A DNA stretch of 64,000 bases from Acetobacter suratthaniensis (GTDB lineage: Bacteria > Pseudomonadota > Alphaproteobacteria > Acetobacterales > Acetobacteraceae), in the NCBI RefSeq assembly GCF_017377745.1, contig NZ_JAFVMG010000013.1:1-64000 (forward strand), in the 5' to 3' direction. A model generated the notes under the pieces. It made no database searches, was not told the DNA's origin, and was given only the letters and a program-made list of their open reading frames with translations. The translations under genes were made by a program, and so were the position numbers. Positions 1 to 64,000 of this stretch are shown here, in pieces; within the stretch, counting starts at the first letter, position 1; each line of letters opens with the position of its first letter.

Positions 1-133
1 ACGCCACTCCCTCAATCAACGCAGAAGAAATAAAATCATACAGAAGACCTCAAAACCAGGGGGTTTTTAGAACCCTCCACATGATATCTGGCGAAGATTG
101 ACGACGCTCACAATTGTTGTCATTGACTCCAAC

Positions 134-421
134 ATGAAAGCGACGCTATTATTCCGCGAACGCACTGCTCTCACGACGACTGCCTTTGTGGAAATTGTCG
201 TCTGGCGCGTTCCCTCTCCCCTTAGGGGGAGTGCACACCTGTTCAAGTATCGTCTGGTGCTGGTTGCTGAGCAGATTTGTGTGCTTCGGTATGACAATGA
301 AGCAGGCAAAGGTGATCACAAACATATCGACGAAAACGAAGTGCCCTATCTGTTTTCAGACTGCGAGGCGCTTCTTGCTGATTTCTGGTTGGACGTCGAT
401 GAATGGAGGAAAAAACAATGA
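134..421 (+). CDS. TumE-family toxin of a type II toxin-antitoxin pair
   Basis: A 95-residue protein that resembles the TumE toxin family. Conserved-looking stretches are VVWRVP near the N terminus, GSAHLFKYRL in the middle and LRYDNEAGKGDHKH towards the C-terminal half. I chose the ATG at 134 because family members start with a similar MKA-LL segment; a TTG at 98 would add 12 residues without family support. The stop overlaps the start of the next gene (ATGA), so the two are translationally coupled, as in toxin-antitoxin pairs. The toxic mechanism cannot be read from the sequence. A short inverted repeat, GGGTT/AACCC, lies at 61-75 upstream. Confidence 0.7.
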   Translation: MKATLLFRERTALTTTAFVEIVVWRVPSPLRGSAHLFKYRLVLVAEQICVLRYDNEAGKGDHKHIDENEVPYLFSDCEALLADFWLDVDEWRKKQ

Positions 422-762
422 GAACGGTTACTCTTGGTGTGTCCTCTGTAGAAGACACAAAACGGCGGGCAGCAGCTGCATTTCGCGGAGAAGAGGTCGG
501 AGAGTTCATCAGCTTTGGCAATGTTGAACTGCTTTGGCGCGTTCTGACCGTGAAGCGGTGGGATATTCTCCGCGCGATGACGGGTCAGGGCAGTATGGCC
601 ATTCGGGAAGTGGCTCGTCGTGTCGCCCGTGACGTCAAAGCCGTTCATGGCGATGTGCAGGCCCTTTTATCCGCTGGGGTTCTGGACCGGGAGGAAAACG
701 GTCAGGTGATCTTCCCGTATGATGCCGTACATGTCGATTTCACACTGACCAGAGCCGCCTGA
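418..762 (+). CDS. TumA-like HTH antitoxin / DNA-binding protein
   Basis: A 114-residue protein with a winged-helix DNA-binding pattern in its second half: RWDILRAMTGQGSMAIREVA followed by RRVARDVKAVHGDVQAL and a GVLDREENGQ wing. This fits the MarR-like antitoxins paired with TumE toxins. The start at ATG 418 is preferred over 403 because a GGAGG at 404-408 lies about nine bases before it and because it overlaps the toxin stop. It probably neutralises the upstream gene product and represses the pair. The pairing is inference from family and overlap. Confidence 0.65.
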   Translation: MRTVTLGVSSVEDTKRRAAAAFRGEEVGEFISFGNVELLWRVLTVKRWDILRAMTGQGSMAIREVARRVARDVKAVHGDVQALLSAGVLDREENGQVIFPYDAVHVDFTLTRAA

Positions 763-774
763 TATTTCGCTTGG

Positions 775-1419
775 ATGACAGACAACGCATCTTCCGTGGT
801 CGATAGAAAGCCAACGCTTACACTGAGCACTTCAGTCCGCCGCCTTGGCCGCGAAAAGCTGGCGGAGCGGACGATTGAGACGGTCCTTCAGCTCACGCCA
901 GATACCGAAACTGTCGCGACAACACTCCGTGCGGGTGGCCGGCGCTTATCCCGCAAGGCTGAGGCTGTCAGGCGCGAGGGAGCCCGTGCTGTCCGGGCCC
1001 AAGTCCAAGGCACCGATTTTTCGATGTTCGCAGATTTCGAGGCGTTGCAGGAGCACGCGCGCCTCTGCTTGCAGGAAACAGTCGATGCCTTTCTGGAACT
1101 GGTGGCGCAGGCAGAAGATGAGCGCTTCCAGATCGAGCAGATTACACAGAACACGACTGTCGAGCAGAGGCTGAGCGATCCCGTTTTCCGTGCCAGACGG
1201 GAAGCCGCAGCCGTGGCTCTGCATCAGGCATGGGAAAGCGGACACTGGATTGCAGGTGCATGGGAAGCCTTTGGCAAAGTGTTCGATGCCTACCGTAAAG
1301 CAAACCCGCCCCCGCCGGCCACTCTTGCCAGCAACGACACAAGGCCTGCCCGTCAGGATCTGGTCACGCGGCAGGTCGTTTCTCTCGATGCATGGAAAGC
1401 CGCTGACCGGTCAGCGTAA
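775..1419 (+). CDS. Unknown helical protein
   Basis: Not recognised. The 214-residue product is predicted soluble and mostly helical, rich in Ala, Arg, Glu and Gln, without a signal peptide or membrane segment. The central part (about residues 80-125) is acidic with a LQEHARLCLQETVDAFLEL-like amphipathic helix. The C terminus is Pro-rich and then polar. It lies 12 bases after the TumA-like gene on the same strand and converges with the Fic gene, so it may be co-transcribed with the toxin-antitoxin pair. The ATG at 775 has no clear ribosome-binding site. Confidence 0.55.
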   Translation: MTDNASSVVDRKPTLTLSTSVRRLGREKLAERTIETVLQLTPDTETVATTLRAGGRRLSRKAEAVRREGARAVRAQVQGTDFSMFADFEALQEHARLCLQETVDAFLELVAQAEDERFQIEQITQNTTVEQRLSDPVFRARREAAAVALHQAWESGHWIAGAWEAFGKVFDAYRKANPPPPATLASNDTRPARQDLVTRQVVSLDAWKAADRSA

Positions 1420-1444
1420 TGGGGAGCACGCGGTTCGGCGGTGA

Positions 1445-2413
1445 TCAGTCTGGCTCTGGCCAGTCGCGGGTCGGGTGCCGTGTCGGCAGTGACTGGCGAT
1501 TGCGGTGTACATCCGTTGAGGGTGACAGAGTTTGCTCACGCGGCTGGTCTCCTGATGGAGACCATGATGCGTCGAAGGTAATAAAACTTCCCGGCGCAAG
1601 GTCCTTGCCATGCTGGGGAAGGTCTTTGGTCCAGCCAACGTAAAGTCCGTCACTGGACGCAAACAGAAACTCCTGTCCACTTTTCCCGATCAGCTGGCCT
1701 TCGTAAGCCTGACCCGGCGCCGTCGTTGCGATAAACCGTTCCTGCCAGTCAACCGGACTGCCCTTTTTACGGGCGTTCTCCAAAAACGTAATGGCACGAT
1801 GCAATGCAGTGCGTCTTGCCGGGTCAATGGCATCAGAAAGCATGTGCGCCACCGATGTGGTGTTTCCCAGTTCACCTGCGATCGACACCGCGATCATGCG
1901 TTCGCGCGAAACCACCGAAAAAGAAAGCTCGTGTCCGGCGTCCCTGGCGATCTTGCGCCAGAATAGGGTCTGTGTACGGCCATTCCCTTCCCGGAAGGGG
2001 TGAATATGATTCAGGGTAACGAAATGCGGCGTCAGCCGCTCGACAAAGAGGGCTGGGGAAAGATTTTTCAGATTGTCCTGAGCGGCAAGCCGTTCGAAAA
2101 GCAGCCCCAGTTCCAGCGCCAGCCGTGAGGGAGGCGAGAAGGTCGTGGCGTCGTCACTCTGGGCAAATGCCTGTTTCGAGAGGTTGACCTGCCTGAATTC
2201 GCCCGCCCACTCATACACATCCTGATAAAGATGTTGATGAATGGCTTTGAGAAGATCGACGCCCTGCTTGTCGGGATAACCAGTTCTGCGAATTTCAGCT
2301 TCACGAGAAAGAGCATAGTCGGCTTCGACTTCAGTAAGGAGTTGTGGGTTGCCAACGATGCCAAGCTTGTTGGTTAACGTCGCTCCATCGGACTGAAGGT
2401 AAGGATCAGCCAC
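1445..2413 (-). CDS. Fic-domain AMP-transferase toxin (VbhT-like)
   Basis: A 322-residue Fic protein. The catalytic motif HPFREGNGR is complete at about residues 138-146, with the His that activates the target hydroxyl and the Asn/Arg that hold the nucleotide. The N-terminal part has the usual LLKAIHQHLYQDVYEWAGEFR helix-turn seen before the Fic core. Fic enzymes usually transfer AMP to Ser, Thr or Tyr of a target protein. The C-terminal 120 residues are extra and become low-complexity (Ser, Pro, Thr) at the end. It directly follows a small antitoxin gene with a 6-base gap, as in Bartonella VbhA-VbhT. No BID secretion domain is visible, so it is probably an intracellular stabilisation toxin. 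Confidence 0.88.
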   Translation of the reverse strand: MADPYLQSDGATLTNKLGIVGNPQLLTEVEADYALSREAEIRRTGYPDKQGVDLLKAIHQHLYQDVYEWAGEFRQVNLSKQAFAQSDDATTFSPPSRLALELGLLFERLAAQDNLKNLSPALFVERLTPHFVTLNHIHPFREGNGRTQTLFWRKIARDAGHELSFSVVSRERMIAVSIAGELGNTTSVAHMLSDAIDPARRTALHRAITFLENARKKGSPVDWQERFIATTAPGQAYEGQLIGKSGQEFLFASSDGLYVGWTKDLPQHGKDLAPGSFITFDASWSPSGDQPREQTLSPSTDVHRNRQSLPTRHPTRDWPEPD

Positions 2414-2419
2414 CTATGG

Positions 2420-2635
2420 CTACGCCGCTTTGGTGGCTTTTTTATAGCGCGGGTCAGCGTGCAACCTTGCCAGAATGCGACGGCGAACTTCGTCTGTGGT
2501 GATTTCACCCCGCGCGTATGCTTCCATATCCGCCTCAGTTTTTGGAGAAGCTGGTTGTCCTTCTCGTGCAGCGCTGGCCAGAGCCTCCTGAACCTCCTGC
2601 TGCCGCCGCATAATGTCTTCCTGAGAAAGGGTCAT
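2420..2635 (-). CDS. VbhA-like antitoxin of the Fic toxin
   Basis: A 71-residue helical protein. It carries the inhibitory motif [S/T]xxxE[G/N] as SAAREG at about residues 21-26. In VbhA-type antitoxins this places a Glu into the Fic active site and blocks ATP. The C-terminal half (EAYARGEITTDEVRRRIL) is typical of the antitoxin VbhA family. It precedes the Fic gene by six bases, giving the normal antitoxin-first order. It is divergent from the SOS cassette, with about 230 bases between them. Confidence 0.85.
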   Translation of the reverse strand: MTLSQEDIMRRQQEVQEALASAAREGQPASPKTEADMEAYARGEITTDEVRRRILARLHADPRYKKATKAA

Positions 2636-2820
2636 GATCGAGAGTTCTCCTGATTACAGAAAGAAATTTACCACATCCGCCTCACTTTGTCACCGATATT
2701 GCTGCCCGCGCAGGCACCATAAACATCAGAACCGAGTCACTCAGGGCGGGCTGTATCAGTTTCCCCGCCAGATCAGACGGATAGCGACATCGGACCTCGC
2801 TCGGGCTGAAATAGGCTTGT

Positions 2821-2835
2821 GTTCCTCTTTTGTTC
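2821..2835 (+). promoter_or_regulatory. LexA (SOS) box of imuA
   Basis: GTTC at 2821-2824, seven bases, then GTTC at 2832-2835. This is the alphaproteobacterial LexA operator (GTTC-N7-GTTC), 33 bases before the imuA start. It predicts DNA-damage control of the imuA-imuB-dnaE2 cassette. The rest of the 2636-2868 gap holds no gene I can support. Confidence 0.85.
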
Positions 2836-2868
2836 TGGTGTAGCCAGAGGGTGTAAAGGAGCCATCCC

Positions 2869-3657
2869 ATGCACCAGGACAAGACAGATACGCTGGCCCT
2901 TCTGCGCGAGAAAATCCGCCGGATGGAATCCCTCCCACCTGTGTCGGCCGACAGACTGCCAACCGGGTTTGCGGCTCTTGATGCCCATCTGGACGGTGGT
3001 CTGGCGCGGGGCTGCGTGCATGAAGTCTTCAGCACCGGACGCGACAGCCTTTATGGCTCCCGTTCAGCCGCCTTTGTCGCCCATGTGCTGGCCCGCACGA
3101 CCGGGCCGGTGATCTGGGCGAGTGAAGACTATCCCGACCTGTCCGCCCCGGGCATCCGCCAGTCGGGCCTTAATCCCGGTCGCCTGCTCTGCGTCACTAC
3201 CCGCAAGGGCGGTCTGGAAGCTCTGTGCGAGGACGTGCTGAACGAGCGCGGGGTCTGTGCCCTGGTCGCGGATCTGCGCACACCGCTTTCGCTCACCCAG
3301 TCCCGCCGCCTCGTGCTGGCCGCCAGTCGAAGCCAGGTCAGCGGCTTCCTGCTCTGTCGCACGGCGGCCGCGGTAAGTGAGCCACCTGCCAGCGCCAGCA
3401 TGACCCGCTGGCGGATCGGCGGCAGCCCCTCGGCGCTGCGCACCGACCTTCCCTCTCTTTCTCCGGTTGCCGGCGCGGAGCGCTGGGCTGTCGAACTGCT
3501 GCGCCATCGCAGTGGGCCGGGCGGCACCTGGATCATCACCCCGACACGCCATGACCCGACGTATTCTCTCCCTGTGGCTGCCCCTCTGGTCGATCGAGCG
3601 ACACCAGAAACAGCAGCCAGCCCCTTCACGTACCGGACTGGCCCTCTACGCGCCTGA
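2869..3657 (+). CDS. imuA: ImuA, RecA-like mutasome protein
   Basis: A 262-residue ImuA protein with a RecA/SulA-like fold. Visible family features are LPTGFAALDAHLDGGLARGCVHEVF at the start of the core, VIWASEDYPDLSAPGIRQSGL and the LTQSRRLVLAASRS segment. The Walker A is degenerate, as is usual for the family. ImuA helps ImuB recruit the error-prone DnaE2 polymerase during the SOS response. The gene follows a LexA box and overlaps imuB by 107 bases. GGAG at 2859-2862 serves as the ribosome-binding site. Position and order are typical of plasmid-borne mutagenesis cassettes. Confidence 0.9.
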   Translation: MHQDKTDTLALLREKIRRMESLPPVSADRLPTGFAALDAHLDGGLARGCVHEVFSTGRDSLYGSRSAAFVAHVLARTTGPVIWASEDYPDLSAPGIRQSGLNPGRLLCVTTRKGGLEALCEDVLNERGVCALVADLRTPLSLTQSRRLVLAASRSQVSGFLLCRTAAAVSEPPASASMTRWRIGGSPSALRTDLPSLSPVAGAERWAVELLRHRSGPGGTWIITPTRHDPTYSLPVAAPLVDRATPETAASPFTYRTGPLRA

Positions 3658-5071
3658 GCGTGGCCGGCTTGTCGTCACGGCGGCTGATCCCATAGCCCTG
3701 CGGCTGGGGATCCGTCACGGGATGCCGCTGGCGCAGGCCCGGGCCATGCAGCCTGACCTGCATGTGGCGCAGGCTGAGCCTGCCGCCGATCAGGCGGCGC
3801 TGGAGGCGCTCACCCTGTGGTGCCAGTGGCTGTCTCCCCTCACAGCCATGGACGGTACGGATGGGGTGTGGGTGGACACGACCGGTTGCGATCATCTTTT
3901 TGGAGGCGAGGACCAGATGGCTGAACGCCTGCTTACCCGCCTCGCGCGGGCCGGTTATTCTGCGCGGATCGCACTGGCGGACACCGCAGCCACGGCGGCG
4001 GCTGTCGCCCGGAGCAGCCGCCACCCCCTCACCCTCATTCCCCCGGGGGGACAGGCGACCGCTCTGCGCGATCTGCCTCTGGCCAGCCTGCGGCTTGAGC
4101 CTGAAACACTGGACACCCTGAGCCGGCTGGGTCTTGTGCAGGTCGGCCAGCTTCTCGACAGGCCCCGCGCCCCTCTGGCGCGGCGGTTCGGACAGGCTTT
4201 GCCCGATCGGATCGATCAGGCGATGGGGCGTCTGCCTGAGCCCCTGTCCTTCAGGGCAGAACCGCAGGCCTTCCGCGTCTCTGGCACGCTGGTCGAACCG
4301 ATCAGCACAGCCCCGGCCATTGCCCGCGCGCTGGCAAAGCTCGTGGACGAACTGACTGAGGCCCTGACCCGCCGGAACCACGGTGCCCGCCAGTTGCAGG
4401 TGCAGTGCATGCGGGTCGATGGCACGACACAGCGCCTTCAGCTCGGACTGTCGAACGCCAGTGCCGATCCTGTCCGCCTGAACCGTCTGCTGGGCGAACG
4501 GATCGAAACCATCGAACCGGGCTTCGGGATCGAGGCCTTCACCCTGAGCGCGACAGAAACGGCCCCTCTGGATGCCCCGGCCAACCGGGACTGGCTGACG
4601 CCTGCCACCGATCCCACGGGCTTGCCTGCCCTCCTTGAGCGTCTGATGGGCCGGGTCGGGATTCAAAGCCTCTCACGCCTGCAGACTGGCACCAGCCAGT
4701 TCCCCGAACGCGAACAGGCCTATACGGGCGGTGAGCGCGTGCAGAGGGTCGATGAACTCCCCCCATCCTGTTCCCATGGGCCAAGACCAGCCCGGCTGCT
4801 CCCAGCTCCCTGCCCCATCACCGTCAGGGCCTTCTGGCCGGATGGCGCCCCCAAAGCCTTCCAGTGGGGCCGCACCCGCCACACCATTCACGGGCTGATC
4901 GGGCCGGAACGGGTCTGGAGCGACTGGTGGCATGATCGCCTGGGAGCCCGTGCGCGGGATTACTGGGTGGCCGAGACCCTTGAGGGCGAACGCTTCTGGC
5001 TGTTCGCCGGCCATGATGGCGCGGGGCCAGTGATAGGGCAGGCCGCATGGTTCCTGCATGGGCTTTTCTGA
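3551..5071 (+). CDS. imuB: ImuB, inactive Y-family polymerase homologue
   Basis: A 506-residue ImuB. It begins MTRRILSLWLPLWSIERHQ. The acidic catalytic residue that active Y-family polymerases have in this first motif is replaced by hydrophobic residues, so it is a scaffold rather than an enzyme. The palm-like part (GIRHGMPLAQARAMQPDLHV, VDTTGCDHLFGGE), the little-finger region and a C-terminal tail (ALEHGRNGVWSDWW-like WSDWWHDRLGARARDYWVAE) follow. It bridges the beta clamp, ImuA and DnaE2. The start at 3551 is inside imuA and matches the usual family N terminus; an upstream in-frame ATG at 3467 is not needed. Its stop overlaps the next start (TGATG). Confidence 0.92.
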   Translation: MTRRILSLWLPLWSIERHQKQQPAPSRTGLALYAPERGRLVVTAADPIALRLGIRHGMPLAQARAMQPDLHVAQAEPAADQAALEALTLWCQWLSPLTAMDGTDGVWVDTTGCDHLFGGEDQMAERLLTRLARAGYSARIALADTAATAAAVARSSRHPLTLIPPGGQATALRDLPLASLRLEPETLDTLSRLGLVQVGQLLDRPRAPLARRFGQALPDRIDQAMGRLPEPLSFRAEPQAFRVSGTLVEPISTAPAIARALAKLVDELTEALTRRNHGARQLQVQCMRVDGTTQRLQLGLSNASADPVRLNRLLGERIETIEPGFGIEAFTLSATETAPLDAPANRDWLTPATDPTGLPALLERLMGRVGIQSLSRLQTGTSQFPEREQAYTGGERVQRVDELPPSCSHGPRPARLLPAPCPITVRAFWPDGAPKAFQWGRTRHTIHGLIGPERVWSDWWHDRLGARARDYWVAETLEGERFWLFAGHDGAGPVIGQAAWFLHGLF

Positions 5072-5322
5072 TGCAGCGCCCGTCTGACCTCCCCGGCCTG
5101 CGCCCGGCGCGTACAGACGACATCGCGGATGCCCTCATGCACGCGCTTTGCCATGACGGCCGCCGCCGCGTGCATGACGCGGACGAGCTGATGGCCCGAC
5201 TGGTGGCTGAGCGGCTGGTCGCCCATCTTGAATGCTGTGGCTTTGTCCTGTGCCGTGTGCAGGACACTACCAGCCATACGGCTTCAGCCCACCCGCACCC
5301 GGCTGAGACCCGCCGTGAGTGA
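5071..5322 (+). CDS. Small unknown protein between imuB and dnaE2
   Basis: An 83-residue soluble protein, not assigned to a named family. Its reading frame starts on the imuB stop (TGATG) and ends inside the start of dnaE2, overlapping it by 8 bases, so all four genes look translationally coupled. The sequence is not low complexity: a [16 protein letters not shown] helix is followed by [20 protein letters not shown] and CCGFVLCR. The tight coupling suggests a role with the mutasome, but this is inference. Confidence 0.55.
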
Positions 5323-8300
5323 GGCAGGCTATGTCGAGCTGCAGGTCGCGACCTGTTTCTCGTTCCTGCGGGGCGCAAGCCATCCCGATGAGCTGATGCG
5401 GCAGGCCAGTGCGCTGGGATACACGGCACTGGGCGTCACCGATTACAATTCGGTGGCTGGACTGGTGCGCGCCCATGACGCGGCCACGGAACACGGTCTG
5501 CGCCTTATTCCGGGAGCACGACTGGAGCTGGAAGAGGGTGCGAGCCTGCTCGCCTATCCACGGGATCGGGCTGGCTGGGCATCGCTGTGCCGTCTGCTCA
5601 CGCTGGGCGCGCGGCGTGGCCCGCATGATGCGTTCCAGCTCCGCTGGCAGGATCTGACGCGTGAAGCACAGGCTCTGATCCTGATTCTGCTTCCCACCGA
5701 TGACCAGCACCTGCCGGGCGACATCGAACGGCTGGCAGAACTAGCCCCCCAGAAAGACGATGGCCCGGCCTATGTAGCACTCACACGCCGCTTTGAGGCA
5801 CATGACAGCGAGCGGCTGGCATGGATTGCCCAGCTTTGTGTCCAAAACGGCGCGCATCCTGTCGTCACTGGGGATGTGCTGTGGCATGACCCGTCCCGCC
5901 AGAACCTCCATGACGTGATGACGGCTATTCGGTGCCATCGCACCCTCGACACCCTGGGCGCGGAACGCACCCGGCATCTCTCGCGCCATCTGCGCGACCC
6001 GGGCGAGATCCGTGCCCTGTTCCCCGGCTATGAAGAGGCGCTGAACCGCAGTCAGGAGATCGCCGCCGCCTGTCGTTTCTCGCTGGAGGATCTGCGCTAC
6101 CAGTATCCCGATGAGACCGAAGGGAGTGGAGAAACGCCACAGGCGGTTCTGACACGCCTTGTTCAGGCGGGTGTGCCCCATCGCTATCCAACCGGCACGC
6201 CGGCCGATGTGCGCCAGCAGCTCGATCATGAACTCGCCATGGTCGCGCGCCTTGATTACGCACCGTATTTTCTGACGGTGAACACAATCGTCGCCTATGC
6301 CCGCTCACGCGGTATCCTGTGTCAGGGGCGTGGATCGGCCGCCAATTCCGCCATCTGTTACGTGCTGGGGATCACCGCCATTGATCCTGTCCGCTCGGGC
6401 CTTCTTTTCGAACGCTTTGTCTCCGAAGAGCGGCAGGAGCCGCCCGACATCGATGTGGATTTCGAAGCCGACCGGCGCGAGGAAGTGATCCAGTGGATCT
6501 ATCGGCGCTATGGCCGCTCCCATGCGGCCCTGTGCGCCACCCTTATGCGTTTCCAGCCTAAAGGGGCGCTGCGGGAAGTCGGCAGGGCATTCGGTCTGCC
6601 AGAGGATCTTCTGGGGCAGATGTCGAAACATTTGGCCTCTGTCCTGCATGACGATGCGCTGCTTGCCGAACGGCTCGGGCAGATTGGCCTGTCCGCTGAT
6701 GACAGGCGGCTTGGCATGGTCTTGCGGCTTGCCCGTCAGCTGGTGGGTTTCCCGCGGCAGTATGGCACCCATCCCGGCGGGTTTGTGCTGACCGCCGACC
6801 GGCTCGATGAGCTGGTGCCAGTGCGCCCCGCCGCCATGGCGGAACGCCAGACCTTGGTCTGGGACAAGGACGACATCGACCGGATGCGGATGATGAAGGT
6901 CGATGTGCTGGGTCTGGGTATGCTCGGCTGTCTGCGGCGCTGTTTTGAACTCATCCAGTCGCGCTACCACCGCACACTCGACATGACGGCGATCCCGCCT
7001 GAAGACCGGGCGACCTATCAGATGATCGCCCGGGCGGATACGCTGGGGACGTTCCAGATCGAGAGCCGCGCGCAGATGGCCATGCTGCCGCGCACAAGGC
7101 CCGCCACCTTCTACGATCTGGTCGTGCAGGTCGCCATCGTGCGGCCCGGTCCCATCACCGGCGATATGGTGCATCCCTATCTGCGGCGCCGGGCGGGCGA
7201 AGAAGCCCCGGACTGTCCGAGCCCTGCCCTGCAGCGTATTCTGGGCAAAACACTCGGCATTCCGCTGTTTCAGGAGCAGGCGATGCAGGTGGCCGTGCAT
7301 TGCGCGGGCTTTACGGGGGGGGAAGCCGACCAGCTCCGGCGCTCCATGGGAACCTTTCGCTCCACAGGCGGTGTCCACCACATGAAAGAGCGGCTGCTGA
7401 GCGGGATGATTGCCAACGGTTACGATCCGGCGTTCGCTGCGCGAATTTGGACACAACTGGAAGGCTTCGGCGCATATGGTTTTCCCGAAAGCCATGCGGC
7501 GAGTTTCGCGCTGATTGCCTACGCCTCGGCCTGGCTCAAATGCCACTACCCCGATGTGTTCTGTGCCGCCCTGCTCAACAGCCAGCCCATGGGGTTTTAT
7601 GCCCCGGCCCAGATCGTGCGCGATGCACGCGAGCATGGCGTGGAAGTCCGGCCGGTCTGTATCAATGCCTCGCGTTGGGACTGCACATTAGAGGCCTCGC
7701 GCGACGGATCGCGACAGGCGGTGCGTCTGGGTTTCCGGCTGGTGTCGGGACTGTCCTGTGACGCCATGGCCCGGCTGATCCTCTCCCGTGGGGCGGGGTA
7801 TGACAGTCTGGATGATGTCTGGCGACGTTCGGATGTGCCGCTGGGCCTTTTGGAAAAACTCGCCGAAGCGGATGCCTTTCGCACACTGGGGGCAGACAGG
7901 CGACAGGCTTTATGGACACTCAAGGGATTGGGCGCAGCCCCGCTGCCGCTGTTCGAAGCCGCCGATCGGGGGCGGAACGCACCGACACCCGAACTCTGGG
8001 AGCCAGATCCGAACCTGCCCGAAATCGCAGCCGGGAGTGCGGTTGTGGAAGACTACCATGCCATAGGGCTGAGCCTACGTGCCCACCCGGTCAGCTTTCT
8101 GCGCGACACCCTGGCACGACAGGAGATCATCCCTATCGCCGATCTGGCGCAGGCCCGTGATGGCGCGTTCGTCCGGGTTGCGGGACTGGTGCTGATGCGC
8201 CAGCGGCCATCCACCGCCAAAGGCGTAATGTTCATGACGATCGAAGACGAAACCGGCACGGCCAATCTCGTCCTGTGGAAAGATCGCATTGCCGCACAAC

Positions 8301-8470
8301 GGGCCATTGTCGTGGGATCAGGCTTTATCGCCGCCCACGGCCGCCTCCAGCGCGAAGGCGACGTGATCCATCTCGTCGTGCGCTTTGTCGAGGACTTGCA
8401 ACCCACGCTTGCCCGTCTTGGCGAAGAAAGCGGGCGAGAGATTGCCAGCAACTCGCGGGATTTCCGTTAG
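5315..8470 (+). CDS. dnaE2: DnaE2 (ImuC) error-prone DNA polymerase III alpha subunit
   Basis: About 1051 residues from a GTG at 5315, the usual DnaE2 length. The N-terminal PHP domain starts [19 protein letters not shown], which is where family members begin; a longer ATG start at 5228 would add unrelated residues. The polymerase active-site motif PPDIDVDFE is at about residues 376-384. The fingers ([27 protein letters not shown]), [21 protein letters not shown] and a C-terminal OB-fold part ([20 protein letters not shown]) are all present. DnaE2 is the catalytic translesion polymerase of the ImuA/ImuB/DnaE2 mutasome. The reading frame is intact. Confidence 0.95.
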
Positions 8471-8570
8471 AGGCTCCGTCCGGATGTTCGCACTTTCGGT
8501 TGGATTGATCATTACGCTTTTCAGTAGGATGAACCTTAATCCAATGCGAAGAGGTTATGGAAAATACTTT

Positions 8571-9455
8571 TTAAGCCGATTTTGTATTAATAATCCATTC
8601 AAAAAATGTAACTGACGGTGTTTGTTCTAGTCCCCTACGATAGATAATAAAGTAATCAAATTGAGTATTAATTAATCGATCAGAGAGTTTGACAAGGCGA
8701 CCACTGACGAGATCATCCTGAATCAGATCCGGGGGGCATAAAGCAACGCCCTGACCTGCCAATGTTGCAACGCGGAGCAGGTTAAAGTCCTCGAAAACAA
8801 TTTCCGCGTTATCACCTTCCAGTCTCTCTGGATATGTTTGCCCGAACCATTCCTTCCAGCCAGATGTGTCGGTATCATGCAAAAGCATGTCTTGGGTTAC
8901 ACCTTGCAGAGCGGATTGATCTGGCAGTCTTTGCAAGAAACTCTGACTGCAAACAGGTACGCTGGCACCAGACAAGAAAAAAACTGTTTCAAAATCTTTT
9001 ACAACGGGTGGTTCCTGAGCATAAACAATGGCGAGATCAATCTCGTCATAATTCAGTTTCTGACCAAAAATTGCATACATAATCTTCAGTTCTACATGAG
9101 AGAACTGATTACGGAAGGTTTGCAGGCGCGGAATAAGCCAACAAATGGCGACAGAGGGTATGACTGCCACTGTCAGTTGTGGCTTGACACTTTTTTTGCG
9201 CAGACTTTCGCAAGCTACGGCAATGTCAGAAAATGCAAGATGCACTGTGCTGGCCAAAGCAACAGCATTTGCTCCGAACTTCAATTGTTTGTTGCCACGT
9301 TCTATCAGGCGCAGGCCCAGCCAGTCTTCAAGGGCGCGCATCTGATGGCTGATGGCCGAAGGGGTGACATTCAGTTCGACAGAAGCAGCATGGAAGCTTC
9401 TATGTCGAAAAACTGCGTCGAATACGCGTAGCGCATTAAGTGGCAGAGCTCTCAT
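8571..9455 (-). CDS. LysR-family transcriptional regulator (GcvA-like)
   Basis: A 294-residue LysR regulator starting MRALPLNALRVFDAVFRHRSF, the standard N-terminal helix-turn-helix (about residues 1-65: ASVELNVTPSAISHQMRALE). The substrate-binding domain follows (about 90-290). An in-frame extension to 9587 is AT-rich, does not resemble the family and was left out. It is divergent from the cytosine permease/deaminase genes and probably controls them. The surrounding DNA is more AT-rich than the transfer genes, in line with separate acquisition. Confidence 0.88.
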   Translation of the reverse strand: MRALPLNALRVFDAVFRHRSFHAASVELNVTPSAISHQMRALEDWLGLRLIERGNKQLKFGANAVALASTVHLAFSDIAVACESLRKKSVKPQLTVAVIPSVAICWLIPRLQTFRNQFSHVELKIMYAIFGQKLNYDEIDLAIVYAQEPPVVKDFETVFFLSGASVPVCSQSFLQRLPDQSALQGVTQDMLLHDTDTSGWKEWFGQTYPERLEGDNAEIVFEDFNLLRVATLAGQGVALCPPDLIQDDLVSGRLVKLSDRLINTQFDYFIIYRRGLEQTPSVTFFEWIINTKSA

Positions 9456-9677
9456 TGCCAACCCATATAGTGAATTAATTTCATGATGATAGTTATTTTT
9501 TGTCTTTTGACAATCATTTATAGATGAATATAACTCAATGACAGAGCGTATTTTTATCCCTTCACTCTTCCGTTGCGCGAGCAACACTGGGTTCGGTTTT
9601 GTCGGATGCAGTTAGCGCACGTGCACGGCATATAATGTTCTGTTTCCAAAACGAAAGGCTGTGTGGTGACCCGCACA

Positions 9678-11081
9678 ATGACTGACACGACCGACAAGAT
9701 CGGTTCGATCGAACGCCACGGGATTGAGCCCATTCCCCGCACCGAGCGCCATGGCTCCGCTTTTGAGCTATTCAGGCTATGGGTTGGTGCCAATGTCAAT
9801 TATGTTGTCATTGTTACTGGTGCTTTTACACTCGAAATGGGTGTTACTTTTTTTCAGGCACTGGCAGCCATTTTAATCGGCAACGTGATTGGTTGCACGA
9901 TGGTAGGGCTGACGTCGATCCATGGGCCAAAAACTGGCACATCAAGCATGATGGGCTCAGGGCCTGCCTTTGGGCAGTTGGGGGCGATGCTACCAAAGGC
10001 CGTGAGTGTCGTTTCCGCTCTGAGTTGGTTTTCAATCAACTCTATCATCGCAACACAGGCTCTGGAGGAATTGTTCAAAATCGCGGGTCGCAGCGGCTCA
10101 GGCTATGAATGGCTGGCGCTCATAGTGGTGCTGGTGGCGGAAGTGGCTATCGCTGTTTACGGCCATGCGACCATTATTGCGGCCGAAGGTATTTGCGCTA
10201 TCGTACTGGGCATGTTGTTCGTAGCGCTGGCGTTTTTCGTGGTTCCACATGTCTCCGTTGATGTGCTTTCTACGATTAACCAGCAGCAAGGCTCATTCAG
10301 TACATGGTTGCTGGCTCTTGGCGTTGTAGCTTCCTACCCCATAGGGTGGACCAACTTCGCCTCAGACTATAGCCGTTATTTTCCTGAATCGATGAGTTGG
10401 AAACGGATCGCTCTTGCCGCGGGGCTAGGGCAGTTTGTAGCCCTTGGCCTGTGCGAAGTGATCGGACTGCTGCTGGCGGTTGCTGTGGGGGGCAGTCTGG
10501 GGAATGATCCTGTGAGTCAACTTGGACATTTCGTGCCTACGTGGTTTGTGGTGCCCTTGCTGCTAGCGGTTATTTTTGGTGGCGTGGCGGCTAATGTCCC
10601 CAATGGTTATACAGCCAGTCTGGGCCTGCTGGCCTTGCGTCTACCGTTGAGCCGTATTGCTTCGCTGGCGATCATTACCATTTTTACCATCTGTATGCGT
10701 ATTGCCGTTGTTTATTCAGGCGATTTTTTCAATGTCTATCAGAATTTTCTCAATACGATGGTGTTCTGGACAGGCCCATGGGCCGCAATTATGATTGTTG
10801 ATTATTTCCTGCGTGGTGGCCGTTATAAGCCTGATGCGATCATGCAATGGTCTGGGGGTGCTTACTGGTACCGTCAGGGTGTGTTCTGGCCTGGTATGAT
10901 AGCGTTCTTTATGGGCATTGTCGTTTCGGTCGTTTTTTCAAATTCTGAAACCTTTTCAAGCCCACTGATGGTCCATGTTCTGGGGTGGGGTGACCTGAGT
11001 TTTGAAACCGGCATTGTGTCCGCGGGACTGACTTACTGGCTTCTGGCCAGAGGGCAGATCGAGACTCAAGATACAGAATAG
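9678..11081 (+). CDS. codB: Cytosine/purine permease (NCS1 family, CodB-like)
   Basis: An inner-membrane transporter of about 467 residues with roughly 12 hydrophobic segments. NCS1 features include the N-terminal RLWVGANVNYVVIVTGAF, GLTSIHGPKTGTSSMMGSG and a later GVAANVPNGYTASLGLLALR region. It sits directly before a cytosine deaminase gene, which points to cytosine uptake. A perfect TATAAT lies at 9631-9636. The start is uncertain: GTG codons at 9663 and 9666 follow an AAAGG at 9654-9658, whereas ATG 9678 has no clear site. I report the ATG; the protein could be five residues longer. Confidence 0.85.
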   Translation: MTDTTDKIGSIERHGIEPIPRTERHGSAFELFRLWVGANVNYVVIVTGAFTLEMGVTFFQALAAILIGNVIGCTMVGLTSIHGPKTGTSSMMGSGPAFGQLGAMLPKAVSVVSALSWFSINSIIATQALEELFKIAGRSGSGYEWLALIVVLVAEVAIAVYGHATIIAAEGICAIVLGMLFVALAFFVVPHVSVDVLSTINQQQGSFSTWLLALGVVASYPIGWTNFASDYSRYFPESMSWKRIALAAGLGQFVALGLCEVIGLLLAVAVGGSLGNDPVSQLGHFVPTWFVVPLLLAVIFGGVAANVPNGYTASLGLLALRLPLSRIASLAIITIFTICMRIAVVYSGDFFNVYQNFLNTMVFWTGPWAAIMIVDYFLRGGRYKPDAIMQWSGGAYWYRQGVFWPGMIAFFMGIVVSVVFSNSETFSSPLMVHVLGWGDLSFETGIVSAGLTYWLLARGQIETQDTE

Positions 11082-11125
11082 AGTCTTAATAATAAATATA
11101 TTTTCTTGAAAACAGGATTCTATAC

Positions 11126-12424
11126 ATGTTTGATCTGCTTTTGCGTGGGGCGACGCTGCCAGGGGGTGAGCGTGGTATCGATATCGGGATAGAGAACGGG
11201 CGGATTGCCGCAGTATCACCGGGTTTACAGGGAGAAGCCCATGAGGAAATCGATGTTACAGGCTGCCTTGTAACTCCCCCCTTTGTCGATGCCCATATGC
11301 ACATGGATTATGCCTTACGTGCTGGACAGCCACGACCGAATGAAACTGGCACACTGCTTGAAGGAATTGCCCTCTGGGGTGAACTTCGGCCTGACCTGAC
11401 GATGCAGTCCATTTACGAGTATGCAAAAAAGCTCTGTCTATGGTCCATTGCCCGCGGCACACTGATAATCCGCTCGCATGTCGATATCTGCGATGACAGA
11501 CTGCTGGGTGTGCAGGCGCTAACTCAACTGCGAGAGGATATGAAAAACTGGCTCGATATCCAGCTTGTTGCGTTCCCACAGGATGGCTTTCTGCGCGCCC
11601 CTAATGCGCAGCCTAATCTGATGCGCGCACTTGATATGGGAGTGGATGTCATTGGTGGCATTCCGCATTTCGAGCGAACGTATGAAGATGGCACACTCAG
11701 CATCCGACAGCTTATGCGACTGGCGGCCGAAAAAGGGCTACAGGTCGATATGCATTGTGATGAGGTTGATGACCCGAACTCTCGTCATGTTGAAACACTG
11801 GCAGCTGAAACAGTTCGGTTTGGCCTTCAGGGACGTGTGGCGGGATCGCATCTGACGTCCATGCACTCAATGGATAATTATTACGCTAGCAAACTGATAC
11901 CGCTCATAGCAGAAGCCGGGCTTGGAGCAATTGCCAACCCGCTGGTTAACATTACCCTTCAGGGGCGGCATGATACCTATCCCAAGCGGCGAGGCTTGCT
12001 GCGGGTCAAGGAATTGCGGCAGGCTGGCATAGCCGTAGCGTTCGGTCATGACTGTGTCATGGACCCGTGGTACGGGCTTGGCAGTCATGATATGCTCGAA
12101 GTCGCCAGCATGGGTCTGCATGTCGCGCAGATGACAGGGCAGAATGAAATGCGAGCATGTTTTCAGTCAGTTACAACCGACGCCGCCCGTATTCTGGGTC
12201 TGACACATTACGAAATCCGTCCTGGATCTGAGGCAAGTCTGGTAGTATTGCAAGCTGCAGATGAAGCGGAGGCTATACGGTTACGGTCTGAACGTCTGTA
12301 CGTGATTCGTCGCGGAGCCGTCATTGCAAGTGCTGCCCCCCGCAAAAGTCGTGTGATGTTTGATGGCAACATGTTTGATGTCGATTTCACACGAGCTGAC
12401 CTTGAGCAAAAAATAGGAAAATAA
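11126..12424 (+). CDS. codA: Cytosine deaminase
   Basis: A 432-residue amidohydrolase closely matching the CodA pattern. Metal ligands are HMHMD (about residues 60-64), the His of VDMHCDEVDD with the catalytic Glu, a SHLTSMHS segment, and the Asp of GHDCVMDPWY. The substrate-side GGIPHFE and NPLVNITLQGRHDTYPKRRG are also conserved. It converts cytosine to uracil and ammonia in the cytoplasm, feeding pyrimidine salvage with the adjacent permease. It begins 44 bases after the permease stop and is probably co-transcribed with it. It converges with repC, with only 18 bases between the stops. Confidence 0.9.
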   Translation: MFDLLLRGATLPGGERGIDIGIENGRIAAVSPGLQGEAHEEIDVTGCLVTPPFVDAHMHMDYALRAGQPRPNETGTLLEGIALWGELRPDLTMQSIYEYAKKLCLWSIARGTLIIRSHVDICDDRLLGVQALTQLREDMKNWLDIQLVAFPQDGFLRAPNAQPNLMRALDMGVDVIGGIPHFERTYEDGTLSIRQLMRLAAEKGLQVDMHCDEVDDPNSRHVETLAAETVRFGLQGRVAGSHLTSMHSMDNYYASKLIPLIAEAGLGAIANPLVNITLQGRHDTYPKRRGLLRVKELRQAGIAVAFGHDCVMDPWYGLGSHDMLEVASMGLHVAQMTGQNEMRACFQSVTTDAARILGLTHYEIRPGSEASLVVLQAADEAEAIRLRSERLYVIRRGAVIASAAPRKSRVMFDGNMFDVDFTRADLEQKIGK

Positions 12425-12442
12425 TTACCATCATAACCAACA

Positions 12443-13801
12443 TTACTCTCTGGCGACTGGATGTTGTCGGTTCTTTGTCATTCTTTGATTAAGAACCGAC
12501 TGCAACGCAGGACCTGCCGAACGCCCAGACATCTGCGACACATCCTGCGCCAAGGTGTCCTTCAGGGCGTAAAGGCTGCGGTCGAGATGGAGTGTTCCGC
12601 GCACACCGCGTTCAACCAGAGCCCGGAAATACGCATCGGGGTGACGGATCTGTTCGCCCTGATCCTTGCGTGTCGCCATGACGATCACCGCGACCGCCGC
12701 CTCGAACCGTCCCAGAGCGATGCAGCCGGTTTTCCATGACTGGTAGCCAATGCCGATCTGGCCCGAAAGCAGTTCGGCCGCGTCACCAAGCTGGGCACGA
12801 TCGGGTGTCGCTGAAGCACAAATATCTCGCAAAGCCGGACACACCGTCAGGAAAAACGTGCTGGTGCCGGGGAAGCCCCGCAGGATGGACGCTTCCAGCC
12901 CCTCGGATGGCTCAGAGGGAAACACCTGCCCCTCACGCCGCATTATTTCAATGCGATTGCGCCCATCGGGCGCTACTACAACTACCTCTTTAGGTTTTTT
13001 GTTATTTCTCTCTGTATAGTGGGTGCCAGATTGAACATCCATGGGTGCCATTTCAGGGGTACACTGCGCAGATTTCGGCGGCTTGATGGGGCTGTTTTCC
13101 GCAGGGTTTTCCACAGGTTGAACGCGCGCCCAGAGCGCTTTCATGGTGTCGTGATAACCGATCAGCGTCTCGATCAGATCCGTGCCTCGCCGCAGACGCA
13201 TCACGCGGGCCGCCTCAAGGGCTGTCGCCTCATCACCCAGCCGCTCGGCCTCCACACGCACCTGTTCGTTCAGATCTGCAATCGCGTCACGCAGAAACGC
13301 GACTTCCGCGCGCTGCCGGCGGCCGGATTCCAGTTCTGTCTGTAACGCTGGCCACCGGTAGCGCAGCGAGGCCAGACTAAACCCAACCTGCGACATCCCA
13401 TCCTGCCCCTGCCAGCGCCGTCCCCTCTGCCCGTTCCGTCCGTCGCAGGGTACGAGCATCCCGGCCTCGGCCAATTCCCGCACCGCCCGTCTCAGCGCAC
13501 TGAGTGACAGGCCTGTCCATCCCATCAGGGTCGCGTTGTGGGCGTAGATGAAGGGCGTCTCCAGCGCGTCCCAGCTCTCCGGCCGGGTCTTCTCCACCAT
13601 CCGCTCCAGCAGCCCACGCGCGGTGCGCGTCAACGGAAAGGAACGCGGTAACGCCCTGAGCGTATTCAGGACGGCGTATTTCTCCGGGTAAGCCGGTGGC
13701 GGGTCGAGCAGCTCATCTCGCGCCTGCAGCATCGCCGGCGTGAGGGTACGTTTTCCCCGTCTGCGGATCGGGCAGAGGTCATCATTATGTGTCTGGGGCA
13801 C
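12443..13801 (-). CDS. repC: RepC-type plasmid replication initiator
   Basis: A 452-residue protein with the pattern of RepC of repABC plasmids. There is an N-terminal winged-helix DNA-binding part (about residues 45-135: AHNATLMGWTGLSLSALRRA then a GMLVPCDGRNGQ wing), a charged helical middle (about 145-200), and a conserved C-terminal domain (GDAAELLSGQIGIGYQSW, AVIVMATRKDQ, HPDAYFRALVERG). RepC binds its own origin and starts plasmid replication. No repA or repB partitioning genes lie beside it, so this is a repC-only arrangement or the partition genes are elsewhere. The last 30 residues are polar and less conserved. Confidence 0.8.
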   Translation of the reverse strand: MPQTHNDDLCPIRRRGKRTLTPAMLQARDELLDPPPAYPEKYAVLNTLRALPRSFPLTRTARGLLERMVEKTRPESWDALETPFIYAHNATLMGWTGLSLSALRRAVRELAEAGMLVPCDGRNGQRGRRWQGQDGMSQVGFSLASLRYRWPALQTELESGRRQRAEVAFLRDAIADLNEQVRVEAERLGDEATALEAARVMRLRRGTDLIETLIGYHDTMKALWARVQPVENPAENSPIKPPKSAQCTPEMAPMDVQSGTHYTERNNKKPKEVVVVAPDGRNRIEIMRREGQVFPSEPSEGLEASILRGFPGTSTFFLTVCPALRDICASATPDRAQLGDAAELLSGQIGIGYQSWKTGCIALGRFEAAVAVIVMATRKDQGEQIRHPDAYFRALVERGVRGTLHLDRSLYALKDTLAQDVSQMSGRSAGPALQSVLNQRMTKNRQHPVARE

Positions 13802-13904
13802 AGCTCAAAAGGTCCAGTACTATGGGTCATGACAGACCTCTCGACACCGGCACCCGGACAAACCTTCCCCGTTCGCAATATGCTTGCGTTTCGAGCGGAA
13901 GCTG

Positions 13905-13937
13905 GCTATAGGGAAAGGGCAATTAATCCCCTATAGC
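13905..13937. repeat. Inverted repeat upstream of repC
   Basis: A perfect 9-base inverted repeat, GCTATAGGG at 13905-13913 and CCCTATAGC at 13929-13937, separated by 15 AT-rich bases. It lies about 105 bases before the repC start. The 393-base gap 13802-14194 also holds CCGGT/ACCGG (from about 13968) and A/T runs near 14110-14180, but no supported gene. A role as a repC operator, counter-transcribed RNA or part of the origin is inference. Confidence 0.5.
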
Positions 13938-14194
13938 TTATGGTTCGTTACAGGTGCCCTGGCTTTTCCGGTCTGCAAACCGGGAGAGGCAGGGTTTTCC
14001 TTTTTGTGGCTACGTCATTGGCGGGCCTCGAATGGGGTGGCTCGGACTCGCGGCACAGCACGCGTCCTGTCTGCCGTTCAACCTGCCCGTGTACAGGGTT
14101 TCAGACAAGATCAAAAAACGCAAAAATGTCGTGTAAATCACTGTTTTTTCGCGGTTTTTGTGTCCAAAATGGCGCAACTTTTTCACTTTTGTTC

Positions 14195-14932
14195 TCATCC
14201 GGTGACTGTCTCGGATGCGCCGCTGCCCATACGGGTGGAGACGGTTGAGAGATACTGTCCAACCGTCCAGCCACTCATGTTGTTGGCGGCCAGCGACGAA
14301 CTAGACACGAGACTGCTCAGCGGCGTGCTGCTGGTTGCGGTCGCAATCTTGGATCCGGCCGACGTCCCGAACATATAGGCGGCATAAACCTGCGCCGATG
14401 TCGCGGCCTTGCCCGTGGATTTGGACACGGAGCTGGCATAGGAGCTGATGATGGCACTCGCGACTTTCGCCTGTGCGGTCGGATCATTACGATCAGCACT
14501 GCTCAGGCCCAGCTTGGAGGCATATTCGTTCCATGTGCCATTGGTGATCTGCCAAACCCCCTTGGCTGAGGACGAACTGTTGCCCGTATTCTGAAAATGG
14601 CTCTCGATCTGCCCGAACGCCGCCAGTGTGTCGGGGTTGATCCCGGCCGCCTTCGCCGCGGCGACAGCATCCGCGCCATAGGACTGCGACAGCAGTTTCG
14701 ACATGGCGTCACTGCTACCCCAGGCGCCTGAGTAGCTCGACGTGCTGCTCGATGTCCCTGTGCCCGTTGAGGATGAGGTCTCTGCCCCCGGGAAGGTGAA
14801 GGTGGGCGCACCAGTCTCCTCGACGCTTGGCACGATCTGCGTGGCCACCTGTGCGACACCCGGCCGTGCGACAAGACACACAGCCAGAACGCCAAGCCCG
14901 CTCCGGCGGGCCAGACAGACACCCAGCCTCAT
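14195..14932 (-). CDS. Secreted lysozyme-like (SLT) transglycosylase
   Basis: A 245-residue exported protein. After an Arg-rich signal peptide (cleavage near VARPGVAQ) comes a Ser/Thr-rich linker and a lysozyme-like domain. In it, FGQIESHFQNTG gives the catalytic Glu (about residue 110) and AKGVWQITNGTWNEYASKLG the typical SLT second motif. Such enzymes open peptidoglycan for assembly of secretion channels and pili. It overlaps the previous gene by four bases (ATGA) in an operon that starts at a transfer-regulon motif. It is distinct from the pilus-cluster PilT at 47002. Confidence 0.75.
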   Translation of the reverse strand: MRLGVCLARRSGLGVLAVCLVARPGVAQVATQIVPSVEETGAPTFTFPGAETSSSTGTGTSSSTSSYSGAWGSSDAMSKLLSQSYGADAVAAAKAAGINPDTLAAFGQIESHFQNTGNSSSSAKGVWQITNGTWNEYASKLGLSSADRNDPTAQAKVASAIISSYASSVSKSTGKAATSAQVYAAYMFGTSAGSKIATATSSTPLSSLVSSSSLAANNMSGWTVGQYLSTVSTRMGSGASETVTG

Positions 14933-15402
14933 GCGCCGGGATACGAGAAGAGGATCATGCCATCAGAAGGCCGCATGCCCGCCACCGTGCAGCGTGTGCC
15001 CGGCGAGGCGGTTGTGGACGTCCAGGGCTGCAGATCTTCGGTCGGTATCCACGCAGCCTTCCCGTAGGCGCGCAGGATGCGTGTCCACCCGCCTGAGGTT
15101 GTCGTGGTCACGGCAAGCTGGGGTGGGGCGACACCGACCTGCTTCGTCTCGGCACTTGGACCGGCATAGACCGGTTCAAACTCCATGCGGGGCGACATGC
15201 AGGTGACATGCCCTCCCAGTGGCACCAATGGGGCTTCAGGGGCGGCGGCGACAGGCGGCCCCCAGTCGCGCGGGCCGATGGCTTCCTGCCGTTCAGCGGA
15301 CAGCCGGTCGAGTTCTGCGGGCGACACGTCCTGCGCATGGGCCGTGCCTGCAAACAGGCTGCCAGCCAGCAGGGTAAGGGTCAGTATGGATCTGGGCGAC
15401 AC
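14929..15402 (-). CDS. Exported protein with an SH3-like C-terminal part
   Basis: Not assigned to a named family. The 157-residue product has a clean signal peptide (cleavage after GTAHA, about residue 23), a charged linker and then a beta-rich segment. The pattern GGWTRILRAYGKAAWIP near residues 105-121 resembles bacterial SH3-type repeats that bind cell wall. Two Cys residues (about 68 and 137) could form a disulfide. It is the first gene of the minus-strand operon with the transglycosylase, so a periplasmic role in transfer is likely. AAAGGAG at about 15412-15418 lies before the start. Confidence 0.6.
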   Translation of the reverse strand: MSPRSILTLTLLAGSLFAGTAHAQDVSPAELDRLSAERQEAIGPRDWGPPVAAAPEAPLVPLGGHVTCMSPRMEFEPVYAGPSAETKQVGVAPPQLAVTTTTSGGWTRILRAYGKAAWIPTEDLQPWTSTTASPGTRCTVAGMRPSDGMILFSYPGA

Positions 15403-15435
15403 GGGGTGGCTCCTTTGCCTTGTTGCTCTCTCCCC

Positions 15436-15461
15436 AGTATGCCTCAGACCGTTGTGACGCC
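15436..15461 (-). promoter_or_regulatory. Transfer-regulon promoter motif (minus strand, 14929-15402 operon)
   Basis: Read on the minus strand: GCGTCACAAC (15461-15452), 10 bases, ATACTG (15441-15436). The CATACT would serve as the -10, about 35 bases before the start codon at 15402. It is one of nine copies of the same motif in the window. Confidence 0.7.
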
Positions 15462-15466
15462 CTTCG

Positions 15467-15481
15467 TTCGTCTTTTGTTCC
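15467..15481. promoter_or_regulatory. Second LexA-type box, between divergent transfer promoters
   Basis: GTTC at 15467-15470, seven bases, GTTC at 15478-15481, matching GTTC-N7-GTTC. It lies between the two outward-facing regulon motifs at 15436-15461 and 15488-15513, so LexA bound here could block both operons. The match is to the 8 fixed bases only; chance is possible, but the location is striking. Confidence 0.55.
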
Positions 15482-15487
15482 GCATAG

Positions 15488-15513
15488 CGTCACAACGCTT
15501 TGGCGCATGATGG
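15488..15513 (+). promoter_or_regulatory. Transfer-regulon promoter motif (plus strand, 15532 operon)
   Basis: GCGTCACAAC at 15488-15497, 10 bases, ATGATG at 15508-15513. CATGAT is the likely -10. A GAGAAGGAG ribosome-binding site and the ATG at 15532 follow. With the minus-strand copy it forms an 11-base perfect inverted repeat (15451-15461 and 15488-15498). Confidence 0.7.
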
Positions 15514-15531
15514 GGAGAGAAGGAGACCCCT

Positions 15532-16527
15532 ATGCGACATTCCCGTTATGCCATTCTGGCAGCTACCACCCTCGTAGCCCTCCCCATGCTGGCGCAGGCC
15601 CAGCAGTGCCCCTCCCCGCCACCTCTGGAGGCGACACACCCTCTGCTCCCGTCAGCGCCCGCAGAAACAGCGGCCACCAATGCTGGTCCTGTGCTGCGTC
15701 CCACGCCTGTCGTGCCCACGCCGAGACTCATCCTGCCCGCAGAAATTGCGGCGAGCCCCGCACTGACCCGCATCACCAGCACCGGGGCGACAGTCTATGA
15801 AATCGGGAACCGGGCGATGAATCACGGTCTTCAGGGCGTGTATGCGGTCAATGGCGACATCTTCCGGGTGTTCTATCTGACCCCGGACGGGCAGGCCCTG
15901 ATTGGGGGCGTTCTGTGGGAGCAAGACGGGCACAACGTCACGCGCGACACCATTGCGCCGATCAAAGGCGCCATCCCCACCGTAACCATCACTGGAGCAA
16001 AGCCGGGTGCGACACCGCCCGGACAGGCCGCTCCAGCCGCCAATGCGACACTGTCGCCAGCGCTGGCGAAACGGCTAAGTCAGGCGAGTTTGGGGCTGAT
16101 TGGACAGGACGGGCCGCCACGTCTGACGATGGTGATCGATCCGCTCTGCCCGTGGTCCATCCGCGCACTGGCCGAGCTGGAGCCGTTTGTCGCACGCGGC
16201 GTCCTCCAGCTCGCCCTGCTGCCCATCGCCATCAACGACCATGAAAATGGCGGCGCCAGCACCCCGGCCGCAACGGCGCTACTGTCAGTCGTTCCATTCG
16301 AGATGGAGGCGGCATGGCGGAAAATTATCGATCTACATCATGTCGCAGACGACATGCCCCGCACGGACGACGCGGCTCTCCACCTGCAGGGCAACATGGC
16401 TGTCGCTCATGCCATTGGCGTTCGGGGAACGCCCACGCTGATCTGGCGCGACAAGGCCGGGGTGTCGCATGTCACTGAAGGGGTGCCGCGCGACATAGGG
16501 CAACTGGTGCGGGAGCTGGGCCGATGA
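15532..16527 (+). CDS. Periplasmic thioredoxin-fold protein (DsbC/DsbG/TrbB-like), monothiol site
   Basis: A 331-residue exported protein with a signal peptide ending near LAQAQ (about residue 24). A Pro-rich linker and a DsbC-like N-terminal dimerisation-type region (about 75-150) are followed by a thioredoxin fold from about 190. The active site is CPWS (about residues 206-209), so the second Cys of CxxC is Ser. The cis-Pro loop GTPTLIW is intact. IncI plasmids encode a comparable DsbG-like protein, TrbB, with their transfer genes. It probably acts on disulfides of pilus or channel proteins. A monothiol site would favour isomerase or reductase rather than oxidase activity; this is inference. 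Confidence 0.75.
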   Translation: MRHSRYAILAATTLVALPMLAQAQQCPSPPPLEATHPLLPSAPAETAATNAGPVLRPTPVVPTPRLILPAEIAASPALTRITSTGATVYEIGNRAMNHGLQGVYAVNGDIFRVFYLTPDGQALIGGVLWEQDGHNVTRDTIAPIKGAIPTVTITGAKPGATPPGQAAPAANATLSPALAKRLSQASLGLIGQDGPPRLTMVIDPLCPWSIRALAELEPFVARGVLQLALLPIAINDHENGGASTPAATALLSVVPFEMEAAWRKIIDLHHVADDMPRTDDAALHLQGNMAVAHAIGVRGTPTLIWRDKAGVSHVTEGVPRDIGQLVRELGR

Positions 16528-16967
16528 AGCGCTCGACACGCTCCTTACTGAAGGTGGGGAAATGGATGGCCTTTCCCCTTTATCTGCCATTCGTGCGGGG
16601 CGTGCGCTCCGTGTCCCTGTGGCGACAGTATCTGAGAGACCGCAAAGCCTTCATCGAAGCCTCGGCGATCGATACGGCTCTGGCACCCGTTATGGATCCC
16701 GCCATCATCAGGGCGCTGGTGGCGACACGGCGTAACGGCCGCCTCTGTCTGCTGCTGTTTGTCGGCGCTCTGGGCGTATGGATCTGGTCCTGCGCCTATC
16801 AGGGAACACGGCTGCTGAGTGTCGCCAGCGTGCAGTTCGCTGTCATCCTGCTGGTGCTGCTCGCAGAATTCATGCGGCTCAGTTTCTCGAACTGGATGCT
16901 CCGCACTGGGGGTGCGGGGCGTTTTGGAGCGTTCATCGCGCGGGGCGGGAACCTCTGGCCCCGGTAG
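16524..16967 (+). CDS. IcmV/TraX-like inner-membrane protein
   Basis: A 147-residue membrane protein with a basic N-terminal third (KRSTRSLLKVGKW), a short helix-rich segment, and then two transmembrane helices at about residues 73-95 and 100-118. A short basic tail ends in FIARGGNLWPR. The layout (soluble N part, hairpin of two helices, tail) resembles IcmV of Dot/Icm systems and TraX-type proteins. Sequence similarity is too weak to be sure. Its start overlaps the stop of the thioredoxin-fold gene (ATGA). It converges with vapC at 16987. Confidence 0.5.
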   Translation: MKRSTRSLLKVGKWMAFPLYLPFVRGVRSVSLWRQYLRDRKAFIEASAIDTALAPVMDPAIIRALVATRRNGRLCLLLFVGALGVWIWSCAYQGTRLLSVASVQFAVILLVLLAEFMRLSFSNWMLRTGGAGRFGAFIARGGNLWPR

Positions 16968-16986
16968 GCTTGTTAAGCCCTCGGCG

Positions 16987-17418
16987 TCAGGGCTTACGCG
17001 TTCTACCGCGGGACGCTGTTTCCAGCCAGTTTTCGACCTTCAGACCCCGGATACGACAGAACTCGCGTGTGTTGTCCGTCACCAGAGTGAGACTGAGGGT
17101 ATAGGCGTGGGCAGCAATCAGCAGATCGTTAAGGCCGATTGGTTGCCCTGCCGCTTCTAGTGCAGCCCGGATACCGCCGTATTCGCCGTCAGCGGGAACA
17201 TCCAGCGGTAGGACAGGGATAATACCCAGAACGCTCTCCACCCGTTCAAGCAGTCTGGCAGACCCTTTCTTCGCACACCCATAACGTAGCTCCGCCGCCA
17301 CGATCACGCTGGTGAAGAGCGTCTTCGGGTTTTCTTTCTCGATGCGACGGGCAGCAAGCCCGTCAGGATTGCGGATCAGGTCGCTGATGATGTTCGTATC
17401 CAGAAGATATCCGTTCAA
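16987..17418 (-). CDS. vapC: VapC-type PIN-domain toxin
   Basis: A 143-residue PIN-domain ribonuclease. The acidic active-site residues are visible in LLDTNIISDLI (Asp near residue 7), VAAELRYG (Glu), GLNDLLIAAHA (Asp) and LVTDNTREF (Asp). VapC toxins cleave tRNA or other RNA until bound by VapB. It overlaps vapB by four bases. This is the first of two VapBC modules in the window; the two VapC proteins are clearly different in sequence. Confidence 0.9.
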   Translation of the reverse strand: MNGYLLDTNIISDLIRNPDGLAARRIEKENPKTLFTSVIVAAELRYGCAKKGSARLLERVESVLGIIPVLPLDVPADGEYGGIRAALEAAGQPIGLNDLLIAAHAYTLSLTLVTDNTREFCRIRGLKVENWLETASRGRTRKP

Positions 17419-17690
17419 AAGATATCCTCCGGGCTGGCCGTCTGGTCTTCAATAGCGGGGAACTGGTCATCCGACCCCAATGGCCCTTCGGACTTCCATT
17501 GAGCCAGGAGCCCGGCCACTGTTGTCGGCCGTTCGGTCGGTTCGATAATGAGCCGGTTGCCTTCACGCCTGATCAGCGCACGGTCTCCCGGCAACTCGAA
17601 CTCAACAGGAATCCGCACCGCCTGACTGCGGTTGTTGCGAAATAACCTGACTTCTCTGGGGCGTGAGGTAGACGGTGATGGCATTGTCAT
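17415..17690 (-). CDS. vapB: VapB-type antitoxin
   Basis: A 91-residue antitoxin with an AbrB/SpoVT-like N-terminal DNA-binding part (RLFRNNRSQAVRIPVEFELPG, then DRALIRREGNRLII). An acidic, unstructured C-terminal tail (SDDQFPAIED) would wrap the toxin. It precedes vapC and overlaps it by four bases. The start could be the Met at residue 3. Two direct repeats of TTGTATATG lie just upstream and are probable binding sites. Confidence 0.88.
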   Translation of the reverse strand: MTMPSPSTSRPREVRLFRNNRSQAVRIPVEFELPGDRALIRREGNRLIIEPTERPTTVAGLLAQWKSEGPLGSDDQFPAIEDQTASPEDIF

Positions 17691-17702
17691 GGAGGCGTCT
17701 CC

Positions 17703-17725
17703 TTGTATATGCCATATTGTATATG
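17703..17725. promoter_or_regulatory. Direct repeats upstream of vapB
   Basis: TTGTATATG at 17703-17711 and again at 17717-17725, 13 bases before the vapB start. The spacing and AT-rich content fit an autoregulatory VapBC operator overlapping the promoter. The remainder of 17726-17820 shows nothing else. Confidence 0.5.
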
Positions 17726-17820
17726 TATTGGGCTAAAATTTCCAGAACAAACTACACGGCGATGACGGGCTGGCCTACGCGACGGGCTTGTGCGCAGGCA
17801 TCAGACCTCAAGCGCCTAGG

Positions 17821-18162
17821 TTAGGCGGAATATGTCTCCGCCTCCTTAGCAATTGCAGAGAAACTTCTGATTGGTACCTCATGTGCTGGGAATTTTGCGA
17901 CAATCTCCAGTTCTCCGCCCATCGCCTCGATGTAGCTGCGGAGCGTGCTGATATACATGTCAGTACGCTTTTCCATTTTTGCGACGGACGCCTGGTTCAC
18001 CCCAAGGAGTGCCGCGATCTGCTTCTGCGACATCACTTGAGCACGCCGCAGTTCTGCCAGATCCATGGCATCCGATATAGCGCGTGCCTTGAGAGCGGCT
18101 CTTTCGCGGGCCTCTGGGGACAGTTTTTCCGCCAGAGAGGCCAGTGACTTACGGTTTGTCAT
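17821..18162 (-). CDS. higA: HigA-type XRE antitoxin
   Basis: A 113-residue protein with a helix-turn-helix of the XRE type at about residues 48-100 (MSQKQIAALLGVNQASVAKMEKR). A leading helix (SPEARERAALKARAISDAMDL) and a short C-terminal part follow the HigA pattern. The ATG at 18162 is inside the end of the toxin gene (14-base overlap), giving the toxin-first order usual for HigBA. It probably neutralises the toxin and binds the palindrome at 18530. Confidence 0.85.
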   Translation of the reverse strand: MTNRKSLASLAEKLSPEARERAALKARAISDAMDLAELRRAQVMSQKQIAALLGVNQASVAKMEKRTDMYISTLRSYIEAMGGELEIVAKFPAHEVPIRSFSAIAKEAETYSA

Positions 18163-18517
18163 GTCGCGTCTCCTGTTCCAGTTCCTGCAGGTGCGTGTCG
18201 TACAAGCTGTCCGCCACCGGCACCAGATTGACGTAAAAGCGGTCGTCGCCCGTCTTATCACCGCCGATAAGTAGTATCGCGGCACGGCGTGGATCAAAAG
18301 CATAGAAGATACGAAGTGGTTTTCCTCCGCTCTGAACCCTCAATTCACGCATGTGACTGTGTCGCGCGCCCTTTATGCCAGACGACATCGGATGCCTAAG
18401 GTTAGGACCGCGTTGCTCCAGAAGAAGGCCAGACGAGTAAACGTCCTCCTGCTCACTGCTGGAAAGCGAGTCAAACCAGAGTTCGAACTCGTTGGTATGT
18501 TCGACCAGCCACGTCAT
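18149..18517 (-). CDS. higB: HigB/RelE-type mRNA interferase toxin
   Basis: A 122-residue RelE-superfamily toxin of the Gp49/HigB type. Typical parts are EFELWFDSLSSSEQEDVYSS at the N terminus, GARHSHMRELRVQSGGKPLRIFYAFDPRR in the core and LIGGDKTGDDRFY near the end. Such toxins cut mRNA on the ribosome. It precedes its antitoxin and follows a near-perfect palindrome at 18530-18549. Confidence 0.88.
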   Translation of the reverse strand: MTWLVEHTNEFELWFDSLSSSEQEDVYSSGLLLEQRGPNLRHPMSSGIKGARHSHMRELRVQSGGKPLRIFYAFDPRRAAILLIGGDKTGDDRFYVNLVPVADSLYDTHLQELEQETRHDKP

Positions 18518-18529
18518 GGACTACAGCAT

Positions 18530-18549
18530 ATATGCCCTCTAGGGCATAT
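18530..18549. promoter_or_regulatory. Palindromic operator of higBA
   Basis: ATATGCCCT at 18530-18538 and AGGGCATAT at 18541-18549, with two bases between. The perfect 9-base arms sit 13 bases before the higB start on the minus strand, overlapping the expected -10 region. It is a probable HigA autoregulation site. Confidence 0.7.
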
Positions 18550-18574
18550 TCAAGTAGCAGTTCGGGTCAATGCG

Positions 18575-18756
18575 TCACGCCCGCATCATACCATCGGATC
18601 GGGGATCGCGCGTATATTCCGCGGCAATATTACCCTTGCGATCGACAATTCCCATACGCTTTAGCGCCGCACGGGGGCCGCTTTGCTTTTTGTATTGGCG
18701 TCGGTCTGTTTCTTGATTGCTTCAAGCACTGCCTGTCGGGTGTCAGCTTTCATCAT
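18575..18756 (-). pseudogene. Frameshifted small gene (about 58 residues if repaired)
   Basis: On the minus strand ATG at 18756 opens a 31-codon frame (MKADTRQAVLEAIKKQ part) that stops at 18661. Adding one C to the five-C run near 18672-18676 would continue it as PRAALKRMGIVDRKGNIAAE and on to a stop at 18575. The joined product has the look of common small alphaproteobacterial proteins ending in a KxMGIxxxxGxxxxxY motif. Whether this is a real frameshift or a sequencing error cannot be told here. It follows the small frame at 18774-18941 in the same direction. Confidence 0.4.
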
Positions 18757-18773
18757 GCGGCGCGCAGGTCGTC

Positions 18774-18941
18774 CTAGTCATCTGAGGATCGCTCACGCAA
18801 AGTTCTGGCCGCCCGACGATTCAGGTGTTCTGACAACAAAGCCGCCAGCGTGGACTGCAATGGCGGCTGTCGCGTCTCGGGTATTGGGGATAGTCGTTCA
18901 CCAGTATTGGACGTACCGGAAACCTCGGGGGCAGCACACAT
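18774..18941 (-). CDS. Small unknown protein (55 residues)
   Basis: A 55-residue frame with a good ribosome-binding site (GGAG seven bases before ATG 18941). It lies about 47 bases downstream of a transfer-regulon motif on the same strand. The product starts MCAAPEVSGTSNTG and ends in a basic helix (ALLSEHLNRRAARTLRERSS). No family is recognised. The promoter motif and ribosome-binding site argue that it is expressed with the transfer genes. A 8-base inverted repeat, CTCCATAC/GTATGGAG (18949-18956 and 18990-18997), frames its leader. Confidence 0.45.
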   Translation of the reverse strand: MCAAPEVSGTSNTGERLSPIPETRQPPLQSTLAALLSEHLNRRAARTLRERSSDD

Positions 18942-18987
18942 AAAAAAACTCCATACAATCAGGGCAGGCGATTGCCTTCTTCCCGAT

Positions 18988-19013
18988 CAGTATGGAGCTT
19001 TCGGTTGTGACGG
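18988..19013 (-). promoter_or_regulatory. Transfer-regulon promoter motif (minus strand, 18941 gene)
   Basis: Read on the minus strand: CCGTCACAAC (19013-19004), 10 bases, ATACTG (18993-18988). It faces the small genes 18941-18575. It was not expected from large genes, yet a small frame with a good ribosome-binding site starts right after it. Confidence 0.65.
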
Positions 19014-19020
19014 GGTTGCC

Positions 19021-19311
19021 TCAGAAAGTACCCGCGCGCCCTGCAACCTGTGAAACCGCCCATTTGGCGTGTTCATAGTCTGGGCGACTGCCTTGATCGG
19101 CCGGATCGTTGGGTCGGACGATAGTACCCTCACGCGAGGCGACAGAGGGCGACCAGTGCGCCGGGGATGAGCCATAAGACGCATAGGGATCATACTGCGC
19201 CTGACGCACCGGCGGTGGCTTGAGCGGCCTGTCGTTCGCGGAACGCAGATTCCCATGCGCACACCCGGAAAGCGCCAGCACGCAGACCAATAGGGGGAGA
19301 CGAACTCTCAC
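19021..19311 (-). CDS. Small lipoprotein of the transfer operon
   Basis: A 96-residue predicted lipoprotein: signal sequence MRVRLPLLVCVLALSGC with lipobox LSGC and modified Cys at residue 17. The mature part is short, polar and Pro/Ser/Tyr rich (DPYASYGSSPAHW) without recognised domains. It is the last gene of the dotA operon and overlaps the coiled-coil gene by four bases. A role in the outer-membrane part of the channel or in entry exclusion is possible but not shown. Confidence 0.65.
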   Translation of the reverse strand: MRVRLPLLVCVLALSGCAHGNLRSANDRPLKPPPVRQAQYDPYASYGSSPAHWSPSVASREGTIVRPNDPADQGSRPDYEHAKWAVSQVAGRAGTF

Positions 19312-19757
19312 GCCTGCTGTGCGTTCAGTTCTGCCTCAAGGGCAGTAATCAGCGCCACAGCGTTGCCCGGCTGAGCTTTAATGGTGTTTAGACACGCGAC
19401 GAGCTTATTAGATTTTCTCACGAGCTTGTTGTATTTTTCAACACGCTCATTGAACTCATCATCCCGCAGTTTTTTCTCCGTCCGCAGCGCTTCCTGCGAT
19501 TGCTCAAGCTGCTGTCGCAGATCGGCCGAAACCTGCTCTTCTTGGTCCCAGCCAACTCTCATTTTGCGACCCCAAGCTTGCCACTCAGCAAGCTGTTTCT
19601 GGAGATTGAAAGCCGTGACCTGCCACTGGTTGGCAATCTGCACCTGCTGGGCAAGTGCTGACACCGCGTGGTTCTGCTGTTCCAGATCATTAGCCACCCG
19701 CCGGAGTGACCCGCGAATACCACCTAATGCACCGGCATTTACAAAATCACTGCACAT
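19308..19757 (-). CDS. Coiled-coil protein downstream of dotA
   Basis: Not recognised. The 149-residue product has no signal peptide or membrane helix and is predicted to be a long coiled coil. Heptad-like stretches run from about residue 20 to 120 (VANDLEQQNHAVSALAQQVQ, DLRQQLEQSQEALRTEKKL, ERVEKYNKLVRKSNKLVACL). It starts 11 bases after the dotA stop. Position suggests a cytoplasmic accessory of the channel or exclusion. Confidence 0.6.
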   Translation of the reverse strand: MCSDFVNAGALGGIRGSLRRVANDLEQQNHAVSALAQQVQIANQWQVTAFNLQKQLAEWQAWGRKMRVGWDQEEQVSADLRQQLEQSQEALRTEKKLRDDEFNERVEKYNKLVRKSNKLVACLNTIKAQPGNAVALITALEAELNAQQA

Positions 19758-19768
19758 GGGTCAGGCCC

Positions 19769-22069
19769 TCAAACATCGGTCTGTGTAATCGGCCGCACCT
19801 GTGCTGCCGTTGTCGTGTCCATTGCTGGAAGTGTACCACCAGAACGCCCCCCTCCACCACTTTTTTTTGCCTCGTCTTTCAATCCTTCGAGATACTGTGT
19901 GCCAATCTGTCGCCCTGTATCGGCCCCCTGCTGTACCGGCCGGGTCGCGGATTTCTCGAAGTCTTCCGCATCCACACGGCTGGCCGCACCAAACCCGACC
20001 ATGGAGGCCATATGATGTGGCAATGTCGTAATCAGCCGGAAGGATAATGTCGCGGTGGTCATCTCCATGGCCGAATACATGATGATCATGGCAATCAGGC
20101 CCACCCAGTTATCGGTGAGATAGCCATGATCCAACGTAAAGGTGGTGGCGACCAGAAAGCTTTTCATCAGCAGCCAGGATATGGCGGAAAACACCGTGTA
20201 GCTGAACACCATGCCGATCACCATCATCGACGGCCGGAAGAGGATGGTGAACAGCACCTCATAACCCCGCACACCTTTGCCGTGGATGCCATCGCCTGAG
20301 AACGTCATATGGGCGAGGAACCACAGAGGCGCATAGGCGACAGCCTCGACAACCAGCAGGAACCAGCCCGTAACGCCCGCAATCCAATACAGATAGGGCA
20401 TCATCGGCAGGACATAGGCCAGCGTGATCCCAGAGGTGAGCAGGAACAGACAGGCGGTAAAAATCACGGGTAGCAGGCGGGTAATCGTTCCGCTCAGAAA
20501 GGTCGCCACCGCGGCCGCGGCCGCGGCCGCACCTTCCCACTGGCCGGTGACGAAGGACACAATACCCGCGCCGACATCGACAGAAACACTTCCGGCTGCC
20601 ACTGACAGCGCAATGGCGGTCAGCGCCAGATGGATGAGAAGATGTCCCATACCGATCATGGCCCCAAGCGGATCCACCCAGTCCGAGCCAGAACTCCCCA
20701 TAACCAGATGGTTCATGATGAGTTCCAGCGTGCCAGGGCCGAAGTTCAGGTAATTCAGCACCTTCGTCCAGATCGCCGTGCTGTCTGAAGAGACATGGGC
20801 ATTGGCATACAGTCGCGGCGATGTGCTGTTTGGTGTGGGCGCATCGGCGGTCTGGAGTGCTGCATCCATTTTACCGAGATAGCTGGACACACTTTTGATG
20901 AAAGGTTGCAAATCCTGCCCAAGATATGGACCTGTGCCCGCCCATGAGGGTGCTACGACGGCAGGCGTGATCGAGGATACAGAAATAACTTCCGCGTTCA
21001 GGCGGGAAATTTCGAGATAGTAAGCCCCAAGCCCGGTCCAGCCGAGGGAGCGAAGCTCTGAGGTCGCGGAATTATCGCTCGCCGATGACCCGGCCGCGTT
21101 ACGGACGGCTGAGACCACACTGGAGGCGATGGTTGTGAGCTGGCCATTGAGGTAATTCGTCTGCGCTACGAACACCGAGTTGAGCGTGCCAAGCGTGGCA
21201 ATATCCCGGGTTTCCCAGAGAGAGGTTATGGTGTTCTGCAAACCGGAGCGGATATTGGTGGTCAGCGTTTTGAGGGACTCAATCTGCTGGCTACTGACCT
21301 CGCTGAAATCAATGCTCTGATATTCGGTGGTGGTTGCCGTCCTCACGGGCGTGCTGATGGACACCAGCCCGCAGGTCGGCATGGCTGAGCCATTGCCGTT
21401 CGCCATGTTGTAGGAGATGGAGACCGTGCCGTTGCCATCATCAATGATAGCCGGCTCGGGAACGAGGTCAGGGTTATTGGACGCCTTGTTGATCAGCGCC
21501 CGGCAGATCTCGCTCTCCATGACGCCCAGGACAACCTGACGTGATCCCGGGATTATGGGCGTTGCCAGAGGCAGGGCCTGAGGCCCCACCGCGTCCATGA
21601 CGACATTTTCTTCGATCACCGCCATGCCGATCGACGCCTTGGCGAAATTGACGATCAGGTTCTGGCCAAGAGAAAAGCCGTTGAGCACGGGGAGTAGCAT
21701 GATAACGCTGGCGACGCCGCGAATAGGCACCCAGCCATTGAAACTGGCGGAGAAGACTTTTCCGGTTTCAGCGGTTTTGTGGATCTGCGCCAGGATGGAA
21801 TACAGGATCCAGAACGCCGCCATAATGGCGACAAACGAGGTAAACCATTGCAGGAGCGTGCCGGTTGCGGTTTGCGCGGTGCCGTCCATAGGGAACAGGC
21901 TGTCGAGAACGCGCGAAGACCAGTCGTTTCCTCCTGTCAGGTCGGCCCAGCTGACGCTCTCAAAGCCGCTCGCAGCATAGGCTGGCCCTGCATGAAGCAG
22001 GACCAGCCCTCCCAGAAATGCCGCCAGAACGCATGACGGCCGCCGCGCCATTTTGGACACACCGCGCAT
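19769..22069 (-). CDS. traY: DotA/TraY-type polytopic inner-membrane protein
   Basis: A 766-residue membrane protein of the DotA/TraY family. A signal-like N terminus (ending near AGPAYAAS) is followed by a hydrophobic helix (about 75-95), a second region near 120-145, and a long periplasmic domain (about 160-470). A cluster of about six helices follows (470-700), including VLPMMPYLYWIAGVTGWFLL, a hallmark region. The C-terminal tail is polar. DotA/TraY is required for DNA transfer and in IncI systems is linked to entry exclusion. The Ala-rich run in the middle comes from an in-frame GGCCGC repeat at 20511-20531. It begins three bases after the upstream stop. Confidence 0.88.
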   Translation of the reverse strand: MRGVSKMARRPSCVLAAFLGGLVLLHAGPAYAASGFESVSWADLTGGNDWSSRVLDSLFPMDGTAQTATGTLLQWFTSFVAIMAAFWILYSILAQIHKTAETGKVFSASFNGWVPIRGVASVIMLLPVLNGFSLGQNLIVNFAKASIGMAVIEENVVMDAVGPQALPLATPIIPGSRQVVLGVMESEICRALINKASNNPDLVPEPAIIDDGNGTVSISYNMANGNGSAMPTCGLVSISTPVRTATTTEYQSIDFSEVSSQQIESLKTLTTNIRSGLQNTITSLWETRDIATLGTLNSVFVAQTNYLNGQLTTIASSVVSAVRNAAGSSASDNSATSELRSLGWTGLGAYYLEISRLNAEVISVSSITPAVVAPSWAGTGPYLGQDLQPFIKSVSSYLGKMDAALQTADAPTPNSTSPRLYANAHVSSDSTAIWTKVLNYLNFGPGTLELIMNHLVMGSSGSDWVDPLGAMIGMGHLLIHLALTAIALSVAAGSVSVDVGAGIVSFVTGQWEGAAAAAAAVATFLSGTITRLLPVIFTACLFLLTSGITLAYVLPMMPYLYWIAGVTGWFLLVVEAVAYAPLWFLAHMTFSGDGIHGKGVRGYEVLFTILFRPSMMVIGMVFSYTVFSAISWLLMKSFLVATTFTLDHGYLTDNWVGLIAMIIMYSAMEMTTATLSFRLITTLPHHMASMVGFGAASRVDAEDFEKSATRPVQQGADTGRQIGTQYLEGLKDEAKKSGGGGRSGGTLPAMDTTTAAQVRPITQTDV

Positions 22070-22072
22070 GGC

Positions 22073-24010
22073 TCAGGCCCCCATGGACGGGCTGGTGTCG
22101 CGGCCCTGCTCACGTCCCTGGGTGTGAGCCAAAAAACGCGCCTTTACCTTCTCCATGAGCCGTTCGAGCGCACCGCCGATACTTTTGATGAGGCTTTGCC
22201 CCGCATCACGGCCGGGCACATCTTCCATATCCTTGGCCTTATTACCAACCCGCTCTTCAAGCTGTATGACGGACTCTGCCTGCGCTGCCCCCCGCTCAGC
22301 AGCCTCGCTCTGGAGTGAGCCAAGATTGCGCCGCATATCTTGCAAGGTGTTTGCCAGATCGTTGTAAGGCTTGCCGACACGCTCGTCGGACAGCCGCAAT
22401 TTGGTGAACTCCTGCCACAGACCATGATGCTTGCCGCCCTCCCCCATGCTGGCCATCAGTTCTGCGGGTTCGAGCCCTTCCTGCCGAGCGGTGTCTTTCA
22501 TTTTCTGGAAGAAAGGTGCCGCTGCCTGTTTGAGGTCCTGATAATGCTGATCAGCCATACGGATATTGCCGTCCACCGTGGCGACCAGACTGTTGATCCG
22601 CCGTTGGTCAGACGCGGCCCCCTGATTGGCAAGCCATGATTTGGCAAAATTACCCACCTTGGAGACGGCATGCCCCGCCAGACTGGCGGTAGCAGCCTGC
22701 GCCGGTTGGGTGGCAGGTTGTGCCTGAGCGGAGGCTTGTGTTTGCTGTTCTTGCCCCGCCTCAGGTTCCACCTCTTTAGTCTGTGTCTGCTTCTGGGTTT
22801 TCGTTTGCCCCGTCTGCCTGTTGGCCTGCTCCGCCTGTTTCGGCTGCTGCTGGGTTCCTTGCTGCTGCTCAGGAGGCCTGTTCTGGGCTTCTTGCTGGTT
22901 GTTCATGTCTCTGTTGCGGATATCTTCTTCCTGATCTTGCGACATCCCTGCCTGCACAGCCTCCTCCCCGGCAGTCTGGCTGGCCTCCTGTGCAGACTGC
23001 GTAGCCTGAGCCTCCGGCTCCCCTCTCGTCGCATCGACTGTTTCGTCGGCACGGGACGAAGGGGCACCGTCGCCATCATTAAACGGAATATTCATCTCCG
23101 CATGTCCGGCCGACTGATTGTCGTAGTCCATGTCCTGCCCGCTGGCAGGACGTCCCGGCTCAACAGCCTCCTGTCGCGTTTCAGCCGCCGCCTCATGAGC
23201 GGTCGCCTGCGTGGTGCTTTCGGCAACAACGCTGCCGGCAACCGGCGACACCGGTTCCGCAACGCTTTCCATACCGGGCGGTGTTAGCTGCGCGGCATGA
23301 TCAGCGCTCATCCCGCGTGCGGCCAGTTCTTCGGCAGTCAGTTCATTGTCTCCCGCGACAACGAAGGACGGGGCCTCTTCGCGCTGCCCCAGATCCGCAA
23401 CGCTGGGCTCGATCTGGGCAACGCTCTCTGAGGCAATTTCAGGTGCGCCAACGGATGCCGATGGCGCCACGGCTGGCGCAGCCTGAGGGGCAGGAACAGG
23501 AGAAGGCTGTGGTGCGGTGACGACACCGGCCTGAGCTGCTCTGGCCTCAAGAGCGTTCACCCCCGCAGAAATCAGAAAAGAGGTCTGCTGCTCCGCAGGC
23601 AAACCGCCCAGCTCCACGCTGGCATTACGAATATCCGCGACAAGCTGGCGATCGCCCATGGCAGCGGTCTGCTGGAGCATGGAAGCCATCTGCGGGTTAC
23701 TCATACCGGGATACTGGCCCGCCATCGCATTCAGTCCCGCATGGAGAAGCGGCGACACCTGCACCACCTGTCCCGTACCGCTAAATTTCGGCCAGTCCTG
23801 CATGAGCCATGCAACATGGGTGGCGAATTTCGGATCGTTCTCCAAGGAGGGATCGGCTTCGAGTTGCTCCTGCAGGTCCTTGAGACGATCCGCCAGCCCG
23901 CGCTGGTCTTCCGACACGGATTGCTGCTGCTGCGCCATCGCCTGCAGCACGCCACTCATGGTTGAGGATGGGGTCGCCGTGGGCTGCACGGCCGAGAGTG
24001 TTTCGGACAT
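22073..24010 (-). CDS. Large Gln/Glu-rich protein of the transfer operon
   Basis: Not recognised. The 645-residue product has no signal peptide or membrane helix. The first 190 residues are helical (DQRGLADRLKDLQEQLEADP, VAWLMQDWPKF). The middle, about 200-440, is low-complexity and rich in Gln, Glu, Ala and Thr (QEAQNRPPEQQQGTQQQPKQ). The last 200 residues are again ordered, with GNFAKSWLANQGAASDQRRI, a helical bundle and a basic end. It lies between the TraW-like and DotA genes and has a good AAGGAAA ribosome-binding site. The disordered centre between two folded ends suits a scaffold or a secreted substrate. Function unknown. Confidence 0.65.
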   Translation of the reverse strand: MSETLSAVQPTATPSSTMSGVLQAMAQQQQSVSEDQRGLADRLKDLQEQLEADPSLENDPKFATHVAWLMQDWPKFSGTGQVVQVSPLLHAGLNAMAGQYPGMSNPQMASMLQQTAAMGDRQLVADIRNASVELGGLPAEQQTSFLISAGVNALEARAAQAGVVTAPQPSPVPAPQAAPAVAPSASVGAPEIASESVAQIEPSVADLGQREEAPSFVVAGDNELTAEELAARGMSADHAAQLTPPGMESVAEPVSPVAGSVVAESTTQATAHEAAAETRQEAVEPGRPASGQDMDYDNQSAGHAEMNIPFNDGDGAPSSRADETVDATRGEPEAQATQSAQEASQTAGEEAVQAGMSQDQEEDIRNRDMNNQQEAQNRPPEQQQGTQQQPKQAEQANRQTGQTKTQKQTQTKEVEPEAGQEQQTQASAQAQPATQPAQAATASLAGHAVSKVGNFAKSWLANQGAASDQRRINSLVATVDGNIRMADQHYQDLKQAAAPFFQKMKDTARQEGLEPAELMASMGEGGKHHGLWQEFTKLRLSDERVGKPYNDLANTLQDMRRNLGSLQSEAAERGAAQAESVIQLEERVGNKAKDMEDVPGRDAGQSLIKSIGGALERLMEKVKARFLAHTQGREQGRDTSPSMGA

Positions 24011-24027
24011 GGTGTTTCCTTATGTAT

Positions 24028-25200
24028 TTATGGATTGGGAACCGGCAGGGCGCCGGCAGAATGGCGACTGAGGGCCTCATCAGCCTCGATAGCGAGGCGT
24101 TTGGCCTCGGCCACGGCGGTCATTTCCTGTAGCTTGTAGGCGTTCCACAGCAGATAATTGCGCTGGGCGTCGAGCAGGGCGATCTGGATCAGAACGGACT
24201 TGTCAGACGACATGGCCTGCAGATCGGCCTGCCAGTCCGTACCGGAATACTTCCGGTTCACCTCCAGCTCGGTCTCCTCCCACGATGACCCCTTGTCGGT
24301 CACCGTAATCCCCTCACGCTGGGCTTCGGCTTTCTGGGCTGCTGTCAGCGTGACGGTCTCAGCGCGTTGGCTGAGCACATGATCGACAATCATGTGAGAC
24401 AGGTGCATCGCCGCATTATAGGAGCGGCGGAACGGCATGAGCTGCTGCCCCTGTGTCGAGGTAATCGCGCTGCCGCGCTGGGCGGCAGGAGCAACCGGTT
24501 CAATCAGGGTCACGGCATAGGCATTGGCCCGGTCAATCGCTTCCTGACCGGAATAAACAGGCGGCGTGAACAGGCTGGTTGCAGCCTCATCAGCACCTTT
24601 CATGGTGTCGCTGGCTATGGTGCAGAGACCAGCGTCAGCCTCAGCATCGTCGCAGTATTTGCCAAAATGCGCGTTATTGTTCGCCTGAGCCCCCTGCCCG
24701 CCGCCAGCCCATGACGGGGTGCCTTTTTCAGCTCGGGTGCGTGCGCCCTTGGCGACATCGAGCGCCACAGCGACATCATTGGACTGCCGCGCGGCTATGA
24801 CCTGCGCCTGTCCTCCTTCAAGGTTCAGACAGTCCTGACGATTGACCGCATGCAGGTCCTGTATTTCCGCGTGACGGACTTCTTTGGCGAGTAGGGCCTG
24901 CACCATGTTGTTGGCATCAGCAATCTGCTCCTGTGCGCCAACCTGCCCTTTGAGGTAATTGGTGATCTGGTTGATTCCCAGGCCCAGCTTGTCGTTCATA
25001 AGACCAAGAGTGCCGTTAATAACGCTCTTGGCGGTATTGGTAGCCGTGCTCAAGGCGGTCTGGGCTGTGGTGATCGCTGCCAGAATTGGCCCAATATCAA
25101 TGCCAAATGCCTGCGCCGGTACCGGAGCCGTAAACTGGCCGACCATAAAGGCGATAGTCAGCATAAGGGCGGCCACCAGCCGTGAAGGACGACGAGACAT
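24028..25200 (-). CDS. Secreted helical transfer protein (TraW/IcmX position)
   Basis: A 390-residue exported protein: signal peptide to about residue 32 (PVPAQAFG), then helices with periodic Thr/Ala/Leu (ILAAITTAQTALSTATNTAK). Two Cys pairs lie in the centre and the C-terminal half is charged and helical. In IncI and Dot/Icm systems a secreted TraW/IcmX protein is encoded next to dotA/traY, which this gene matches by order, size and signal peptide. Direct sequence recognition is weak, and a VirB5-like minor component is an alternative. Confidence 0.5.
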   Translation of the reverse strand: MSRRPSRLVAALMLTIAFMVGQFTAPVPAQAFGIDIGPILAAITTAQTALSTATNTAKSVINGTLGLMNDKLGLGINQITNYLKGQVGAQEQIADANNMVQALLAKEVRHAEIQDLHAVNRQDCLNLEGGQAQVIAARQSNDVAVALDVAKGARTRAEKGTPSWAGGGQGAQANNNAHFGKYCDDAEADAGLCTIASDTMKGADEAATSLFTPPVYSGQEAIDRANAYAVTLIEPVAPAAQRGSAITSTQGQQLMPFRRSYNAAMHLSHMIVDHVLSQRAETVTLTAAQKAEAQREGITVTDKGSSWEETELEVNRKYSGTDWQADLQAMSSDKSVLIQIALLDAQRNYLLWNAYKLQEMTAVAEAKRLAIEADEALSRHSAGALPVPNP

Positions 25201-25201
25201 A

Positions 25202-25756
25202 TCAGTCGCCTCCCAACAGACCGAACGCTTTTGCGGCGTCGCTCAGCGTGTATCCGTTTGGTAATTGTAGCGCGCTACCAACATCCCAGTGGTTCGTGCC
25301 GGTTCCATTGGTTCCGGTACTTATCAGCGTGTCACCGCCGCCCCCGAAATTTACCGTTGGGCAAACTGTCCCAGAACCCAACCCCAGATCGAAGTTCGTA
25401 TCCGGCCCGGTGAGCGTTAATCCACATTCTGAAGCGCCTTGCATGCTGCTCCATGCAGCGCTCACCTGAGAACAGATTTTGCCCGCTACTTTTCTGGCTA
25501 TTGCAGCTGGATCAAGTCCGTCCGATACCAGATCCATCCCCGTCCCATTGTAAAAGCTGTCGAGACAGGTGAACTTGGTCACTGACTGCGGCATCTGGAT
25601 CAGAGAGTCATCCGCCTTCATCTGAGCGGCTGCCCCGGTTGCTGCCGCCTGAACCAGCGCCTGACAACCTTCTGAGGCCGCTGAGGCGACACTGGTGGAA
25701 AGCATCAGACCAGCGAATGCGACAAGGGGCAGGCGTGGCGTAAGCCCCCTTTTCAT
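25202..25756 (-). CDS. Exported Cys-containing protein
   Basis: Not recognised. A 184-residue product with a strong signal peptide (MKRGLTPRLPLVAFAGLMLS, cleavage near ASAAS). The mature part has about five Cys residues and a Gly/Thr-rich C-terminal stretch (VNFGGGGDTLISTGTNGTGT). I chose the ATG at 25756 because the signal peptide starts there and it overlaps the previous stop (ATGA). Part of the dotA operon, so probably periplasmic and linked to transfer. Confidence 0.6.
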   Translation of the reverse strand: MKRGLTPRLPLVAFAGLMLSTSVASAASEGCQALVQAAATGAAAQMKADDSLIQMPQSVTKFTCLDSFYNGTGMDLVSDGLDPAAIARKVAGKICSQVSAAWSSMQGASECGLTLTGPDTNFDLGLGSGTVCPTVNFGGGGDTLISTGTNGTGTNHWDVGSALQLPNGYTLSDAAKAFGLLGGD

Positions 25757-25914
25757 GATGTCGCCTCCCCGGCTACCGCCGCAGGCGACACGACAGCAGC
25801 GGGAGGGGCATCCCCCGGAAAGGTAATGGGATCGAGAATACGTCTGGCATAGGCCGGAGTGAGCCATTGCGGCGTAGGCGAAGCCCTTGAGGCCTGGGAT
25901 TGAGGTGCGGTCAT
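25753..25914 (-). CDS. Small first gene of the dotA operon
   Basis: A 53-residue protein beginning MTAPQSQASRASPTPQW, Pro/Ala-rich, with one short helix (TPAYARRILDPI). A ribosome-binding site AAGGACAG lies just before the ATG and the stop overlaps the next start by four bases. It is the first frame after the regulon motif at 25943-25968, which supports expression. Function unknown. Confidence 0.5.
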   Translation of the reverse strand: MTAPQSQASRASPTPQWLTPAYARRILDPITFPGDAPPAAVVSPAAVAGEATS

Positions 25915-25942
25915 GATCTGTCCTTGTGAGGTTTCACAAAGC

Positions 25943-25968
25943 CAGTATGGGCTCATCCGTTGTGACGG
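25943..25968 (-). promoter_or_regulatory. Transfer-regulon promoter motif (minus strand, dotA operon)
   Basis: Read on the minus strand: CCGTCACAAC (25968-25959), 10 bases, ATACTG (25948-25943). It lies 29 bases before the ATG at 25914 and would drive the whole operon down to 19021. Confidence 0.7.
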
Positions 25969-26041
25969 CGGACGAGTGACCGAGAAGGACTACAAAGTAA
26001 GGCCGCTTTTATGATATGAACGAAGGAGAGGAGACTGGATC

Positions 26042-26332
26042 ATGCGCCCATCAGAAGTGCTAGCACTGCATCGTGACGCCGTTGTGCAACTGACGGCACG
26101 CTGGAATCTTACAAACCCTCGGGTGTTCGGCTCAGTTCTGAATTACCATGACAATGATCAAAGCGATCTGGATATTCTCGTTGATGCACCAAATGGTGCA
26201 ACATTGTTGGCTTTAGGCGGCCTGCAAAACGATCTCGAAGAGCTCCTTGGAGTGCGCGTTGATTTATTGACGCCTACTGAACTGCCCCTCAGATTTCGTG
26301 ACAAAGTTCTGGCTGAAGCCCGCCCAGTATGA
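26042..26332 (+). CDS. mntA: MntA-type nucleotidyltransferase antitoxin
   Basis: A 96-residue minimal nucleotidyltransferase. The motif GS-x(n)-DxD is seen as VFGSVLNYHDNDQSDLDILVD (about residues 29-49) and the third acidic residue as VDLLT. In HepT/MntA pairs this enzyme AMPylates the HEPN toxin and so silences it. GGAGAGGAG-like purines precede the ATG. The stop overlaps the hepT start (ATGA). Confidence 0.88.
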   Translation: MRPSEVLALHRDAVVQLTARWNLTNPRVFGSVLNYHDNDQSDLDILVDAPNGATLLALGGLQNDLEELLGVRVDLLTPTELPLRFRDKVLAEARPV

Positions 26333-26691
26333 GAGGTGCCTTTCGTTTTCAGGATTATTTGGTTCATATGCGCGATGCGCAAGCCGATGCGATCAGCTTC
26401 ATAGGCACTATGTCGCGTGATGAATTTCTTCAGGATCGGCGAACCCAGCAGGCAGTTGTGATGAGTCTGATCATCATCGGTGAAGCGGCATCCAAAATTA
26501 TCAATGCGTGGCCTGAAATCAAGGACACCCATCCAGACATTCCATGGGGTGCCATGCGTGGCATGCGCAATCGTATCGCGCACGGCTACTTTGCCGTCGA
26601 TTATGGCATGGTTTGGGACACGGTGAGACATGCTCTTCCGAGCCTGGAGCAACAACTGAATTCGTTATTGGTAAAAATTCAAAAAACTTAG
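26329..26691 (+). CDS. hepT: HepT-type HEPN toxin
   Basis: A 120-residue HEPN-domain RNase (DUF86 type). The catalytic RxxxxH motif is RNRIAH (about residues 81-86), followed by GYFAVDYGMVW, the Tyr of which is the usual AMPylation target. It is coupled to mntA by a four-base overlap. The pair separates the minus-strand dotA operon from the plus-strand dotI operon. Confidence 0.88.
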   Translation: MRGAFRFQDYLVHMRDAQADAISFIGTMSRDEFLQDRRTQQAVVMSLIIIGEAASKIINAWPEIKDTHPDIPWGAMRGMRNRIAHGYFAVDYGMVWDTVRHALPSLEQQLNSLLVKIQKT

Positions 26692-27035
26692 TTCCGGTAA
26701 ATCCTAAGATCAAAAGGCACGTCGCCTAATAGAGAGATATTCCGCTCACTATTTCATAGATGCCTACACCTGCATTATTGATCGGGCGACCAATAAAAAT
26801 AGAGGCATAATGCTGGCATTTTCAGGACGTGTCGTGCCTTTTGAGCTATGCGAGGGGTACATGGCAGAGCAGACAAAATATTAATCGAGGCAGAAAACGG
26901 GAATATATCAAAAAAATATGAAACCGTGCTTCCGGTCGGTGCCAGTACAAAACAGATAAAAAAAGGTGCCGAACGCGATTCCGTTATGATAACGAAGAAC
27001 AGATATTCGATCCCGACATTGCTGGAGCCCACATA
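26692..27035. other. Non-coding gap before the polyC-interrupted regulator
   Basis: An AT-rich 344-base gap. It contains no copy of the transfer-regulon motif. A 62-codon frame (26848-27036) ends in TAG overlapping the GTG at 27036; its composition gives it little support. GGAG at 27024-27027 is the likely ribosome-binding site of the next gene. No other clear site is seen. Confidence 0.4.
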
Positions 27036-27362
27036 GTGCAGAGCCTGTTCCGGAGAATGACCCCTCCCACGCAACTGGCGTGGCCTTTTCCTACTGAAAC
27101 GCAACCGGGCAGGGGTTCAGGCTTTCGCAAGCCTCCGACAACAACTCCCGCAGGCTGGTCTAGCGACGAAGAAATCTATCTCGCGCGCGCCTATCCCTCG
27201 ATAACGGCAGCGCCTGTTATTTCAAAACTGATCGGGCGTACCCTTGGTGCCGTACGCCGCAAGGCTCAACGTCTTGGGCTCCGGCGACCGCTACGCGGTC
27301 GGGCGGCTAACGCCGCCTTTGCATTGAAGTCCCCCCCCCCCCCCCGCACAATCTGGGGATAA
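27036..27362 (+). CDS. DNA-binding protein, first GcrA/Myb-like domain, frame broken by polyC
   Basis: A 108-residue frame from GTG 27036. Residues about 40-85 form a GcrA/SANT-like helix-turn-helix: GWSSDEEIYLARAYPSI, then VISKLIGRTLGAVRRKAQRL and GLRR. The frame runs into 15 C (27331-27345) and stops at 27362. With 16 or 13 C it would continue in frame into the second DNA-binding domain encoded to 27820, giving one protein of about 261 residues. It directly precedes dotI, so it may be a transfer regulator. Possible explanations are phase variation, ribosomal slippage, or a sequencing error in the C run. Confidence 0.6.
   Translation: MQSLFRRMTPPTQLAWPFPTETQPGRGSGFRKPPTTTPAGWSSDEEIYLARAYPSITAAPVISKLIGRTLGAVRRKAQRLGLRRPLRGRAANAAFALKSPPPPRTIWG
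27331..27345 (+). repeat. Homopolymer of 15 C inside a regulator gene
   Basis: Fifteen consecutive C. Runs of this length mutate readily by slippage. Here the change decides whether two DNA-binding domains are made as one protein. Confidence 0.8.
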
Positions 27363-27466
27363 CTTCAACTGTCTCTCACGCCTTTTCTGATTATTTTTCT
27401 TCTGTCCAGCGCACCGCATCCGGCCGTCTGATCTGGAACAGTACGGCGATCGATCTTCTCGCCGAT

Positions 27467-27820
27467 TTGTGGAAACGCCTGTTTTCCGTCACCTGCATCG
27501 CCCAGATGCTTGGACTCAAGCGTAGCGCCGTCTCAGAAGCCGCACGACGTGCCGGGCTGCCTGATCGGGCGGGCCTCCCCCTCAACAACACAACCCCTCA
27601 GGGCAGCCCTCAGGACGCCCCTGTCAACGAGACAGTCGCCGGACAACTCATCCGCAAAATCTGCAAGATTACAGGCCGTCCATTTTTCGTGCGGCCCCGT
27701 GAGGCCCGAAAAATTCATTACAGTTTCCTCGGTAAACTGTTCCTCTCGCGCAGACGCGCGACACTAGACGGGATTGGGGAATTCGTACCCCACGCCCTCA
27801 CCTATGATTGCATGGCCTGA
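27467..27820 (+). CDS. Second GcrA-like DNA-binding domain of the interrupted regulator
   Basis: The frame is open from the C run (about 27346) to 27820; the first usable internal start is a TTG at 27467, so it is more likely the C-terminal half of the gene at 27036. It holds a GcrA-type motif: IWNSTAIDLLADLWKRLFSV, IAQMLGLKRSAVSEAARR and AGLPDR. This repeats the layout of the first domain. A basic C-terminal part follows (FFVRPREARKIHYSFLGK). It ends three bases before dotI. Confidence 0.5.
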   Translation: MWKRLFSVTCIAQMLGLKRSAVSEAARRAGLPDRAGLPLNNTTPQGSPQDAPVNETVAGQLIRKICKITGRPFFVRPREARKIHYSFLGKLFLSRRRATLDGIGEFVPHALTYDCMA

Positions 27821-27823
27821 ACC

Positions 27824-28462
27824 ATGCGTAACACTTACGACGCCGTAACAAGACGGCTCAATGACCCTGCTTTTGCCCGTCAGGTCATCCGCTACCTCTG
27901 TTTTGTTCTGATCGCCGCCCTCTGTGAGGGTTCCGTGGCATCAATCGCCCTGTTTTATGAGGTCACACACAGACCAAAACCCCAGCACATCTATCATGAC
28001 CCGTTCGGCAAACCCCGTGAACTGATCGTCACCGATCAGCCCTATTTCACAGACTCTCAGGTCATGAACTGGGCGACAGACAAGGTCACGAACCTCTATA
28101 CGTTCAATTATATGGATTATGGGAAACATCTCGACAGTTGCGCGGGTTTTTTCTCCGGTGAGGCATGGAACAGCTGGGCAGCCGCCTTTCAGGGGCCGGG
28201 CAACATTGAGTTCATCCGCACGAAACAGGTTCTGCTGACAGCCGCTATCAAGACTGCTGCCAGTATCGAAAGCTCCGGCCTGAACCGGCACGGTGATTAC
28301 GAGTGGCATGTTGCCTTTCCGATGTATCTGAAATGGACCAATGCCGCCGGTGAAAAAACCGATGTTCTGGCAGTAAGAGTCATCATTCAGAGGACAAATG
28401 ACCCACTCCATCCCGATGGTCTGATCATCACACAGCTGAACGCACCCAAGGCGACATCCTGA
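27824..28462 (+). CDS. traM: DotI/IcmL/TraM inner-membrane channel component
   Basis: A 212-residue protein of the IcmL family. It has a short cytoplasmic start, one transmembrane helix at about residues 22-45 and a periplasmic domain of VirB8-like fold. The conserved IcmL stretches are FTDSQVMNWATDKVTNLYTFNYMDY and the FSGEAWNSWAAAF segment. DotI forms part of the inner-membrane complex of MPF-I systems. Its start follows the regulator frame by three bases and its stop overlaps dotH (TGATG). Confidence 0.88.
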   Translation: MRNTYDAVTRRLNDPAFARQVIRYLCFVLIAALCEGSVASIALFYEVTHRPKPQHIYHDPFGKPRELIVTDQPYFTDSQVMNWATDKVTNLYTFNYMDYGKHLDSCAGFFSGEAWNSWAAAFQGPGNIEFIRTKQVLLTAAIKTAASIESSGLNRHGDYEWHVAFPMYLKWTNAAGEKTDVLAVRVIIQRTNDPLHPDGLIITQLNAPKATS

Positions 28463-29409
28463 TGCGCATAGACAGGCTTTCTCTCGTGCTCATGCTGGGC
28501 ATGATCCTCTATGTGCCTGCACTAGGGCACGCACAGTCGCGTCAGAACGGTGGACCGGACGATCGGGATAAAGAGCATATCGACCCGCTCTATGCGGGCA
28601 CCCTGCCCCCGCCGCCCTCTGTGCGACAGGATCTTTACAATCGCTATGACACCGGACAGAAGGCGCTCGATGCGGAAGATGACCCGCATATGCTCGCCAG
28701 TCCCGCCTCACGGTCGCTGAACGTGTCGTTCGAGCCGGGAGCGCAAATTCCCATCGTGCGCCTTGCACAGGGCTATCCAGCCGCCATCACCTTTCTGGAC
28801 GCGACCGGCCAACCATGGCCGATTGCGTGGGATCTGACGACAAATAAAGCCTCAAGCTGTGACAATCAGGGGCAGGGAAACGATAAACAGCCTGTTCGCG
28901 CGGTTGGCATTAATGCCTGTGTGCCGCAGGCTGGATCCAATATCCTTCAGATCACGCCAGTGTCACGCTACCCGCGCGGTGGCCTGCTGGTCACCCTAAA
29001 GGACGCCCCCAAACCCATCAGCTTCATGATTGTCGCAGGCACAGGGGCGTATGACGCCGATCTGACCGTCAGGATTACCCGAAAGGGACCAAATGCCAAA
29101 GAGCAGGCCTCTGCCCTCGGAGCCGTTCCCGACACCTCGGATCCCGTCCTGAACAATCTACTCGATGGCATCCCCCCCATGGAAGCTGTGCCTCTGCTGG
29201 TCTCAGGCATCAGCGCCGATCGACTACGCGCATGGAAACTCAAAAACACGCTGTATATCCGCACGACATTCGAGTTGTCGTCACCAGCAGCCATAGCCCA
29301 TGTCAGCGCTTTTGATGTGACTGCCTATGCCGCGCCGTTTTCCTCGCGGCTTCTCGTTTCAACAGGCGAGCGTCTTGTACCCGTCTCCGTGCAGGAGGAC
29401 AGCCCATGA
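28462..29409 (+). CDS. traN: DotH/IcmK/TraN outer-membrane core protein
   Basis: A 315-residue exported protein. The signal peptide ends near LGHAQS (about residue 25). The IcmK family pattern is clear: FEPGAQIPIVRLAQGYPAAITFLDATGQPWP, then NILQITPVSRYPRGGLLVTL and a C-terminal domain of VirB9-like fold. DotH with DotC and DotD forms the outer-membrane ring. It overlaps dotG by four bases. A second VirB9-like protein is encoded at 36542, which is unusual. Confidence 0.88.
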   Translation: MRIDRLSLVLMLGMILYVPALGHAQSRQNGGPDDRDKEHIDPLYAGTLPPPPSVRQDLYNRYDTGQKALDAEDDPHMLASPASRSLNVSFEPGAQIPIVRLAQGYPAAITFLDATGQPWPIAWDLTTNKASSCDNQGQGNDKQPVRAVGINACVPQAGSNILQITPVSRYPRGGLLVTLKDAPKPISFMIVAGTGAYDADLTVRITRKGPNAKEQASALGAVPDTSDPVLNNLLDGIPPMEAVPLLVSGISADRLRAWKLKNTLYIRTTFELSSPAAIAHVSAFDVTAYAAPFSSRLLVSTGERLVPVSVQEDSP

Positions 29410-30695
29410 GCAACGAAAAACAGAACGGTGGCATGGAACGCTTGAAATCCTCGTTTGATGGCGTGCGCAGGCTGGGACCATGGGTTGTAGGGGGCCTCCT
29501 GTTGCTAGTGGGCGGCGGCTATTTTGCCTTTAGCGCGAAAAGCCACGCCCCTGAGTCTGCCCAGATCACGCATCCGGACATGGAAAGTCCGGCCGGTGGA
29601 GCCAATCACTCCAAAACCATGGATGATCTGGCGCGCAAAAGCGACGAGCAGGCCTCACAGGCCGCCCGTAAGGCGGGGAAGTCATACACCAGCGCGCTAT
29701 CCGGGCAGGATTTACCTGACCCGCAGGGCGCCGCTGCAGAAATAGGCGATACCCCCGACGAAGCCCAGAAACCTCCACCGCCTCCCACGCCGCCAGCCGT
29801 CCATCATGCGCCCCCACCAGCACCACAGCCCACGCCTCCGGCGGCATCCTTTGCACCCCGCTCAGCCCGCCCACCCTCTGCTCATTTCAATACAGCGCCG
29901 GCTGAAAGGCCCGCAGAACCGGGGCAGATGTCCGAGCGGGCCCAGATGGAACTGATTGCCGCATGGTCCGGCGGGCCACGGGTCTCTCTGGAAATACCGG
30001 GGGCAGAACGCGATCGGGGCGGGGCGGGTAGTTCTGGCTTCCAGACAGCGGCGAGCGCACCTGCGACGTTCACACAGCCCCCAGCGGCAACAGGAGCGGC
30101 AGAGGGAGGCGCGTCAGAACCTGCAGCGCAGAATGCCAGTTCGTCCAAAGGCACCCTCCTGCTGCCTGCCGGGCGCGGCGTCTATGGCCACGCGGTCCTG
30201 ACCGTGAACAGCGATCTCGGTAATGTCGTGCTGGCGCAGATCGATAGCGGCCCATTCAGAGGGGCTCGCATCAGCGGCACGTTTGAGGTGAAAAGTGAGC
30301 GACTGGTCATCAAGTTCGACAAACTGATGATCGGTGACGCTGATCCTATCCCCGTCTCGGGCTATGCCGTCTCGCCCAAAACGGCAGAAACAGGCGTCGC
30401 CTCAGAGGTCAGGGAACATCTGGCGACACGCATCATCCTACCCGCCGCCGCCGCGTTCGTGGAAGGACTGGGCAGCGCCATGATGAACTCAAATACGACA
30501 AACTACAGCAACGGTGCTGGCATGTCGTCATTCACGCATCTGGACCTCGCCCAGCAGATGGGTGCGGCCGCCGGAACCATGGGCCAGCAGCTCGGGCAGA
30601 TCATCCAGAAGCAGACACCCCAGCAGGCCACCGTCATCCTCCATCAGAACGACGGCATCGGAATCCTCTTCGATGAGCCCGTCTATCGCTCCTGA
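29406..30695 (+). CDS. traO: DotG/IcmE/TraO VirB10-like channel protein
   Basis: A 429-residue protein. A transmembrane helix lies at about residues 26-45. A Pro/Ala-rich spacer (about 60-170) follows, and a VirB10-like C-terminal domain starts near residue 245 (GTLLLPAGRGVYGHAVLTVN, SGPFRGARISGTFEV). The end, with a helix pair, GQIIQKQTPQQATVILHQND and DEPVY, is typical of DotG. DotG spans both membranes and forms the central channel. It is short for the family because the repeat region found in Legionella DotG is absent. Confidence 0.9.
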   Translation: MSNEKQNGGMERLKSSFDGVRRLGPWVVGGLLLLVGGGYFAFSAKSHAPESAQITHPDMESPAGGANHSKTMDDLARKSDEQASQAARKAGKSYTSALSGQDLPDPQGAAAEIGDTPDEAQKPPPPPTPPAVHHAPPPAPQPTPPAASFAPRSARPPSAHFNTAPAERPAEPGQMSERAQMELIAAWSGGPRVSLEIPGAERDRGGAGSSGFQTAASAPATFTQPPAATGAAEGGASEPAAQNASSSKGTLLLPAGRGVYGHAVLTVNSDLGNVVLAQIDSGPFRGARISGTFEVKSERLVIKFDKLMIGDADPIPVSGYAVSPKTAETGVASEVREHLATRIILPAAAAFVEGLGSAMMNSNTTNYSNGAGMSSFTHLDLAQQMGAAAGTMGQQLGQIIQKQTPQQATVILHQNDGIGILFDEPVYRS

Positions 30696-30698
30696 CAG

Positions 30699-30724
30699 CC
30701 GTCACAACCGAATGAGCGATACTG
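30699..30724 (+). promoter_or_regulatory. Transfer-regulon promoter motif (dotF operon)
   Basis: CCGTCACAAC at 30699-30708, 10 bases, ATACTG at 30719-30724. GATACT is the likely -10; a CTGACA lies at 30693-30698. The AAGGAG ribosome-binding site and ATG 30749 follow. Confidence 0.7.
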
Positions 30725-30748
30725 AAGAAACAACCTCAAGGAGCCACC

Positions 30749-31861
30749 ATGGGAGCCCTCGCCATGACCACTGAACCCCAAACCGGGTCTGTCACGATGC
30801 TACGCCAGCCCGGGCCATCGCCCGCAGGGGCCGAAGCCCCAAAGAGCGCAACACCAGAGCCCGCTGAAGCGCCTGCCGCGACAGGCCCAACTGTTGCGGC
30901 GCAGGCTATGTCAGCCAGTGTCCCTGCCCCCGGGGGTTTCAAAACAATAGCCAGATCGAAAATCCTATGGGCTGGCGTCGGGTTTGTCGCCCTTGCGAGC
31001 ATTGGTGCTACAGCAGTGCATGTCGCGTCATCCCCAAAGCCAGTCATGCACGCCGCACCACCCGCGCGGACGGCGGTTGTAAGCGGAGCCGATGCGAACA
31101 GCTCGGGAATTACCCCGCCTGATCTGGGTGCGCCTCCTGCCGCCGCAAAACAGGCGACAGCACCCGCAGTGAACGCCGCCAAGGGGGTATCAGCCAATAC
31201 TGGCGCGACATCCGCCACGACAATCCCTGTGGCGGCACCATCAGCGCCCGCAGCACAGCGCGTGGACGCGGCCTCGGTACAGACTATACCCGAAGAGACC
31301 GAAACCCCGATGGAGCAGCCTGCGGGACGTTCCGCAACGGCAGGTGAAGATCAGCTTTTCATGGAGATGAGCCACAAGCTCACCGAAATGACGAACCGGA
31401 TCGACACGCTCGAACAAAAGCTCGACGCCAGCCAGCACGCCCTGCATGACCAGATCGTTTCCGGGCTGGGTACTGTCGGCGGTCGCCTCGACGAACTCCG
31501 CCACCGCGAGGATACGCTGGAAGCCAGTCAGACGGCCCATGTAACGCCCGCCGCCGCTGCACCGGCAACGGCTCCCGCATCCTCAGCACCGGCGTCCGCA
31601 GCCAGCAGCACTCACAAGACGCCAGACGCAGCGCCCACGCATCACACCCATACCGATGCACAGCCTGTCGAGCGCCCGGCTCCCCGCCCCCATTACACCG
31701 TTCAGGCCGGTGCTCCTGACATCGCCATTCTGGAAGGCCCGCAGGGCCAGCCCGTGCGCGTGCAGCCCGGATCGATGCTCGACGGGTGGGGTGCTGTCAC
31801 TGCGGTTACACAGTCCGGCAGCAGCTGGGTTGTCCACACCGAACACGGCACCATCCGTTAA
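30749..31861 (+). CDS. traP: DotF/IcmG/TraP-type inner-membrane protein
   Basis: A 370-residue protein: Pro/Ala-rich cytoplasmic part, one transmembrane helix at about residues 70-92, a low-complexity spacer, a coiled coil at about 205-260 (MEMSHKLTEMTNRIDTLEQK), and a small beta-rich end (YTVQAGAPDIAILEGPQGQP, RVQPGSMLDGWGAVTAV). This is the IcmG/TraP layout. DotF joins the cytoplasmic and periplasmic parts of the channel. AAGGAG precedes ATG 30749, supporting this start over the Met at residue 6. Confidence 0.8.
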   Translation: MGALAMTTEPQTGSVTMLRQPGPSPAGAEAPKSATPEPAEAPAATGPTVAAQAMSASVPAPGGFKTIARSKILWAGVGFVALASIGATAVHVASSPKPVMHAAPPARTAVVSGADANSSGITPPDLGAPPAAAKQATAPAVNAAKGVSANTGATSATTIPVAAPSAPAAQRVDAASVQTIPEETETPMEQPAGRSATAGEDQLFMEMSHKLTEMTNRIDTLEQKLDASQHALHDQIVSGLGTVGGRLDELRHREDTLEASQTAHVTPAAAAPATAPASSAPASAASSTHKTPDAAPTHHTHTDAQPVERPAPRPHYTVQAGAPDIAILEGPQGQPVRVQPGSMLDGWGAVTAVTQSGSSWVVHTEHGTIR

Positions 31862-31873
31862 GGCGCGCAAACC

Positions 31874-32434
31874 ATGTTGCAGGATCTTCTGGATTTCGCA
31901 GGCTCAATCGGCAGCGCCTTTGCCATAGCACTCCCGACGCTGTGCTATATTAGCGGCTCCGCCTTTTTGCTGGGCAGCCTGTTTGGCCTCTACAGCCGGG
32001 GTAACGGCGCGACGGGTGCCGCCAGCAGCCTGCCCGTCTGCATCGCCCTGATCGCAGCAGGCGCCTCGCTCGTGTCCTTCCCTGAATTCCTCAACATGGG
32101 TAATGCCACGCTGGGTCTTTCCGCAACAGCCAGCGTCGGCGGCGTCAATTCGGCCGGACAGGTCACGTTTTCGTCCGACAGCCTCAAATCGGCGATCTCT
32201 CAGGGGCCAACCGCGACACTGACCGCAATCCTCCATGTCTTCCGATACTACTTCATGAGCTACGGCGCTTTCTGGGTCTACGTGTCCATCATCCGCCAGC
32301 TCAATTCCATGAAGGGTCGGAGCAATACGTCAACGACCACCAATCTGTGCATGGTCCTTGGCGGGTTTCTGCTGATGAACGCCGACACAATAGGACCGGC
32401 GCTCGCAAAGAAACTTCATCTTCTTTCCTCATAA
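31874..32434 (+). CDS. traQ: DotE/IcmC/TraQ inner-membrane protein
   Basis: A 186-residue protein with four hydrophobic segments (about residues 15-40, 50-70, 118-140 and 158-178). Family features are CYISGSAFLLGSLFGLYSRG and the FRYYFMSYGAFWVYVSI helix. It is one of the small inner-membrane proteins needed by IncI transfer. It follows dotF by 12 bases. Confidence 0.85.
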   Translation: MLQDLLDFAGSIGSAFAIALPTLCYISGSAFLLGSLFGLYSRGNGATGAASSLPVCIALIAAGASLVSFPEFLNMGNATLGLSATASVGGVNSAGQVTFSSDSLKSAISQGPTATLTAILHVFRYYFMSYGAFWVYVSIIRQLNSMKGRSNTSTTTNLCMVLGGFLLMNADTIGPALAKKLHLLSS

Positions 32435-32458
32435 TTTCATCAAAGGAACATACACGTC

Positions 32459-32848
32459 ATGAACATACGGATGAACAGCAACGTAGCCCTCGCCCTCGGC
32501 GCAACAGCACTTCTCGTACCCGCTCTGACGGGCGTCGGCCACGCACAGGCCATTGACGAAGTCATGCAAACCGCAACCGGCCACGCCAACACGGCATGGG
32601 GCTATCTGATCAACGCGGTCGGCTTTATCGGCGGCGGCGGTCTGCTCGTGGGCTCTCTTTTCAGCGCCTACAGGAAACACAACGGCATGGGAGGCAACAA
32701 CACCGGCTACGGTAAAATCCTCGCCGCCGCGGTCGTTGGCACCTGTCTGCTGGCCCTGCCATTCTACGAACGGACAGCAAGCACAACGCTCTGGGGCGCC
32801 AAAGCAACGATCACGGGCGAACAGCAGACGATCAAATTCAATCAGTAA
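32459..32848 (+). CDS. traR: DotP/IcmD/TraR small membrane protein
   Basis: A 129-residue protein: signal-like N terminus (cleavage near GVGHAQA), then two hydrophobic helices (about residues 47-66 and 85-103) joined by SAYRKHNGMGGNNTGYGK. This is the IcmD pattern, which is structurally like VirB2-type pilins or a small channel subunit. An AAAGGAAC ribosome-binding site precedes it. The stop overlaps the dotN start (TAATG). Confidence 0.85.
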   Translation: MNIRMNSNVALALGATALLVPALTGVGHAQAIDEVMQTATGHANTAWGYLINAVGFIGGGGLLVGSLFSAYRKHNGMGGNNTGYGKILAAAVVGTCLLALPFYERTASTTLWGAKATITGEQQTIKFNQ

Positions 32849-33378
32849 TGCACGATCTGGTCGTCCATTTCCGCGCGCCCAAGGGGAGCCTGACCACCCG
32901 GTCGCTCCCCGCAGAGGCCCAGACCGCATGCGCCTGCTGCGGTCTGGCTGGCGCAACCCTCACCGTCAACGACACCCCGCTCTGCCTCGTCTGCGCGCCC
33001 GCTTATGCGGCAGACGACACGCAGATCGACCAGCATGCCGCCATCATCTGGCTCCCCCAGCTCGATCAGGGCAGCCTGTCGCGTCTGGTTCGCGCCGCCT
33101 GGTCCGCCCTGCTGGTGTGCGCCCCCGGCGAGCCTGCGCGTGAGCAGGCGTTAGCAATCCTCGACGATCTGTCCACACGTCGCGAAGCCGCTGCCGAGAA
33201 AATCGGCACCTATCACCCCTCGCGCCTACGCCTCGCAGTCTCCACCCTCGCCCCTCATCACATGCTCAAACGCAAGGACGCCGCCTCCGGCCTGCGTGTC
33301 CTGCCCGTCGCCGCATGGCGTGAGCAGAACAGCGAAGCGCTGAGCACGCTCCTGACCAACCGGAACCCCGCCCCATGA
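32848..33378 (+). CDS. traT: DotN/IcmJ/TraT zinc-binding protein
   Basis: A 176-residue cytoplasmic protein. Two Cys pairs, CACCG (about residue 28) and CLVC (about 47), form a zinc-finger-like site. The stretch IIWLPQLDQGSLSRLVRAAW matches the conserved core of IcmJ/DotN, a member of the coupling complex with DotL and DotM. It lies between dotP and dotO as in IncI plasmids and overlaps dotO by four bases. Confidence 0.72.
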   Translation: MHDLVVHFRAPKGSLTTRSLPAEAQTACACCGLAGATLTVNDTPLCLVCAPAYAADDTQIDQHAAIIWLPQLDQGSLSRLVRAAWSALLVCAPGEPAREQALAILDDLSTRREAAAEKIGTYHPSRLRLAVSTLAPHHMLKRKDAASGLRVLPVAAWREQNSEALSTLLTNRNPAP

Positions 33379-36300
33379 AACGCCTGTGGCAGAAAAAACC
33401 GAGCCCGACACCCGCATCACCTTCAGCGACACCGGACCCCACGCCCGAACAGGACAACCCTGTTCCGCTCAAGGGCGGATTCCGGCCGTTGGATATGCTG
33501 CTCCGGGGTCTGGGCGTTCTGTCACAGATGTCCAAACGGGATCTGTCGTCCTTCTGCGATCTGGCAACCTGCGACGAACACGGTCTCATTACCTTCAGTG
33601 GCGATTACGTCACCCTGCTGCGGGTCAAGGGGCTAAGGCAGATGGCCAGCCGCGCCGAGATCGAGGCCAAGGCCCGCGCCTTGCGACAGGCCATGGGCGG
33701 GCAGATGGATGGTGCGGGGCACGCCCTGCAGTTTTTCTATATGGCCGAACCGGATGCCTCAGCCTTCGTCAACCGCAATCTGAGTGACCGACGCAAAATT
33801 GCCGCCGCCCTGAACGCGCAGTTCGAGGACATTCTTTCCGAACGTGAGCGCGTTCTTATTCCCAAAATGCGTCATGAACGGACATGGCTGGCCCTGTGGA
33901 GCCGTCAGGGCTGTCTGTCCAAACAGGAACTCGCCACCAGCAAGGCCGCCCGCGCCGAGGCATCGAAATTCCTGCCCGATCTGGGCGATGGCCAGAACCC
34001 GCTGATGGGTTCAATGGAACTCGCGACCATCCACACGGCCTTCGTCAGCCATATCCGCCACGTTTTCGAGCATCAGGGTATCCTGATGGACGAACTCACA
34101 CCCGATGATGCGCTACGCGCCATCCGTGAAGAAATCTACCCCGAGGTTCATGGCTCACGCTGGACACCTTCGACACCCAACAGACGCCCGCCCTCCATTA
34201 TTCCCGACGAAGAGAGGCCCGCCAATGCCGCCGACGCCCTCTGGCCGCCCCTGCGCGAACAGATCTTCATGGATGACGCCTATAAGCCGGATTTTTCCAC
34301 CGTGACACTGGGAACCCGGGACTGGCGCCCGGTTGATCTGGAAGTGATGTCCGAGACCCCCACGCCCTTTGTCGAACTGTCGTCCAGGCTCGCCGCCCAC
34401 CGCATGCCCTGGCGCATGAACACGACCATTCAGGGAACAGGTCCGCTCTTTATGGGCTGGAAAAAAGAACTGGCGACCATCTTGCGCTTTGGTCCCAATC
34501 TTGCGGTTTATGAAGCCTTTATGGATCTCGACCGGCGACGTAAGGCCGGCGAGACCATCATTTCCGCCCGCACCTCCTTTGCCACCTGTGCAACAACCGG
34601 CGAGCGCGTCCAGCTGGCCCGGCGCGCCTCGACCCTCGAACAGGCCATAGGCGGCTGGGGTGGCGCCTCGGCCAGTCGTCTGGGTGGCGACCCACTGGCC
34701 GGTACCCTGTCCTCGGTCCCGGGAATCTCCTTGGCCTCAACCGCACCTGCGACAGCCGCCCCGCTCGATGAAACCCTGCTCACCATGCCGTGTTTCCGGA
34801 TGGCGGCCCCGTGGACAGACGGCGCGGCCCTGCTGCGGGCCAATGACGGCACCATCGTGCCCTTCGATCCGACCGGCAGCGGCCGTGTCGCCACCCTCGA
34901 TCTGTTTGTCGCACCATCTAGGCGCGGCAAGTCCATGCTGGCCAACTCCCTGCTACTGGCCACCGTGCTCAGCACCGCTTCCCTGACCGATGCCGGACCA
35001 CGCCTGCCCCTGATCGGCAAGCTCGACATCGGGGACGCGGCAAGCGGTTTCATCGACATGGTGCGTAACGGATTGCGCGCCGAAGACGCCCATCAGGCCC
35101 TCTTCATCCCGTTCGATTTCAAAGACGACCATGCCTACAATATCTTCGACACCGAAGCCTGCTGTCGCCAGCCGCTGGAACATCACCGCGCGTTTCTGAC
35201 GAATTTCCTCTCAACCGTGTGCATGGAACTGACGGGCAAGCCCTTCGAGGGCATGAACCAGATTATCGATGCCACCGTCACCGCCGCCTATGAGATGTGT
35301 TCGGATGAGGTCTATTCGACGACTATCAAAAAATACCGCGAGACCGACAACCAACTGATCGACGCAGCTCTCTTACGTCTGGGTTTCGAGCCCGAGGGGG
35401 ATGAGACGACCTGGTGGGATATTGCAGACCTGTTCGCCGCCCGTGGCGACATGCGCATGGCGCGAATGGCGACACAGCATGCCGTGCCGGTGATTGGGGA
35501 TCTGGTATCCGCCACGTACCTGCCATTCGTGCAAGACAATTACGGCTCAAATACACCAACATCAGGCGAGGAAACGGGTCTGGGTGTCTTCAGGCGCTAT
35601 ATTGGCGCATTCGTCGGCAAATATCCGACCCTGAACCGGCCCACCCGTCTGGATCTGGGCGATGCGCGTATTGTCGCCCTCGATATCGGCCGTGTCGCCC
35701 CCGAAGGGCTCGGCGAGAACGCCCGCCAGTCCGAACTGATGTATCTGCTCGGTTTTCAGATCATCGGACGCAACTTCTTCCTCTCCCCCGAAGAGGCCGA
35801 CAAGGTACCCGCCCATGTGCGCGACATCCACCGCGCACGCTTCCGCGAGTTCCGCGAAAGCTACAAGCGCCTCGAATGCGACGAATTCCAGCGCGCGGCA
35901 CAAGCACCCTTCGTGCGGCAGCTCTTCGAAGAGGCCGCGCGACGCGCTGCCAAGCTGGGGGTGCGTCTGGGCCTGACCAGCCAGAGGATTACCGACTTTG
36001 GTCCTTACCTCACCGCCCATTCGACCGCCCGCTTCATTCTGGGGACCGCCAATCCCGAAGAAGCCGATGAAGCCGCCGAGCTGCTCGGACTGAGTGCGGC
36101 CGGGCGACAGATTGTCCACACCGCCCTGCAGGGCCCGCGCCCGGATGGCAGCGGCGCACCGCTGCTGCTGCAGATCAAGGTGGGCGAAGACTGGTACGAA
36201 ATGTTCCTGCTCAACACGCTCGGCCCCATCGAACTCTGGGCGCTGTCCACCAAACCTGAGGATGTCGCTCTGCGCCGTCGTGTCTACAGGGCACTCGGCT

Positions 36301-36500
36301 CCGTCGAAGCGCGCCGCCGCCTGTCGCGCGTATTCCCCAAAGGCACGGCCTCCGATGAGATCGAGCGTCGCACCAAAGCGCAGATGGACGAAACGAACTC
36401 CGTTGACGCCCAGGCCGCACTGGGTGGTGTCGTCAGTGGGCTGGCCGGTGAGATCTGCGACGCGGTCGGGCTCGGCGCGACACTGAGGGAGGCCGCCTGA
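33375..36500 (+). CDS. traU: DotO/IcmB/TraU VirB4-like ATPase
   Basis: A 1041-residue cytoplasmic ATPase of the VirB4 superfamily, near the usual size for TraU/IcmB. The Walker A reads APSRRGKS (about residues 513-520), keeping GKS but with Ala for the first Gly and two Arg in the loop. Downstream are LPLIGKLDIGDAASGF, the Walker B-like region near DARIVALDIGRVAPEG, and LGVRLGLTSQRITDFG. DotO forms the hexameric ATPase base of the channel with DotB. The 3' end runs to the regulon motif before trbG. Confidence 0.92.
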   Translation: MKRLWQKKPSPTPASPSATPDPTPEQDNPVPLKGGFRPLDMLLRGLGVLSQMSKRDLSSFCDLATCDEHGLITFSGDYVTLLRVKGLRQMASRAEIEAKARALRQAMGGQMDGAGHALQFFYMAEPDASAFVNRNLSDRRKIAAALNAQFEDILSERERVLIPKMRHERTWLALWSRQGCLSKQELATSKAARAEASKFLPDLGDGQNPLMGSMELATIHTAFVSHIRHVFEHQGILMDELTPDDALRAIREEIYPEVHGSRWTPSTPNRRPPSIIPDEERPANAADALWPPLREQIFMDDAYKPDFSTVTLGTRDWRPVDLEVMSETPTPFVELSSRLAAHRMPWRMNTTIQGTGPLFMGWKKELATILRFGPNLAVYEAFMDLDRRRKAGETIISARTSFATCATTGERVQLARRASTLEQAIGGWGGASASRLGGDPLAGTLSSVPGISLASTAPATAAPLDETLLTMPCFRMAAPWTDGAALLRANDGTIVPFDPTGSGRVATLDLFVAPSRRGKSMLANSLLLATVLSTASLTDAGPRLPLIGKLDIGDAASGFIDMVRNGLRAEDAHQALFIPFDFKDDHAYNIFDTEACCRQPLEHHRAFLTNFLSTVCMELTGKPFEGMNQIIDATVTAAYEMCSDEVYSTTIKKYRETDNQLIDAALLRLGFEPEGDETTWWDIADLFAARGDMRMARMATQHAVPVIGDLVSATYLPFVQDNYGSNTPTSGEETGLGVFRRYIGAFVGKYPTLNRPTRLDLGDARIVALDIGRVAPEGLGENARQSELMYLLGFQIIGRNFFLSPEEADKVPAHVRDIHRARFREFRESYKRLECDEFQRAAQAPFVRQLFEEAARRAAKLGVRLGLTSQRITDFGPYLTAHSTARFILGTANPEEADEAAELLGLSAAGRQIVHTALQGPRPDGSGAPLLLQIKVGEDWYEMFLLNTLGPIELWALSTKPEDVALRRRVYRALGSVEARRRLSRVFPKGTASDEIERRTKAQMDETNSVDAQAALGGVVSGLAGEICDAVGLGATLREAA

Positions 36501-36510
36501 GGCCTGAACA

Positions 36511-36536
36511 GCGTCACAACGGGTTGCGCGATAATG
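36511..36536 (+). promoter_or_regulatory. Transfer-regulon promoter motif (trbG-pil operon)
   Basis: GCGTCACAAC at 36511-36520, 10 bases, ATAATG at 36531-36536. The -10 GATAAT ends only six bases before ATG 36542, so the transcript would be leaderless. Confidence 0.72.
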
Positions 36537-36541
36537 GCCTC

Positions 36542-37540
36542 ATGAAGAAGACACACCTCCTTGTCGCGCTGGGTATCCTGAGTGGATGCGCGCACGACCA
36601 TGACGCAGACACCGCTCCGGTACGCGTCAACACGCCGGGGATGCCGTCGGCCGAGCTTGCGCTGCAGCAGAGCATCGACCGCGTTCACGGCTTCATCACC
36701 AATATGCAGCAAAGGCTGGGCGACGACCCGGCCCTGCGCATCCGCCCGGGTGTCGCGCGCCCCGTCGCGGCTGTCGCTCCGCAGGTACCTCTGGCTGTCG
36801 CAGGAGCGACAGCACCTGGCGCCGCTCCTGCGACACAGGCCACGCCCACGCCTGTCGCACACAGTGCGACACCCATCACCGGCAAAGGCGGTGTGACATG
36901 GTTCGCCTTCGGTGATGGAACGCCCACCCTCACCTGCCATCACCCCGCGATCTGCATGATCCGCCTCGAAGCCGGAGAAACCGCCCTCGCCAGCCAGATC
37001 AGCCTGAGCGACACCGTGAACTGGCATACCGACCTCGTGCGCGGCACCAGCGGCATCCATGCCGGCTGGGCGCTGGCCATCGAACCCGGTCCGCAGGCGC
37101 GACAGGCCCAGCTCAGCCTGCCCACCAGCCGGCGCGTCTACAACATCGCGCTCAGTGCCGCCCTGCCGAGCATGACGACGGTCGCCTTCACCCACGCCCC
37201 CACCGATCCCCTGTCGCAACCGGCCTTTGCGGCCGCCAGCCCGCTTGCGGCCTATGACCGCTCAAACCCCGATTTCCGCTACACACTCAGCGGCGCGACA
37301 CCGCCCTGGACACCGCTGCGCGTCTATCGGGATGCCGGCCACACCTTCATCGACTTCCCGCAGGGCCAGATCAACACACGCCCACGGCTTGTCGTTCTCG
37401 CCCCGCATGTCGCCCAGCCCAATGCCTACCATGTCGCCGGTGATTCCTATGTCGTCGATGCCGTCATCGACGACCTCCAGCTGATTGGTCCTGACGCCAG
37501 CCAGACAACTGTGCGCGCAACCTACGGAGCCCACCCATGA
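36542..37540 (+). CDS. trbG: TrbG/VirB9-family lipoprotein
   Basis: A 332-residue predicted lipoprotein (MKKTHLLVALGILSGC, lipobox LSGC). After an Ala/Pro spacer (to about residue 115) comes a full TrbG/VirB9-like protein. The N-terminal domain has FAFGDGTPTLTCHHPAICMI then LEAGETALASQISLSDTVNW and RRVYNIALSA. The C-terminal domain has VYRDAGHTFIDFPQGQI and a VVDAVIDDLQLIG strand. VirB9 is the outer-membrane core protein of P- and F-type systems and not normally part of MPF-I, where DotH fills the role. Here both exist. A lipoprotein anchor would replace the separate VirB7. Next gene overlaps by four bases. Confidence 0.82.
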   Translation: MKKTHLLVALGILSGCAHDHDADTAPVRVNTPGMPSAELALQQSIDRVHGFITNMQQRLGDDPALRIRPGVARPVAAVAPQVPLAVAGATAPGAAPATQATPTPVAHSATPITGKGGVTWFAFGDGTPTLTCHHPAICMIRLEAGETALASQISLSDTVNWHTDLVRGTSGIHAGWALAIEPGPQARQAQLSLPTSRRVYNIALSAALPSMTTVAFTHAPTDPLSQPAFAAASPLAAYDRSNPDFRYTLSGATPPWTPLRVYRDAGHTFIDFPQGQINTRPRLVVLAPHVAQPNAYHVAGDSYVVDAVIDDLQLIGPDASQTTVRATYGAHP

Positions 37541-38406
37541 TCCCCAGAACGACGGGTGCGGCGCTGCTGTGCCTCACCGCCCTGAGTGCCTGTGCGACAC
37601 TGCCTGCCGAAGACAGTTCCCACATCACAGGTCTGAACGCCGCCGATGCACAGGCCCTGAGTATCCAGGCCAGTGACATCCTCACCGCCAGCATGGATCC
37701 GCGCCAGACGACACTGCGTGTCCTGCGCTTCAATCCCGATGAGGTTGGCGCACAGCAGGCCCTCGACACGGCGCTGCGCGCACGCGGTTTCGCCCTCACG
37801 CCGGACGGCATGGCTTATCCGGGTGCGCTTTCCGTACGTCTGGATCTGCTGGCGACAGACCAGCGCCTGCTCATGACCCTGCACGCAGGCGACGGGGAGA
37901 TGACCTGCTCCTATGTCCACGACACGGACGGACAACTCGTCCGCAAGGCGGGCTGCACCCTGCTCGAAGGCACGACCGTGACCCTGCATGCTCCCCAGAT
38001 CCAGACACTCGCCAGTATGTCGCCGGAGCGCCCGCCTGCGCCCACCCACCCGCCAGTCGCCCGCGACGGTAGGGTCTCATCGTCCACACCGCAGGCGGCC
38101 GCAGGCGATGACGTGCCCACAGCGCCTCTGCCCGACGCAAACCGCCAATGGGTGCTCAGCAGAGGTGAGCCCATCCGCGAGCAGGTCATCGCCTGGGGCG
38201 CTCAGGTCGGATGGGCCGTGCAATGGCCCGCCACCATCAACTGGACCATTCCCGCGACGGCCGTCTTCACAGGCGATTTCGCGGATAGGGAACACGGACC
38301 GATCGAACAGATCGTCGATGCCCTCGCCGAGCAGGGCCACGCCATCAAGGTCAAATTCCACACCCCCAACCAGACCCTCGTGGTCACCCCCGGAGACGTC
38401 CGATAA
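37537..38406 (+). CDS. pilL: PilL-type lipoprotein (TcpQ-like C terminus)
   Basis: A 289-residue predicted lipoprotein (signal MIPRTTGAALLCLTALSAC, lipobox LSAC). The C-terminal about 90 residues (WVLSRGEPIREQVIAWGAQ, GWAVQWPATINWTIPATAVF, IEQIVDALAEQGHAIKVKF) form a TcpQ/STN-like domain. That domain is used by PilL/TcpQ to bind the secretin. The N-terminal part differs from PilL of R64. It is next to the secretin gene pilN and overlaps it by one base. Confidence 0.75.
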   Translation: MIPRTTGAALLCLTALSACATLPAEDSSHITGLNAADAQALSIQASDILTASMDPRQTTLRVLRFNPDEVGAQQALDTALRARGFALTPDGMAYPGALSVRLDLLATDQRLLMTLHAGDGEMTCSYVHDTDGQLVRKAGCTLLEGTTVTLHAPQIQTLASMSPERPPAPTHPPVARDGRVSSSTPQAAAGDDVPTAPLPDANRQWVLSRGEPIREQVIAWGAQVGWAVQWPATINWTIPATAVFTGDFADREHGPIEQIVDALAEQGHAIKVKFHTPNQTLVVTPGDVR

Positions 38407-40103
38407 TGCGCCTGCGCGCCCTCTCCCTGTCAACGACCGTGCTGCTCGCCCTGAGCGGTTGCACGGAATTCAACGACGCCCGCCATCAGGAAAAAGCCTA
38501 TGATGAGCGGGCTCAAACCACCCACATCCCTGCGCGCGAACTGATTTCCACCAGTGACAAACCCTACCTGATTGGCGAGCCCGTCAAGCCCACAGCCGTC
38601 ATTCCACCTCTGCTGCGCGAAGCCATCACCATCTCATGGTCGCGCCCACTGTCGCTCCGCGAGGCAGCAACCCAGCTGAGTATTAGAACCGGCATTCCCA
38701 TCCGGGTGCGGGCCGATGCCGACGAAACGGCGATCGCGGCCGATACCGTCCAGCAGGCGGGCCTGAGTGGCATGACCGCACCAGCCTTCAACGGCACCTC
38801 GTTGCCAGCCCCACCAGCCGTCCAGTCTGGTGTCCTGCCACAGGTTCCGAAGACCGTCCGCCGAACCTCCACCGCCCCGACCTATGCCGGTCGCGGTCCC
38901 TGGCTGGAATACACCGGCACCCGCCACGGCCTGTTCGCCACACTCGCGACCCGCTTTGGCGTCAGTGAGCGCTTCACGGACGGGACAGAAGAGTTCTTCC
39001 GCAACATCACCAAGACCTACGTGATCCCGGCGTTTGAGGAAAAAACTACCGACAGCGCGATGATCACAACGGTCGCAGGGGGCGGAGGCGGCAGCAACAC
39101 GGGTTCTGGCATGGGGAACATGGGTGGCGGCATGTCGGCGGGCATGTCCGGCGGCATGGGCTCAAGTGGCGGCTCCGGTGGCAATCAGGGGCAGGGCATG
39201 ACAGGAGCCTCCGTGCAGAGCACGACGGATCGTCTCGCGCACCTGCAGGAAGCAGCACTTCAGGCGGGCAATGGCGCCGATGTGTTGATGGATGCCGGTC
39301 TCGGTACGCTGACCGCCACCGGCACGCCCGAGCAGATAGCCGGATTGGATGAGTGGTACGATGGCATGAAAGCCATTCTGACCAAGCAGGTCGCCATTAC
39401 CCTGCGCGTGTGGGCATTGAAATTCGATCGCGAAAGCAATTACGGCGTCAGCCCGCAGGTCGCCGCAAAACAGTTCTCCAAGTATTTCGTCGCCAGCGCC
39501 ACCCCGGCCGCCATTCCGCTGATCCAGTCGCAAAGCACCCCGTTCAGCTTTGGCGCACAGATCGTCAAGGGCAAGATGAATGGCACGGATCTGTCCGTGC
39601 AGGCCCTGCAGTCTCTCAACAACGCAACGGAACTCGACGAGCGCGGAATTGTCACCACCAACGGGGTTCCAGCACCCTTCCAGCACGGCACGACAACCGC
39701 TTACGTCCAGTACGCCTCGTCGTATCTGGCTACCAACGCCGGATCGTCCTCGTCCCAGTCGCCGGGCTACATCATGGCTGGCTTTGAAGGTCTGGTCACA
39801 CCGCGCATCAGCGACGACCAGATCGTCCTCAATCTGCATTTCCAGATCCAGACCCTGCTGTCGCTCGCTCTGGCAAGCGGCACCAGCGGCATGCAGCTCC
39901 CCACAACCTCCAGCACCATTCAGGCCAGCAATATCGTCCTGAAAAACGGCGAGATGCTCGTGCTGTCCGGCTACTCGGGCGACAGCACCAAACGGCAGAT
40001 GAACGGCGTCGGTTCACCTTACAACTGGCTCTTTGGCGGTGGCGGCGATGCCGACAACGTCAAGAACCGCATCCTCATCACCGTGGAGGCGCATACCCTA
40101 TGA
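38406..40103 (+). CDS. pilN: PilN, lipoprotein secretin of the type IVb pilus
   Basis: A 565-residue secretin with lipobox LSGC (Cys about residue 20). The periplasmic N domains cover about 60-220. A Gly/Met/Ser-rich insert (GGGGSNTGSGMGNMGGGMSA) lies near 220-255. The secretin domain follows to the end: KQVAITLRVWALKFDRESNYG, ISDDQIVLNLHFQIQTLLSL and NIVLKNGEMLVLSGYSGD. It forms the outer-membrane pore for the thin pilus. The glycine-rich insert is longer than I would expect. Confidence 0.9.
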   Translation: MRLRALSLSTTVLLALSGCTEFNDARHQEKAYDERAQTTHIPARELISTSDKPYLIGEPVKPTAVIPPLLREAITISWSRPLSLREAATQLSIRTGIPIRVRADADETAIAADTVQQAGLSGMTAPAFNGTSLPAPPAVQSGVLPQVPKTVRRTSTAPTYAGRGPWLEYTGTRHGLFATLATRFGVSERFTDGTEEFFRNITKTYVIPAFEEKTTDSAMITTVAGGGGGSNTGSGMGNMGGGMSAGMSGGMGSSGGSGGNQGQGMTGASVQSTTDRLAHLQEAALQAGNGADVLMDAGLGTLTATGTPEQIAGLDEWYDGMKAILTKQVAITLRVWALKFDRESNYGVSPQVAAKQFSKYFVASATPAAIPLIQSQSTPFSFGAQIVKGKMNGTDLSVQALQSLNNATELDERGIVTTNGVPAPFQHGTTTAYVQYASSYLATNAGSSSSQSPGYIMAGFEGLVTPRISDDQIVLNLHFQIQTLLSLALASGTSGMQLPTTSSTIQASNIVLKNGEMLVLSGYSGDSTKRQMNGVGSPYNWLFGGGGDADNVKNRILITVEAHTL

Positions 40104-40696
40104 GACAGATCCTCCCCGTCCTCGTCTGCGCTCTGGCGACACCCGTTCTCATGGCGATACCGGCTCGCGCGGCTGACTGCTCCGCCGCCATGATCGCCCC
40201 GGCCCCCGGACAGACGTTGCCCGTCACCGCACTGGACGCGAACAACGCCTGCGTCACGTACCTGCAGCAACGATCCACCGCCGCCGATCTGAGTGCAAAA
40301 ATCGCCGATGCCGAACGCAAGGCCAAAGGAGAGAAGCTGGGCGACAGGCAGGCCAGCGCCCCCAGACCGCCCCCATCAATACCTGCGGAACCAACACCCG
40401 CTCCGGTGCTGCCGCAGACGGACTCCCTCTATGTCGATCAGCATGGAGCCAGTGCGACACTGGCTTTCGCGGACGGCAGCACCGCCGAGGTGACGACCGG
40501 CACCGCCCTGCCGGACGGCCTGAAAGTCACGGCCATCACCCGGACAGGTGTGTTCGTCCGCAATGCCGATGGTCAGACCATACGCCTCAATGACGCGACA
40601 GCCGGTTTTCCCGTACAGCCCGCACGCACGCCCACACCCGCACATCAGCCCCAGATGACCCCATCGCCATTCGGCGCTCTGCCGGGGATGCCCTGA
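40100..40696 (+). CDS. pilP: PilP, periplasmic pilus assembly protein
   Basis: A 198-residue exported protein. The signal peptide ends near PARAAD. A helical part (about residues 50-75), a Pro-rich linker and a small beta domain (SLYVDQHGASATLAFADGST, GLKVTAITRTGVFVRNADGQ) follow, which is the type IVb PilP pattern. It links the inner-membrane PilO to the secretin. Overlaps pilN by four bases. Confidence 0.8.
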   Translation: MRQILPVLVCALATPVLMAIPARAADCSAAMIAPAPGQTLPVTALDANNACVTYLQQRSTAADLSAKIADAERKAKGEKLGDRQASAPRPPPSIPAEPTPAPVLPQTDSLYVDQHGASATLAFADGSTAEVTTGTALPDGLKVTAITRTGVFVRNADGQTIRLNDATAGFPVQPARTPTPAHQPQMTPSPFGALPGMP

Positions 40697-40698
40697 GC

Positions 40699-41838
40699 AT
40701 GACCAGAATTCTTTCACTCAACGGGCTCATATGGTGCGCGGGCATGGTCTGGCGCGATTATGGCAAACGCCCGTCCGCTGCCCGCCTGCGTTCCGACGGC
40801 CGCCGTGAACACGCCACTCATTACGCCCGCTATCCGGGCCACCCGCAAAGTGCCGCCTTCCTCACGATAAGCCGCGCTCACGCAAAAAGCGGGATCAACT
40901 GCCTCGCCATCGCGACAGCGACCTGTCTGGGGCCACTCGCCTATGCCGAATTCGACATGGGCGGGGGTGACCTATGGGTCATCGCAACGGACGAAGACGG
41001 CGAACTCCTGCCCGGCTCTGACCAGTTCTACGACAACGACACGCTCGCCAATCTGCGCGACACGCTGGGCGGCCAGCCCTTCACCAGGCGCCAGACGATC
41101 GCGGAGGCAGACCTTCAGGACTGGTTCAGGCAGCTCAGCCCTACTCCCGTCGCGCTGAACCCGGTGTCACTACACGCGCGCTATGCGCTGATCGCAGCCG
41201 CCGCCGCACTCACACTCGTCGGCGCACTCGGCTGGGAATTGTACAGCGCGCACGAAGCCGAACGCCTCGCGCGTGAGGCCCGCGAAGCCAGCGAGGCCGC
41301 CCTGCGCAACAGGACGCCGCCGGTCCCACCCAGCGGCCCGTCGGAAATCGTCGCGGCCTGCATGCAGGCCATCAACCAGCTTGGTCCCCTGTCACATGGC
41401 TGGGCACTCGCCAGTCTGCAATGCGAGCAGGACGGGCTCAGCACACGCTGGACACGGGTGGGCGGCTCCCTTCTGGACGCACCAGCGGGACAGCTGGCCG
41501 ACAATGGCGACAGTATGGATCTCTCCATCGCGATCCATCCCCAGGCCGGCCGCGCCGGCGCACTCCGTGAAGGCGATCCGATACGGCTGTTTGCCGGCAT
41601 GCTGCAGCGCGCAGGCATCACACCCTCTATCGGTGACGGCAAGGCGGGCATCAGTGACGTCCGGCTGATCGCCGTACGCTTCCCCTGGCACGCCGACCCT
41701 CGGGCCATTGACTGGAACAGTTTCCCCCGTCTCGCACAGGTCACCCTGCGCCGCACCGTGCTGACCCGCGACCTCCAGACCTCAAACGACGGCTACGACA
41801 TCACCGCTGTCTTCGCCGCGACAGGAGCCACTCCATGA
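40699..41838 (+). CDS. pilO: PilO, inner-membrane pilus assembly protein
   Basis: A 379-residue protein of the type IVb PilO group. The cytoplasmic N-terminal half ends with one transmembrane helix at about residues 160-177. A short coiled coil (HEAERLAREAREASEAAL) and a periplasmic domain follow. It aligns the platform with PilP and PilN. Overlaps pilQ by four bases. Confidence 0.8.
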   Translation: MTRILSLNGLIWCAGMVWRDYGKRPSAARLRSDGRREHATHYARYPGHPQSAAFLTISRAHAKSGINCLAIATATCLGPLAYAEFDMGGGDLWVIATDEDGELLPGSDQFYDNDTLANLRDTLGGQPFTRRQTIAEADLQDWFRQLSPTPVALNPVSLHARYALIAAAAALTLVGALGWELYSAHEAERLAREAREASEAALRNRTPPVPPSGPSEIVAACMQAINQLGPLSHGWALASLQCEQDGLSTRWTRVGGSLLDAPAGQLADNGDSMDLSIAIHPQAGRAGALREGDPIRLFAGMLQRAGITPSIGDGKAGISDVRLIAVRFPWHADPRAIDWNSFPRLAQVTLRRTVLTRDLQTSNDGYDITAVFAATGATP

Positions 41839-43508
41839 GTTTCATGAGCAAAATATCCCGCCTGATCCCGTGGCGCATGACGGGCGCCGAAGACCGTACG
41901 GTGGACGGCATCAGCGCGCCCGCAGATCTGCAGGGGCAGTTCCACCTCGATGAAATCCATCAGGTGCTCTACGTGAGCGACGCGCTGAAAATGCGCCGCG
42001 ACGTCCTTCAATGGATCGACGATCTCCGCCGCGCCCGCTTCGGTCACCTCAAAACCGACTGGGTAGCCCTCAGCACGGTCGCCGCCAAGCTGGTTCAGGC
42101 CCAGCATGAAGGCACGCTGCAGGGCGCTGGGGCGGGACTGGACATGCGCTCGCGCGCCAGGACGTTGCTCAAGCTGGGCTGTGACCTCGGAGCAAGTGAC
42201 ATCGACATCCGTCGCCTCGCAGGCCACGCCGTCATTGAAGTCCACATCGACGGCACCATCCTCGAATACGACGAAATCACCACCGATTACGCCGACAAAC
42301 TCATCAACGCTCTCGTCATGCTGTCCAAACAGCAATACCGCCCCAAACAGTCACAGGACGGCTCCATCGCCGGGCGGGATCTGGTGGGCACCGGGCTGAA
42401 TAACGTGCGTCTCGCGCGTACGCCCATCGCCCCCATCGACGCTGATGCGCAATGGCTCAACATGCGTCTGCAGGCCGGTGTCCAGAAAGTCCCCGCAGTC
42501 GACGCCCTCAAGGGCCTCAAGCGTGTAAAATCCCCGTCTGGTAGCCTCAATCTCGTCAGTTCCGGCTGGACCGAAATGCAGGCCGAACTGCTGCAGACCT
42601 TTGTCCTCAATGCCACAGGCACCATCATTTTTACCGGACCACCCGGCTCGGGCAAAACCCATGTCATGCACCAGCTGAGCGAGCATATCGCCCGCACACG
42701 CCCCGGCCAGCGGCAGGCGTTCATTGAACAGCCGGTCGAGACCATCCTGCCTCACGCTCCCCAGCTCAACATTCTCGACACGCTCACCGCCAAGGCAGCG
42801 GGCGAAGCCTATGCGCACCGGACCCGTCTTGTCCTGCGAATGGCCGTCAACATTCTGGGACTGGGCGAGATCCGTGATCCGCTTGTCGCCACCACATGGC
42901 TCTCGGCCGCCGAGACCGGCATGCTGATGATGAGCACCATGCACACCGCCCATCCGTTCCTGGCCATCCCGCGCCTGCGTGACATGGACCCGGAGAGGCT
43001 GGCGCTCCCCATCATCTGTGATCCCGCCATCATCTGCGGTCTGGTCGGTCAACGCTTCATCCCGATCCTGTGCGATCACTGCGCCCTGCCATGGGATCAG
43101 GAAGATCCCCGTCTGACGAAAACGATGCGCGACGCCATCCTCACCTGGGCGCGTCCGGACTGGAACCCGTCAGCCATCCGCAGGCTCGGCCCCGGCTGCC
43201 CTCACTGCGCCTGGAAAGGTACGGCCCGCCGTCAGGTTGTCGCCGAGGTCGTGGACCCCGATGAAACACTGATGGCGGACTTCATCGAATACGGCCCGAC
43301 CCTAGCGCGACACCGCTATCATGCGCGTTCCAACGCCGACACCACCATGCTGGAAAAAGGCATGGAACTGGTCTTCCAGGGGCGCATGGATCCCTTCGAC
43401 GTCCCCCTGAAAATCGAACGGATCAGACCATGGGACTTCCTCCAGCGTGAACGCGAGCGTGCGCTCAAGGGGCTGCGCGACACCCCACTCATGGGAATGG
43501 AGCCCTGA
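41835..43508 (+). CDS. pilQ: PilQ, pilus extension ATPase
   Basis: A 557-residue ATPase of the PilB/PilQ (type II/IV secretion) family. Walker A is GPPGSGKT (about residues 268-275). Walker B/His-box region follows as LGLGEIRDPLVATTWLSAAE, TGMLMMSTMHTAHPF. A four-Cys zinc site (CDHC and CPHC) lies near residues 410-460, as in extension ATPases. It powers assembly of the thin pilus from PilS. One base separates its stop from the pilR start. Confidence 0.93.
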   Translation: MSFMSKISRLIPWRMTGAEDRTVDGISAPADLQGQFHLDEIHQVLYVSDALKMRRDVLQWIDDLRRARFGHLKTDWVALSTVAAKLVQAQHEGTLQGAGAGLDMRSRARTLLKLGCDLGASDIDIRRLAGHAVIEVHIDGTILEYDEITTDYADKLINALVMLSKQQYRPKQSQDGSIAGRDLVGTGLNNVRLARTPIAPIDADAQWLNMRLQAGVQKVPAVDALKGLKRVKSPSGSLNLVSSGWTEMQAELLQTFVLNATGTIIFTGPPGSGKTHVMHQLSEHIARTRPGQRQAFIEQPVETILPHAPQLNILDTLTAKAAGEAYAHRTRLVLRMAVNILGLGEIRDPLVATTWLSAAETGMLMMSTMHTAHPFLAIPRLRDMDPERLALPIICDPAIICGLVGQRFIPILCDHCALPWDQEDPRLTKTMRDAILTWARPDWNPSAIRRLGPGCPHCAWKGTARRQVVAEVVDPDETLMADFIEYGPTLARHRYHARSNADTTMLEKGMELVFQGRMDPFDVPLKIERIRPWDFLQRERERALKGLRDTPLMGMEP

Positions 43509-43509
43509 C

Positions 43510-44622
43510 ATGGCCATCGAAATCCTTTTTGACGATGCCCCCGGTGAAGACAGTGAAGGTCGACTGGGCCTCTGGCTCGACCAGCGGATCGGCTTCTCTC
43601 TTGGCCGAAGGCTGGCCCTGTACCAGAACCTCGCCAGAAAGCTGCGCCAGAACGAAATGATCAACCGCGTCCTGCTGCGCCGGGCGGAACAGGCCGGAAA
43701 ATTCGGCAACCGCTGGGAAGCCCGCATGCTCAGGCGGATTGAACGCCTCCTCACCGATGAAGGCGCGTCGTTCGCCTACACGCTGCAGCCCTTCGTGCCA
43801 GATGATGAGTTCACCATGCTGCTCTCGGGGGAACAGGCGGATGACCTGCCCTCGGCCCTCGACATGATCTGCGACACCCGCACCCGTGTCGCAGGCCTCG
43901 CCAGAGAGTTCCGGACTGCCTGGGTGGAACCCCTTCTATACGTCATCATGGCCGTTGCGGCCCTCGCCATTACGGCGCGTTTCGCACTCCCAAAAATCGA
44001 GCAGGGCTTAAGAGAGAGCGGCACGTCAAGCGCTGCCCTGTCGCTCATGCTCAGCCTGAGCCAGATCGGCACGGTTCCGGCGACCATTGCCTCATTTGCG
44101 GGATTGGCTGGCATTTTTCTGGCCATCCGCTGGAGCCTTCCACGCATGACCGGACGGCTGCGCGTCTGGCTGGAATATATCCCGCCATGGTCGATCTATC
44201 GCGACATGCACGGTTACCTGTGGATCTGCAGCTTCCTCGCACAGTGCAAGATCGGCATCGCCGATGTCGATGCTCTGGAAAACCAGGCGCAGGACAGTCG
44301 TTCTCCGTGGCTCCGTAGCCGCCTGAACACCGTACAGGCGCTCATGGTCAACGAAGGCGTCACCCTGCCGCGCGCGATGGAACTGTCGGGCCTGAATTTT
44401 CCAAGTCCCGAGATCATCCGCGAAATCGACGACATCTGGGGCGACGAGGGCGACTACGACACCCTGCTCACCCAGAGCAGACTCTGGGTTGACCGGATCG
44501 AAGACCGGACGCGCACGCAGATCAAGGTCATGCGCGGCGTCACAACCATTAGCGCCATACTCCTCGTCGGACTGATCATGCTGCTCGAAATCCAGATCGG
44601 GCAGGACTCACTCCCACATTGA
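43510..44622 (+). CDS. pilR: PilR, inner-membrane pilus platform protein (GspF/PilC type)
   Basis: A 370-residue platform protein with a cytoplasmic N-terminal part, a pair of transmembrane regions at about residues 140-165 and 185-215, and a last one near 345-365. The GspF-type duplicated layout is visible. It holds the extension ATPase at the membrane. Its last part also contains a copy of the transfer-regulon motif (44537-44562). Confidence 0.85.
   Translation: MAIEILFDDAPGEDSEGRLGLWLDQRIGFSLGRRLALYQNLARKLRQNEMINRVLLRRAEQAGKFGNRWEARMLRRIERLLTDEGASFAYTLQPFVPDDEFTMLLSGEQADDLPSALDMICDTRTRVAGLAREFRTAWVEPLLYVIMAVAALAITARFALPKIEQGLRESGTSSAALSLMLSLSQIGTVPATIASFAGLAGIFLAIRWSLPRMTGRLRVWLEYIPPWSIYRDMHGYLWICSFLAQCKIGIADVDALENQAQDSRSPWLRSRLNTVQALMVNEGVTLPRAMELSGLNFPSPEIIREIDDIWGDEGDYDTLLTQSRLWVDRIEDRTRTQIKVMRGVTTISAILLVGLIMLLEIQIGQDSLPH
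44537..44562 (+). promoter_or_regulatory. Internal transfer-regulon motif before the pilin gene
   Basis: GCGTCACAAC at 44537-44546, 10 bases, ATACTC at 44557-44562, inside pilR. It lies about 80 bases before pilS and would give extra transcription of the major pilin. It must also encode pilR residues, so chance is harder to exclude than for the other copies. Confidence 0.5.
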
Positions 44623-44640
44623 ATTCAACTGGAGACCACC

Positions 44641-45147
44641 ATGAAAGATCTTATCGGTTTCGTCGTTGTAACCGTTCTCTCGCTCCTTGGAATCGCCGGT
44701 GTCGTCACGGGCGCCAGGGCCGGCATCAACGCCTATAACGTCTATGAGGCCAGCTCCATCGAAGCCGAGATGAGCAGCAATATCCTGACCTACCTGAAGC
44801 TCAATGGCTCAACGAACGCATCAGGACTGAGCAACTCCGCCGCCATCAACGCCAACCTGGTGCCCGACAATCTTCCTGTCAGCGGCACAACGCTCAAAGG
44901 CCCATGGAACGGCTCAACCGTAACCCTGTCGAGCCTGTCCAGTGGCGGATTTCAGTCTACGTGGGCAGGCGTCGGAGCCGCTGGCTGCGCCAAATTCGCT
45001 GCATCACAACACCCCTCTGGCGGCCTGACCGTCAATGGCGTGCGTATCACCATTGCAGCCTCGAACGATAACAGCCTGGGCATTGCATCGGCCTGCAACG
45101 CCGCCAGCGGCAATACCGCAACCATTGTTTTCATGTATCCACTGTAA
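44641..45147 (+). CDS. pilS: PilS, major type IVb-like pilin
   Basis: A 168-residue pilin. A very short leader, MKDLIG, is followed by a hydrophobic helix (FVVVTVLSLLGIAGVVTG), then a Ser/Thr/Gly-rich head. Two Cys residues (about 120 and 144) are placed for the C-terminal disulfide loop of type IVb pilins. The usual Glu at position 5 of the mature protein is missing. A GGAG ribosome-binding site precedes ATG 44641. It forms the thin pilus used for mating in liquid. Confidence 0.82.
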   Translation: MKDLIGFVVVTVLSLLGIAGVVTGARAGINAYNVYEASSIEAEMSSNILTYLKLNGSTNASGLSNSAAINANLVPDNLPVSGTTLKGPWNGSTVTLSSLSSGGFQSTWAGVGAAGCAKFAASQHPSGGLTVNGVRITIAASNDNSLGIASACNAASGNTATIVFMYPL

Positions 45148-45153
45148 AGCCCC

Positions 45154-45633
45154 ATGGGAGCATTACTCGCCTTTGTCATGCTCCTGATCATGGAGCTGAC
45201 AGTCTCCACCTACCGCGATCTGGATGGCCTCATCACCATCCAGAAGCAGCCCCTGCAGATGGCGCTACCGCCTGACAATGCGTTCCTCGCGTTCAGGGCT
45301 GCGCTGTTCCGCTATGTCGAGACCCACCCGAATACATCGGGGAGTGTCCCACTGAGTGCGCTCGGCCTTGAAGCATCAGTCACGGCCGGCCTGAAAGACG
45401 CTGGCGACAGCATCAGCGTCAACGGCTCAATGCTGACCATCGAGAGCTGGGCCGCAATGTCGCAGGTCGACATCCTCAAGACCGTGACCCGCGCACAGGG
45501 CGACCTGAGCATCGGCTCGGCACAGGGAACGACATGGTCAACACCCCATAACGGCCCCATGGGCTCCCTCCCCGCAGCCGTGACGACAGGTCATGTCGTC
45601 TCACTGGTCACCATTAGTAAAGGATCACTGTAA
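45154..45633 (+). CDS. pilM: PilM-like pilus accessory protein
   Basis: A 159-residue protein with an N-terminal hydrophobic helix (MGALLAFVMLLIMELTVS) and a periplasmic domain. The pattern FRAALFRYVETHPNTSGSVP then LSALGL matches the PilM family of IncI thin pili. Its function there is unknown. R64 places pilM early in its operon; here it is between pilS and pilV. It overlaps pilV by one base. Confidence 0.65.
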   Translation: MGALLAFVMLLIMELTVSTYRDLDGLITIQKQPLQMALPPDNAFLAFRAALFRYVETHPNTSGSVPLSALGLEASVTAGLKDAGDSISVNGSMLTIESWAAMSQVDILKTVTRAQGDLSIGSAQGTTWSTPHNGPMGSLPAAVTTGHVVSLVTISKGSL

Positions 45634-46997
45634 TGGGCGCGCTCTTCGGCGTGATCGTGAGCCTCGTGATCGGGGCGATGGCCATCCCGGTCATGAAACA
45701 GGCAATAAACGCCAACCTGAACGCAATCGTCCTCGCGGACGTAGCAAGTCAGTTCCAGACCGTTCTGACCGGTGGTCAGAAATATGTCGCTGCCAACAAG
45801 GACACCCTGACGGATACGCTGCGTGTGGGAGGCGCCTATCAGGAAATCCCGTTCGTGGCGCTCCTCAACACGGATTCACTGCCAGGCGGGTTCAGCCAGA
45901 TCAACGCGGTGGGAGCGACATGGCATGTCTACGCCCAACAGCCCGCATCAGGCGCCATTCGCACCATGGTCACCGCCATGGGTGGCCGAACCTTATCCCA
46001 GAGCGACCTGGTTAAAATCGCAGGCCTCACCGGGGACCTCGGCGGCTACGTTCCCTATGATGGTATGTTGGGCAACCTCAGCTCTTCCGCCGCCCACGGC
46101 ACGACATGGAACCTCTCCCTTGCAGGGCTGCCATCTCCGGGCCCCGGGCATCTGTTTGGCACCACCACAGTAGGGGACGCCGCCTCTCCCACCATCGACA
46201 CCAATGATTTCCTGTACCGGGTCGGCGTTCCGGGCCACGACAATCTGAACACCATGGGTGTCACCCTGAACATGGGAGGCAACACCATCACCAACGCCAG
46301 CACCGTTAGCGCCGTGCAGGGCGTGTTCGCAAACACTGTGACAGTCACGTCCGGTGGCTGTGCGTTCAATGCGCCAGGAACGTGTCTGTATGGCGACGGC
46401 ACCAATACGGGCGTGCGGACAAAAGGGAGTGTCTATTTTCAGCACATGGACGGCTCGGCTGCAGACATCAATGCTAACCACGCCACGACACAGGCTGTGA
46501 TCACCGGTACTGACAACGGCACGGCGATCCTCAACGCTTCCTGCTCATCAAACGGAGCCATTGCCTCCAGCACCGATGGAACAGGTACGCATCTCGAGTG
46601 CATCTCAGGCACATGGACTTCCTTGGGAAGCGACACCCTCTCAACCACCGTCAGCGGTGCGGCGGATGAATACAACTCATGGACACTTATAAAAACCAGA
46701 GACCCAACCGTCCCGACGGGTGTGCGGAAGCGTCTGATGGGACAGACCCGACACGTTCTCCCCAGCGGCAACTCATACGACACGCACATCACCGTCGACT
46801 TTCCAGAGCCCTTTAACGCCATTTTCCCCGGTGGGTATGGCGTGTCGCAGGTCACGGACCCGATTGACAACGGTGGCCACGACAACATGCCGTGGGTCGC
46901 TGGCACGCCCTCCCTGAACAGCATCACCGTCATTTTCAATGAATTCACCTACTCGAATTCATCCGGGTGGATAAACTGGTGGGTCGAGGGGTACTGA
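45633..46997 (+). CDS. pilV: PilV, minor pilin / tip adhesin
   Basis: A 454-residue minor pilin. A pilin-like N-terminal helix (MGALFGVIVSLVIGAMAIPV) leads into a shared PilV part with FLYRVGVPGHDNLNTMGVTL and NMGGNTITNASTVSAVQGVF. The last about 110 residues (from WTLIKTRDPTVPTG) are Trp/Asn-rich and end in a GWINWWVEGY strand, similar to phage tail-fibre tips. PilV sits at the pilus tip and chooses the recipient. There is no shufflon: no rci gene and no silent 3' cassettes lie around it. Confidence 0.85.
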   Translation: MGALFGVIVSLVIGAMAIPVMKQAINANLNAIVLADVASQFQTVLTGGQKYVAANKDTLTDTLRVGGAYQEIPFVALLNTDSLPGGFSQINAVGATWHVYAQQPASGAIRTMVTAMGGRTLSQSDLVKIAGLTGDLGGYVPYDGMLGNLSSSAAHGTTWNLSLAGLPSPGPGHLFGTTTVGDAASPTIDTNDFLYRVGVPGHDNLNTMGVTLNMGGNTITNASTVSAVQGVFANTVTVTSGGCAFNAPGTCLYGDGTNTGVRTKGSVYFQHMDGSAADINANHATTQAVITGTDNGTAILNASCSSNGAIASSTDGTGTHLECISGTWTSLGSDTLSTTVSGAADEYNSWTLIKTRDPTVPTGVRKRLMGQTRHVLPSGNSYDTHITVDFPEPFNAIFPGGYGVSQVTDPIDNGGHDNMPWVAGTPSLNSITVIFNEFTYSNSSGWINWWVEGY

Positions 46998-47001
46998 GGC
47001 G

Positions 47002-47715
47002 ATGACAGCACTCCCTCCCTGTGGGCAGATGGCCGCCACCTATTACCATGTCGCACCTGCGCAAATGGAAACCGTGATGGCGCACGCGAGTGACAGCAGC
47101 ATCGGTCCCATGGGTATCCAGCCCGAATGGCTTCCGATCCTCACACGCGCAGGCTTTGACCCCGAGAAGGTCAGAACCGACGCGTGCATCAACATCGCGG
47201 CCGGCGCGTGGATCCTCGCATGGAGTGGCACCAGCACGACAGCGCATCGCGAGCCCCCAACCGCCGGTAAAACCCCGCTACCCCCACCGTCCCACCCGCT
47301 TCCGGCCGACCTCAAAACCTGCGCACTGGCCGCAGCCCGGCGCTACCATGTCCATGAACAGCTCTTCCTCGCCGTGCTGGCGACAGAGGGCGGCCGGGTT
47401 GGACAGATCGTCCGCAACCGCAATGGCAGCTACGACATGGGGCCAGCCCAGATCAATTCCATCCATCTGCCCGAACTGGCCAGACTGGGGATCAGCCGCG
47501 AACAGGTCATCAATGACGGCTGCCTCAACCTGCAGATCGGGGCATGGATCCTCGCCCGCGCACTCGATGGACAAAGCCCGTCCAACCCGGGCGAGTTCTG
47601 GCGTCGCGTGGGCAATTATAACTCCGCAACCCCCATCCCCAACGTCACCTATCAGGCCAAAGTCTGGCACCATCTGGTGGCCAACACGGCGTCACAACGG
47701 ATGAGCGCACAATGA
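47002..47715 (+). CDS. pilT: PilT-type lytic transglycosylase with a degenerate extra domain
   Basis: A 237-residue protein with two lysozyme-like units. The C-terminal one (about residues 105-195) has the catalytic Glu in VLATEGGRVG, then SYDMGPAQINSIHL and GCLNLQIGAWILARAL. The N-terminal one (about 5-75) repeats the same frame: YYHVAPAQMETVMAHA, GPMGIQPEWL, ACINIAAGAWILAW. It lacks the catalytic Glu and is shortened. No typical signal peptide is visible. It is the last gene of the pilus block and its end carries the dotD promoter motif. Confidence 0.78.
   Translation: MTALPPCGQMAATYYHVAPAQMETVMAHASDSSIGPMGIQPEWLPILTRAGFDPEKVRTDACINIAAGAWILAWSGTSTTAHREPPTAGKTPLPPPSHPLPADLKTCALAAARRYHVHEQLFLAVLATEGGRVGQIVRNRNGSYDMGPAQINSIHLPELARLGISREQVINDGCLNLQIGAWILARALDGQSPSNPGEFWRRVGNYNSATPIPNVTYQAKVWHHLVANTASQRMSAQ
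47689..47714 (+). promoter_or_regulatory. Transfer-regulon promoter motif (dotD operon)
   Basis: GCGTCACAAC at 47689-47698, 10 bases, ACAATG at 47709-47714. CACAAT is the likely -10. It ends six bases before ATG 47720, predicting a leaderless dotD transcript, as for trbG. Confidence 0.7.
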
Positions 47716-47719
47716 GGGA

Positions 47720-48148
47720 ATGAACAACCCGTCATTCCCCAGAGGTCTCATGCTCCTCGCGCCCATTGCTCTTGCCGCCTGTCACCATCCCCCGCCCCCC
47801 CAGATCCCCTTCGGCCAGCAGATGGCCATCCTCGACGCGCAGGCCAACGCACTGGCTGCAACCCGCTATCCCGTGCGCCGCCCGGGCTCCGTACTGCCTG
47901 CCGAACTGGAACGCCCCGTCCGGTGGCACTGGTCGGGCACACTGCGCGACGGTCTGGGCGAGATCGCCAGCCAGATCGGCTATCACCTCATCATGGACGA
48001 CACCGGCCCCGGCCCTGTTGTCGCCATCCGTGAGACCACGGCGACAGAGGCCAGCCTCATCGACGAACTCAGCCTCGCCGCAGGCCCCCGCTACCGTGTG
48101 GACATCGACGTGCCCACCCACGAGATCAGGGTGTCGCATCATGGCTAA
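47720..48148 (+). CDS. traH: DotD/TraH outer-membrane lipoprotein
   Basis: A 142-residue predicted lipoprotein (lipobox LAAC, Cys about residue 21). The mature part has the DotD-like domain: RPVRWHWSGTLRDGLGEIAS, QIGYHLIMDDTGPGPVV and a final IDVPTHEIRVSHH strand. DotD pairs with DotC in placing DotH in the outer membrane. The ATG at 47750 would leave only 10 residues before the Cys, so 47720 is preferred. Confidence 0.85.
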   Translation: MNNPSFPRGLMLLAPIALAACHHPPPPQIPFGQQMAILDAQANALAATRYPVRRPGSVLPAELERPVRWHWSGTLRDGLGEIASQIGYHLIMDDTGPGPVVAIRETTATEASLIDELSLAAGPRYRVDIDVPTHEIRVSHHG

Positions 48149-49070
48149 ATCCCCCGCCATCCTGTCATGCGGGCTGCTCGCACTGGTGCTGGCGACACCC
48201 TGCCTCGCCGCCTCCAACGGGCCTGTCGCCCTGCCCGTTCCCTCCAATCCAACCCTGTCGCCTGGGGCTGCAAGCCCCATCGACACACCCCTGACCGGGG
48301 CCACCGAGATCCCACGGATCAGCGATGCGACACGCCCACCCTCCATGGAAGCGCTCATGGCCGTGCGCCCCGGCTACTCGCCCCGACCCGATACCGGCGC
48401 AGACCATGACGATGCCGTGCGACACGCCGCATGGGCCTATGGCGCACAGGGCGGCCTTGCCGCGCGCTCCTACGCGCTGAACGACATGCTCGGCCGGTAC
48501 GAGGCGACACTCGATCAGACCTTCGACTTCCGCCCCCTCGTCCTCCCCGCCGGCAGCGGTCAGACCCTTCTGCGTCCGCCTGTCGTCTCGGAGGCCCAGA
48601 TGGCCATGGCCCTCGATCCATCCGGGCAGACAGCACGGGAGACACGCCGGATTTTCCGCGTCACCCGCGAAGCCCAGCTGGTCTCGGCTCCGCCCCAGTG
48701 GCGCACATGGCTGGTCCGCACCATCACCCTCCCCGAAACGCCTCCCGATGCGGTGCGCCCAAGAACCCGCCACGAGGTGGAAGTCTGGCGTGAAGGTGTG
48801 GCGCGCGGCTGGGCGGCCGGAGAGCGACAGGCCGTCGAAATCTTCCTCGACGATCTCGCCCGCCTTGAACGCGACCTGATCGGCATGGCCCGCTACCGCG
48901 TGCTGCTCAAGGCCGGCAAGGTCGAAGCGCCCGAAGTCGCCTTCTTCCAGCGCGACACCGATGGCGGCAAGGACGTGCTGCGCGAAGACGACACGGAAAT
49001 CCGTATCCGCGCACAGCCCGGCCTCGATGCGAACCGCGCCCACTGGCATGTCGGGGAGGACGCACCATGA
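48141..49070 (+). CDS. traI: DotC/TraI outer-membrane core protein
   Basis: A 309-residue exported protein of the DotC family. It has DDAVRHAAWAYGAQGGLAAR, SYALNDMLGRYEATLDQTFD, FRPLVLPAGSGQTLLRPPVV and EVWREGVARGWAAGERQAVE. Dot/Icm DotC is a lipoprotein; here the signal sequence has a Cys in TPCLAAS but Pro precedes it, so no lipobox, and ordinary cleavage after CLA is more likely. ATG 48141 overlaps the dotD stop by eight bases. Confidence 0.87.
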   Translation: MAKSPAILSCGLLALVLATPCLAASNGPVALPVPSNPTLSPGAASPIDTPLTGATEIPRISDATRPPSMEALMAVRPGYSPRPDTGADHDDAVRHAAWAYGAQGGLAARSYALNDMLGRYEATLDQTFDFRPLVLPAGSGQTLLRPPVVSEAQMAMALDPSGQTARETRRIFRVTREAQLVSAPPQWRTWLVRTITLPETPPDAVRPRTRHEVEVWREGVARGWAAGERQAVEIFLDDLARLERDLIGMARYRVLLKAGKVEAPEVAFFQRDTDGGKDVLREDDTEIRIRAQPGLDANRAHWHVGEDAP

Positions 49071-50215
49071 CCAGCGCCAACAGCCTGCAACGCGACACCG
49101 GGCCCGGGCAGATCCTCTTCGTCATCGGGGCCTCCCTGTTCCTGCTCTGTGTCGCAGGCTTCCTCCTGTGGGAGGTAGCACACACACAGATCGTCATGGC
49201 CGTGCTGTTCGAGCAGCGCCTGATCCTGCTGGCCGCCTCCCTGTTCACCGACAGCTACGCCTCCCTGCTCGACAGGATGGCGCAGGCCGACCCCCATAAG
49301 GTGAGTGCTGCGACACTATGGCAGCTTCTGGGCCTCACAGGTTTCCTGACCCTCCTGCCGGTACTGATCCTGTTCGGCGTTATGGGTTTTTTCTGTGTGA
49401 AACGCGCCCCACGCGGCCTGTACCGCGCCCAGTTCGGCTATGATGGCATGAAGCATGCGCTCGCACAGATCCATCCTGTTGGACAGGCGTGGCTCGGCTA
49501 CAACGCACAGCTGCGCGAACCCCCGCCGCCATCCGCACCCCTCAGGCCCATGGATCCGTTCCTCCAGCCAGACGAATGGCTCGCCCGCTATGGTGGCGAC
49601 AAACCCGGCACCGAGGCCTACGCGCAGGCGGCCCGGAATGCGCTGGCCGCACAGCTCGGCACGCCCTGGACAGGCCCGCAGGCCCTCAGCCCTGTCGAAC
49701 AGTGCCTGTTCATGGCCTTCACTCTTGTCTGCGCACGGCGCGGCGACGAGGCCGGGAACCTGCTCAACGCCCTGTCGCACTCCCTCTCCGGGCAATGGAA
49801 ACAGGGCGAAATCACCGCCCCGCTCACCATCCCACCCCGGACGGTGGAAGAGTTTCGCAAAACCCTGTCCGCAGGCGACTGGCAGGTCGGCATCCAGATC
49901 GTCGGCCATCACGCCTGGTCGCGTACCGCGCTGATGACGCTCCTTCAGGTGGCCCGCCAGAAGGCGGGCGTCCTCAACGCCAGCCTGTTCGCCATGATCC
50001 AGCTCGTCGATCGCGACCTCTGGCTCATTCTCAGTGCCCTGCCCTACCCCATGCCCGGCCGCCCCATGCACGCGGTCATCACCACGGCCTGCACCGAAGC
50101 CGCCGGAGCACTGGAACACTGGCGGGCTGAGTGTCGCACGGGCCAGCCACTCCCCGAGCCGCATGTCAGCGCGACACTCGATACCCTGCTCAGCACCGAC
50201 CGGAAGCCGTCATGA
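49067..50215 (+). CDS. trbA: DotM/IcmP/TrbA coupling-complex protein
   Basis: A 382-residue membrane protein: transmembrane helices at about residues 17-37 and 88-108, then a cytoplasmic domain. The C-terminal half has the DotM core HHAWSRTALMTLLQVARQK, then LVDRDLWLILSALPY and ALEHWRAECRTGQPLPEP. DotM holds the coupling ATPase DotL at the membrane and in Legionella binds substrates. It overlaps dotC and the next gene by four bases each. Confidence 0.87.
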   Translation: MTSANSLQRDTGPGQILFVIGASLFLLCVAGFLLWEVAHTQIVMAVLFEQRLILLAASLFTDSYASLLDRMAQADPHKVSAATLWQLLGLTGFLTLLPVLILFGVMGFFCVKRAPRGLYRAQFGYDGMKHALAQIHPVGQAWLGYNAQLREPPPPSAPLRPMDPFLQPDEWLARYGGDKPGTEAYAQAARNALAAQLGTPWTGPQALSPVEQCLFMAFTLVCARRGDEAGNLLNALSHSLSGQWKQGEITAPLTIPPRTVEEFRKTLSAGDWQVGIQIVGHHAWSRTALMTLLQVARQKAGVLNASLFAMIQLVDRDLWLILSALPYPMPGRPMHAVITTACTEAAGALEHWRAECRTGQPLPEPHVSATLDTLLSTDRKPS

Positions 50216-50583
50216 CCACGCCTGATACACAGCTCGGAATCCTCTATCTTGCCGCCCGCAGCACCGCACCAGAACTGCGGAGCTGGGTGCTCAGAACCTA
50301 CATGCTGCGCGACGGCCTGCTGGACAGCGCCATGGCGACCTCCCTCGCACAGCTCGACCAGGTTTACCGGTTCGATCTCTACTACGGCTACGACGTGGCC
50401 CACGCCCCCGACGCCCTGAGACAGCCCATCACCGCCTATGTCGCGGCTCTGCGACAGGGCTCCAGCGCCCTGCCGGGTGAAGCGCCGTCACACCACCTGT
50501 TCAAGGTCCATCACCGCATCGAGACCCTCATGCTGGGACCGATCCGCACCCCCCAGACACCTCCTGAAGGAAAAGACGCATGA
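50212..50583 (+). CDS. Unknown small protein between dotM and dotB
   Basis: Not recognised. A 123-residue soluble helical protein (SWVLRTYMLRDGLLDSAMAT, LDQVYRFDLYYGYDVAHAP, HHLFKVHHRIETLMLG). The ATG 50212 overlaps the dotM stop and its own stop overlaps dotB, so it is tightly coupled to the ATPase genes. Adapter-like roles as for IcmS/IcmW are possible by size and place only. Confidence 0.6.
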   Translation: MTTPDTQLGILYLAARSTAPELRSWVLRTYMLRDGLLDSAMATSLAQLDQVYRFDLYYGYDVAHAPDALRQPITAYVAALRQGSSALPGEAPSHHLFKVHHRIETLMLGPIRTPQTPPEGKDA

Positions 50584-51695
50584 ACGACATCGTGGAGCGC
50601 CTGCGCGCCCTGCCCCCACACGCCAGTCTCAACACCATCCTGATCGGCTGTGTCGAAATGGGGGCATCCCGTATTCACATGCAGACGGACACGTCCCTCA
50701 AGATCCGTGTGCATGGCCGCAATTATACCGTGCCGGGCCTGCGCTGGACCGGCCGTGAAGTCTCCGAAGCCCTGAGGACGATGTATAAATCCGACACAGG
50801 CCCGTCACGGCTGAGCAAGGGTGAGGCCATCGACACCAGCTACATTATCTGGCCCGACCGCCGCAAACGACGCTACGGCTTTCGTGTGAACGCAGTCGCC
50901 ACGACCATCGGCTCAAATGACGGGATCGGGATTGTGCTGCGCCCACTCCCCGAAAAACCGACCCCACTTGAAGAACAGCATGTCGAACAGCGCCTGCTCG
51001 AAGCACTGGACGGAGACACTGGCGGCTATCTGATCTGCGGCGTTACCGGCAGTGGCAAGACAACCCTGATGGGGGGCGTCACCCGCCAGCGCCTCGAAGA
51101 TCCTGACTGCCATTGCGACATCGTCGAGGGGGCCGCCCCGCTGGAACTGTTTTACGACCTGATCGAACAGAACAACGCCAGTATTCAGCAAACGGAAATT
51201 CCCCGCCAGATGGCGACCTTCCCCGGCTTCATCCGGGCGGCCATGCGTGAGGAACCCACCGATATCAATGTGGGCGAGTGTCGCGATCCCGAAACCATGG
51301 AAGCGACCATTCAGGCGATTATCTCGGGTCACCGGACCATGACGTCCGTTCACACCAATGACCCGGCCGCGACAATCCGCCGTGTCGTCTCGCTGTGCCC
51401 GGCGTCCGATCGCGACAGTCTCGCCATCGCTCTGGTTGATAACCTCAAACTCATCGTCAACCAGCGTCTGCTCCGCTCAACCGATGGCAGACGCACCGCC
51501 ATCCGCTCCTTCCTGCCCTTCAACCGCAGGATCCGCGAAGCCCTGCTCGACGCGCCACAGTCCCGCTGGCCCAACATGGTGCGCGGTTTCGTGGAAGAGC
51601 ACGGCCAGACCTTCGAACAATCCATCAAGGACGTCCACGCCCAAGGCCGCATCAGCGACGAAATCGCAGACCGCGCCATGAAGGAACTGCACTGA
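50580..51695 (+). CDS. traJ: DotB/TraJ secretion ATPase (PilT-like)
   Basis: A 371-residue hexameric ATPase of the DotB/PilT group. Walker A is GVTGSGKT (about residues 154-161). The Asp box and Walker B follow as MREEPTDINVGECRDPETM, and the His box as SGHRTMTSVHTNDPAATIRR. DotB works with DotO at the base of the channel. It overlaps its neighbours (ATGA and TGATG). Confidence 0.92.
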   Translation: MNDIVERLRALPPHASLNTILIGCVEMGASRIHMQTDTSLKIRVHGRNYTVPGLRWTGREVSEALRTMYKSDTGPSRLSKGEAIDTSYIIWPDRRKRRYGFRVNAVATTIGSNDGIGIVLRPLPEKPTPLEEQHVEQRLLEALDGDTGGYLICGVTGSGKTTLMGGVTRQRLEDPDCHCDIVEGAAPLELFYDLIEQNNASIQQTEIPRQMATFPGFIRAAMREEPTDINVGECRDPETMEATIQAIISGHRTMTSVHTNDPAATIRRVVSLCPASDRDSLAIALVDNLKLIVNQRLLRSTDGRRTAIRSFLPFNRRIREALLDAPQSRWPNMVRGFVEEHGQTFEQSIKDVHAQGRISDEIADRAMKELH

Positions 51696-51943
51696 TGTGG
51701 CGTCACTCCTCAAGCCCCGTTTACTTCTTCGTCGTCGACTGCCGCTGCCTGCTGGGCATGGTGCTGTGGCTGGCCCACATGCGCCTATGGACCTTCATCA
51801 CGGCCATCGTCGTCACCCTCCTGTTCGGGTTTCTGGCGTGGATGGGTCTCACCCTGCCTGTCGCATTCCGTATGGCGCGGGTACTTCTGATCGGCCCGCA
51901 CCGGCCGCGCCTGCCCCGCTGGAAGCAAAGGGACTACGCATGA
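51695..51943 (+). CDS. traK: IcmT/TraK small membrane protein
   Basis: An 82-residue protein of the IcmT pattern: MWRHSSSPVYFFVVDCR, then two hydrophobic helices around LWTFITAIVVTLLFGFLAW, and a basic C terminus (RPRLPRWKQRD). TraK is needed for IncI transfer. It is next to dotB as in IncI plasmids and overlaps it and the next gene. Confidence 0.78.
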   Translation: MWRHSSSPVYFFVVDCRCLLGMVLWLAHMRLWTFITAIVVTLLFGFLAWMGLTLPVAFRMARVLLIGPHRPRLPRWKQRDYA

Positions 51944-52338
51944 TCCCCCTCGAACGGCTCATCGACGCCCTCGCCAGCCTGCTGGACAACGGACCGTATC
52001 GCATCGCCCTGAGTGCGACAGGTGAGGAGGCGTTCACACCACGGCGCCTGCTGGCCCCCGACTGCCTGCTCCCCGTCCTCATGCGGATGGCCGAGGAAAC
52101 ATGGAAAACCCGCGCCGGGCAAGTCAGTTTCGGGCTCGCGATCAGGCCGGACAGCAACGCCCTGTGCGGGCAGCGCCTGCACGCCGTGCATCACGCCCCC
52201 CTCTCTCTGATTATCCTGTGCACCGATCAGACCCTCCAGAAGGTCGCGGATGCACAGGGCACCATCCTGCTCGACGCCCTTGAGCGACACGCCAACACCC
52301 TGTGCGCCGTCCCGGCGTCACAACCCATGCCCGTATGA
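51940..52338 (+). CDS. Unknown protein after icmT
   Basis: Not recognised. A 132-residue soluble alpha/beta protein (MIPLERLIDALASLLDNGPY, VSFGLAIRPDSNALCGQRLH, TILLDALERHANTLCAVP). ATG 51940 overlaps the icmT stop (ATGA). Its end contains the motif that would drive the next operon. It could correspond by place to TraL of IncI plasmids, but I see no clear similarity. Confidence 0.6.
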   Translation: MIPLERLIDALASLLDNGPYRIALSATGEEAFTPRRLLAPDCLLPVLMRMAEETWKTRAGQVSFGLAIRPDSNALCGQRLHAVHHAPLSLIILCTDQTLQKVADAQGTILLDALERHANTLCAVPASQPMPV

Positions 52339-52340
52339 TC
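52315..52340 (+). promoter_or_regulatory. Transfer-regulon promoter motif (dotL operon)
   Basis: GCGTCACAAC at 52315-52324, 10 bases, ATGATC at 52335-52340. TATGAT is the likely -10, 24 bases before ATG 52364, with AGGAG between. Confidence 0.68.
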
Positions 52341-52363
52341 ACAGCCCCTCACAGGAGCACACC

Positions 52364-52792
52364 ATGGACATTTTTCTCTCACCGGGCGACAGCCCCCTGA
52401 CCATCACACCGGGTGATACGACGCTGCATATCCGCGTGTCGCCCTGCACGGATGCCGGCCACCAGAACCCGCCCCCGGCACTGCCTGTCATAGCGGCAGC
52501 CGCTGATGAGCGGGGAAGCGTCATTCCTGCCCGTCCGCGCTGGAGACGGACCGCCATGATGGGGCTGGGTGTTCTGGCCCTGCTCGGCGCTGGACTTTAC
52601 TCACGTATGAGCAGCTCTCCCGCATCGTCGTCCACGCCCCCGCCTCCGCATCTGGCCCTGCTCGCCCCGCCAGAGTTCCCATCCCGGCCGGTTATGCGGC
52701 CGCCCGCACTGTCACGCCCCCAACCCGAAGCCGCCCCGGCACAACCCGGCCCCGGCCCCTCTCCCCTCAATCAGGCGTTCGGATTGCACTGA
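52364..52792 (+). CDS. Single-helix membrane protein before dotL
   Basis: Not recognised. A 142-residue protein with a short acidic N part, one transmembrane helix at about residues 65-82 (MGLGVLALLGAGLYSRM) and a Pro-rich end. AGGAG precedes ATG 52364; an upstream in-frame ATG has no support. It shares an operon with the coupling protein, ending one base before it. Confidence 0.6.
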   Translation: MDIFLSPGDSPLTITPGDTTLHIRVSPCTDAGHQNPPPALPVIAAAADERGSVIPARPRWRRTAMMGLGVLALLGAGLYSRMSSSPASSSTPPPPHLALLAPPEFPSRPVMRPPALSRPQPEAAPAQPGPGPSPLNQAFGLH

Positions 52793-52793
52793 C

Positions 52794-55046
52794 ATGGCAA
52801 AGCTCAGACGCCGCATTGACGGCCCGCAGGATCATCACGAGCAAAGAGATGGCATCGCCTATCGTGATACCCGCACCCTCGGCACGCGCATTCTCGAAGC
52901 CCTCAGCACACCGCTTTCCGCCGCGCCATTCGTCGGGCTCGCGGGGCTGGCAATTGCCTGCCCCGCCCTGACAACCCTGCTTGTGCCGCCCGCCCTCGCC
53001 TATACGGCCTTCGTGCTAACCCGACCGGTCATCATGCCCCTGCGCCTGCCGGCCAATTCGAAGCGCAAGGACTACGGCAATCCGGTGCCAGACCCCAAAC
53101 GGGTCGGAGTGGACAAGCCCGACAAGGCCCGGGGCGACTGGCTGCTCGGCTGGGATGAGGTTAGCGGGCAGCAGATCTGGGTATCAGGCAGCGATATGAC
53201 CATGCACGGCCTACTGCCCGGCGCGACAGGCTCAGGCAAGACCCAGTTCATCTACAGCCTTCTCGCCAGTGCGCTGGCACAGGGAACCGGCTTCACCATC
53301 GTCGACGGCAAAGGCTCCAACAATCTCGTCTTCTCGCTCCACGCCCTACAGGAAAGCTGGGGGGCTTCCGCAAATATGCGGGTTCTCAACTTTCAGGTGG
53401 CGAGTGGCGACAAGAAGTCACACACATGGAACCCCTTCTCCACCGTCAACGCCGAAGGCATGGCCGAACTGCTCCAGACTCTGTTTCTGCCTAACGACAA
53501 AACTGCCGGCGGAAACCCGGAGTACTTCCGCAACCGTGCCAACGATCTGATGCGCGGCATATCGCCGATCTTTGTCTGGATGCGCGATCATCTGGGAATT
53601 CCCGCAACCACTGCCACCATGCGTGTCAATTTCTCGAACATTCAGGTACTGATCGATCTGGCTGGCGAACAGGACGACACCAACGCAAGCAGGCGGTTCC
53701 AGTATTACAACATGAGGGCACGCAAGATCGAAAGCATGCCTCTACCGGATGACTTTCCCGAAGAGTTGCTCAAGCCCGTTCGTGACTATATCGAGGACAC
53801 GGGTGGATACAGCCGTGACGCAGGGGCCGTCAGCTCACAGGACAAGGTCCGTGAACAGCACAGCTATGTTGTAGGCGGTTTCGGCAAGACCTTCACCATG
53901 ATGATGTCAACCTACGGGCACATCTTCAACTGCGACGTTCCTGACGTCGAACTGACCGATGTGATCTTCAACCGGCGCAATCTGATCGTGTTGCTGCCCT
54001 CTCTGGAAAACGATCCAGACACCAACGCCGCCATTGGCAGAACCTTCATCACGGCCCAGCGATACGCTCTGGCCGCGGCCCTCGGGGCGTCGATCGAGGG
54101 CAATTATATCGACCTCGTGAAATACCGTCCGTCTGCCGCACGCACGCCCTATCTGATGCTTTATGATGAGGGAAACCATTTTGTGACACGCGGCCTCGAT
54201 ACCATGATGGCACAGGGGCGTGAACTCAACATCTCGATCTGGTTGTCATTTCAGGAAGTGGGGTCGCTCTACGATACACTCGGGCGGGACCGAACGGTCC
54301 CCCTGCTGGGCAACCCTAAACTCAAGATATTCATGCAGCTCGAAGACCCCGGCCCCACCCGCGAATGGGTGGAACAGGCTGGCGGCACCATGCAGGTGGG
54401 TGTCCTGTCTGGCTACGAGAACACCGAGATCATCGGGGATTACACGACACAGGCGCGTGCCGACATCCGGGAAGTGAAACGCATCTCATGGAACGACATT
54501 CAGGCCCTCAGGCAGGGACAGGCCATCATCATGTTCCGGGGCAAGCGGCTCTATACCCGCCTGTTCTACGCCGGGGTCGAACCGAAGGGTACGAACCGGC
54601 TCTATGCCCCTCTGCCCGTCTCCCGCCGTAGCACCAGCCTGTCGGCCGCCAAAGCACTGTCCAACCCCGAGGATCAGGCCGTGGTCGATGCCCTCATCAA
54701 AGGCACCGATATCGTCAATCCCGAAAAGCTGCCCGCACTGCCCGGCCCTATGGGAGAGATTTACAACCGCATGGCGGTCGTTCTGCAAAATCCCGACAAC
54801 ACGCACGATAGGGAACTGCTTTTCGGAGATCCGCTGCCACCCAGCGACTATGTGCCGTTCCGCGCCCTGTTTCGGGATATGGCAGAACCCGTCACCAGGC
54901 CAGCCACGGCATCGGGTGGGCTCATCAATCCGCATATCGACCGCACGCTGTTCGAAACCATGGTCCGCTTTGAAATGCGGGCCGGTGCGACAGAGGCAGA
55001 TGCCCGCAAAAGCGTTGCGTCTGCACTCAATCAGGTCGCCGTTTAG
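52794..55046 (+). CDS. trbC: DotL/IcmO/TrbC type IV coupling protein
   Basis: A 750-residue FtsK-like ATPase. Two membrane segments lie near residues 40-85. Walker A is GATGSGKT (about 143-150) and Walker B is YLMLYDEGNHF (about 450). The TrbC/DotL core also shows VDGKGSNNLVFSLHALQES and a QLEDPGPTREWVEQAGG segment. It connects the DNA-relaxase complex to the channel. It is the last transfer gene in the window; the relaxase it would serve is not present. Confidence 0.92.
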   Translation: MAKLRRRIDGPQDHHEQRDGIAYRDTRTLGTRILEALSTPLSAAPFVGLAGLAIACPALTTLLVPPALAYTAFVLTRPVIMPLRLPANSKRKDYGNPVPDPKRVGVDKPDKARGDWLLGWDEVSGQQIWVSGSDMTMHGLLPGATGSGKTQFIYSLLASALAQGTGFTIVDGKGSNNLVFSLHALQESWGASANMRVLNFQVASGDKKSHTWNPFSTVNAEGMAELLQTLFLPNDKTAGGNPEYFRNRANDLMRGISPIFVWMRDHLGIPATTATMRVNFSNIQVLIDLAGEQDDTNASRRFQYYNMRARKIESMPLPDDFPEELLKPVRDYIEDTGGYSRDAGAVSSQDKVREQHSYVVGGFGKTFTMMMSTYGHIFNCDVPDVELTDVIFNRRNLIVLLPSLENDPDTNAAIGRTFITAQRYALAAALGASIEGNYIDLVKYRPSAARTPYLMLYDEGNHFVTRGLDTMMAQGRELNISIWLSFQEVGSLYDTLGRDRTVPLLGNPKLKIFMQLEDPGPTREWVEQAGGTMQVGVLSGYENTEIIGDYTTQARADIREVKRISWNDIQALRQGQAIIMFRGKRLYTRLFYAGVEPKGTNRLYAPLPVSRRSTSLSAAKALSNPEDQAVVDALIKGTDIVNPEKLPALPGPMGEIYNRMAVVLQNPDNTHDRELLFGDPLPPSDYVPFRALFRDMAEPVTRPATASGGLINPHIDRTLFETMVRFEMRAGATEADARKSVASALNQVAV

Positions 55047-55086
55047 GCGGCATGATTAAGGACTATACTAAACCAGCCTGCATCTC

Positions 55087-55112
55087 GTAGCGCTCACTCT
55101 GTTGGGTGCTAC
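55087..55112 (+). terminator. Hairpin after the dotL operon
   Basis: GTAGCGCTCA and TGGGTGCTAC can pair over 10 positions (two G-U) around a six-base loop, 41 bases after the dotL stop. There is no U run after it, so a terminator role is only possible. Confidence 0.35.
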
Positions 55113-55145
55113 GTTAACCGTCTGGCTACAGTGACTTTCTGGAGC

Positions 55146-55340
55146 CTAATAGCGAATTCGCGGAAATGTCACGGAAAACCATGAAACAACGCCAAACACA
55201 TCTGTAGGTATTAAAAGAAGCGTGCCAACGATGGGGTGTGCGAAGGCAACAACAATTGCCATAGCACCAAAAAAAAGCATGCCTAAGCCAGTTACAATCG
55301 CCAGCATCGGGATCCCTGAATTGTACATGACAGTTTCCAT
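55146..55340 (-). CDS. Small two-helix membrane protein
   Basis: A 64-residue frame with two hydrophobic helices (AIVTGLGMLFFGAMAIVVAF and IVGTLLLIPTDVFGVVSWF) and a short basic tail. Composition is more AT-rich than the transfer genes. No strong ribosome-binding site is seen; the Met at residue 5 is an alternative start. Small membrane proteins of this type occur as pilin-like or toxin genes, but I cannot assign it. Confidence 0.4.
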   Translation of the reverse strand: METVMYNSGIPMLAIVTGLGMLFFGAMAIVVAFAHPIVGTLLLIPTDVFGVVSWFSVTFPRIRY

Positions 55341-55379
55341 TTTCGAATTGTTAATTGTGAGATATCTTTTTAATTATAA

Positions 55380-55560
55380 TAAAGTAATAAAAAATAAAGA
55401 ATGATGTTTTGCGTTAAAACATCCGTTGTTTTTGCGGTTTTATCGATGAAACAACGATAAAAAAGAACTTTGGAATGATTTTCATGTTGTTTTTATCGGA
55501 TGAAAACCACAATAACTAGAATCTGGAAATTTTTTAATCACGAATATTTAATCTCGGGCT
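55380..55560. repeat. AT-rich stretch with imperfect direct repeats
   Basis: Two imperfect direct repeats of about 24 bases: one at about 55437-55460 (TTTTATCGATGAAACAACG) and one at about 55490-55515 (TTTTATCGGATGAAAACC). A and T runs surround them. It contrasts with the GC-rich transfer genes on the left. Candidates are an origin of transfer, a protein-binding array or a promoter region for the genes on either side; nothing decides between them. No gene is supported in 55341-55592. Confidence 0.35.
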
Positions 55561-55592
55561 GCCTCACATAATCCGAATTGAAAGTTCTTGAT

Positions 55593-55612
55593 ACTCGCCC
55601 ACCGGGCGTATA
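55593..55612. promoter_or_regulatory. Palindrome upstream of second vapBC
   Basis: CGCCC at 55596-55600 and GGGCG at 55604-55608, with flanking TAC/GTA bases. It lies about 35 bases before the vapB start, as expected for an autoregulatory operator. Confidence 0.45.
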
Positions 55613-55644
55613 TTCACAATGGATATACAAATATGGAGGATGCC

Positions 55645-55869
55645 ATGCTGACCCGCACAACACTGTTCCTTTCGAACCGCTCTCAGGCCGTTCGTCTCCC
55701 CAAAGCTGTCGCCTTCGACAGCACCCTGAAAGACGTGGTGATCATCCCAGACGGTGCACGCAGAATTATCGCCCCGGCCGATGCCACGTGGGATGATTTT
55801 TTCACAGCACCTGGCACTGACCTGCCAGAGCGTATCCAGCCCGGCATGCAGGAGCGCGAAAGCTTCTGA
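55645..55869 (+). CDS. vapB: VapB-type antitoxin (second module)
   Basis: A 74-residue AbrB-like antitoxin: LFLSNRSQAVRLPKAVAFDS, then LKDVVIIPDGARRIIAP and an acidic end. GGAGG (55635-55639) lies five bases before ATG 55645, which fixes the start. The stop overlaps vapC (TGATG). It differs in sequence from the first VapB at 17415. Confidence 0.87.
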   Translation: MLTRTTLFLSNRSQAVRLPKAVAFDSTLKDVVIIPDGARRIIAPADATWDDFFTAPGTDLPERIQPGMQERESF

Positions 55870-56273
55870 TGTTACGTTATCTGCTGGATACAAACTTCTG
55901 CATTCGTGTTCTACGTGACCGGCCTCAAGGTCTGCGTGAGCAGTTCAATAATCACGCTGAGGCACTCTGCATCTCAGATGTCGTATTATACGAACTGCTC
56001 TACGGTGCCGAGAAAGCCCAGAACCCGCCTAAAACCCGCCGTGAAGTCGAGCACTTTGCCGCGCGCCTGTGTGTCCTGCCATTCGATGACGCCGCAGCCG
56101 CGCACACCGCCGAGATCAGAGCCGATCTCGAACGGCGCGGCTGCACGATCGGTCCCTATGATCTGATGATCGCCGGCCACGCACGGAGCCGAGGCCTTAT
56201 TGTCGTAACCGGGAACCTGCGCGAGTTTACCAGAGTGAACGGCCTGCGCTGTGAGGACTGGACGGCCGATTAG
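55869..56273 (+). CDS. vapC: VapC-type PIN-domain toxin (second module)
   Basis: A 134-residue PIN-domain RNase. Active-site acids are in LLDTNFCIRVLRDRP (Asp), VVLYELLYGAEKA (Glu), PYDLMIAGHARSRG (Asp) and VTGNLREF, where Asn stands in for the fourth acidic residue. It fits the tRNA(fMet)-cleaving VapC group by length and motifs, but the target is inference. Confidence 0.9.
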   Translation: MLRYLLDTNFCIRVLRDRPQGLREQFNNHAEALCISDVVLYELLYGAEKAQNPPKTRREVEHFAARLCVLPFDDAAAAHTAEIRADLERRGCTIGPYDLMIAGHARSRGLIVVTGNLREFTRVNGLRCEDWTAD

Positions 56274-56580
56274 GGGGGGATTACGGAAGGTCTGCTTCTA
56301 GGCACGAGGATTGGGATGAAGACATTCCTACCAATTCCGTGGCAGTTCAAATCAAAGCATCAATCTATCTGGTCCACGCAGTGCAATGACGGCTTTTGTT
56401 TTAAGAATTTCTTTTAGTCAGATAATTGCCGAAGTGATCATTGGCACCTCCCTCGCACGGGGTTCGGGGTAGCCCTTTTAAGCAGACATAGAAGCTAAAG
56501 TCGCACAACACCCGCAAAATTGAAAAATTTTTGAGTATCTGGCAAAAGAAAAAATATTCATGGAATAATTAGAGTCAGAT
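56274..56580. other. Gap between vapC and the OLD gene
   Basis: No gene or clear repeat in 307 bases. AT content rises towards the end. A TTGAGT near 56532 and TATTCA near 56556 are a weak promoter for the OLD gene. Confidence 0.35.
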
Positions 56581-58269
56581 ATGTTGATAGAATATATATT
56601 ATTCAAGAACGGGCCTAAAGCTGAGACTCCCCCGCTGGAGCTTACTCCGGGGCGGATGACGGTGTTTGTCGGCCCTAATAACGGCGGAAAAAGTGCGGCT
56701 CTTCGCGACATCAATAACGAATTTTTCTTTAAGAAAACTCACGAACAGCATGTAATTTCGGAGGTAAAATTCGCAAATATTACAAGAGAATGCGCAGAGA
56801 AAAAACTTTCAAAATTCCGCATTCCCGAAGCCGGACAAACACCCGATCGGCAGATATTCATGCGTAGAAATATCGGCCGTCAGGAGGTCAATGAAAACTG
56901 GCTTCTCAATGATCTATTGAATCGGTTCAATCAGAACCCTCGCGATCCAAATTGCAATCAAGAATATATTTCTCAACATCTATTAAGTATGTTCGCGCTC
57001 AATTTAACTGGCGAGAGCCGCTTGGGACTTGTAAATAAATCTAAGGCACAAAAACTGACCGATCCTCCCCAGACGACGATTGCAGCTTTATTTCAAGACG
57101 ATGCTCTTCGACATACCCTATCGAATATTATCTATGATTCCTTCCAGATGCATCTCGTGATTGATGCGACCGATATGGGCTCATTCGCATATGCATTGTC
57201 AGAAACGAGGCCTCCTGCAGAAATCGAGCGTTCTTTTACGGATGAGGCCATTGAATTTTTCCGGAATTCGCACTCCCTTTCCGCATCAAGTGATGGGACA
57301 AAGGCGTTTGTCGGCGTGCTGTCAGAGGTTATTGCAGGCGATGTGGAAGTCCTCATTATTGATGAGCCGGAAGCATTTCTACATCCCGGCCTCGCCTACA
57401 CGCTGGGCAGGCAGATAGGGCTCAAAATCAGCGTAGACAAACAGCTTTTCGCTGCGACGCACAGTCCGCATTTTCTGATGGGCTGCTTGTCAGCGGGCCT
57501 AGCGACCGATGTTGTGCGCCTCACGCATCGGGCAGGAAAAGGAACGGCACAGCTACTGCCTGCGGCACGGCTGTCACAAATGATGAATGATCCTCTGCTA
57601 CGTTCTGTGGGGGTAGTCTCAGCCTTATTTTATGAATCTGCTGTAGTTGTTGAGGCGGACGCCGATCGCGCATTCTATGAAGAAATCAACAATAGAATAA
57701 ATCTATATTCGTCGCCAAGCATCCGCCATGCAATATTCCTCAATGCTCACAACAAGCAAACGGCCTCAGAAATCGTAGCGGAGCTACGCCAAGTCGGAGT
57801 ACCGTCAGCTCTGGTGGTTGACATCGACTGGATCAAAGAAGACGGGCAGGTCTGCACCAAGTACTTCAATGCTGCTGGCATACCGGAAGGACTGCGACAG
57901 GGTCTCCGAAACACACGTCAAACCGTAAGATCATATCTTCACGCTGCCGACCCTGATTATAAAAGACGGGGGGGAATTGCCCTGCTGAGCGGCGATGAGC
58001 TTGCGACTGCGATAGCTTTTTTCAACCAGATGGAATCCTACGGCTTGTTTACGGTGCGCTCCGGAGAGCTTGAATCATGGCTCCCTCATTTGCAGTGTAA
58101 CCGTAATAAGTCTGTCTGGTTGGGCGAAATGTTTACCGCTTTGGGATCGGACCCGTCCCTTGAATCGTACGTCAAACCGGGAGAGGATAATGTGTGGAAA
58201 TTCTTACGCAACATAGCGGCTTGGGTTTCAAACACCGATAGACTGGGGATGGGAACCTTGAGTTGCTGA
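56581..58269 (+). CDS. OLD-family ATPase/TOPRIM nuclease, possible defence protein
   Basis: A 562-residue protein. The N-terminal ABC-type ATPase has Walker A GPNNGGKS (about residues 31-38), a signature-like LSASSDGTKAF and Walker B VEVLIIDEPEAFLHP (about 258-272), with a switch His in ATHSPHF. The C-terminal part begins at about 350 with ESAVVVEADADRAFYEEI, a TOPRIM-like motif with Glu and Asp in place. This layout fits OLD-family nucleases and fused AAA15/TOPRIM defence proteins such as merged PARIS. Codon use is AT-richer than the transfer genes, suggesting separate origin. No partner gene is adjacent on the same strand. Confidence 0.75.
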   Translation: MLIEYILFKNGPKAETPPLELTPGRMTVFVGPNNGGKSAALRDINNEFFFKKTHEQHVISEVKFANITRECAEKKLSKFRIPEAGQTPDRQIFMRRNIGRQEVNENWLLNDLLNRFNQNPRDPNCNQEYISQHLLSMFALNLTGESRLGLVNKSKAQKLTDPPQTTIAALFQDDALRHTLSNIIYDSFQMHLVIDATDMGSFAYALSETRPPAEIERSFTDEAIEFFRNSHSLSASSDGTKAFVGVLSEVIAGDVEVLIIDEPEAFLHPGLAYTLGRQIGLKISVDKQLFAATHSPHFLMGCLSAGLATDVVRLTHRAGKGTAQLLPAARLSQMMNDPLLRSVGVVSALFYESAVVVEADADRAFYEEINNRINLYSSPSIRHAIFLNAHNKQTASEIVAELRQVGVPSALVVDIDWIKEDGQVCTKYFNAAGIPEGLRQGLRNTRQTVRSYLHAADPDYKRRGGIALLSGDELATAIAFFNQMESYGLFTVRSGELESWLPHLQCNRNKSVWLGEMFTALGSDPSLESYVKPGEDNVWKFLRNIAAWVSNTDRLGMGTLSC

Positions 58270-58407
58270 GCGGATGTACAATCCCTTTCCTGACCGGAAG
58301 TGTTGAAACCCTCACATCCGCCACGCCCGCTTCGAGGAAGCATGAGTCTGCGCTTCGACGTCCGCAACGAGGCGATTGCCGCCCGTCTACTCCGGCATCA
58401 CTGAGCA

Positions 58408-58430
58408 GACGGGCAGTTCAGGGGAGGGAG
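58408..58430 (+). repeat. Direct repeat copy 1 flanking the nuclease-like gene
   Basis: A 23-base element containing GGCAGTTCAGGGG. It matches 59714-59736 at 20 of 23 positions. The two copies flank the gene at 58530-59366. The gap 58270-58529 holds no gene. Confidence 0.45.
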
Positions 58431-58529
58431 AAGTGGAAGATATGATTCAGGAAAAGTTGACAGTATTAACAGATAGGCGGAGACTATTACTTATACAAAT
58501 TTTGGTAAATTTGATTATGGTCAACAGAA

Positions 58530-59366
58530 CTATTGAATAGTTTTTCTCAACTCGCTCATTCTATACACACGAACCTGGATCGGAATATTCCATTCGCTTA
58601 TAATGGCTGAGAATTTGACTTCAATGCGAGAGGTATTGGCTTCTGCATCCCCGTCACAGACGATTGCTAGAATAAACAGTGTTCCACGCTTTGTAACGTC
58701 CGGCAGGGAATTATAGTAGGAAGTAAATGTTTCCTTAACGCGATCTATATTTCCTATAGAAGTAAATCCTTTCCTAGTATACTTCACTTCTACAATGACT
58801 TGGTTATTCCCGTCTTTTGCAACTGCATCAAACATAATACTTGGCATTGCTGCGGGGCTGACATTACGAGCGAACTGCGTCCTGCGCTTGGAAGCCAAAC
58901 GGGTAATAACGAGATCTTCAGCAAGTGAAGCTTGAGCTGCTATCTGTCCGTATGAAGGTCTAGAGATGAAATCATGGTTATCACGTATGGGTTCAGAAGC
59001 TGTCCCATTTGTAGAAATTAAATCTGAAGGCTGCGCCGCCTCTTCCGTATTACGATCAGCTCCTGCTTCCTCATTAAGTTTTTGCGCACGTAATTGAGGC
59101 GAACCCGGCTTGAATGACGCAAAGAGATTCTCATCCTTAAAATCGGATGGAGCATATAGAACATAATTTTTATTATAAAGAACTATAAAAAAAGCAACAA
59201 CAAGCAATAATGGAAAAACCATAATAAACCATACGTAGACTTGTTGCGTATCTTTTTCTAATAATGGAAGAACAGCTGTGCCACTAACCTCTGCAGTTCC
59301 TGCAAATATGGCAATAACAGTAAGCGGATTCTTTACATGAGCTATTTTTTCGGTCACACGAAACAT
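58530..59366 (-). CDS. Membrane-anchored restriction-endonuclease-fold protein
   Basis: A 278-residue protein with two transmembrane helices at about residues 10-30 and 40-60 (VYVWFIMVFPLLLVVAFFIV), followed by YAPSDFKDE. A polar linker leads to a C-terminal domain with a PD-(D/E)xK-type motif: FDAVAKDGNNQVIVEVKY (Asp, then Glu-Val-Lys). ATG 59366 with a purine-rich leader (GGAAAGG) is preferred to a GTG at 59399. Two-helix plus effector-domain proteins of this kind are found in defence loci; that role is inference. Very AT-rich compared with the transfer genes. Confidence 0.6.
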   Translation of the reverse strand: MFRVTEKIAHVKNPLTVIAIFAGTAEVSGTAVLPLLEKDTQQVYVWFIMVFPLLLVVAFFIVLYNKNYVLYAPSDFKDENLFASFKPGSPQLRAQKLNEEAGADRNTEEAAQPSDLISTNGTASEPIRDNHDFISRPSYGQIAAQASLAEDLVITRLASKRRTQFARNVSPAAMPSIMFDAVAKDGNNQVIVEVKYTRKGFTSIGNIDRVKETFTSYYNSLPDVTKRGTLFILAIVCDGDAEANTSRIEVKFSAIISEWNIPIQVRVYRMSELRKTIQ

Positions 59367-59399
59367 GCCTTTCCGTCTTAATCTCGTTACAGCTGCCAC

Positions 59400-60103
59400 T
59401 GCATAAAAAAAAATTCAATCCCACTTACACAGAATAAGATTTATTACGATGATGATCATATCTAATATGAGACAGTAAGCATTTTGAATGATTGTACGGA
59501 AGGCAACTCCAGCCTGAAAGTCGACGATATAGTTCAAATACGTCGCTGAAGAAGGCTCCATCAAGTTTGAGCGGTCTGCAACCGCCCAAGAAGTGATCCT
59601 GCTATTTGGCAACTGATGTGTCTGCCATCAATGCGAGATACGATGTCGTCGGTTATGTCCACTTCTTGGAAATTACCAATCTTGATTAAACGACCGACAT
59701 GAAGGCGTCTGCGGACAGGCAGTTCAGGGGGGCGAGCAGAATGTCTGCTTTGGAACGCTCAAACGATGTTTTCTGCCACTCATTCAACCGTATGTGACGG
59801 CCGCTATGCGCCCATTTCTGATATTTGGTAAGTTCTGGCTATTCTTAATAACGGAACATTAACGGTCGGTCGATTATCAGATCAGGATGATTGGATAATT
59901 AAGTAATTTCGGCACAATTGTGTCGAAAACCAGAAGATGATGATAATCCACCGCTGACTGCCTTCTTTACCACCCCAAAAACCACTGATTGATGATAAAT
60001 TGGCGAGAGAGGCTACAAGTCAAACGGTAAAGTAACGTATCTGGCACCCCATGCCCTCATCTGTCTGGCTGCAACCGTCATATTCAGGTTATGAATCCTG
60101 CTC
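59400..60103. other. Gene-poor stretch before the siderophore locus
   Basis: About 700 bases without a supported gene. It contains direct repeat copy 2 (59714-59736). A 65-codon frame at 59415-59612 on the minus strand has no ribosome-binding site or recognisable product and was left out. Confidence 0.4.
59714..59736 (+). repeat. Direct repeat copy 2
   Basis: Contains GGCAGTTCAGGGG; 20 of 23 positions equal the copy at 58408-58430, same orientation, 1.3 kb apart. Confidence 0.45.
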
Positions 60104-62551
60104 TTAGAAATTTGCCATAGCAGCAATGCGAAACGTTCGGGGGGCACTTAATGTAAGATTGTTATAGCCGCCGGAGTTCCAGTAGCGCGCACCCGCGACG
60201 TTATCAACGTTCAGATAAAGGGTGATTTTCCCCTTCTCCGATGCTGGGTTCCGTATCGCGTAGCGAACTCCCACATCCAGCCTCGTCCATCCGGGAATAC
60301 TCCGGCGGGGAGCAGGATTTTCAATATATTGAGAACTTGTATAGATAACGTCTGCCGTAACCGCGAGCTCCTTAACGAGCGGCAGGCTGTAATCCAACCC
60401 CATATTGAAATTCACGGGCGAAACATTAGGAGCACGTTGCCCATCGTAAAGACCACCCTGCGTTTTTTTTAAGACCGGATCAATTAACATCAATCCACCA
60501 ACAGTACGAAGACCGTGGACGATCTCACCTGCGATATTGAGCTCCAGTCCACGATTGCGCTGTTGTCCGTTCAGCGACATGACATTGGAAGTCAAATTAT
60601 AAACCGTACTTGGTTGAGTAATCTGAAACACATCAAATGTAACGATGAATTTTTTTATGTCTGCCTTAATTCCCACCTCATACTGGGTTGACTTATAGGG
60701 TGCAAAGACCTCCCCTGCATTGGCATAGGTTGAACCGACGGTGGTTCCCTGCTGAATCCCCTGTATCCAGTTGCCGTAGACCGAGACATTCTTGAGAGGC
60801 TTGAACACAGCCATAACTGCCGGACTGATGGCAGTTCTGTCATAACTGCTTGTGACTATTCCAGTGGTCGTATTGTAGTTCGTCGACTGCACTCGCTGCA
60901 CTCTTAAACCAGCTGTGATCTGGATGCGCTTTTCAAGTGCGGAAAGTGTGTCGGCAAATGCCAGGCTGGATAGGGTCGAGCCCGATGCCTTGGGAAGGTG
61001 ATGCGGCACCGAAAGAGTGGGGGCCGGGATGCTCGTTTCATTATAGATATTAACGACAGATCGAGAGGCCGCGTAAGCGTAGGACTGGTTTGTGGTCTGA
61101 TCTAGCCTGTTGGCCGAAAACGCCAGAACCTGCCTGACAGGGCCAGTCTTCAGATCGGCCCGCATGCCGAGATCAGCCGTAATCGTCCTGTAGTCAGCCG
61201 TGTTCACGATCGGCAAGGAAGTGCTTCCGTTTCCCTGCCGATCACTCACCGTGATGGAGGCGGGATAGATTCCTTCAAAATGAGTCTGATGCACGCCGAC
61301 ACTGCCATAGGCGGTAACGTTACGGAAGAGGTCTGCCTCTCCCCTAAAGACACCAAAAATATCTTCGGTTTTTAGATAACTCCATGAATCGTCTATATTT
61401 CGTCTGACATGCGAAGCATCGGGAACAGGCACGCCGGATGCAAGAGCCAGATAGGGAATAACCCCCGTGATTTCGCGGTGCTGATAGCCGAAATCTGTCG
61501 CGAGACGAACGTGCCTAAGGCGTAGATCAACGCTTGCTGACGTAAGAGCGGTCTTCAGGGCGTTGTGCTCGATCGCCGTGGGACCGGAACGGATCACCCC
61601 ATTAAGGCGAACCCCGAGCTGTTTTTGACGACCAAAACGGCGTCCGACATCGGCATGTCCGCCGAATTGCAGGTCAGATGTATAATCCGTGCCGACTTCC
61701 GTAATTGGCGTGTCATGCGCGCGTTTCGGCACGACATTAACGGCCCCGCCAATCGCTCCGTCAGGCGACATCCCATTCAGAAGTGCGCTTGGCCCTCGTA
61801 AAACCTCTACTCGTTCGGCGAGTTCGGACATTATGGAGGTGCTGGACAGCATACCGTACATCCCACCGTAGGACGTGCTGCCATTGCCGACATTGAATCC
61901 GCGGACCTGAAATTGTTCCTGACCAGCTGACCCCGTGCCCCACGAACCTCTGACCGAGGGATCATCCTTCAGCGCATCGCGGATGTTCCTGATCTGGCGG
62001 TCCTGAATGAATTTTGCCGTGTAGCTCGTTTGGTTGAAAGGGGTGTCCATCACGTCGTGGTTCCCGAGCATGCCGAGTTGACCACCACGCGCCACCTGTC
62101 CGCCCGGGTAGGTCGTCGACAGATTACCAAGGACAGCTGTCGACGGAGATCGCGCCTCAGACATTGTTCCGGCAACACGCACTGGACCAAGCATGATGGT
62201 CGCACTGTTGTTTGCCAAAGAGACGATGATCGTCCTGGCATCCTGAAGGCGCCAAGTGAGCCCACGACCTTCAAGAAGCTGCCCCATAACCTGGCTGAGC
62301 GTCAGCCTTCCTGAGAGTCCTGGTGTCTTTTTCCCCGCCACGGCAGCTGACGGAAAAAATATGTGCATACCGCTCTGATCGGCTGCTTGCGTAAGAGCGT
62401 GATCCAGATCTCCTGCGGCCAGATGAAACTCTATATTGTGCTCGGCCTGCGACTGCGCCGACGCCCTATCGAAGCCTACGACAGACAGCCCTGCTGTTGC
62501 CGTGAGCGCCAGATGACGAACCATACGCCGCGTCGCCTTTGTTACGACCAT
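60104..62551 (-). CDS. TonB-dependent siderophore receptor with signalling domain (FecA/FpvA-like)
   Basis: An 815-residue outer-membrane receptor. After a signal peptide (ending near RASAQS) comes an STN signalling domain (about residues 40-115: FHLAAGDLDHALTQAADQSG, LTLSQVMGQLLEGRGLTW). A plug (QIRNIRDALKDDPSVRG, QVRGFNVGNG, RVEVLRGPSALLNG) and a 22-strand barrel ending in Phe follow. It imports a ferric siderophore; the STN domain signals to FecR. ATG 62551 is preferred because GAGGTGG lies five bases before it; a GTG at 62560 is the alternative. The ligand cannot be told from sequence. Confidence 0.92.
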   Translation of the reverse strand: MVVTKATRRMVRHLALTATAGLSVVGFDRASAQSQAEHNIEFHLAAGDLDHALTQAADQSGMHIFFPSAAVAGKKTPGLSGRLTLSQVMGQLLEGRGLTWRLQDARTIIVSLANNSATIMLGPVRVAGTMSEARSPSTAVLGNLSTTYPGGQVARGGQLGMLGNHDVMDTPFNQTSYTAKFIQDRQIRNIRDALKDDPSVRGSWGTGSAGQEQFQVRGFNVGNGSTSYGGMYGMLSSTSIMSELAERVEVLRGPSALLNGMSPDGAIGGAVNVVPKRAHDTPITEVGTDYTSDLQFGGHADVGRRFGRQKQLGVRLNGVIRSGPTAIEHNALKTALTSASVDLRLRHVRLATDFGYQHREITGVIPYLALASGVPVPDASHVRRNIDDSWSYLKTEDIFGVFRGEADLFRNVTAYGSVGVHQTHFEGIYPASITVSDRQGNGSTSLPIVNTADYRTITADLGMRADLKTGPVRQVLAFSANRLDQTTNQSYAYAASRSVVNIYNETSIPAPTLSVPHHLPKASGSTLSSLAFADTLSALEKRIQITAGLRVQRVQSTNYNTTTGIVTSSYDRTAISPAVMAVFKPLKNVSVYGNWIQGIQQGTTVGSTYANAGEVFAPYKSTQYEVGIKADIKKFIVTFDVFQITQPSTVYNLTSNVMSLNGQQRNRGLELNIAGEIVHGLRTVGGLMLIDPVLKKTQGGLYDGQRAPNVSPVNFNMGLDYSLPLVKELAVTADVIYTSSQYIENPAPRRSIPGWTRLDVGVRYAIRNPASEKGKITLYLNVDNVAGARYWNSGGYNNLTLSAPRTFRIAAMANF

Positions 62552-62697
62552 ACTTTCCACCTCAAAATTGACGCCTTCTCAGAGCAGGTTGCAGCACTGA
62601 GTTAAGACTGCCTCTTAATTTCAAGGACGTTTTTGCAGCGCCGACTTGCAGTGGGTGAGCAGCAAAAAAGATGTCGACCAAGAAAAGCTGTTCGTGG

Positions 62698-63687
62698 TCA
62701 GTGAATCATAAGCAGATATGGAAGGCGCGTGATCCGCGCACCGGCGGAAGTTTCGAGCGCCGTGAGTAACGCCTCGTTATCATCGATATCAAAGACACCA
62801 GTGATTTTCATCTCTCGCAGTCTGTGACCGATGACCAGTATGCGGCTGTGGCGATAACGTCCGAGTTCCAAAGCGACGGTAACCAGAGCCTTCTGGTTGA
62901 AGATCAATTTGCCACGTGTCCAGGACGTCAAATCGGCCATATCCACGGGGACGGGCGCGCTAACAATGCCATCCCCATAACGGACAGACTCCCCGGCCTC
63001 GACCCGTTGCTCACCTTCACCATCACGAACGGCGACAGCACCCGTCTGTACAGAAACGTTTGTTGTCGCGCCATCCCGCTTTACCGCGTAGACGGTTCCA
63101 AGAGCTTCCGCCTCGCCATTGCCGGAACGAACCACAAAAGGACGCATCTGGTCTCTCACCACGTCAAAAAGTGCCTCTCCCGCATGGAGAATGACGCTGC
63201 GCTGCCTTTCCGTGAATTCTACCGATAATGAAGTGGCAGTATTCAGCCAGATGCTTGATCCATCTCCAAGCCGGATCTGCCGCCGTTCTCCCACGGCGGT
63301 ATGATAGGTAGCTAGCAGGGCCGTTATGGACGACAGAAAAGCAGGCCCTGCGATCCAGGCGGTGATACCGGCGACAAGAGAAGCGCCTAAAGCCCGTCGT
63401 CCCAATCGCCGCGCCCGTTGCTGATAAGGAGGAGCCGCGAGAGCATCCCCCATGATCTGATAATCTCCTGCTGCCGTTGTGTTCCCGCTCTGCCCGAACA
63501 GAATTTCGGCTTCCCGAGCAGCCTCTTCATGCGCTGGCGAACGCTGGCGCCATTCCGCGTAAGCGTTACGATCCGTGTCTGAAGACCGCCCAGAATGCAG
63601 GACAACGAGCCACTCGATCGCTTCATCGCTCAGCGCAATATTCCGCGGTGTGCGGTGATGTATCCATCCGCGTCCAGCTTCAGCCAT
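62698..63687 (-). CDS. fecR: FecR-type anti-sigma factor / signal transducer
   Basis: A 329-residue FecR protein. The N-terminal anti-sigma part (about residues 15-70: AIEWLVVLHSGRSSDTDRNA, YAEWRQRSPAHEEA) is followed by one transmembrane helix (about 98-120). A periplasmic FecR domain (YHTAVGERRQIRLGDGSSIW, LNTATSLSVEF) and a C-terminal domain that contacts the receptor complete it. It relays siderophore binding from the receptor to the FecI sigma factor. Gene order sigma-fecR-receptor on the minus strand is standard. Confidence 0.92.
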   Translation of the reverse strand: MAEAGRGWIHHRTPRNIALSDEAIEWLVVLHSGRSSDTDRNAYAEWRQRSPAHEEAAREAEILFGQSGNTTAAGDYQIMGDALAAPPYQQRARRLGRRALGASLVAGITAWIAGPAFLSSITALLATYHTAVGERRQIRLGDGSSIWLNTATSLSVEFTERQRSVILHAGEALFDVVRDQMRPFVVRSGNGEAEALGTVYAVKRDGATTNVSVQTGAVAVRDGEGEQRVEAGESVRYGDGIVSAPVPVDMADLTSWTRGKLIFNQKALVTVALELGRYRHSRILVIGHRLREMKITGVFDIDDNEALLTALETSAGARITRLPYLLMIH

Positions 63688-63814
63688 ATAACTGGCTCTT
63701 CATCCGGGAGAGTGGCGCGTGCTCTATCGTTTCGCGCTTCACCACACTCATTTTATTACCCCTCATAACCAGGACGATGGCAACAGGAAAAATTTGCAGT
63801 CTCAACGAGAAGTT

Positions 63815-64000
63815 TTATTCTTCACCTTGCTTTATGTGATCACGGCAGTGTCGCATGGCTTGGACGATGTATTTCGCGACCATGCTTTCGCTGACGCCAA
63901 GGCGGGCCCCGATTTCGACATACGACAGCCCATCTACTCGCAGCATAAGAAATGCCAGACGGACTCTTACCGGGAGTTCCACCAACGCAGCATCCAAACG
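63815..64000 (-). CDS. fecI: FecI-type ECF sigma factor, C-terminal part (gene runs off the window)
   Basis: The last about 61 residues of an ECF sigma factor, cut by the window end. The visible part is region 4.2: LPVRVRLAFLMLRVDGLSYV, EIGARLGVSESMVAKYIVQA, which is the helix-turn-helix that reads the -35. With FecR and the receptor it forms an iron-starvation surface-signalling unit. The start lies beyond position 64000. Confidence 0.88.
   Translation of the reverse strand, partial: RLDAALVELPVRVRLAFLMLRVDGLSYVEIGARLGVSESMVAKYIVQAMRHCRDHIKQGEE

Follow-up and report, generated by a model that had tools for sequence, protein, structure and literature searches.

T4 middle promoters carry a box for the activator MotA near -30, which replaces the -35 element and stands at a fixed distance from the -10 element. 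Phase-variable contingency loci contain long coding poly-C or poly-G tracts whose varying length shifts the reading frame. GcrA, a sigma70 cofactor of Alphaproteobacteria, has one helix-turn-helix (HTH) and, C-terminal to it, a domain that binds sigma. It is described as binding the primary sigma factor at region 2 and contacting promoter DNA (PMC6917491, PMC7987155), and GcrA homologs have been reported in five of six phiCbK-like phages (PMC3556154). MerR-type activators are described as acting between the -35 and -10 elements, with a retained -35 element and a spacer of 19-20 bp (PMC8113463, PMC7722741). For IncA/C-type plasmids, a report on their master regulator describes one plasmid protein that governs the transfer genes (PMC4605294).

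The locus studied here is a stretch of 64,000 nucleotides from Acetobacter suratthaniensis (contig NZ_JAFVMG010000013.1, positions 1 to 64,000), termed the window. Its transfer genes are preceded by probable promoters that combine a lineage-specific box with a sigma70-like hexamer, and a GcrA-like gene interrupted by a poly-C tract adjoins dotI.

Results

The box core CGTCACAAC occurs exactly nine times in the window, against a mean of 0.44 copies in 100 shuffled sequences, none of which reached nine (largest count 3). All nine sites of the original prediction were recovered, and the 26-mer SCGTCACAACN10AYRMTS matched exactly at nine out of nine, right half included. Seven sets of coordinates were correct and two shift by one base for the full 26-mer (15435-15460 and 15487-15512); the sites are oriented as originally described. 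When up to three mismatches were allowed, 15 places were found in the window versus 10.0 expected, and 9 of 100 shuffles reached 15; the excess thus consists of the nine exact 26-mers. The right half had been taken for a -10 element and indeed acts like one, but the hexamer starts one base earlier than proposed, so that box and hexamer are separated by 9 bp.

The site at 15435..15460 (-; GCGTCACAAC-N9-CATACTG) precedes a gene at 14929-15402(-) and a transglycosylase gene at 14195-14932(-), and the site at 15487..15512 (+) precedes a DsbC-like gene (15532-16527); both have counterparts in pAOF1 of A. orientalis, in pGOX1 and in A. vaccinii. The site at 18988..19013 (-) has an ortholog in pAOF1 and faces a conserved 55-codon ORF on its 3' side (18774..18941, -; start 18941), which is likewise kept in pAOF1. 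The leftward tra genes follow the site at 25943..25968 (-), beginning with a 53-codon ORF (start 25914) and continuing with 25202-25867, 24028-25200, 22073-24010 and the DotA/TraY gene 19769-22069; this site holds the same position in A. vaccinii and pGOX1 (L016:13269). On the forward strand, 30699..30724 (+) precedes 30749-31861 and the genes toward dotO, again at the same position in pGOX1 and A. vaccinii. The DotO/IcmB ATPase (33375..36500, +) was the query used to find related plasmids. A trbG-like gene follows the site at 36511..36536 (+), its ATG 6 nt past the hexamer, in a layout shared by pAOF1, pGOX1 and A. vaccinii. The same distance of 6 nt separates the hexamer at 47689..47714 (+) from the ATG of a dotD-like gene (47720-48148), and 52315..52340 (+) precedes an ORF (likely start ATG 52364) and the coupling protein gene 52794-55046; both sites keep their positions in pGOX1 and A. 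vaccinii. As originally described, one site (44537..44562, +) lies inside pilR, at its 3' end, and precedes pilS (44641-45147). It is present in A. vaccinii, shows one box change in pAOF1, and in pGOX1 retains the box with the hexamer GATACA.

Within the window no copy was found outside the transfer region, as had been claimed, but the whole genome holds 21 strict matches: the nine in the window, two further ones on the same contig and ten on contigs C10, C13, C16 and C31. These 12 additional copies indicate that the regulon spans the plasmid backbone and not transfer alone. The transfer genes do carry the box, yet so do relaxase, PAPS-reductase-like and ParA-like genes and genes adjoining UvrD/TOPRIM. 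No excess of sites was detected elsewhere in the genome, off the plasmid contigs, or in the family.

The hexamer reads NANNNT, often CATACT, and is sigma70-like; only 11 bp separate it from the 7-base box core. Of the 231 boxes in 14 plasmids or contigs, 128 had a -10 element at one single offset, compared with 3-15 at each other offset and 8.6 expected. TTGACA was not enriched 5' of the box at these 128 sites, in line with the original observation that a consistent -35 element is lacking, and a MerR-type -35 element with a 19-20 bp spacer was not found there. GANTC was absent from the conserved box and hexamer columns of the 14 plasmids or contigs. The box patterns for the offset, GANTC and control counts came from the preceding scan or were chosen by eye.

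Orthologous promoters of the window and of pAOF1, A. vaccinii and pGOX1 were paired by eye. Between the nine sites and their pAOF1 orthologs, 2 of 81 box positions differed, as against 26 of 81 in the 9-bp spacer (Fisher p=4e-7) and 4 of 54 in the hexamer. In related alphaproteobacterial plasmids the architecture was kept and the box had changed, to ACTCACA in pGOX1 (sites reading GCACTCACA), to ACCCACA in A. vaccinii and to a GTTCGC type in Roseomonas and others. The search for conservation among plasmids with diverged coding parts was positive in most of them, with a box that itself varies by lineage.

An unbiased search of 18 gene-bearing regions yielded a box that exceeded 12 Markov simulations, which do not reproduce coding structure, in 13 regions; in two it ranked top without exceeding them, and in three it was missing. 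A plain k-mer count found the pGOX1 box at once and missed those of A. vaccinii and Roseomonas, which were recovered when the k-mer search was combined with a -10 element at free offset. The in-register word was still top in G015 (-6.1 vs -6.9) and Methylosinus (-6.5 vs -6.6), not above 12 simulations but exceeding three. It ranked 12 in A. ascendens and 11 in Komagataeibacter, and was absent from the first 12 words in Beijerinckia. G012 had no strict CGTCACAAC site, and its own variant came third after TTGACGG/ATTGACG words. For Kozakia the unbiased search gave no box (p=0.12 by count); the fetched region lacked annotated dotI-dotG genes and showed no regulator gene. Among the controls, the accessory stretches of pAOF1 and the window flanks gave no in-register TCRC word among the best seven listed, and twelve control counts (L070, L071, L014) all had p values of at least 0.23. 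The 49-128 kb part of pAOF1 contained one exact core without a hexamer and one mismatched core (CGTCAAAAC) with A...T at the offset. The published primary transcriptome of G. oxydans 621H nowhere mentions pGOX1 in the main-text passages covered (PMC5756330).

Related plasmids encode a multi-HTH protein beside dotI. A single-protein query returned 3 homologs and an alignment query at least 21 (8000 candidates scored); the family profile matched GcrA with E=1.6e-7. In the window the gene is divided between two frames. The first half (27036..27362, +) is an ORF with HTH 1 that is homologous to the intact proteins of pGOX1 (GOX_RS00540, G. oxydans 621H) and A. vaccinii and to P0003, and gave no Pfam match when searched alone. 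The second half (27346..27820, +), in a different frame, holds HTH 2 and the C-terminal part, and its earliest start codon (27467) falls within HTH 2. Positions 27434-27604 are the genome's second-best match to PF07750 (GcrA), a weak one (17.7 bits, E=0.007) that counts little alone, since 7 of 14 control genomes also gave matches, two of them over the cut-off. A complete GcrA (109.9 bits) is encoded on contig C67 of the same genome (G000). Of the 15 regulator proteins that were scanned, one, from Beijerinckia (27.2), exceeded the curated cut-off of 26.9 bits. A GcrA-type DNA-binding HTH is nevertheless present in the family: by profile and by structure (VIA-align), its three-helix DNA-binding domain resembles that of GcrA, and the model of P0003 predicts two confident HTHs (42-78 and 133-169), versus the single one of GcrA, as well as a C-terminal hairpin. 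A LysR gene (8571), a FecI-like fragment (63815) and a nucleotidyltransferase/HEPN-like pair (26042-26691) were discounted on visual inspection. MucR genes are present on pGOX1 and on the A. vaccinii and Komagataeibacter plasmids.

A run of 15 C (27331..27345, +), which lies in the linker joining HTH 1 to HTH 2, is the sole homopolymer of at least 10 in the window; C or G runs of that length were absent from the rest of the window and from the other parts of the pAOF1 loci that were searched. Judged from its sequence, the window's regulator copy is out of frame. Eight assemblies have a tract of 11-20 C at this location, including G030, whose contigs end in it, and G012 and G015, whose DotO proteins are 67% and 63% identical to that of the window. 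Seven sequences of the Acetobacter lineage had tracts of 11-20 C and all three frame states, five of them out of frame; G022 yields the intact P0003 protein, and G028 has an extra frame break 5' of the tract. The tract is, as in contingency loci, a coding homopolymer whose length varies between isolates and changes the frame. Placing the two HTHs in or out of frame, it may render transfer switchable by slipped-strand phase variation in the Acetobacter lineage.

Discussion

There is strong support for reading the nine sites as a dedicated promoter class served by a site-specific factor. The original prediction offered an activator or an alternative sigma factor, and the former fits better, given the sigma70-like hexamer, the 11-bp gap, the GcrA-like HTH gene adjoining dotI and a scan of a subset of the plasmid ORFs that revealed no Pfam sigma region 2. 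We consider it fairly probable that these promoters form a plasmid-wide regulon, activated most likely by the GcrA-like protein of the same plasmid, with lineage-specific box and regulator and a poly-C tract that may switch the whole. The sequence-specific box at about -30 to -22 would stand in for the -35 element, at a fixed distance from a sigma70-type -10 element. By analogy with GcrA, we infer that the multi-HTH protein (27036-27820) docks on sigma70 RNA polymerase, touches the box in the spacer and thereby activates transcription. Divergence of box and regulator would then give each plasmid lineage its own promoter code, and in Acetobacter slippage in the poly-C tract could turn the regulon on or off. 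More tentatively, and with somewhat less than even confidence, we suggest that alphaproteobacterial MPF-I plasmids share a family of such activators replacing the -35 element, each with a private box that keeps even co-resident plasmids apart, and that the tract makes conjugation phase-variable in Acetobacter.

Another DNA-binding protein of the plasmid could be the activator. A 176-aa winged-helix protein, whose gene itself carries the box, and a 153-aa HTH_3 protein are kept in pAOF1, the window's genome, pGOX1 and A. vaccinii, and 9 of 15 annotated plasmids have an HTH regulator annotated directly 5' of the GcrA-like gene. Between the divergent tra operons of pAOF1, pGOX1 and A. vaccinii, however, no HTH gene other than the GcrA-like one was seen, and we regard such an assignment as unlikely. 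Plasmids often repress their backbone promoters jointly, following a KorA-like logic, and a protein bound at -30 to -22 could obstruct RNA polymerase. The box might hence be the operator of a plasmid-wide repressor, possibly the same protein, at otherwise ordinary promoters. This is a rather improbable reading, as the 128 sites have no -35 element 5' of the box and steric repression does not need box and hexamer in one base register. The fixed spacing, a box core resembling a weak TTGACA (3.62 of 6) and a Roseomonas p3-AD3 protein that reaches the Sigma70_r4_2 cut-off (25.7 bits) would suit an alternative sigma factor reading the box as -35 and the right half as -10. To our knowledge, though, an 11-bp gap is too short for known sigma factors, and together with the absence of a sigma region 2 from the proteins scanned and of any excess of sites elsewhere in the genome or family it makes this very unlikely. 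Least credible is control by an activator of the host, for instance its GcrA (contig C67): boxes differ among members of one genus and among plasmids of G. oxydans, and to a slight degree even where two plasmids belong to a single strain, the conserved columns hold no GANTC and the sites are not in excess off the plasmid contigs.

A competing account of the poly-C split carries appreciable weight, although we find it somewhat doubtful: gene decay or assembly noise without any switching. It would explain the predominance of out-of-frame copies and the further frame break of G028; the recurrence of the tract at one place in eight assemblies, G012 and G015 among them, the intact protein of G022 and the absence of comparable runs from the window and the searched pAOF1 loci speak against it.

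If activation by the GcrA-like protein is correct, a master regulator of conjugation is identified for a little-studied plasmid group, and a promoter class with a GcrA-type cofactor and a sequence box in place of a -35 element is added. The change of the box by lineage provides more than a dozen natural regulator/site pairs for a recognition code, which also allow tests of crosstalk avoidance between plasmids in one cell. If the tract does switch, plasmid transfer would be under stochastic phase-variation control, for which we found no described case in the literature.

Among known systems, GcrA (PF07750; PDB 5yiv, 7ye1) has a similar three-helix DNA-binding domain. The plasmid regulator differs from it in having at least two HTHs instead of one and in being plasmid-borne, and its Pfam score stays under the cut-off in 14 of the 15 members examined. 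Whereas GcrA targets methylated GANTC, the box of these plasmids has a different sequence, which changes from one plasmid to another. The homologs of phiCbK-like phages are also GcrA-type genes on a mobile element, but on phages and not plasmids, and are reported as detectable PF07750 members, unlike most of the plasmid regulators. In MerR-type promoters, too, a protein would act between -35 and -10, but the plasmid boxes have no upstream -35 element. The IncA/C-type master regulator is likewise a single plasmid protein over transfer genes, as proposed here, though it belongs to another protein family and uses another promoter layout. The tract is of the same kind as in contingency loci, here within the proposed regulator of conjugation. 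In layout, the box promoters resemble the MotA-dependent middle promoters of T4, whose arrangement they share.

Conserved, probable promoter sites of the transfer region

The 64 kb window contains nine copies of the box CGTCACAAC compared with an expectation of 0.44, and none of 100 shuffled sequences reached this number. The right half followed ten bases on in all nine cases, which confirmed the nine-copy motif of the original prediction. The right half behaves as a -10 element, but the hexamer is better read one base earlier, leaving a gap of 9 bp between box and hexamer. The related plasmid pAOF1 of Acetobacter orientalis encodes a DotO with 91% identity to that of the window. Across the nine orthologous sites, 2 of 81 box and 4 of 54 hexamer positions changed, versus 26 of 81 spacer positions, which reflects selection on box and hexamer and not a recent duplication.

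Among 231 boxes from 14 plasmids or contigs, the A and T of the hexamer were located at offset 19 in 128 cases (8.6 expected), and all other offsets yielded 3-15 each. The predicted absence of a consistent -35 element was borne out: at these 128 sites, the position upstream of the box for a 17-bp spacer matched TTGACA with 1.73 of 6, and the core of the box with 3.62 of 6, though at 11 bp from the hexamer. Of the two kinds of factor predicted, a dedicated activator is supported, and an alternative sigma factor is unlikely. An ATG was present within 32 nt of the hexamer at 94 of the 128 sites, at 19 of them with a distance of just 6-7 nt, as though transcription began at the start codon. In the window, an ATG lies 6 nt after the hexamer at 36536-36544 and 47714-47722, where leaderless transcripts are possible; this spacing recurs in the pAOF1 and A. 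vaccinii counterparts and, in pGOX1, at the trbG-like gene. A 55-codon ORF conserved in pAOF1 is situated behind the 18988 site (18774-18941, minus strand).

Lineage-specific boxes

In pGOX1 of Gluconobacter oxydans 621H, whose DotO is 55% identical, GCACTCACA was found 13 times versus 0.37 expected and precedes the same genes in most places. The box of A. vaccinii is ACCCACAAC with variants. An unbiased search without preset box (any 7-mer with A...T, offset 7 to 33) revealed an in-register word exceeding the best of 12 simulations in 13 of 18 gene-bearing regions: CGTCACA in the window and pAOF1, ACTCACA in pGOX1, ACCCACA in A. vaccinii (rank 4), GTCACAA in the Acetobacter genome G012 (rank 3), AGTCGCA in G. 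oxydans H24, CGTTCGC in Lichenicola, GTTCGCG in Methylocella, ATTCGCG in Methylocapsa, and CGTTCGC/GTTCGCG, TTCGCAC, TTCGCAT and GTTCGCA in four Roseomonas plasmids. The in-register words of the Acetobacter genome G015 (TATTCAC) and Methylosinus (TTCGCGC) were top-ranked, yet did not exceed the 12 simulations. The search detected no box in A. ascendens, Komagataeibacter and Beijerinckia; for boxes selected visually, the p values were 0.012, 3e-4 and 9e-5, respectively. It also gave nothing in Kozakia, where no regulator was seen; GTCGCATGATG-like words precede several genes there (locus L018) without significant register. The common core is TCRC, or CCAC in A. vaccinii. Annotated type I-F CRISPR-Cas genes (locus L120, 32356-40094) adjoin the transfer region of an A. 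ascendens plasmid.

Distribution of the box

The A. suratthaniensis genome (3.09 Mb, 77 contigs) contains 21 strict matches: nine in the window, two farther on the same contig (C5) and ten on contigs C10, C13, C16 and C31. Adjoining genes include a MobF relaxase, a ParA/MinD-like gene, a PAPS-reductase-like gene and genes beside a UvrD helicase. Near-duplicate backbone stretches of C13/C16 and C5/C10 (loci L009-L012) suggest the presence of two related plasmids in this host, both using one and the same box. The 18 sites of pAOF1 (13 exact, five with one core mismatch) are located at 12-41 and 128-168 kb; in the region 49-128 kb, a single exact core lacks the hexamer and a single core with a mismatch is followed by A...T. 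Across 49 genomes of the genus, eight had 3-21 copies, four had one and 37 none, and a reversed-pattern control gave no match. In the family (299 genomes), ten matched, namely A. suratthaniensis and nine with a single copy; the control gave singles in six. Together, these counts and the pAOF1 distribution indicate that the motif belongs to a plasmid family and not to host chromosomes.

Two further gene groups of the window were recognized by eye: the gene order at 2869-8470 matches the imuB/DNA polymerase cassette annotated on pAOF1, and an apparent cluster of TonB receptor, FecR-like and FecI-like ECF sigma genes occupies 60104-63997.

The putative regulator

The candidate activator is a GcrA-like multi-HTH gene beside dotI (27036-27820). 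Two small ORFs between the leftward tra genes and this gene (26042-26691) resemble, by eye, a nucleotidyltransferase/HEPN toxin-antitoxin pair. Regulator matches were obtained in A. suratthaniensis, A. vaccinii (G048) and the Acetobacter genomes G009, G012, G015, G022, G028 and G030, with weak matches in G037 and G001. The gene dotO was present in 9 of 11 genomes queried. G013 and G016 possess boxes with neither a regulator match nor dotO and look like plasmids that have lost transfer.

In the window and pAOF1, 15 C between HTH 1 and HTH 2 split the gene into halves in different frames. The tract comprises 20 C in G009, 12 in G012, 14 in G015 and 11 in G022 and G028, and terminates two contigs in G030. 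All three frame states were seen, and the frame is lost in 5 of 7 sequences. The gene of G022 is in frame, and this genome is the probable source of the intact 258-aa protein P0003; G028 is in frame across the tract, but broken upstream. The tract coincides with a disordered linker of the predicted structure, and the longest homopolymer within the gene is 7 in 14 other plasmids. Phase variation is the natural reading of this tract, although decay or an assembly error could also account for the split. Separate expression of the second half is unlikely because its own frame offers no start codon ahead of HTH 2. The nine sites thus extend to a class of promoters that spans the plasmid and whose box differs from lineage to lineage; the GcrA-like protein is their probable cognate regulator and may be phase-variable.

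Among the matches listed in open-licence literature, neither the promoter class nor the regulator was described under GcrA with plasmids, conjugation or mobile elements, and no description was found under phase variation of plasmid transfer or under pGOX1, Gluconobacter transcription and Acetobacteraceae MPF-I regulation. GcrA homologs are reported to be carried by phiCbK-like phages (PMC3556154).
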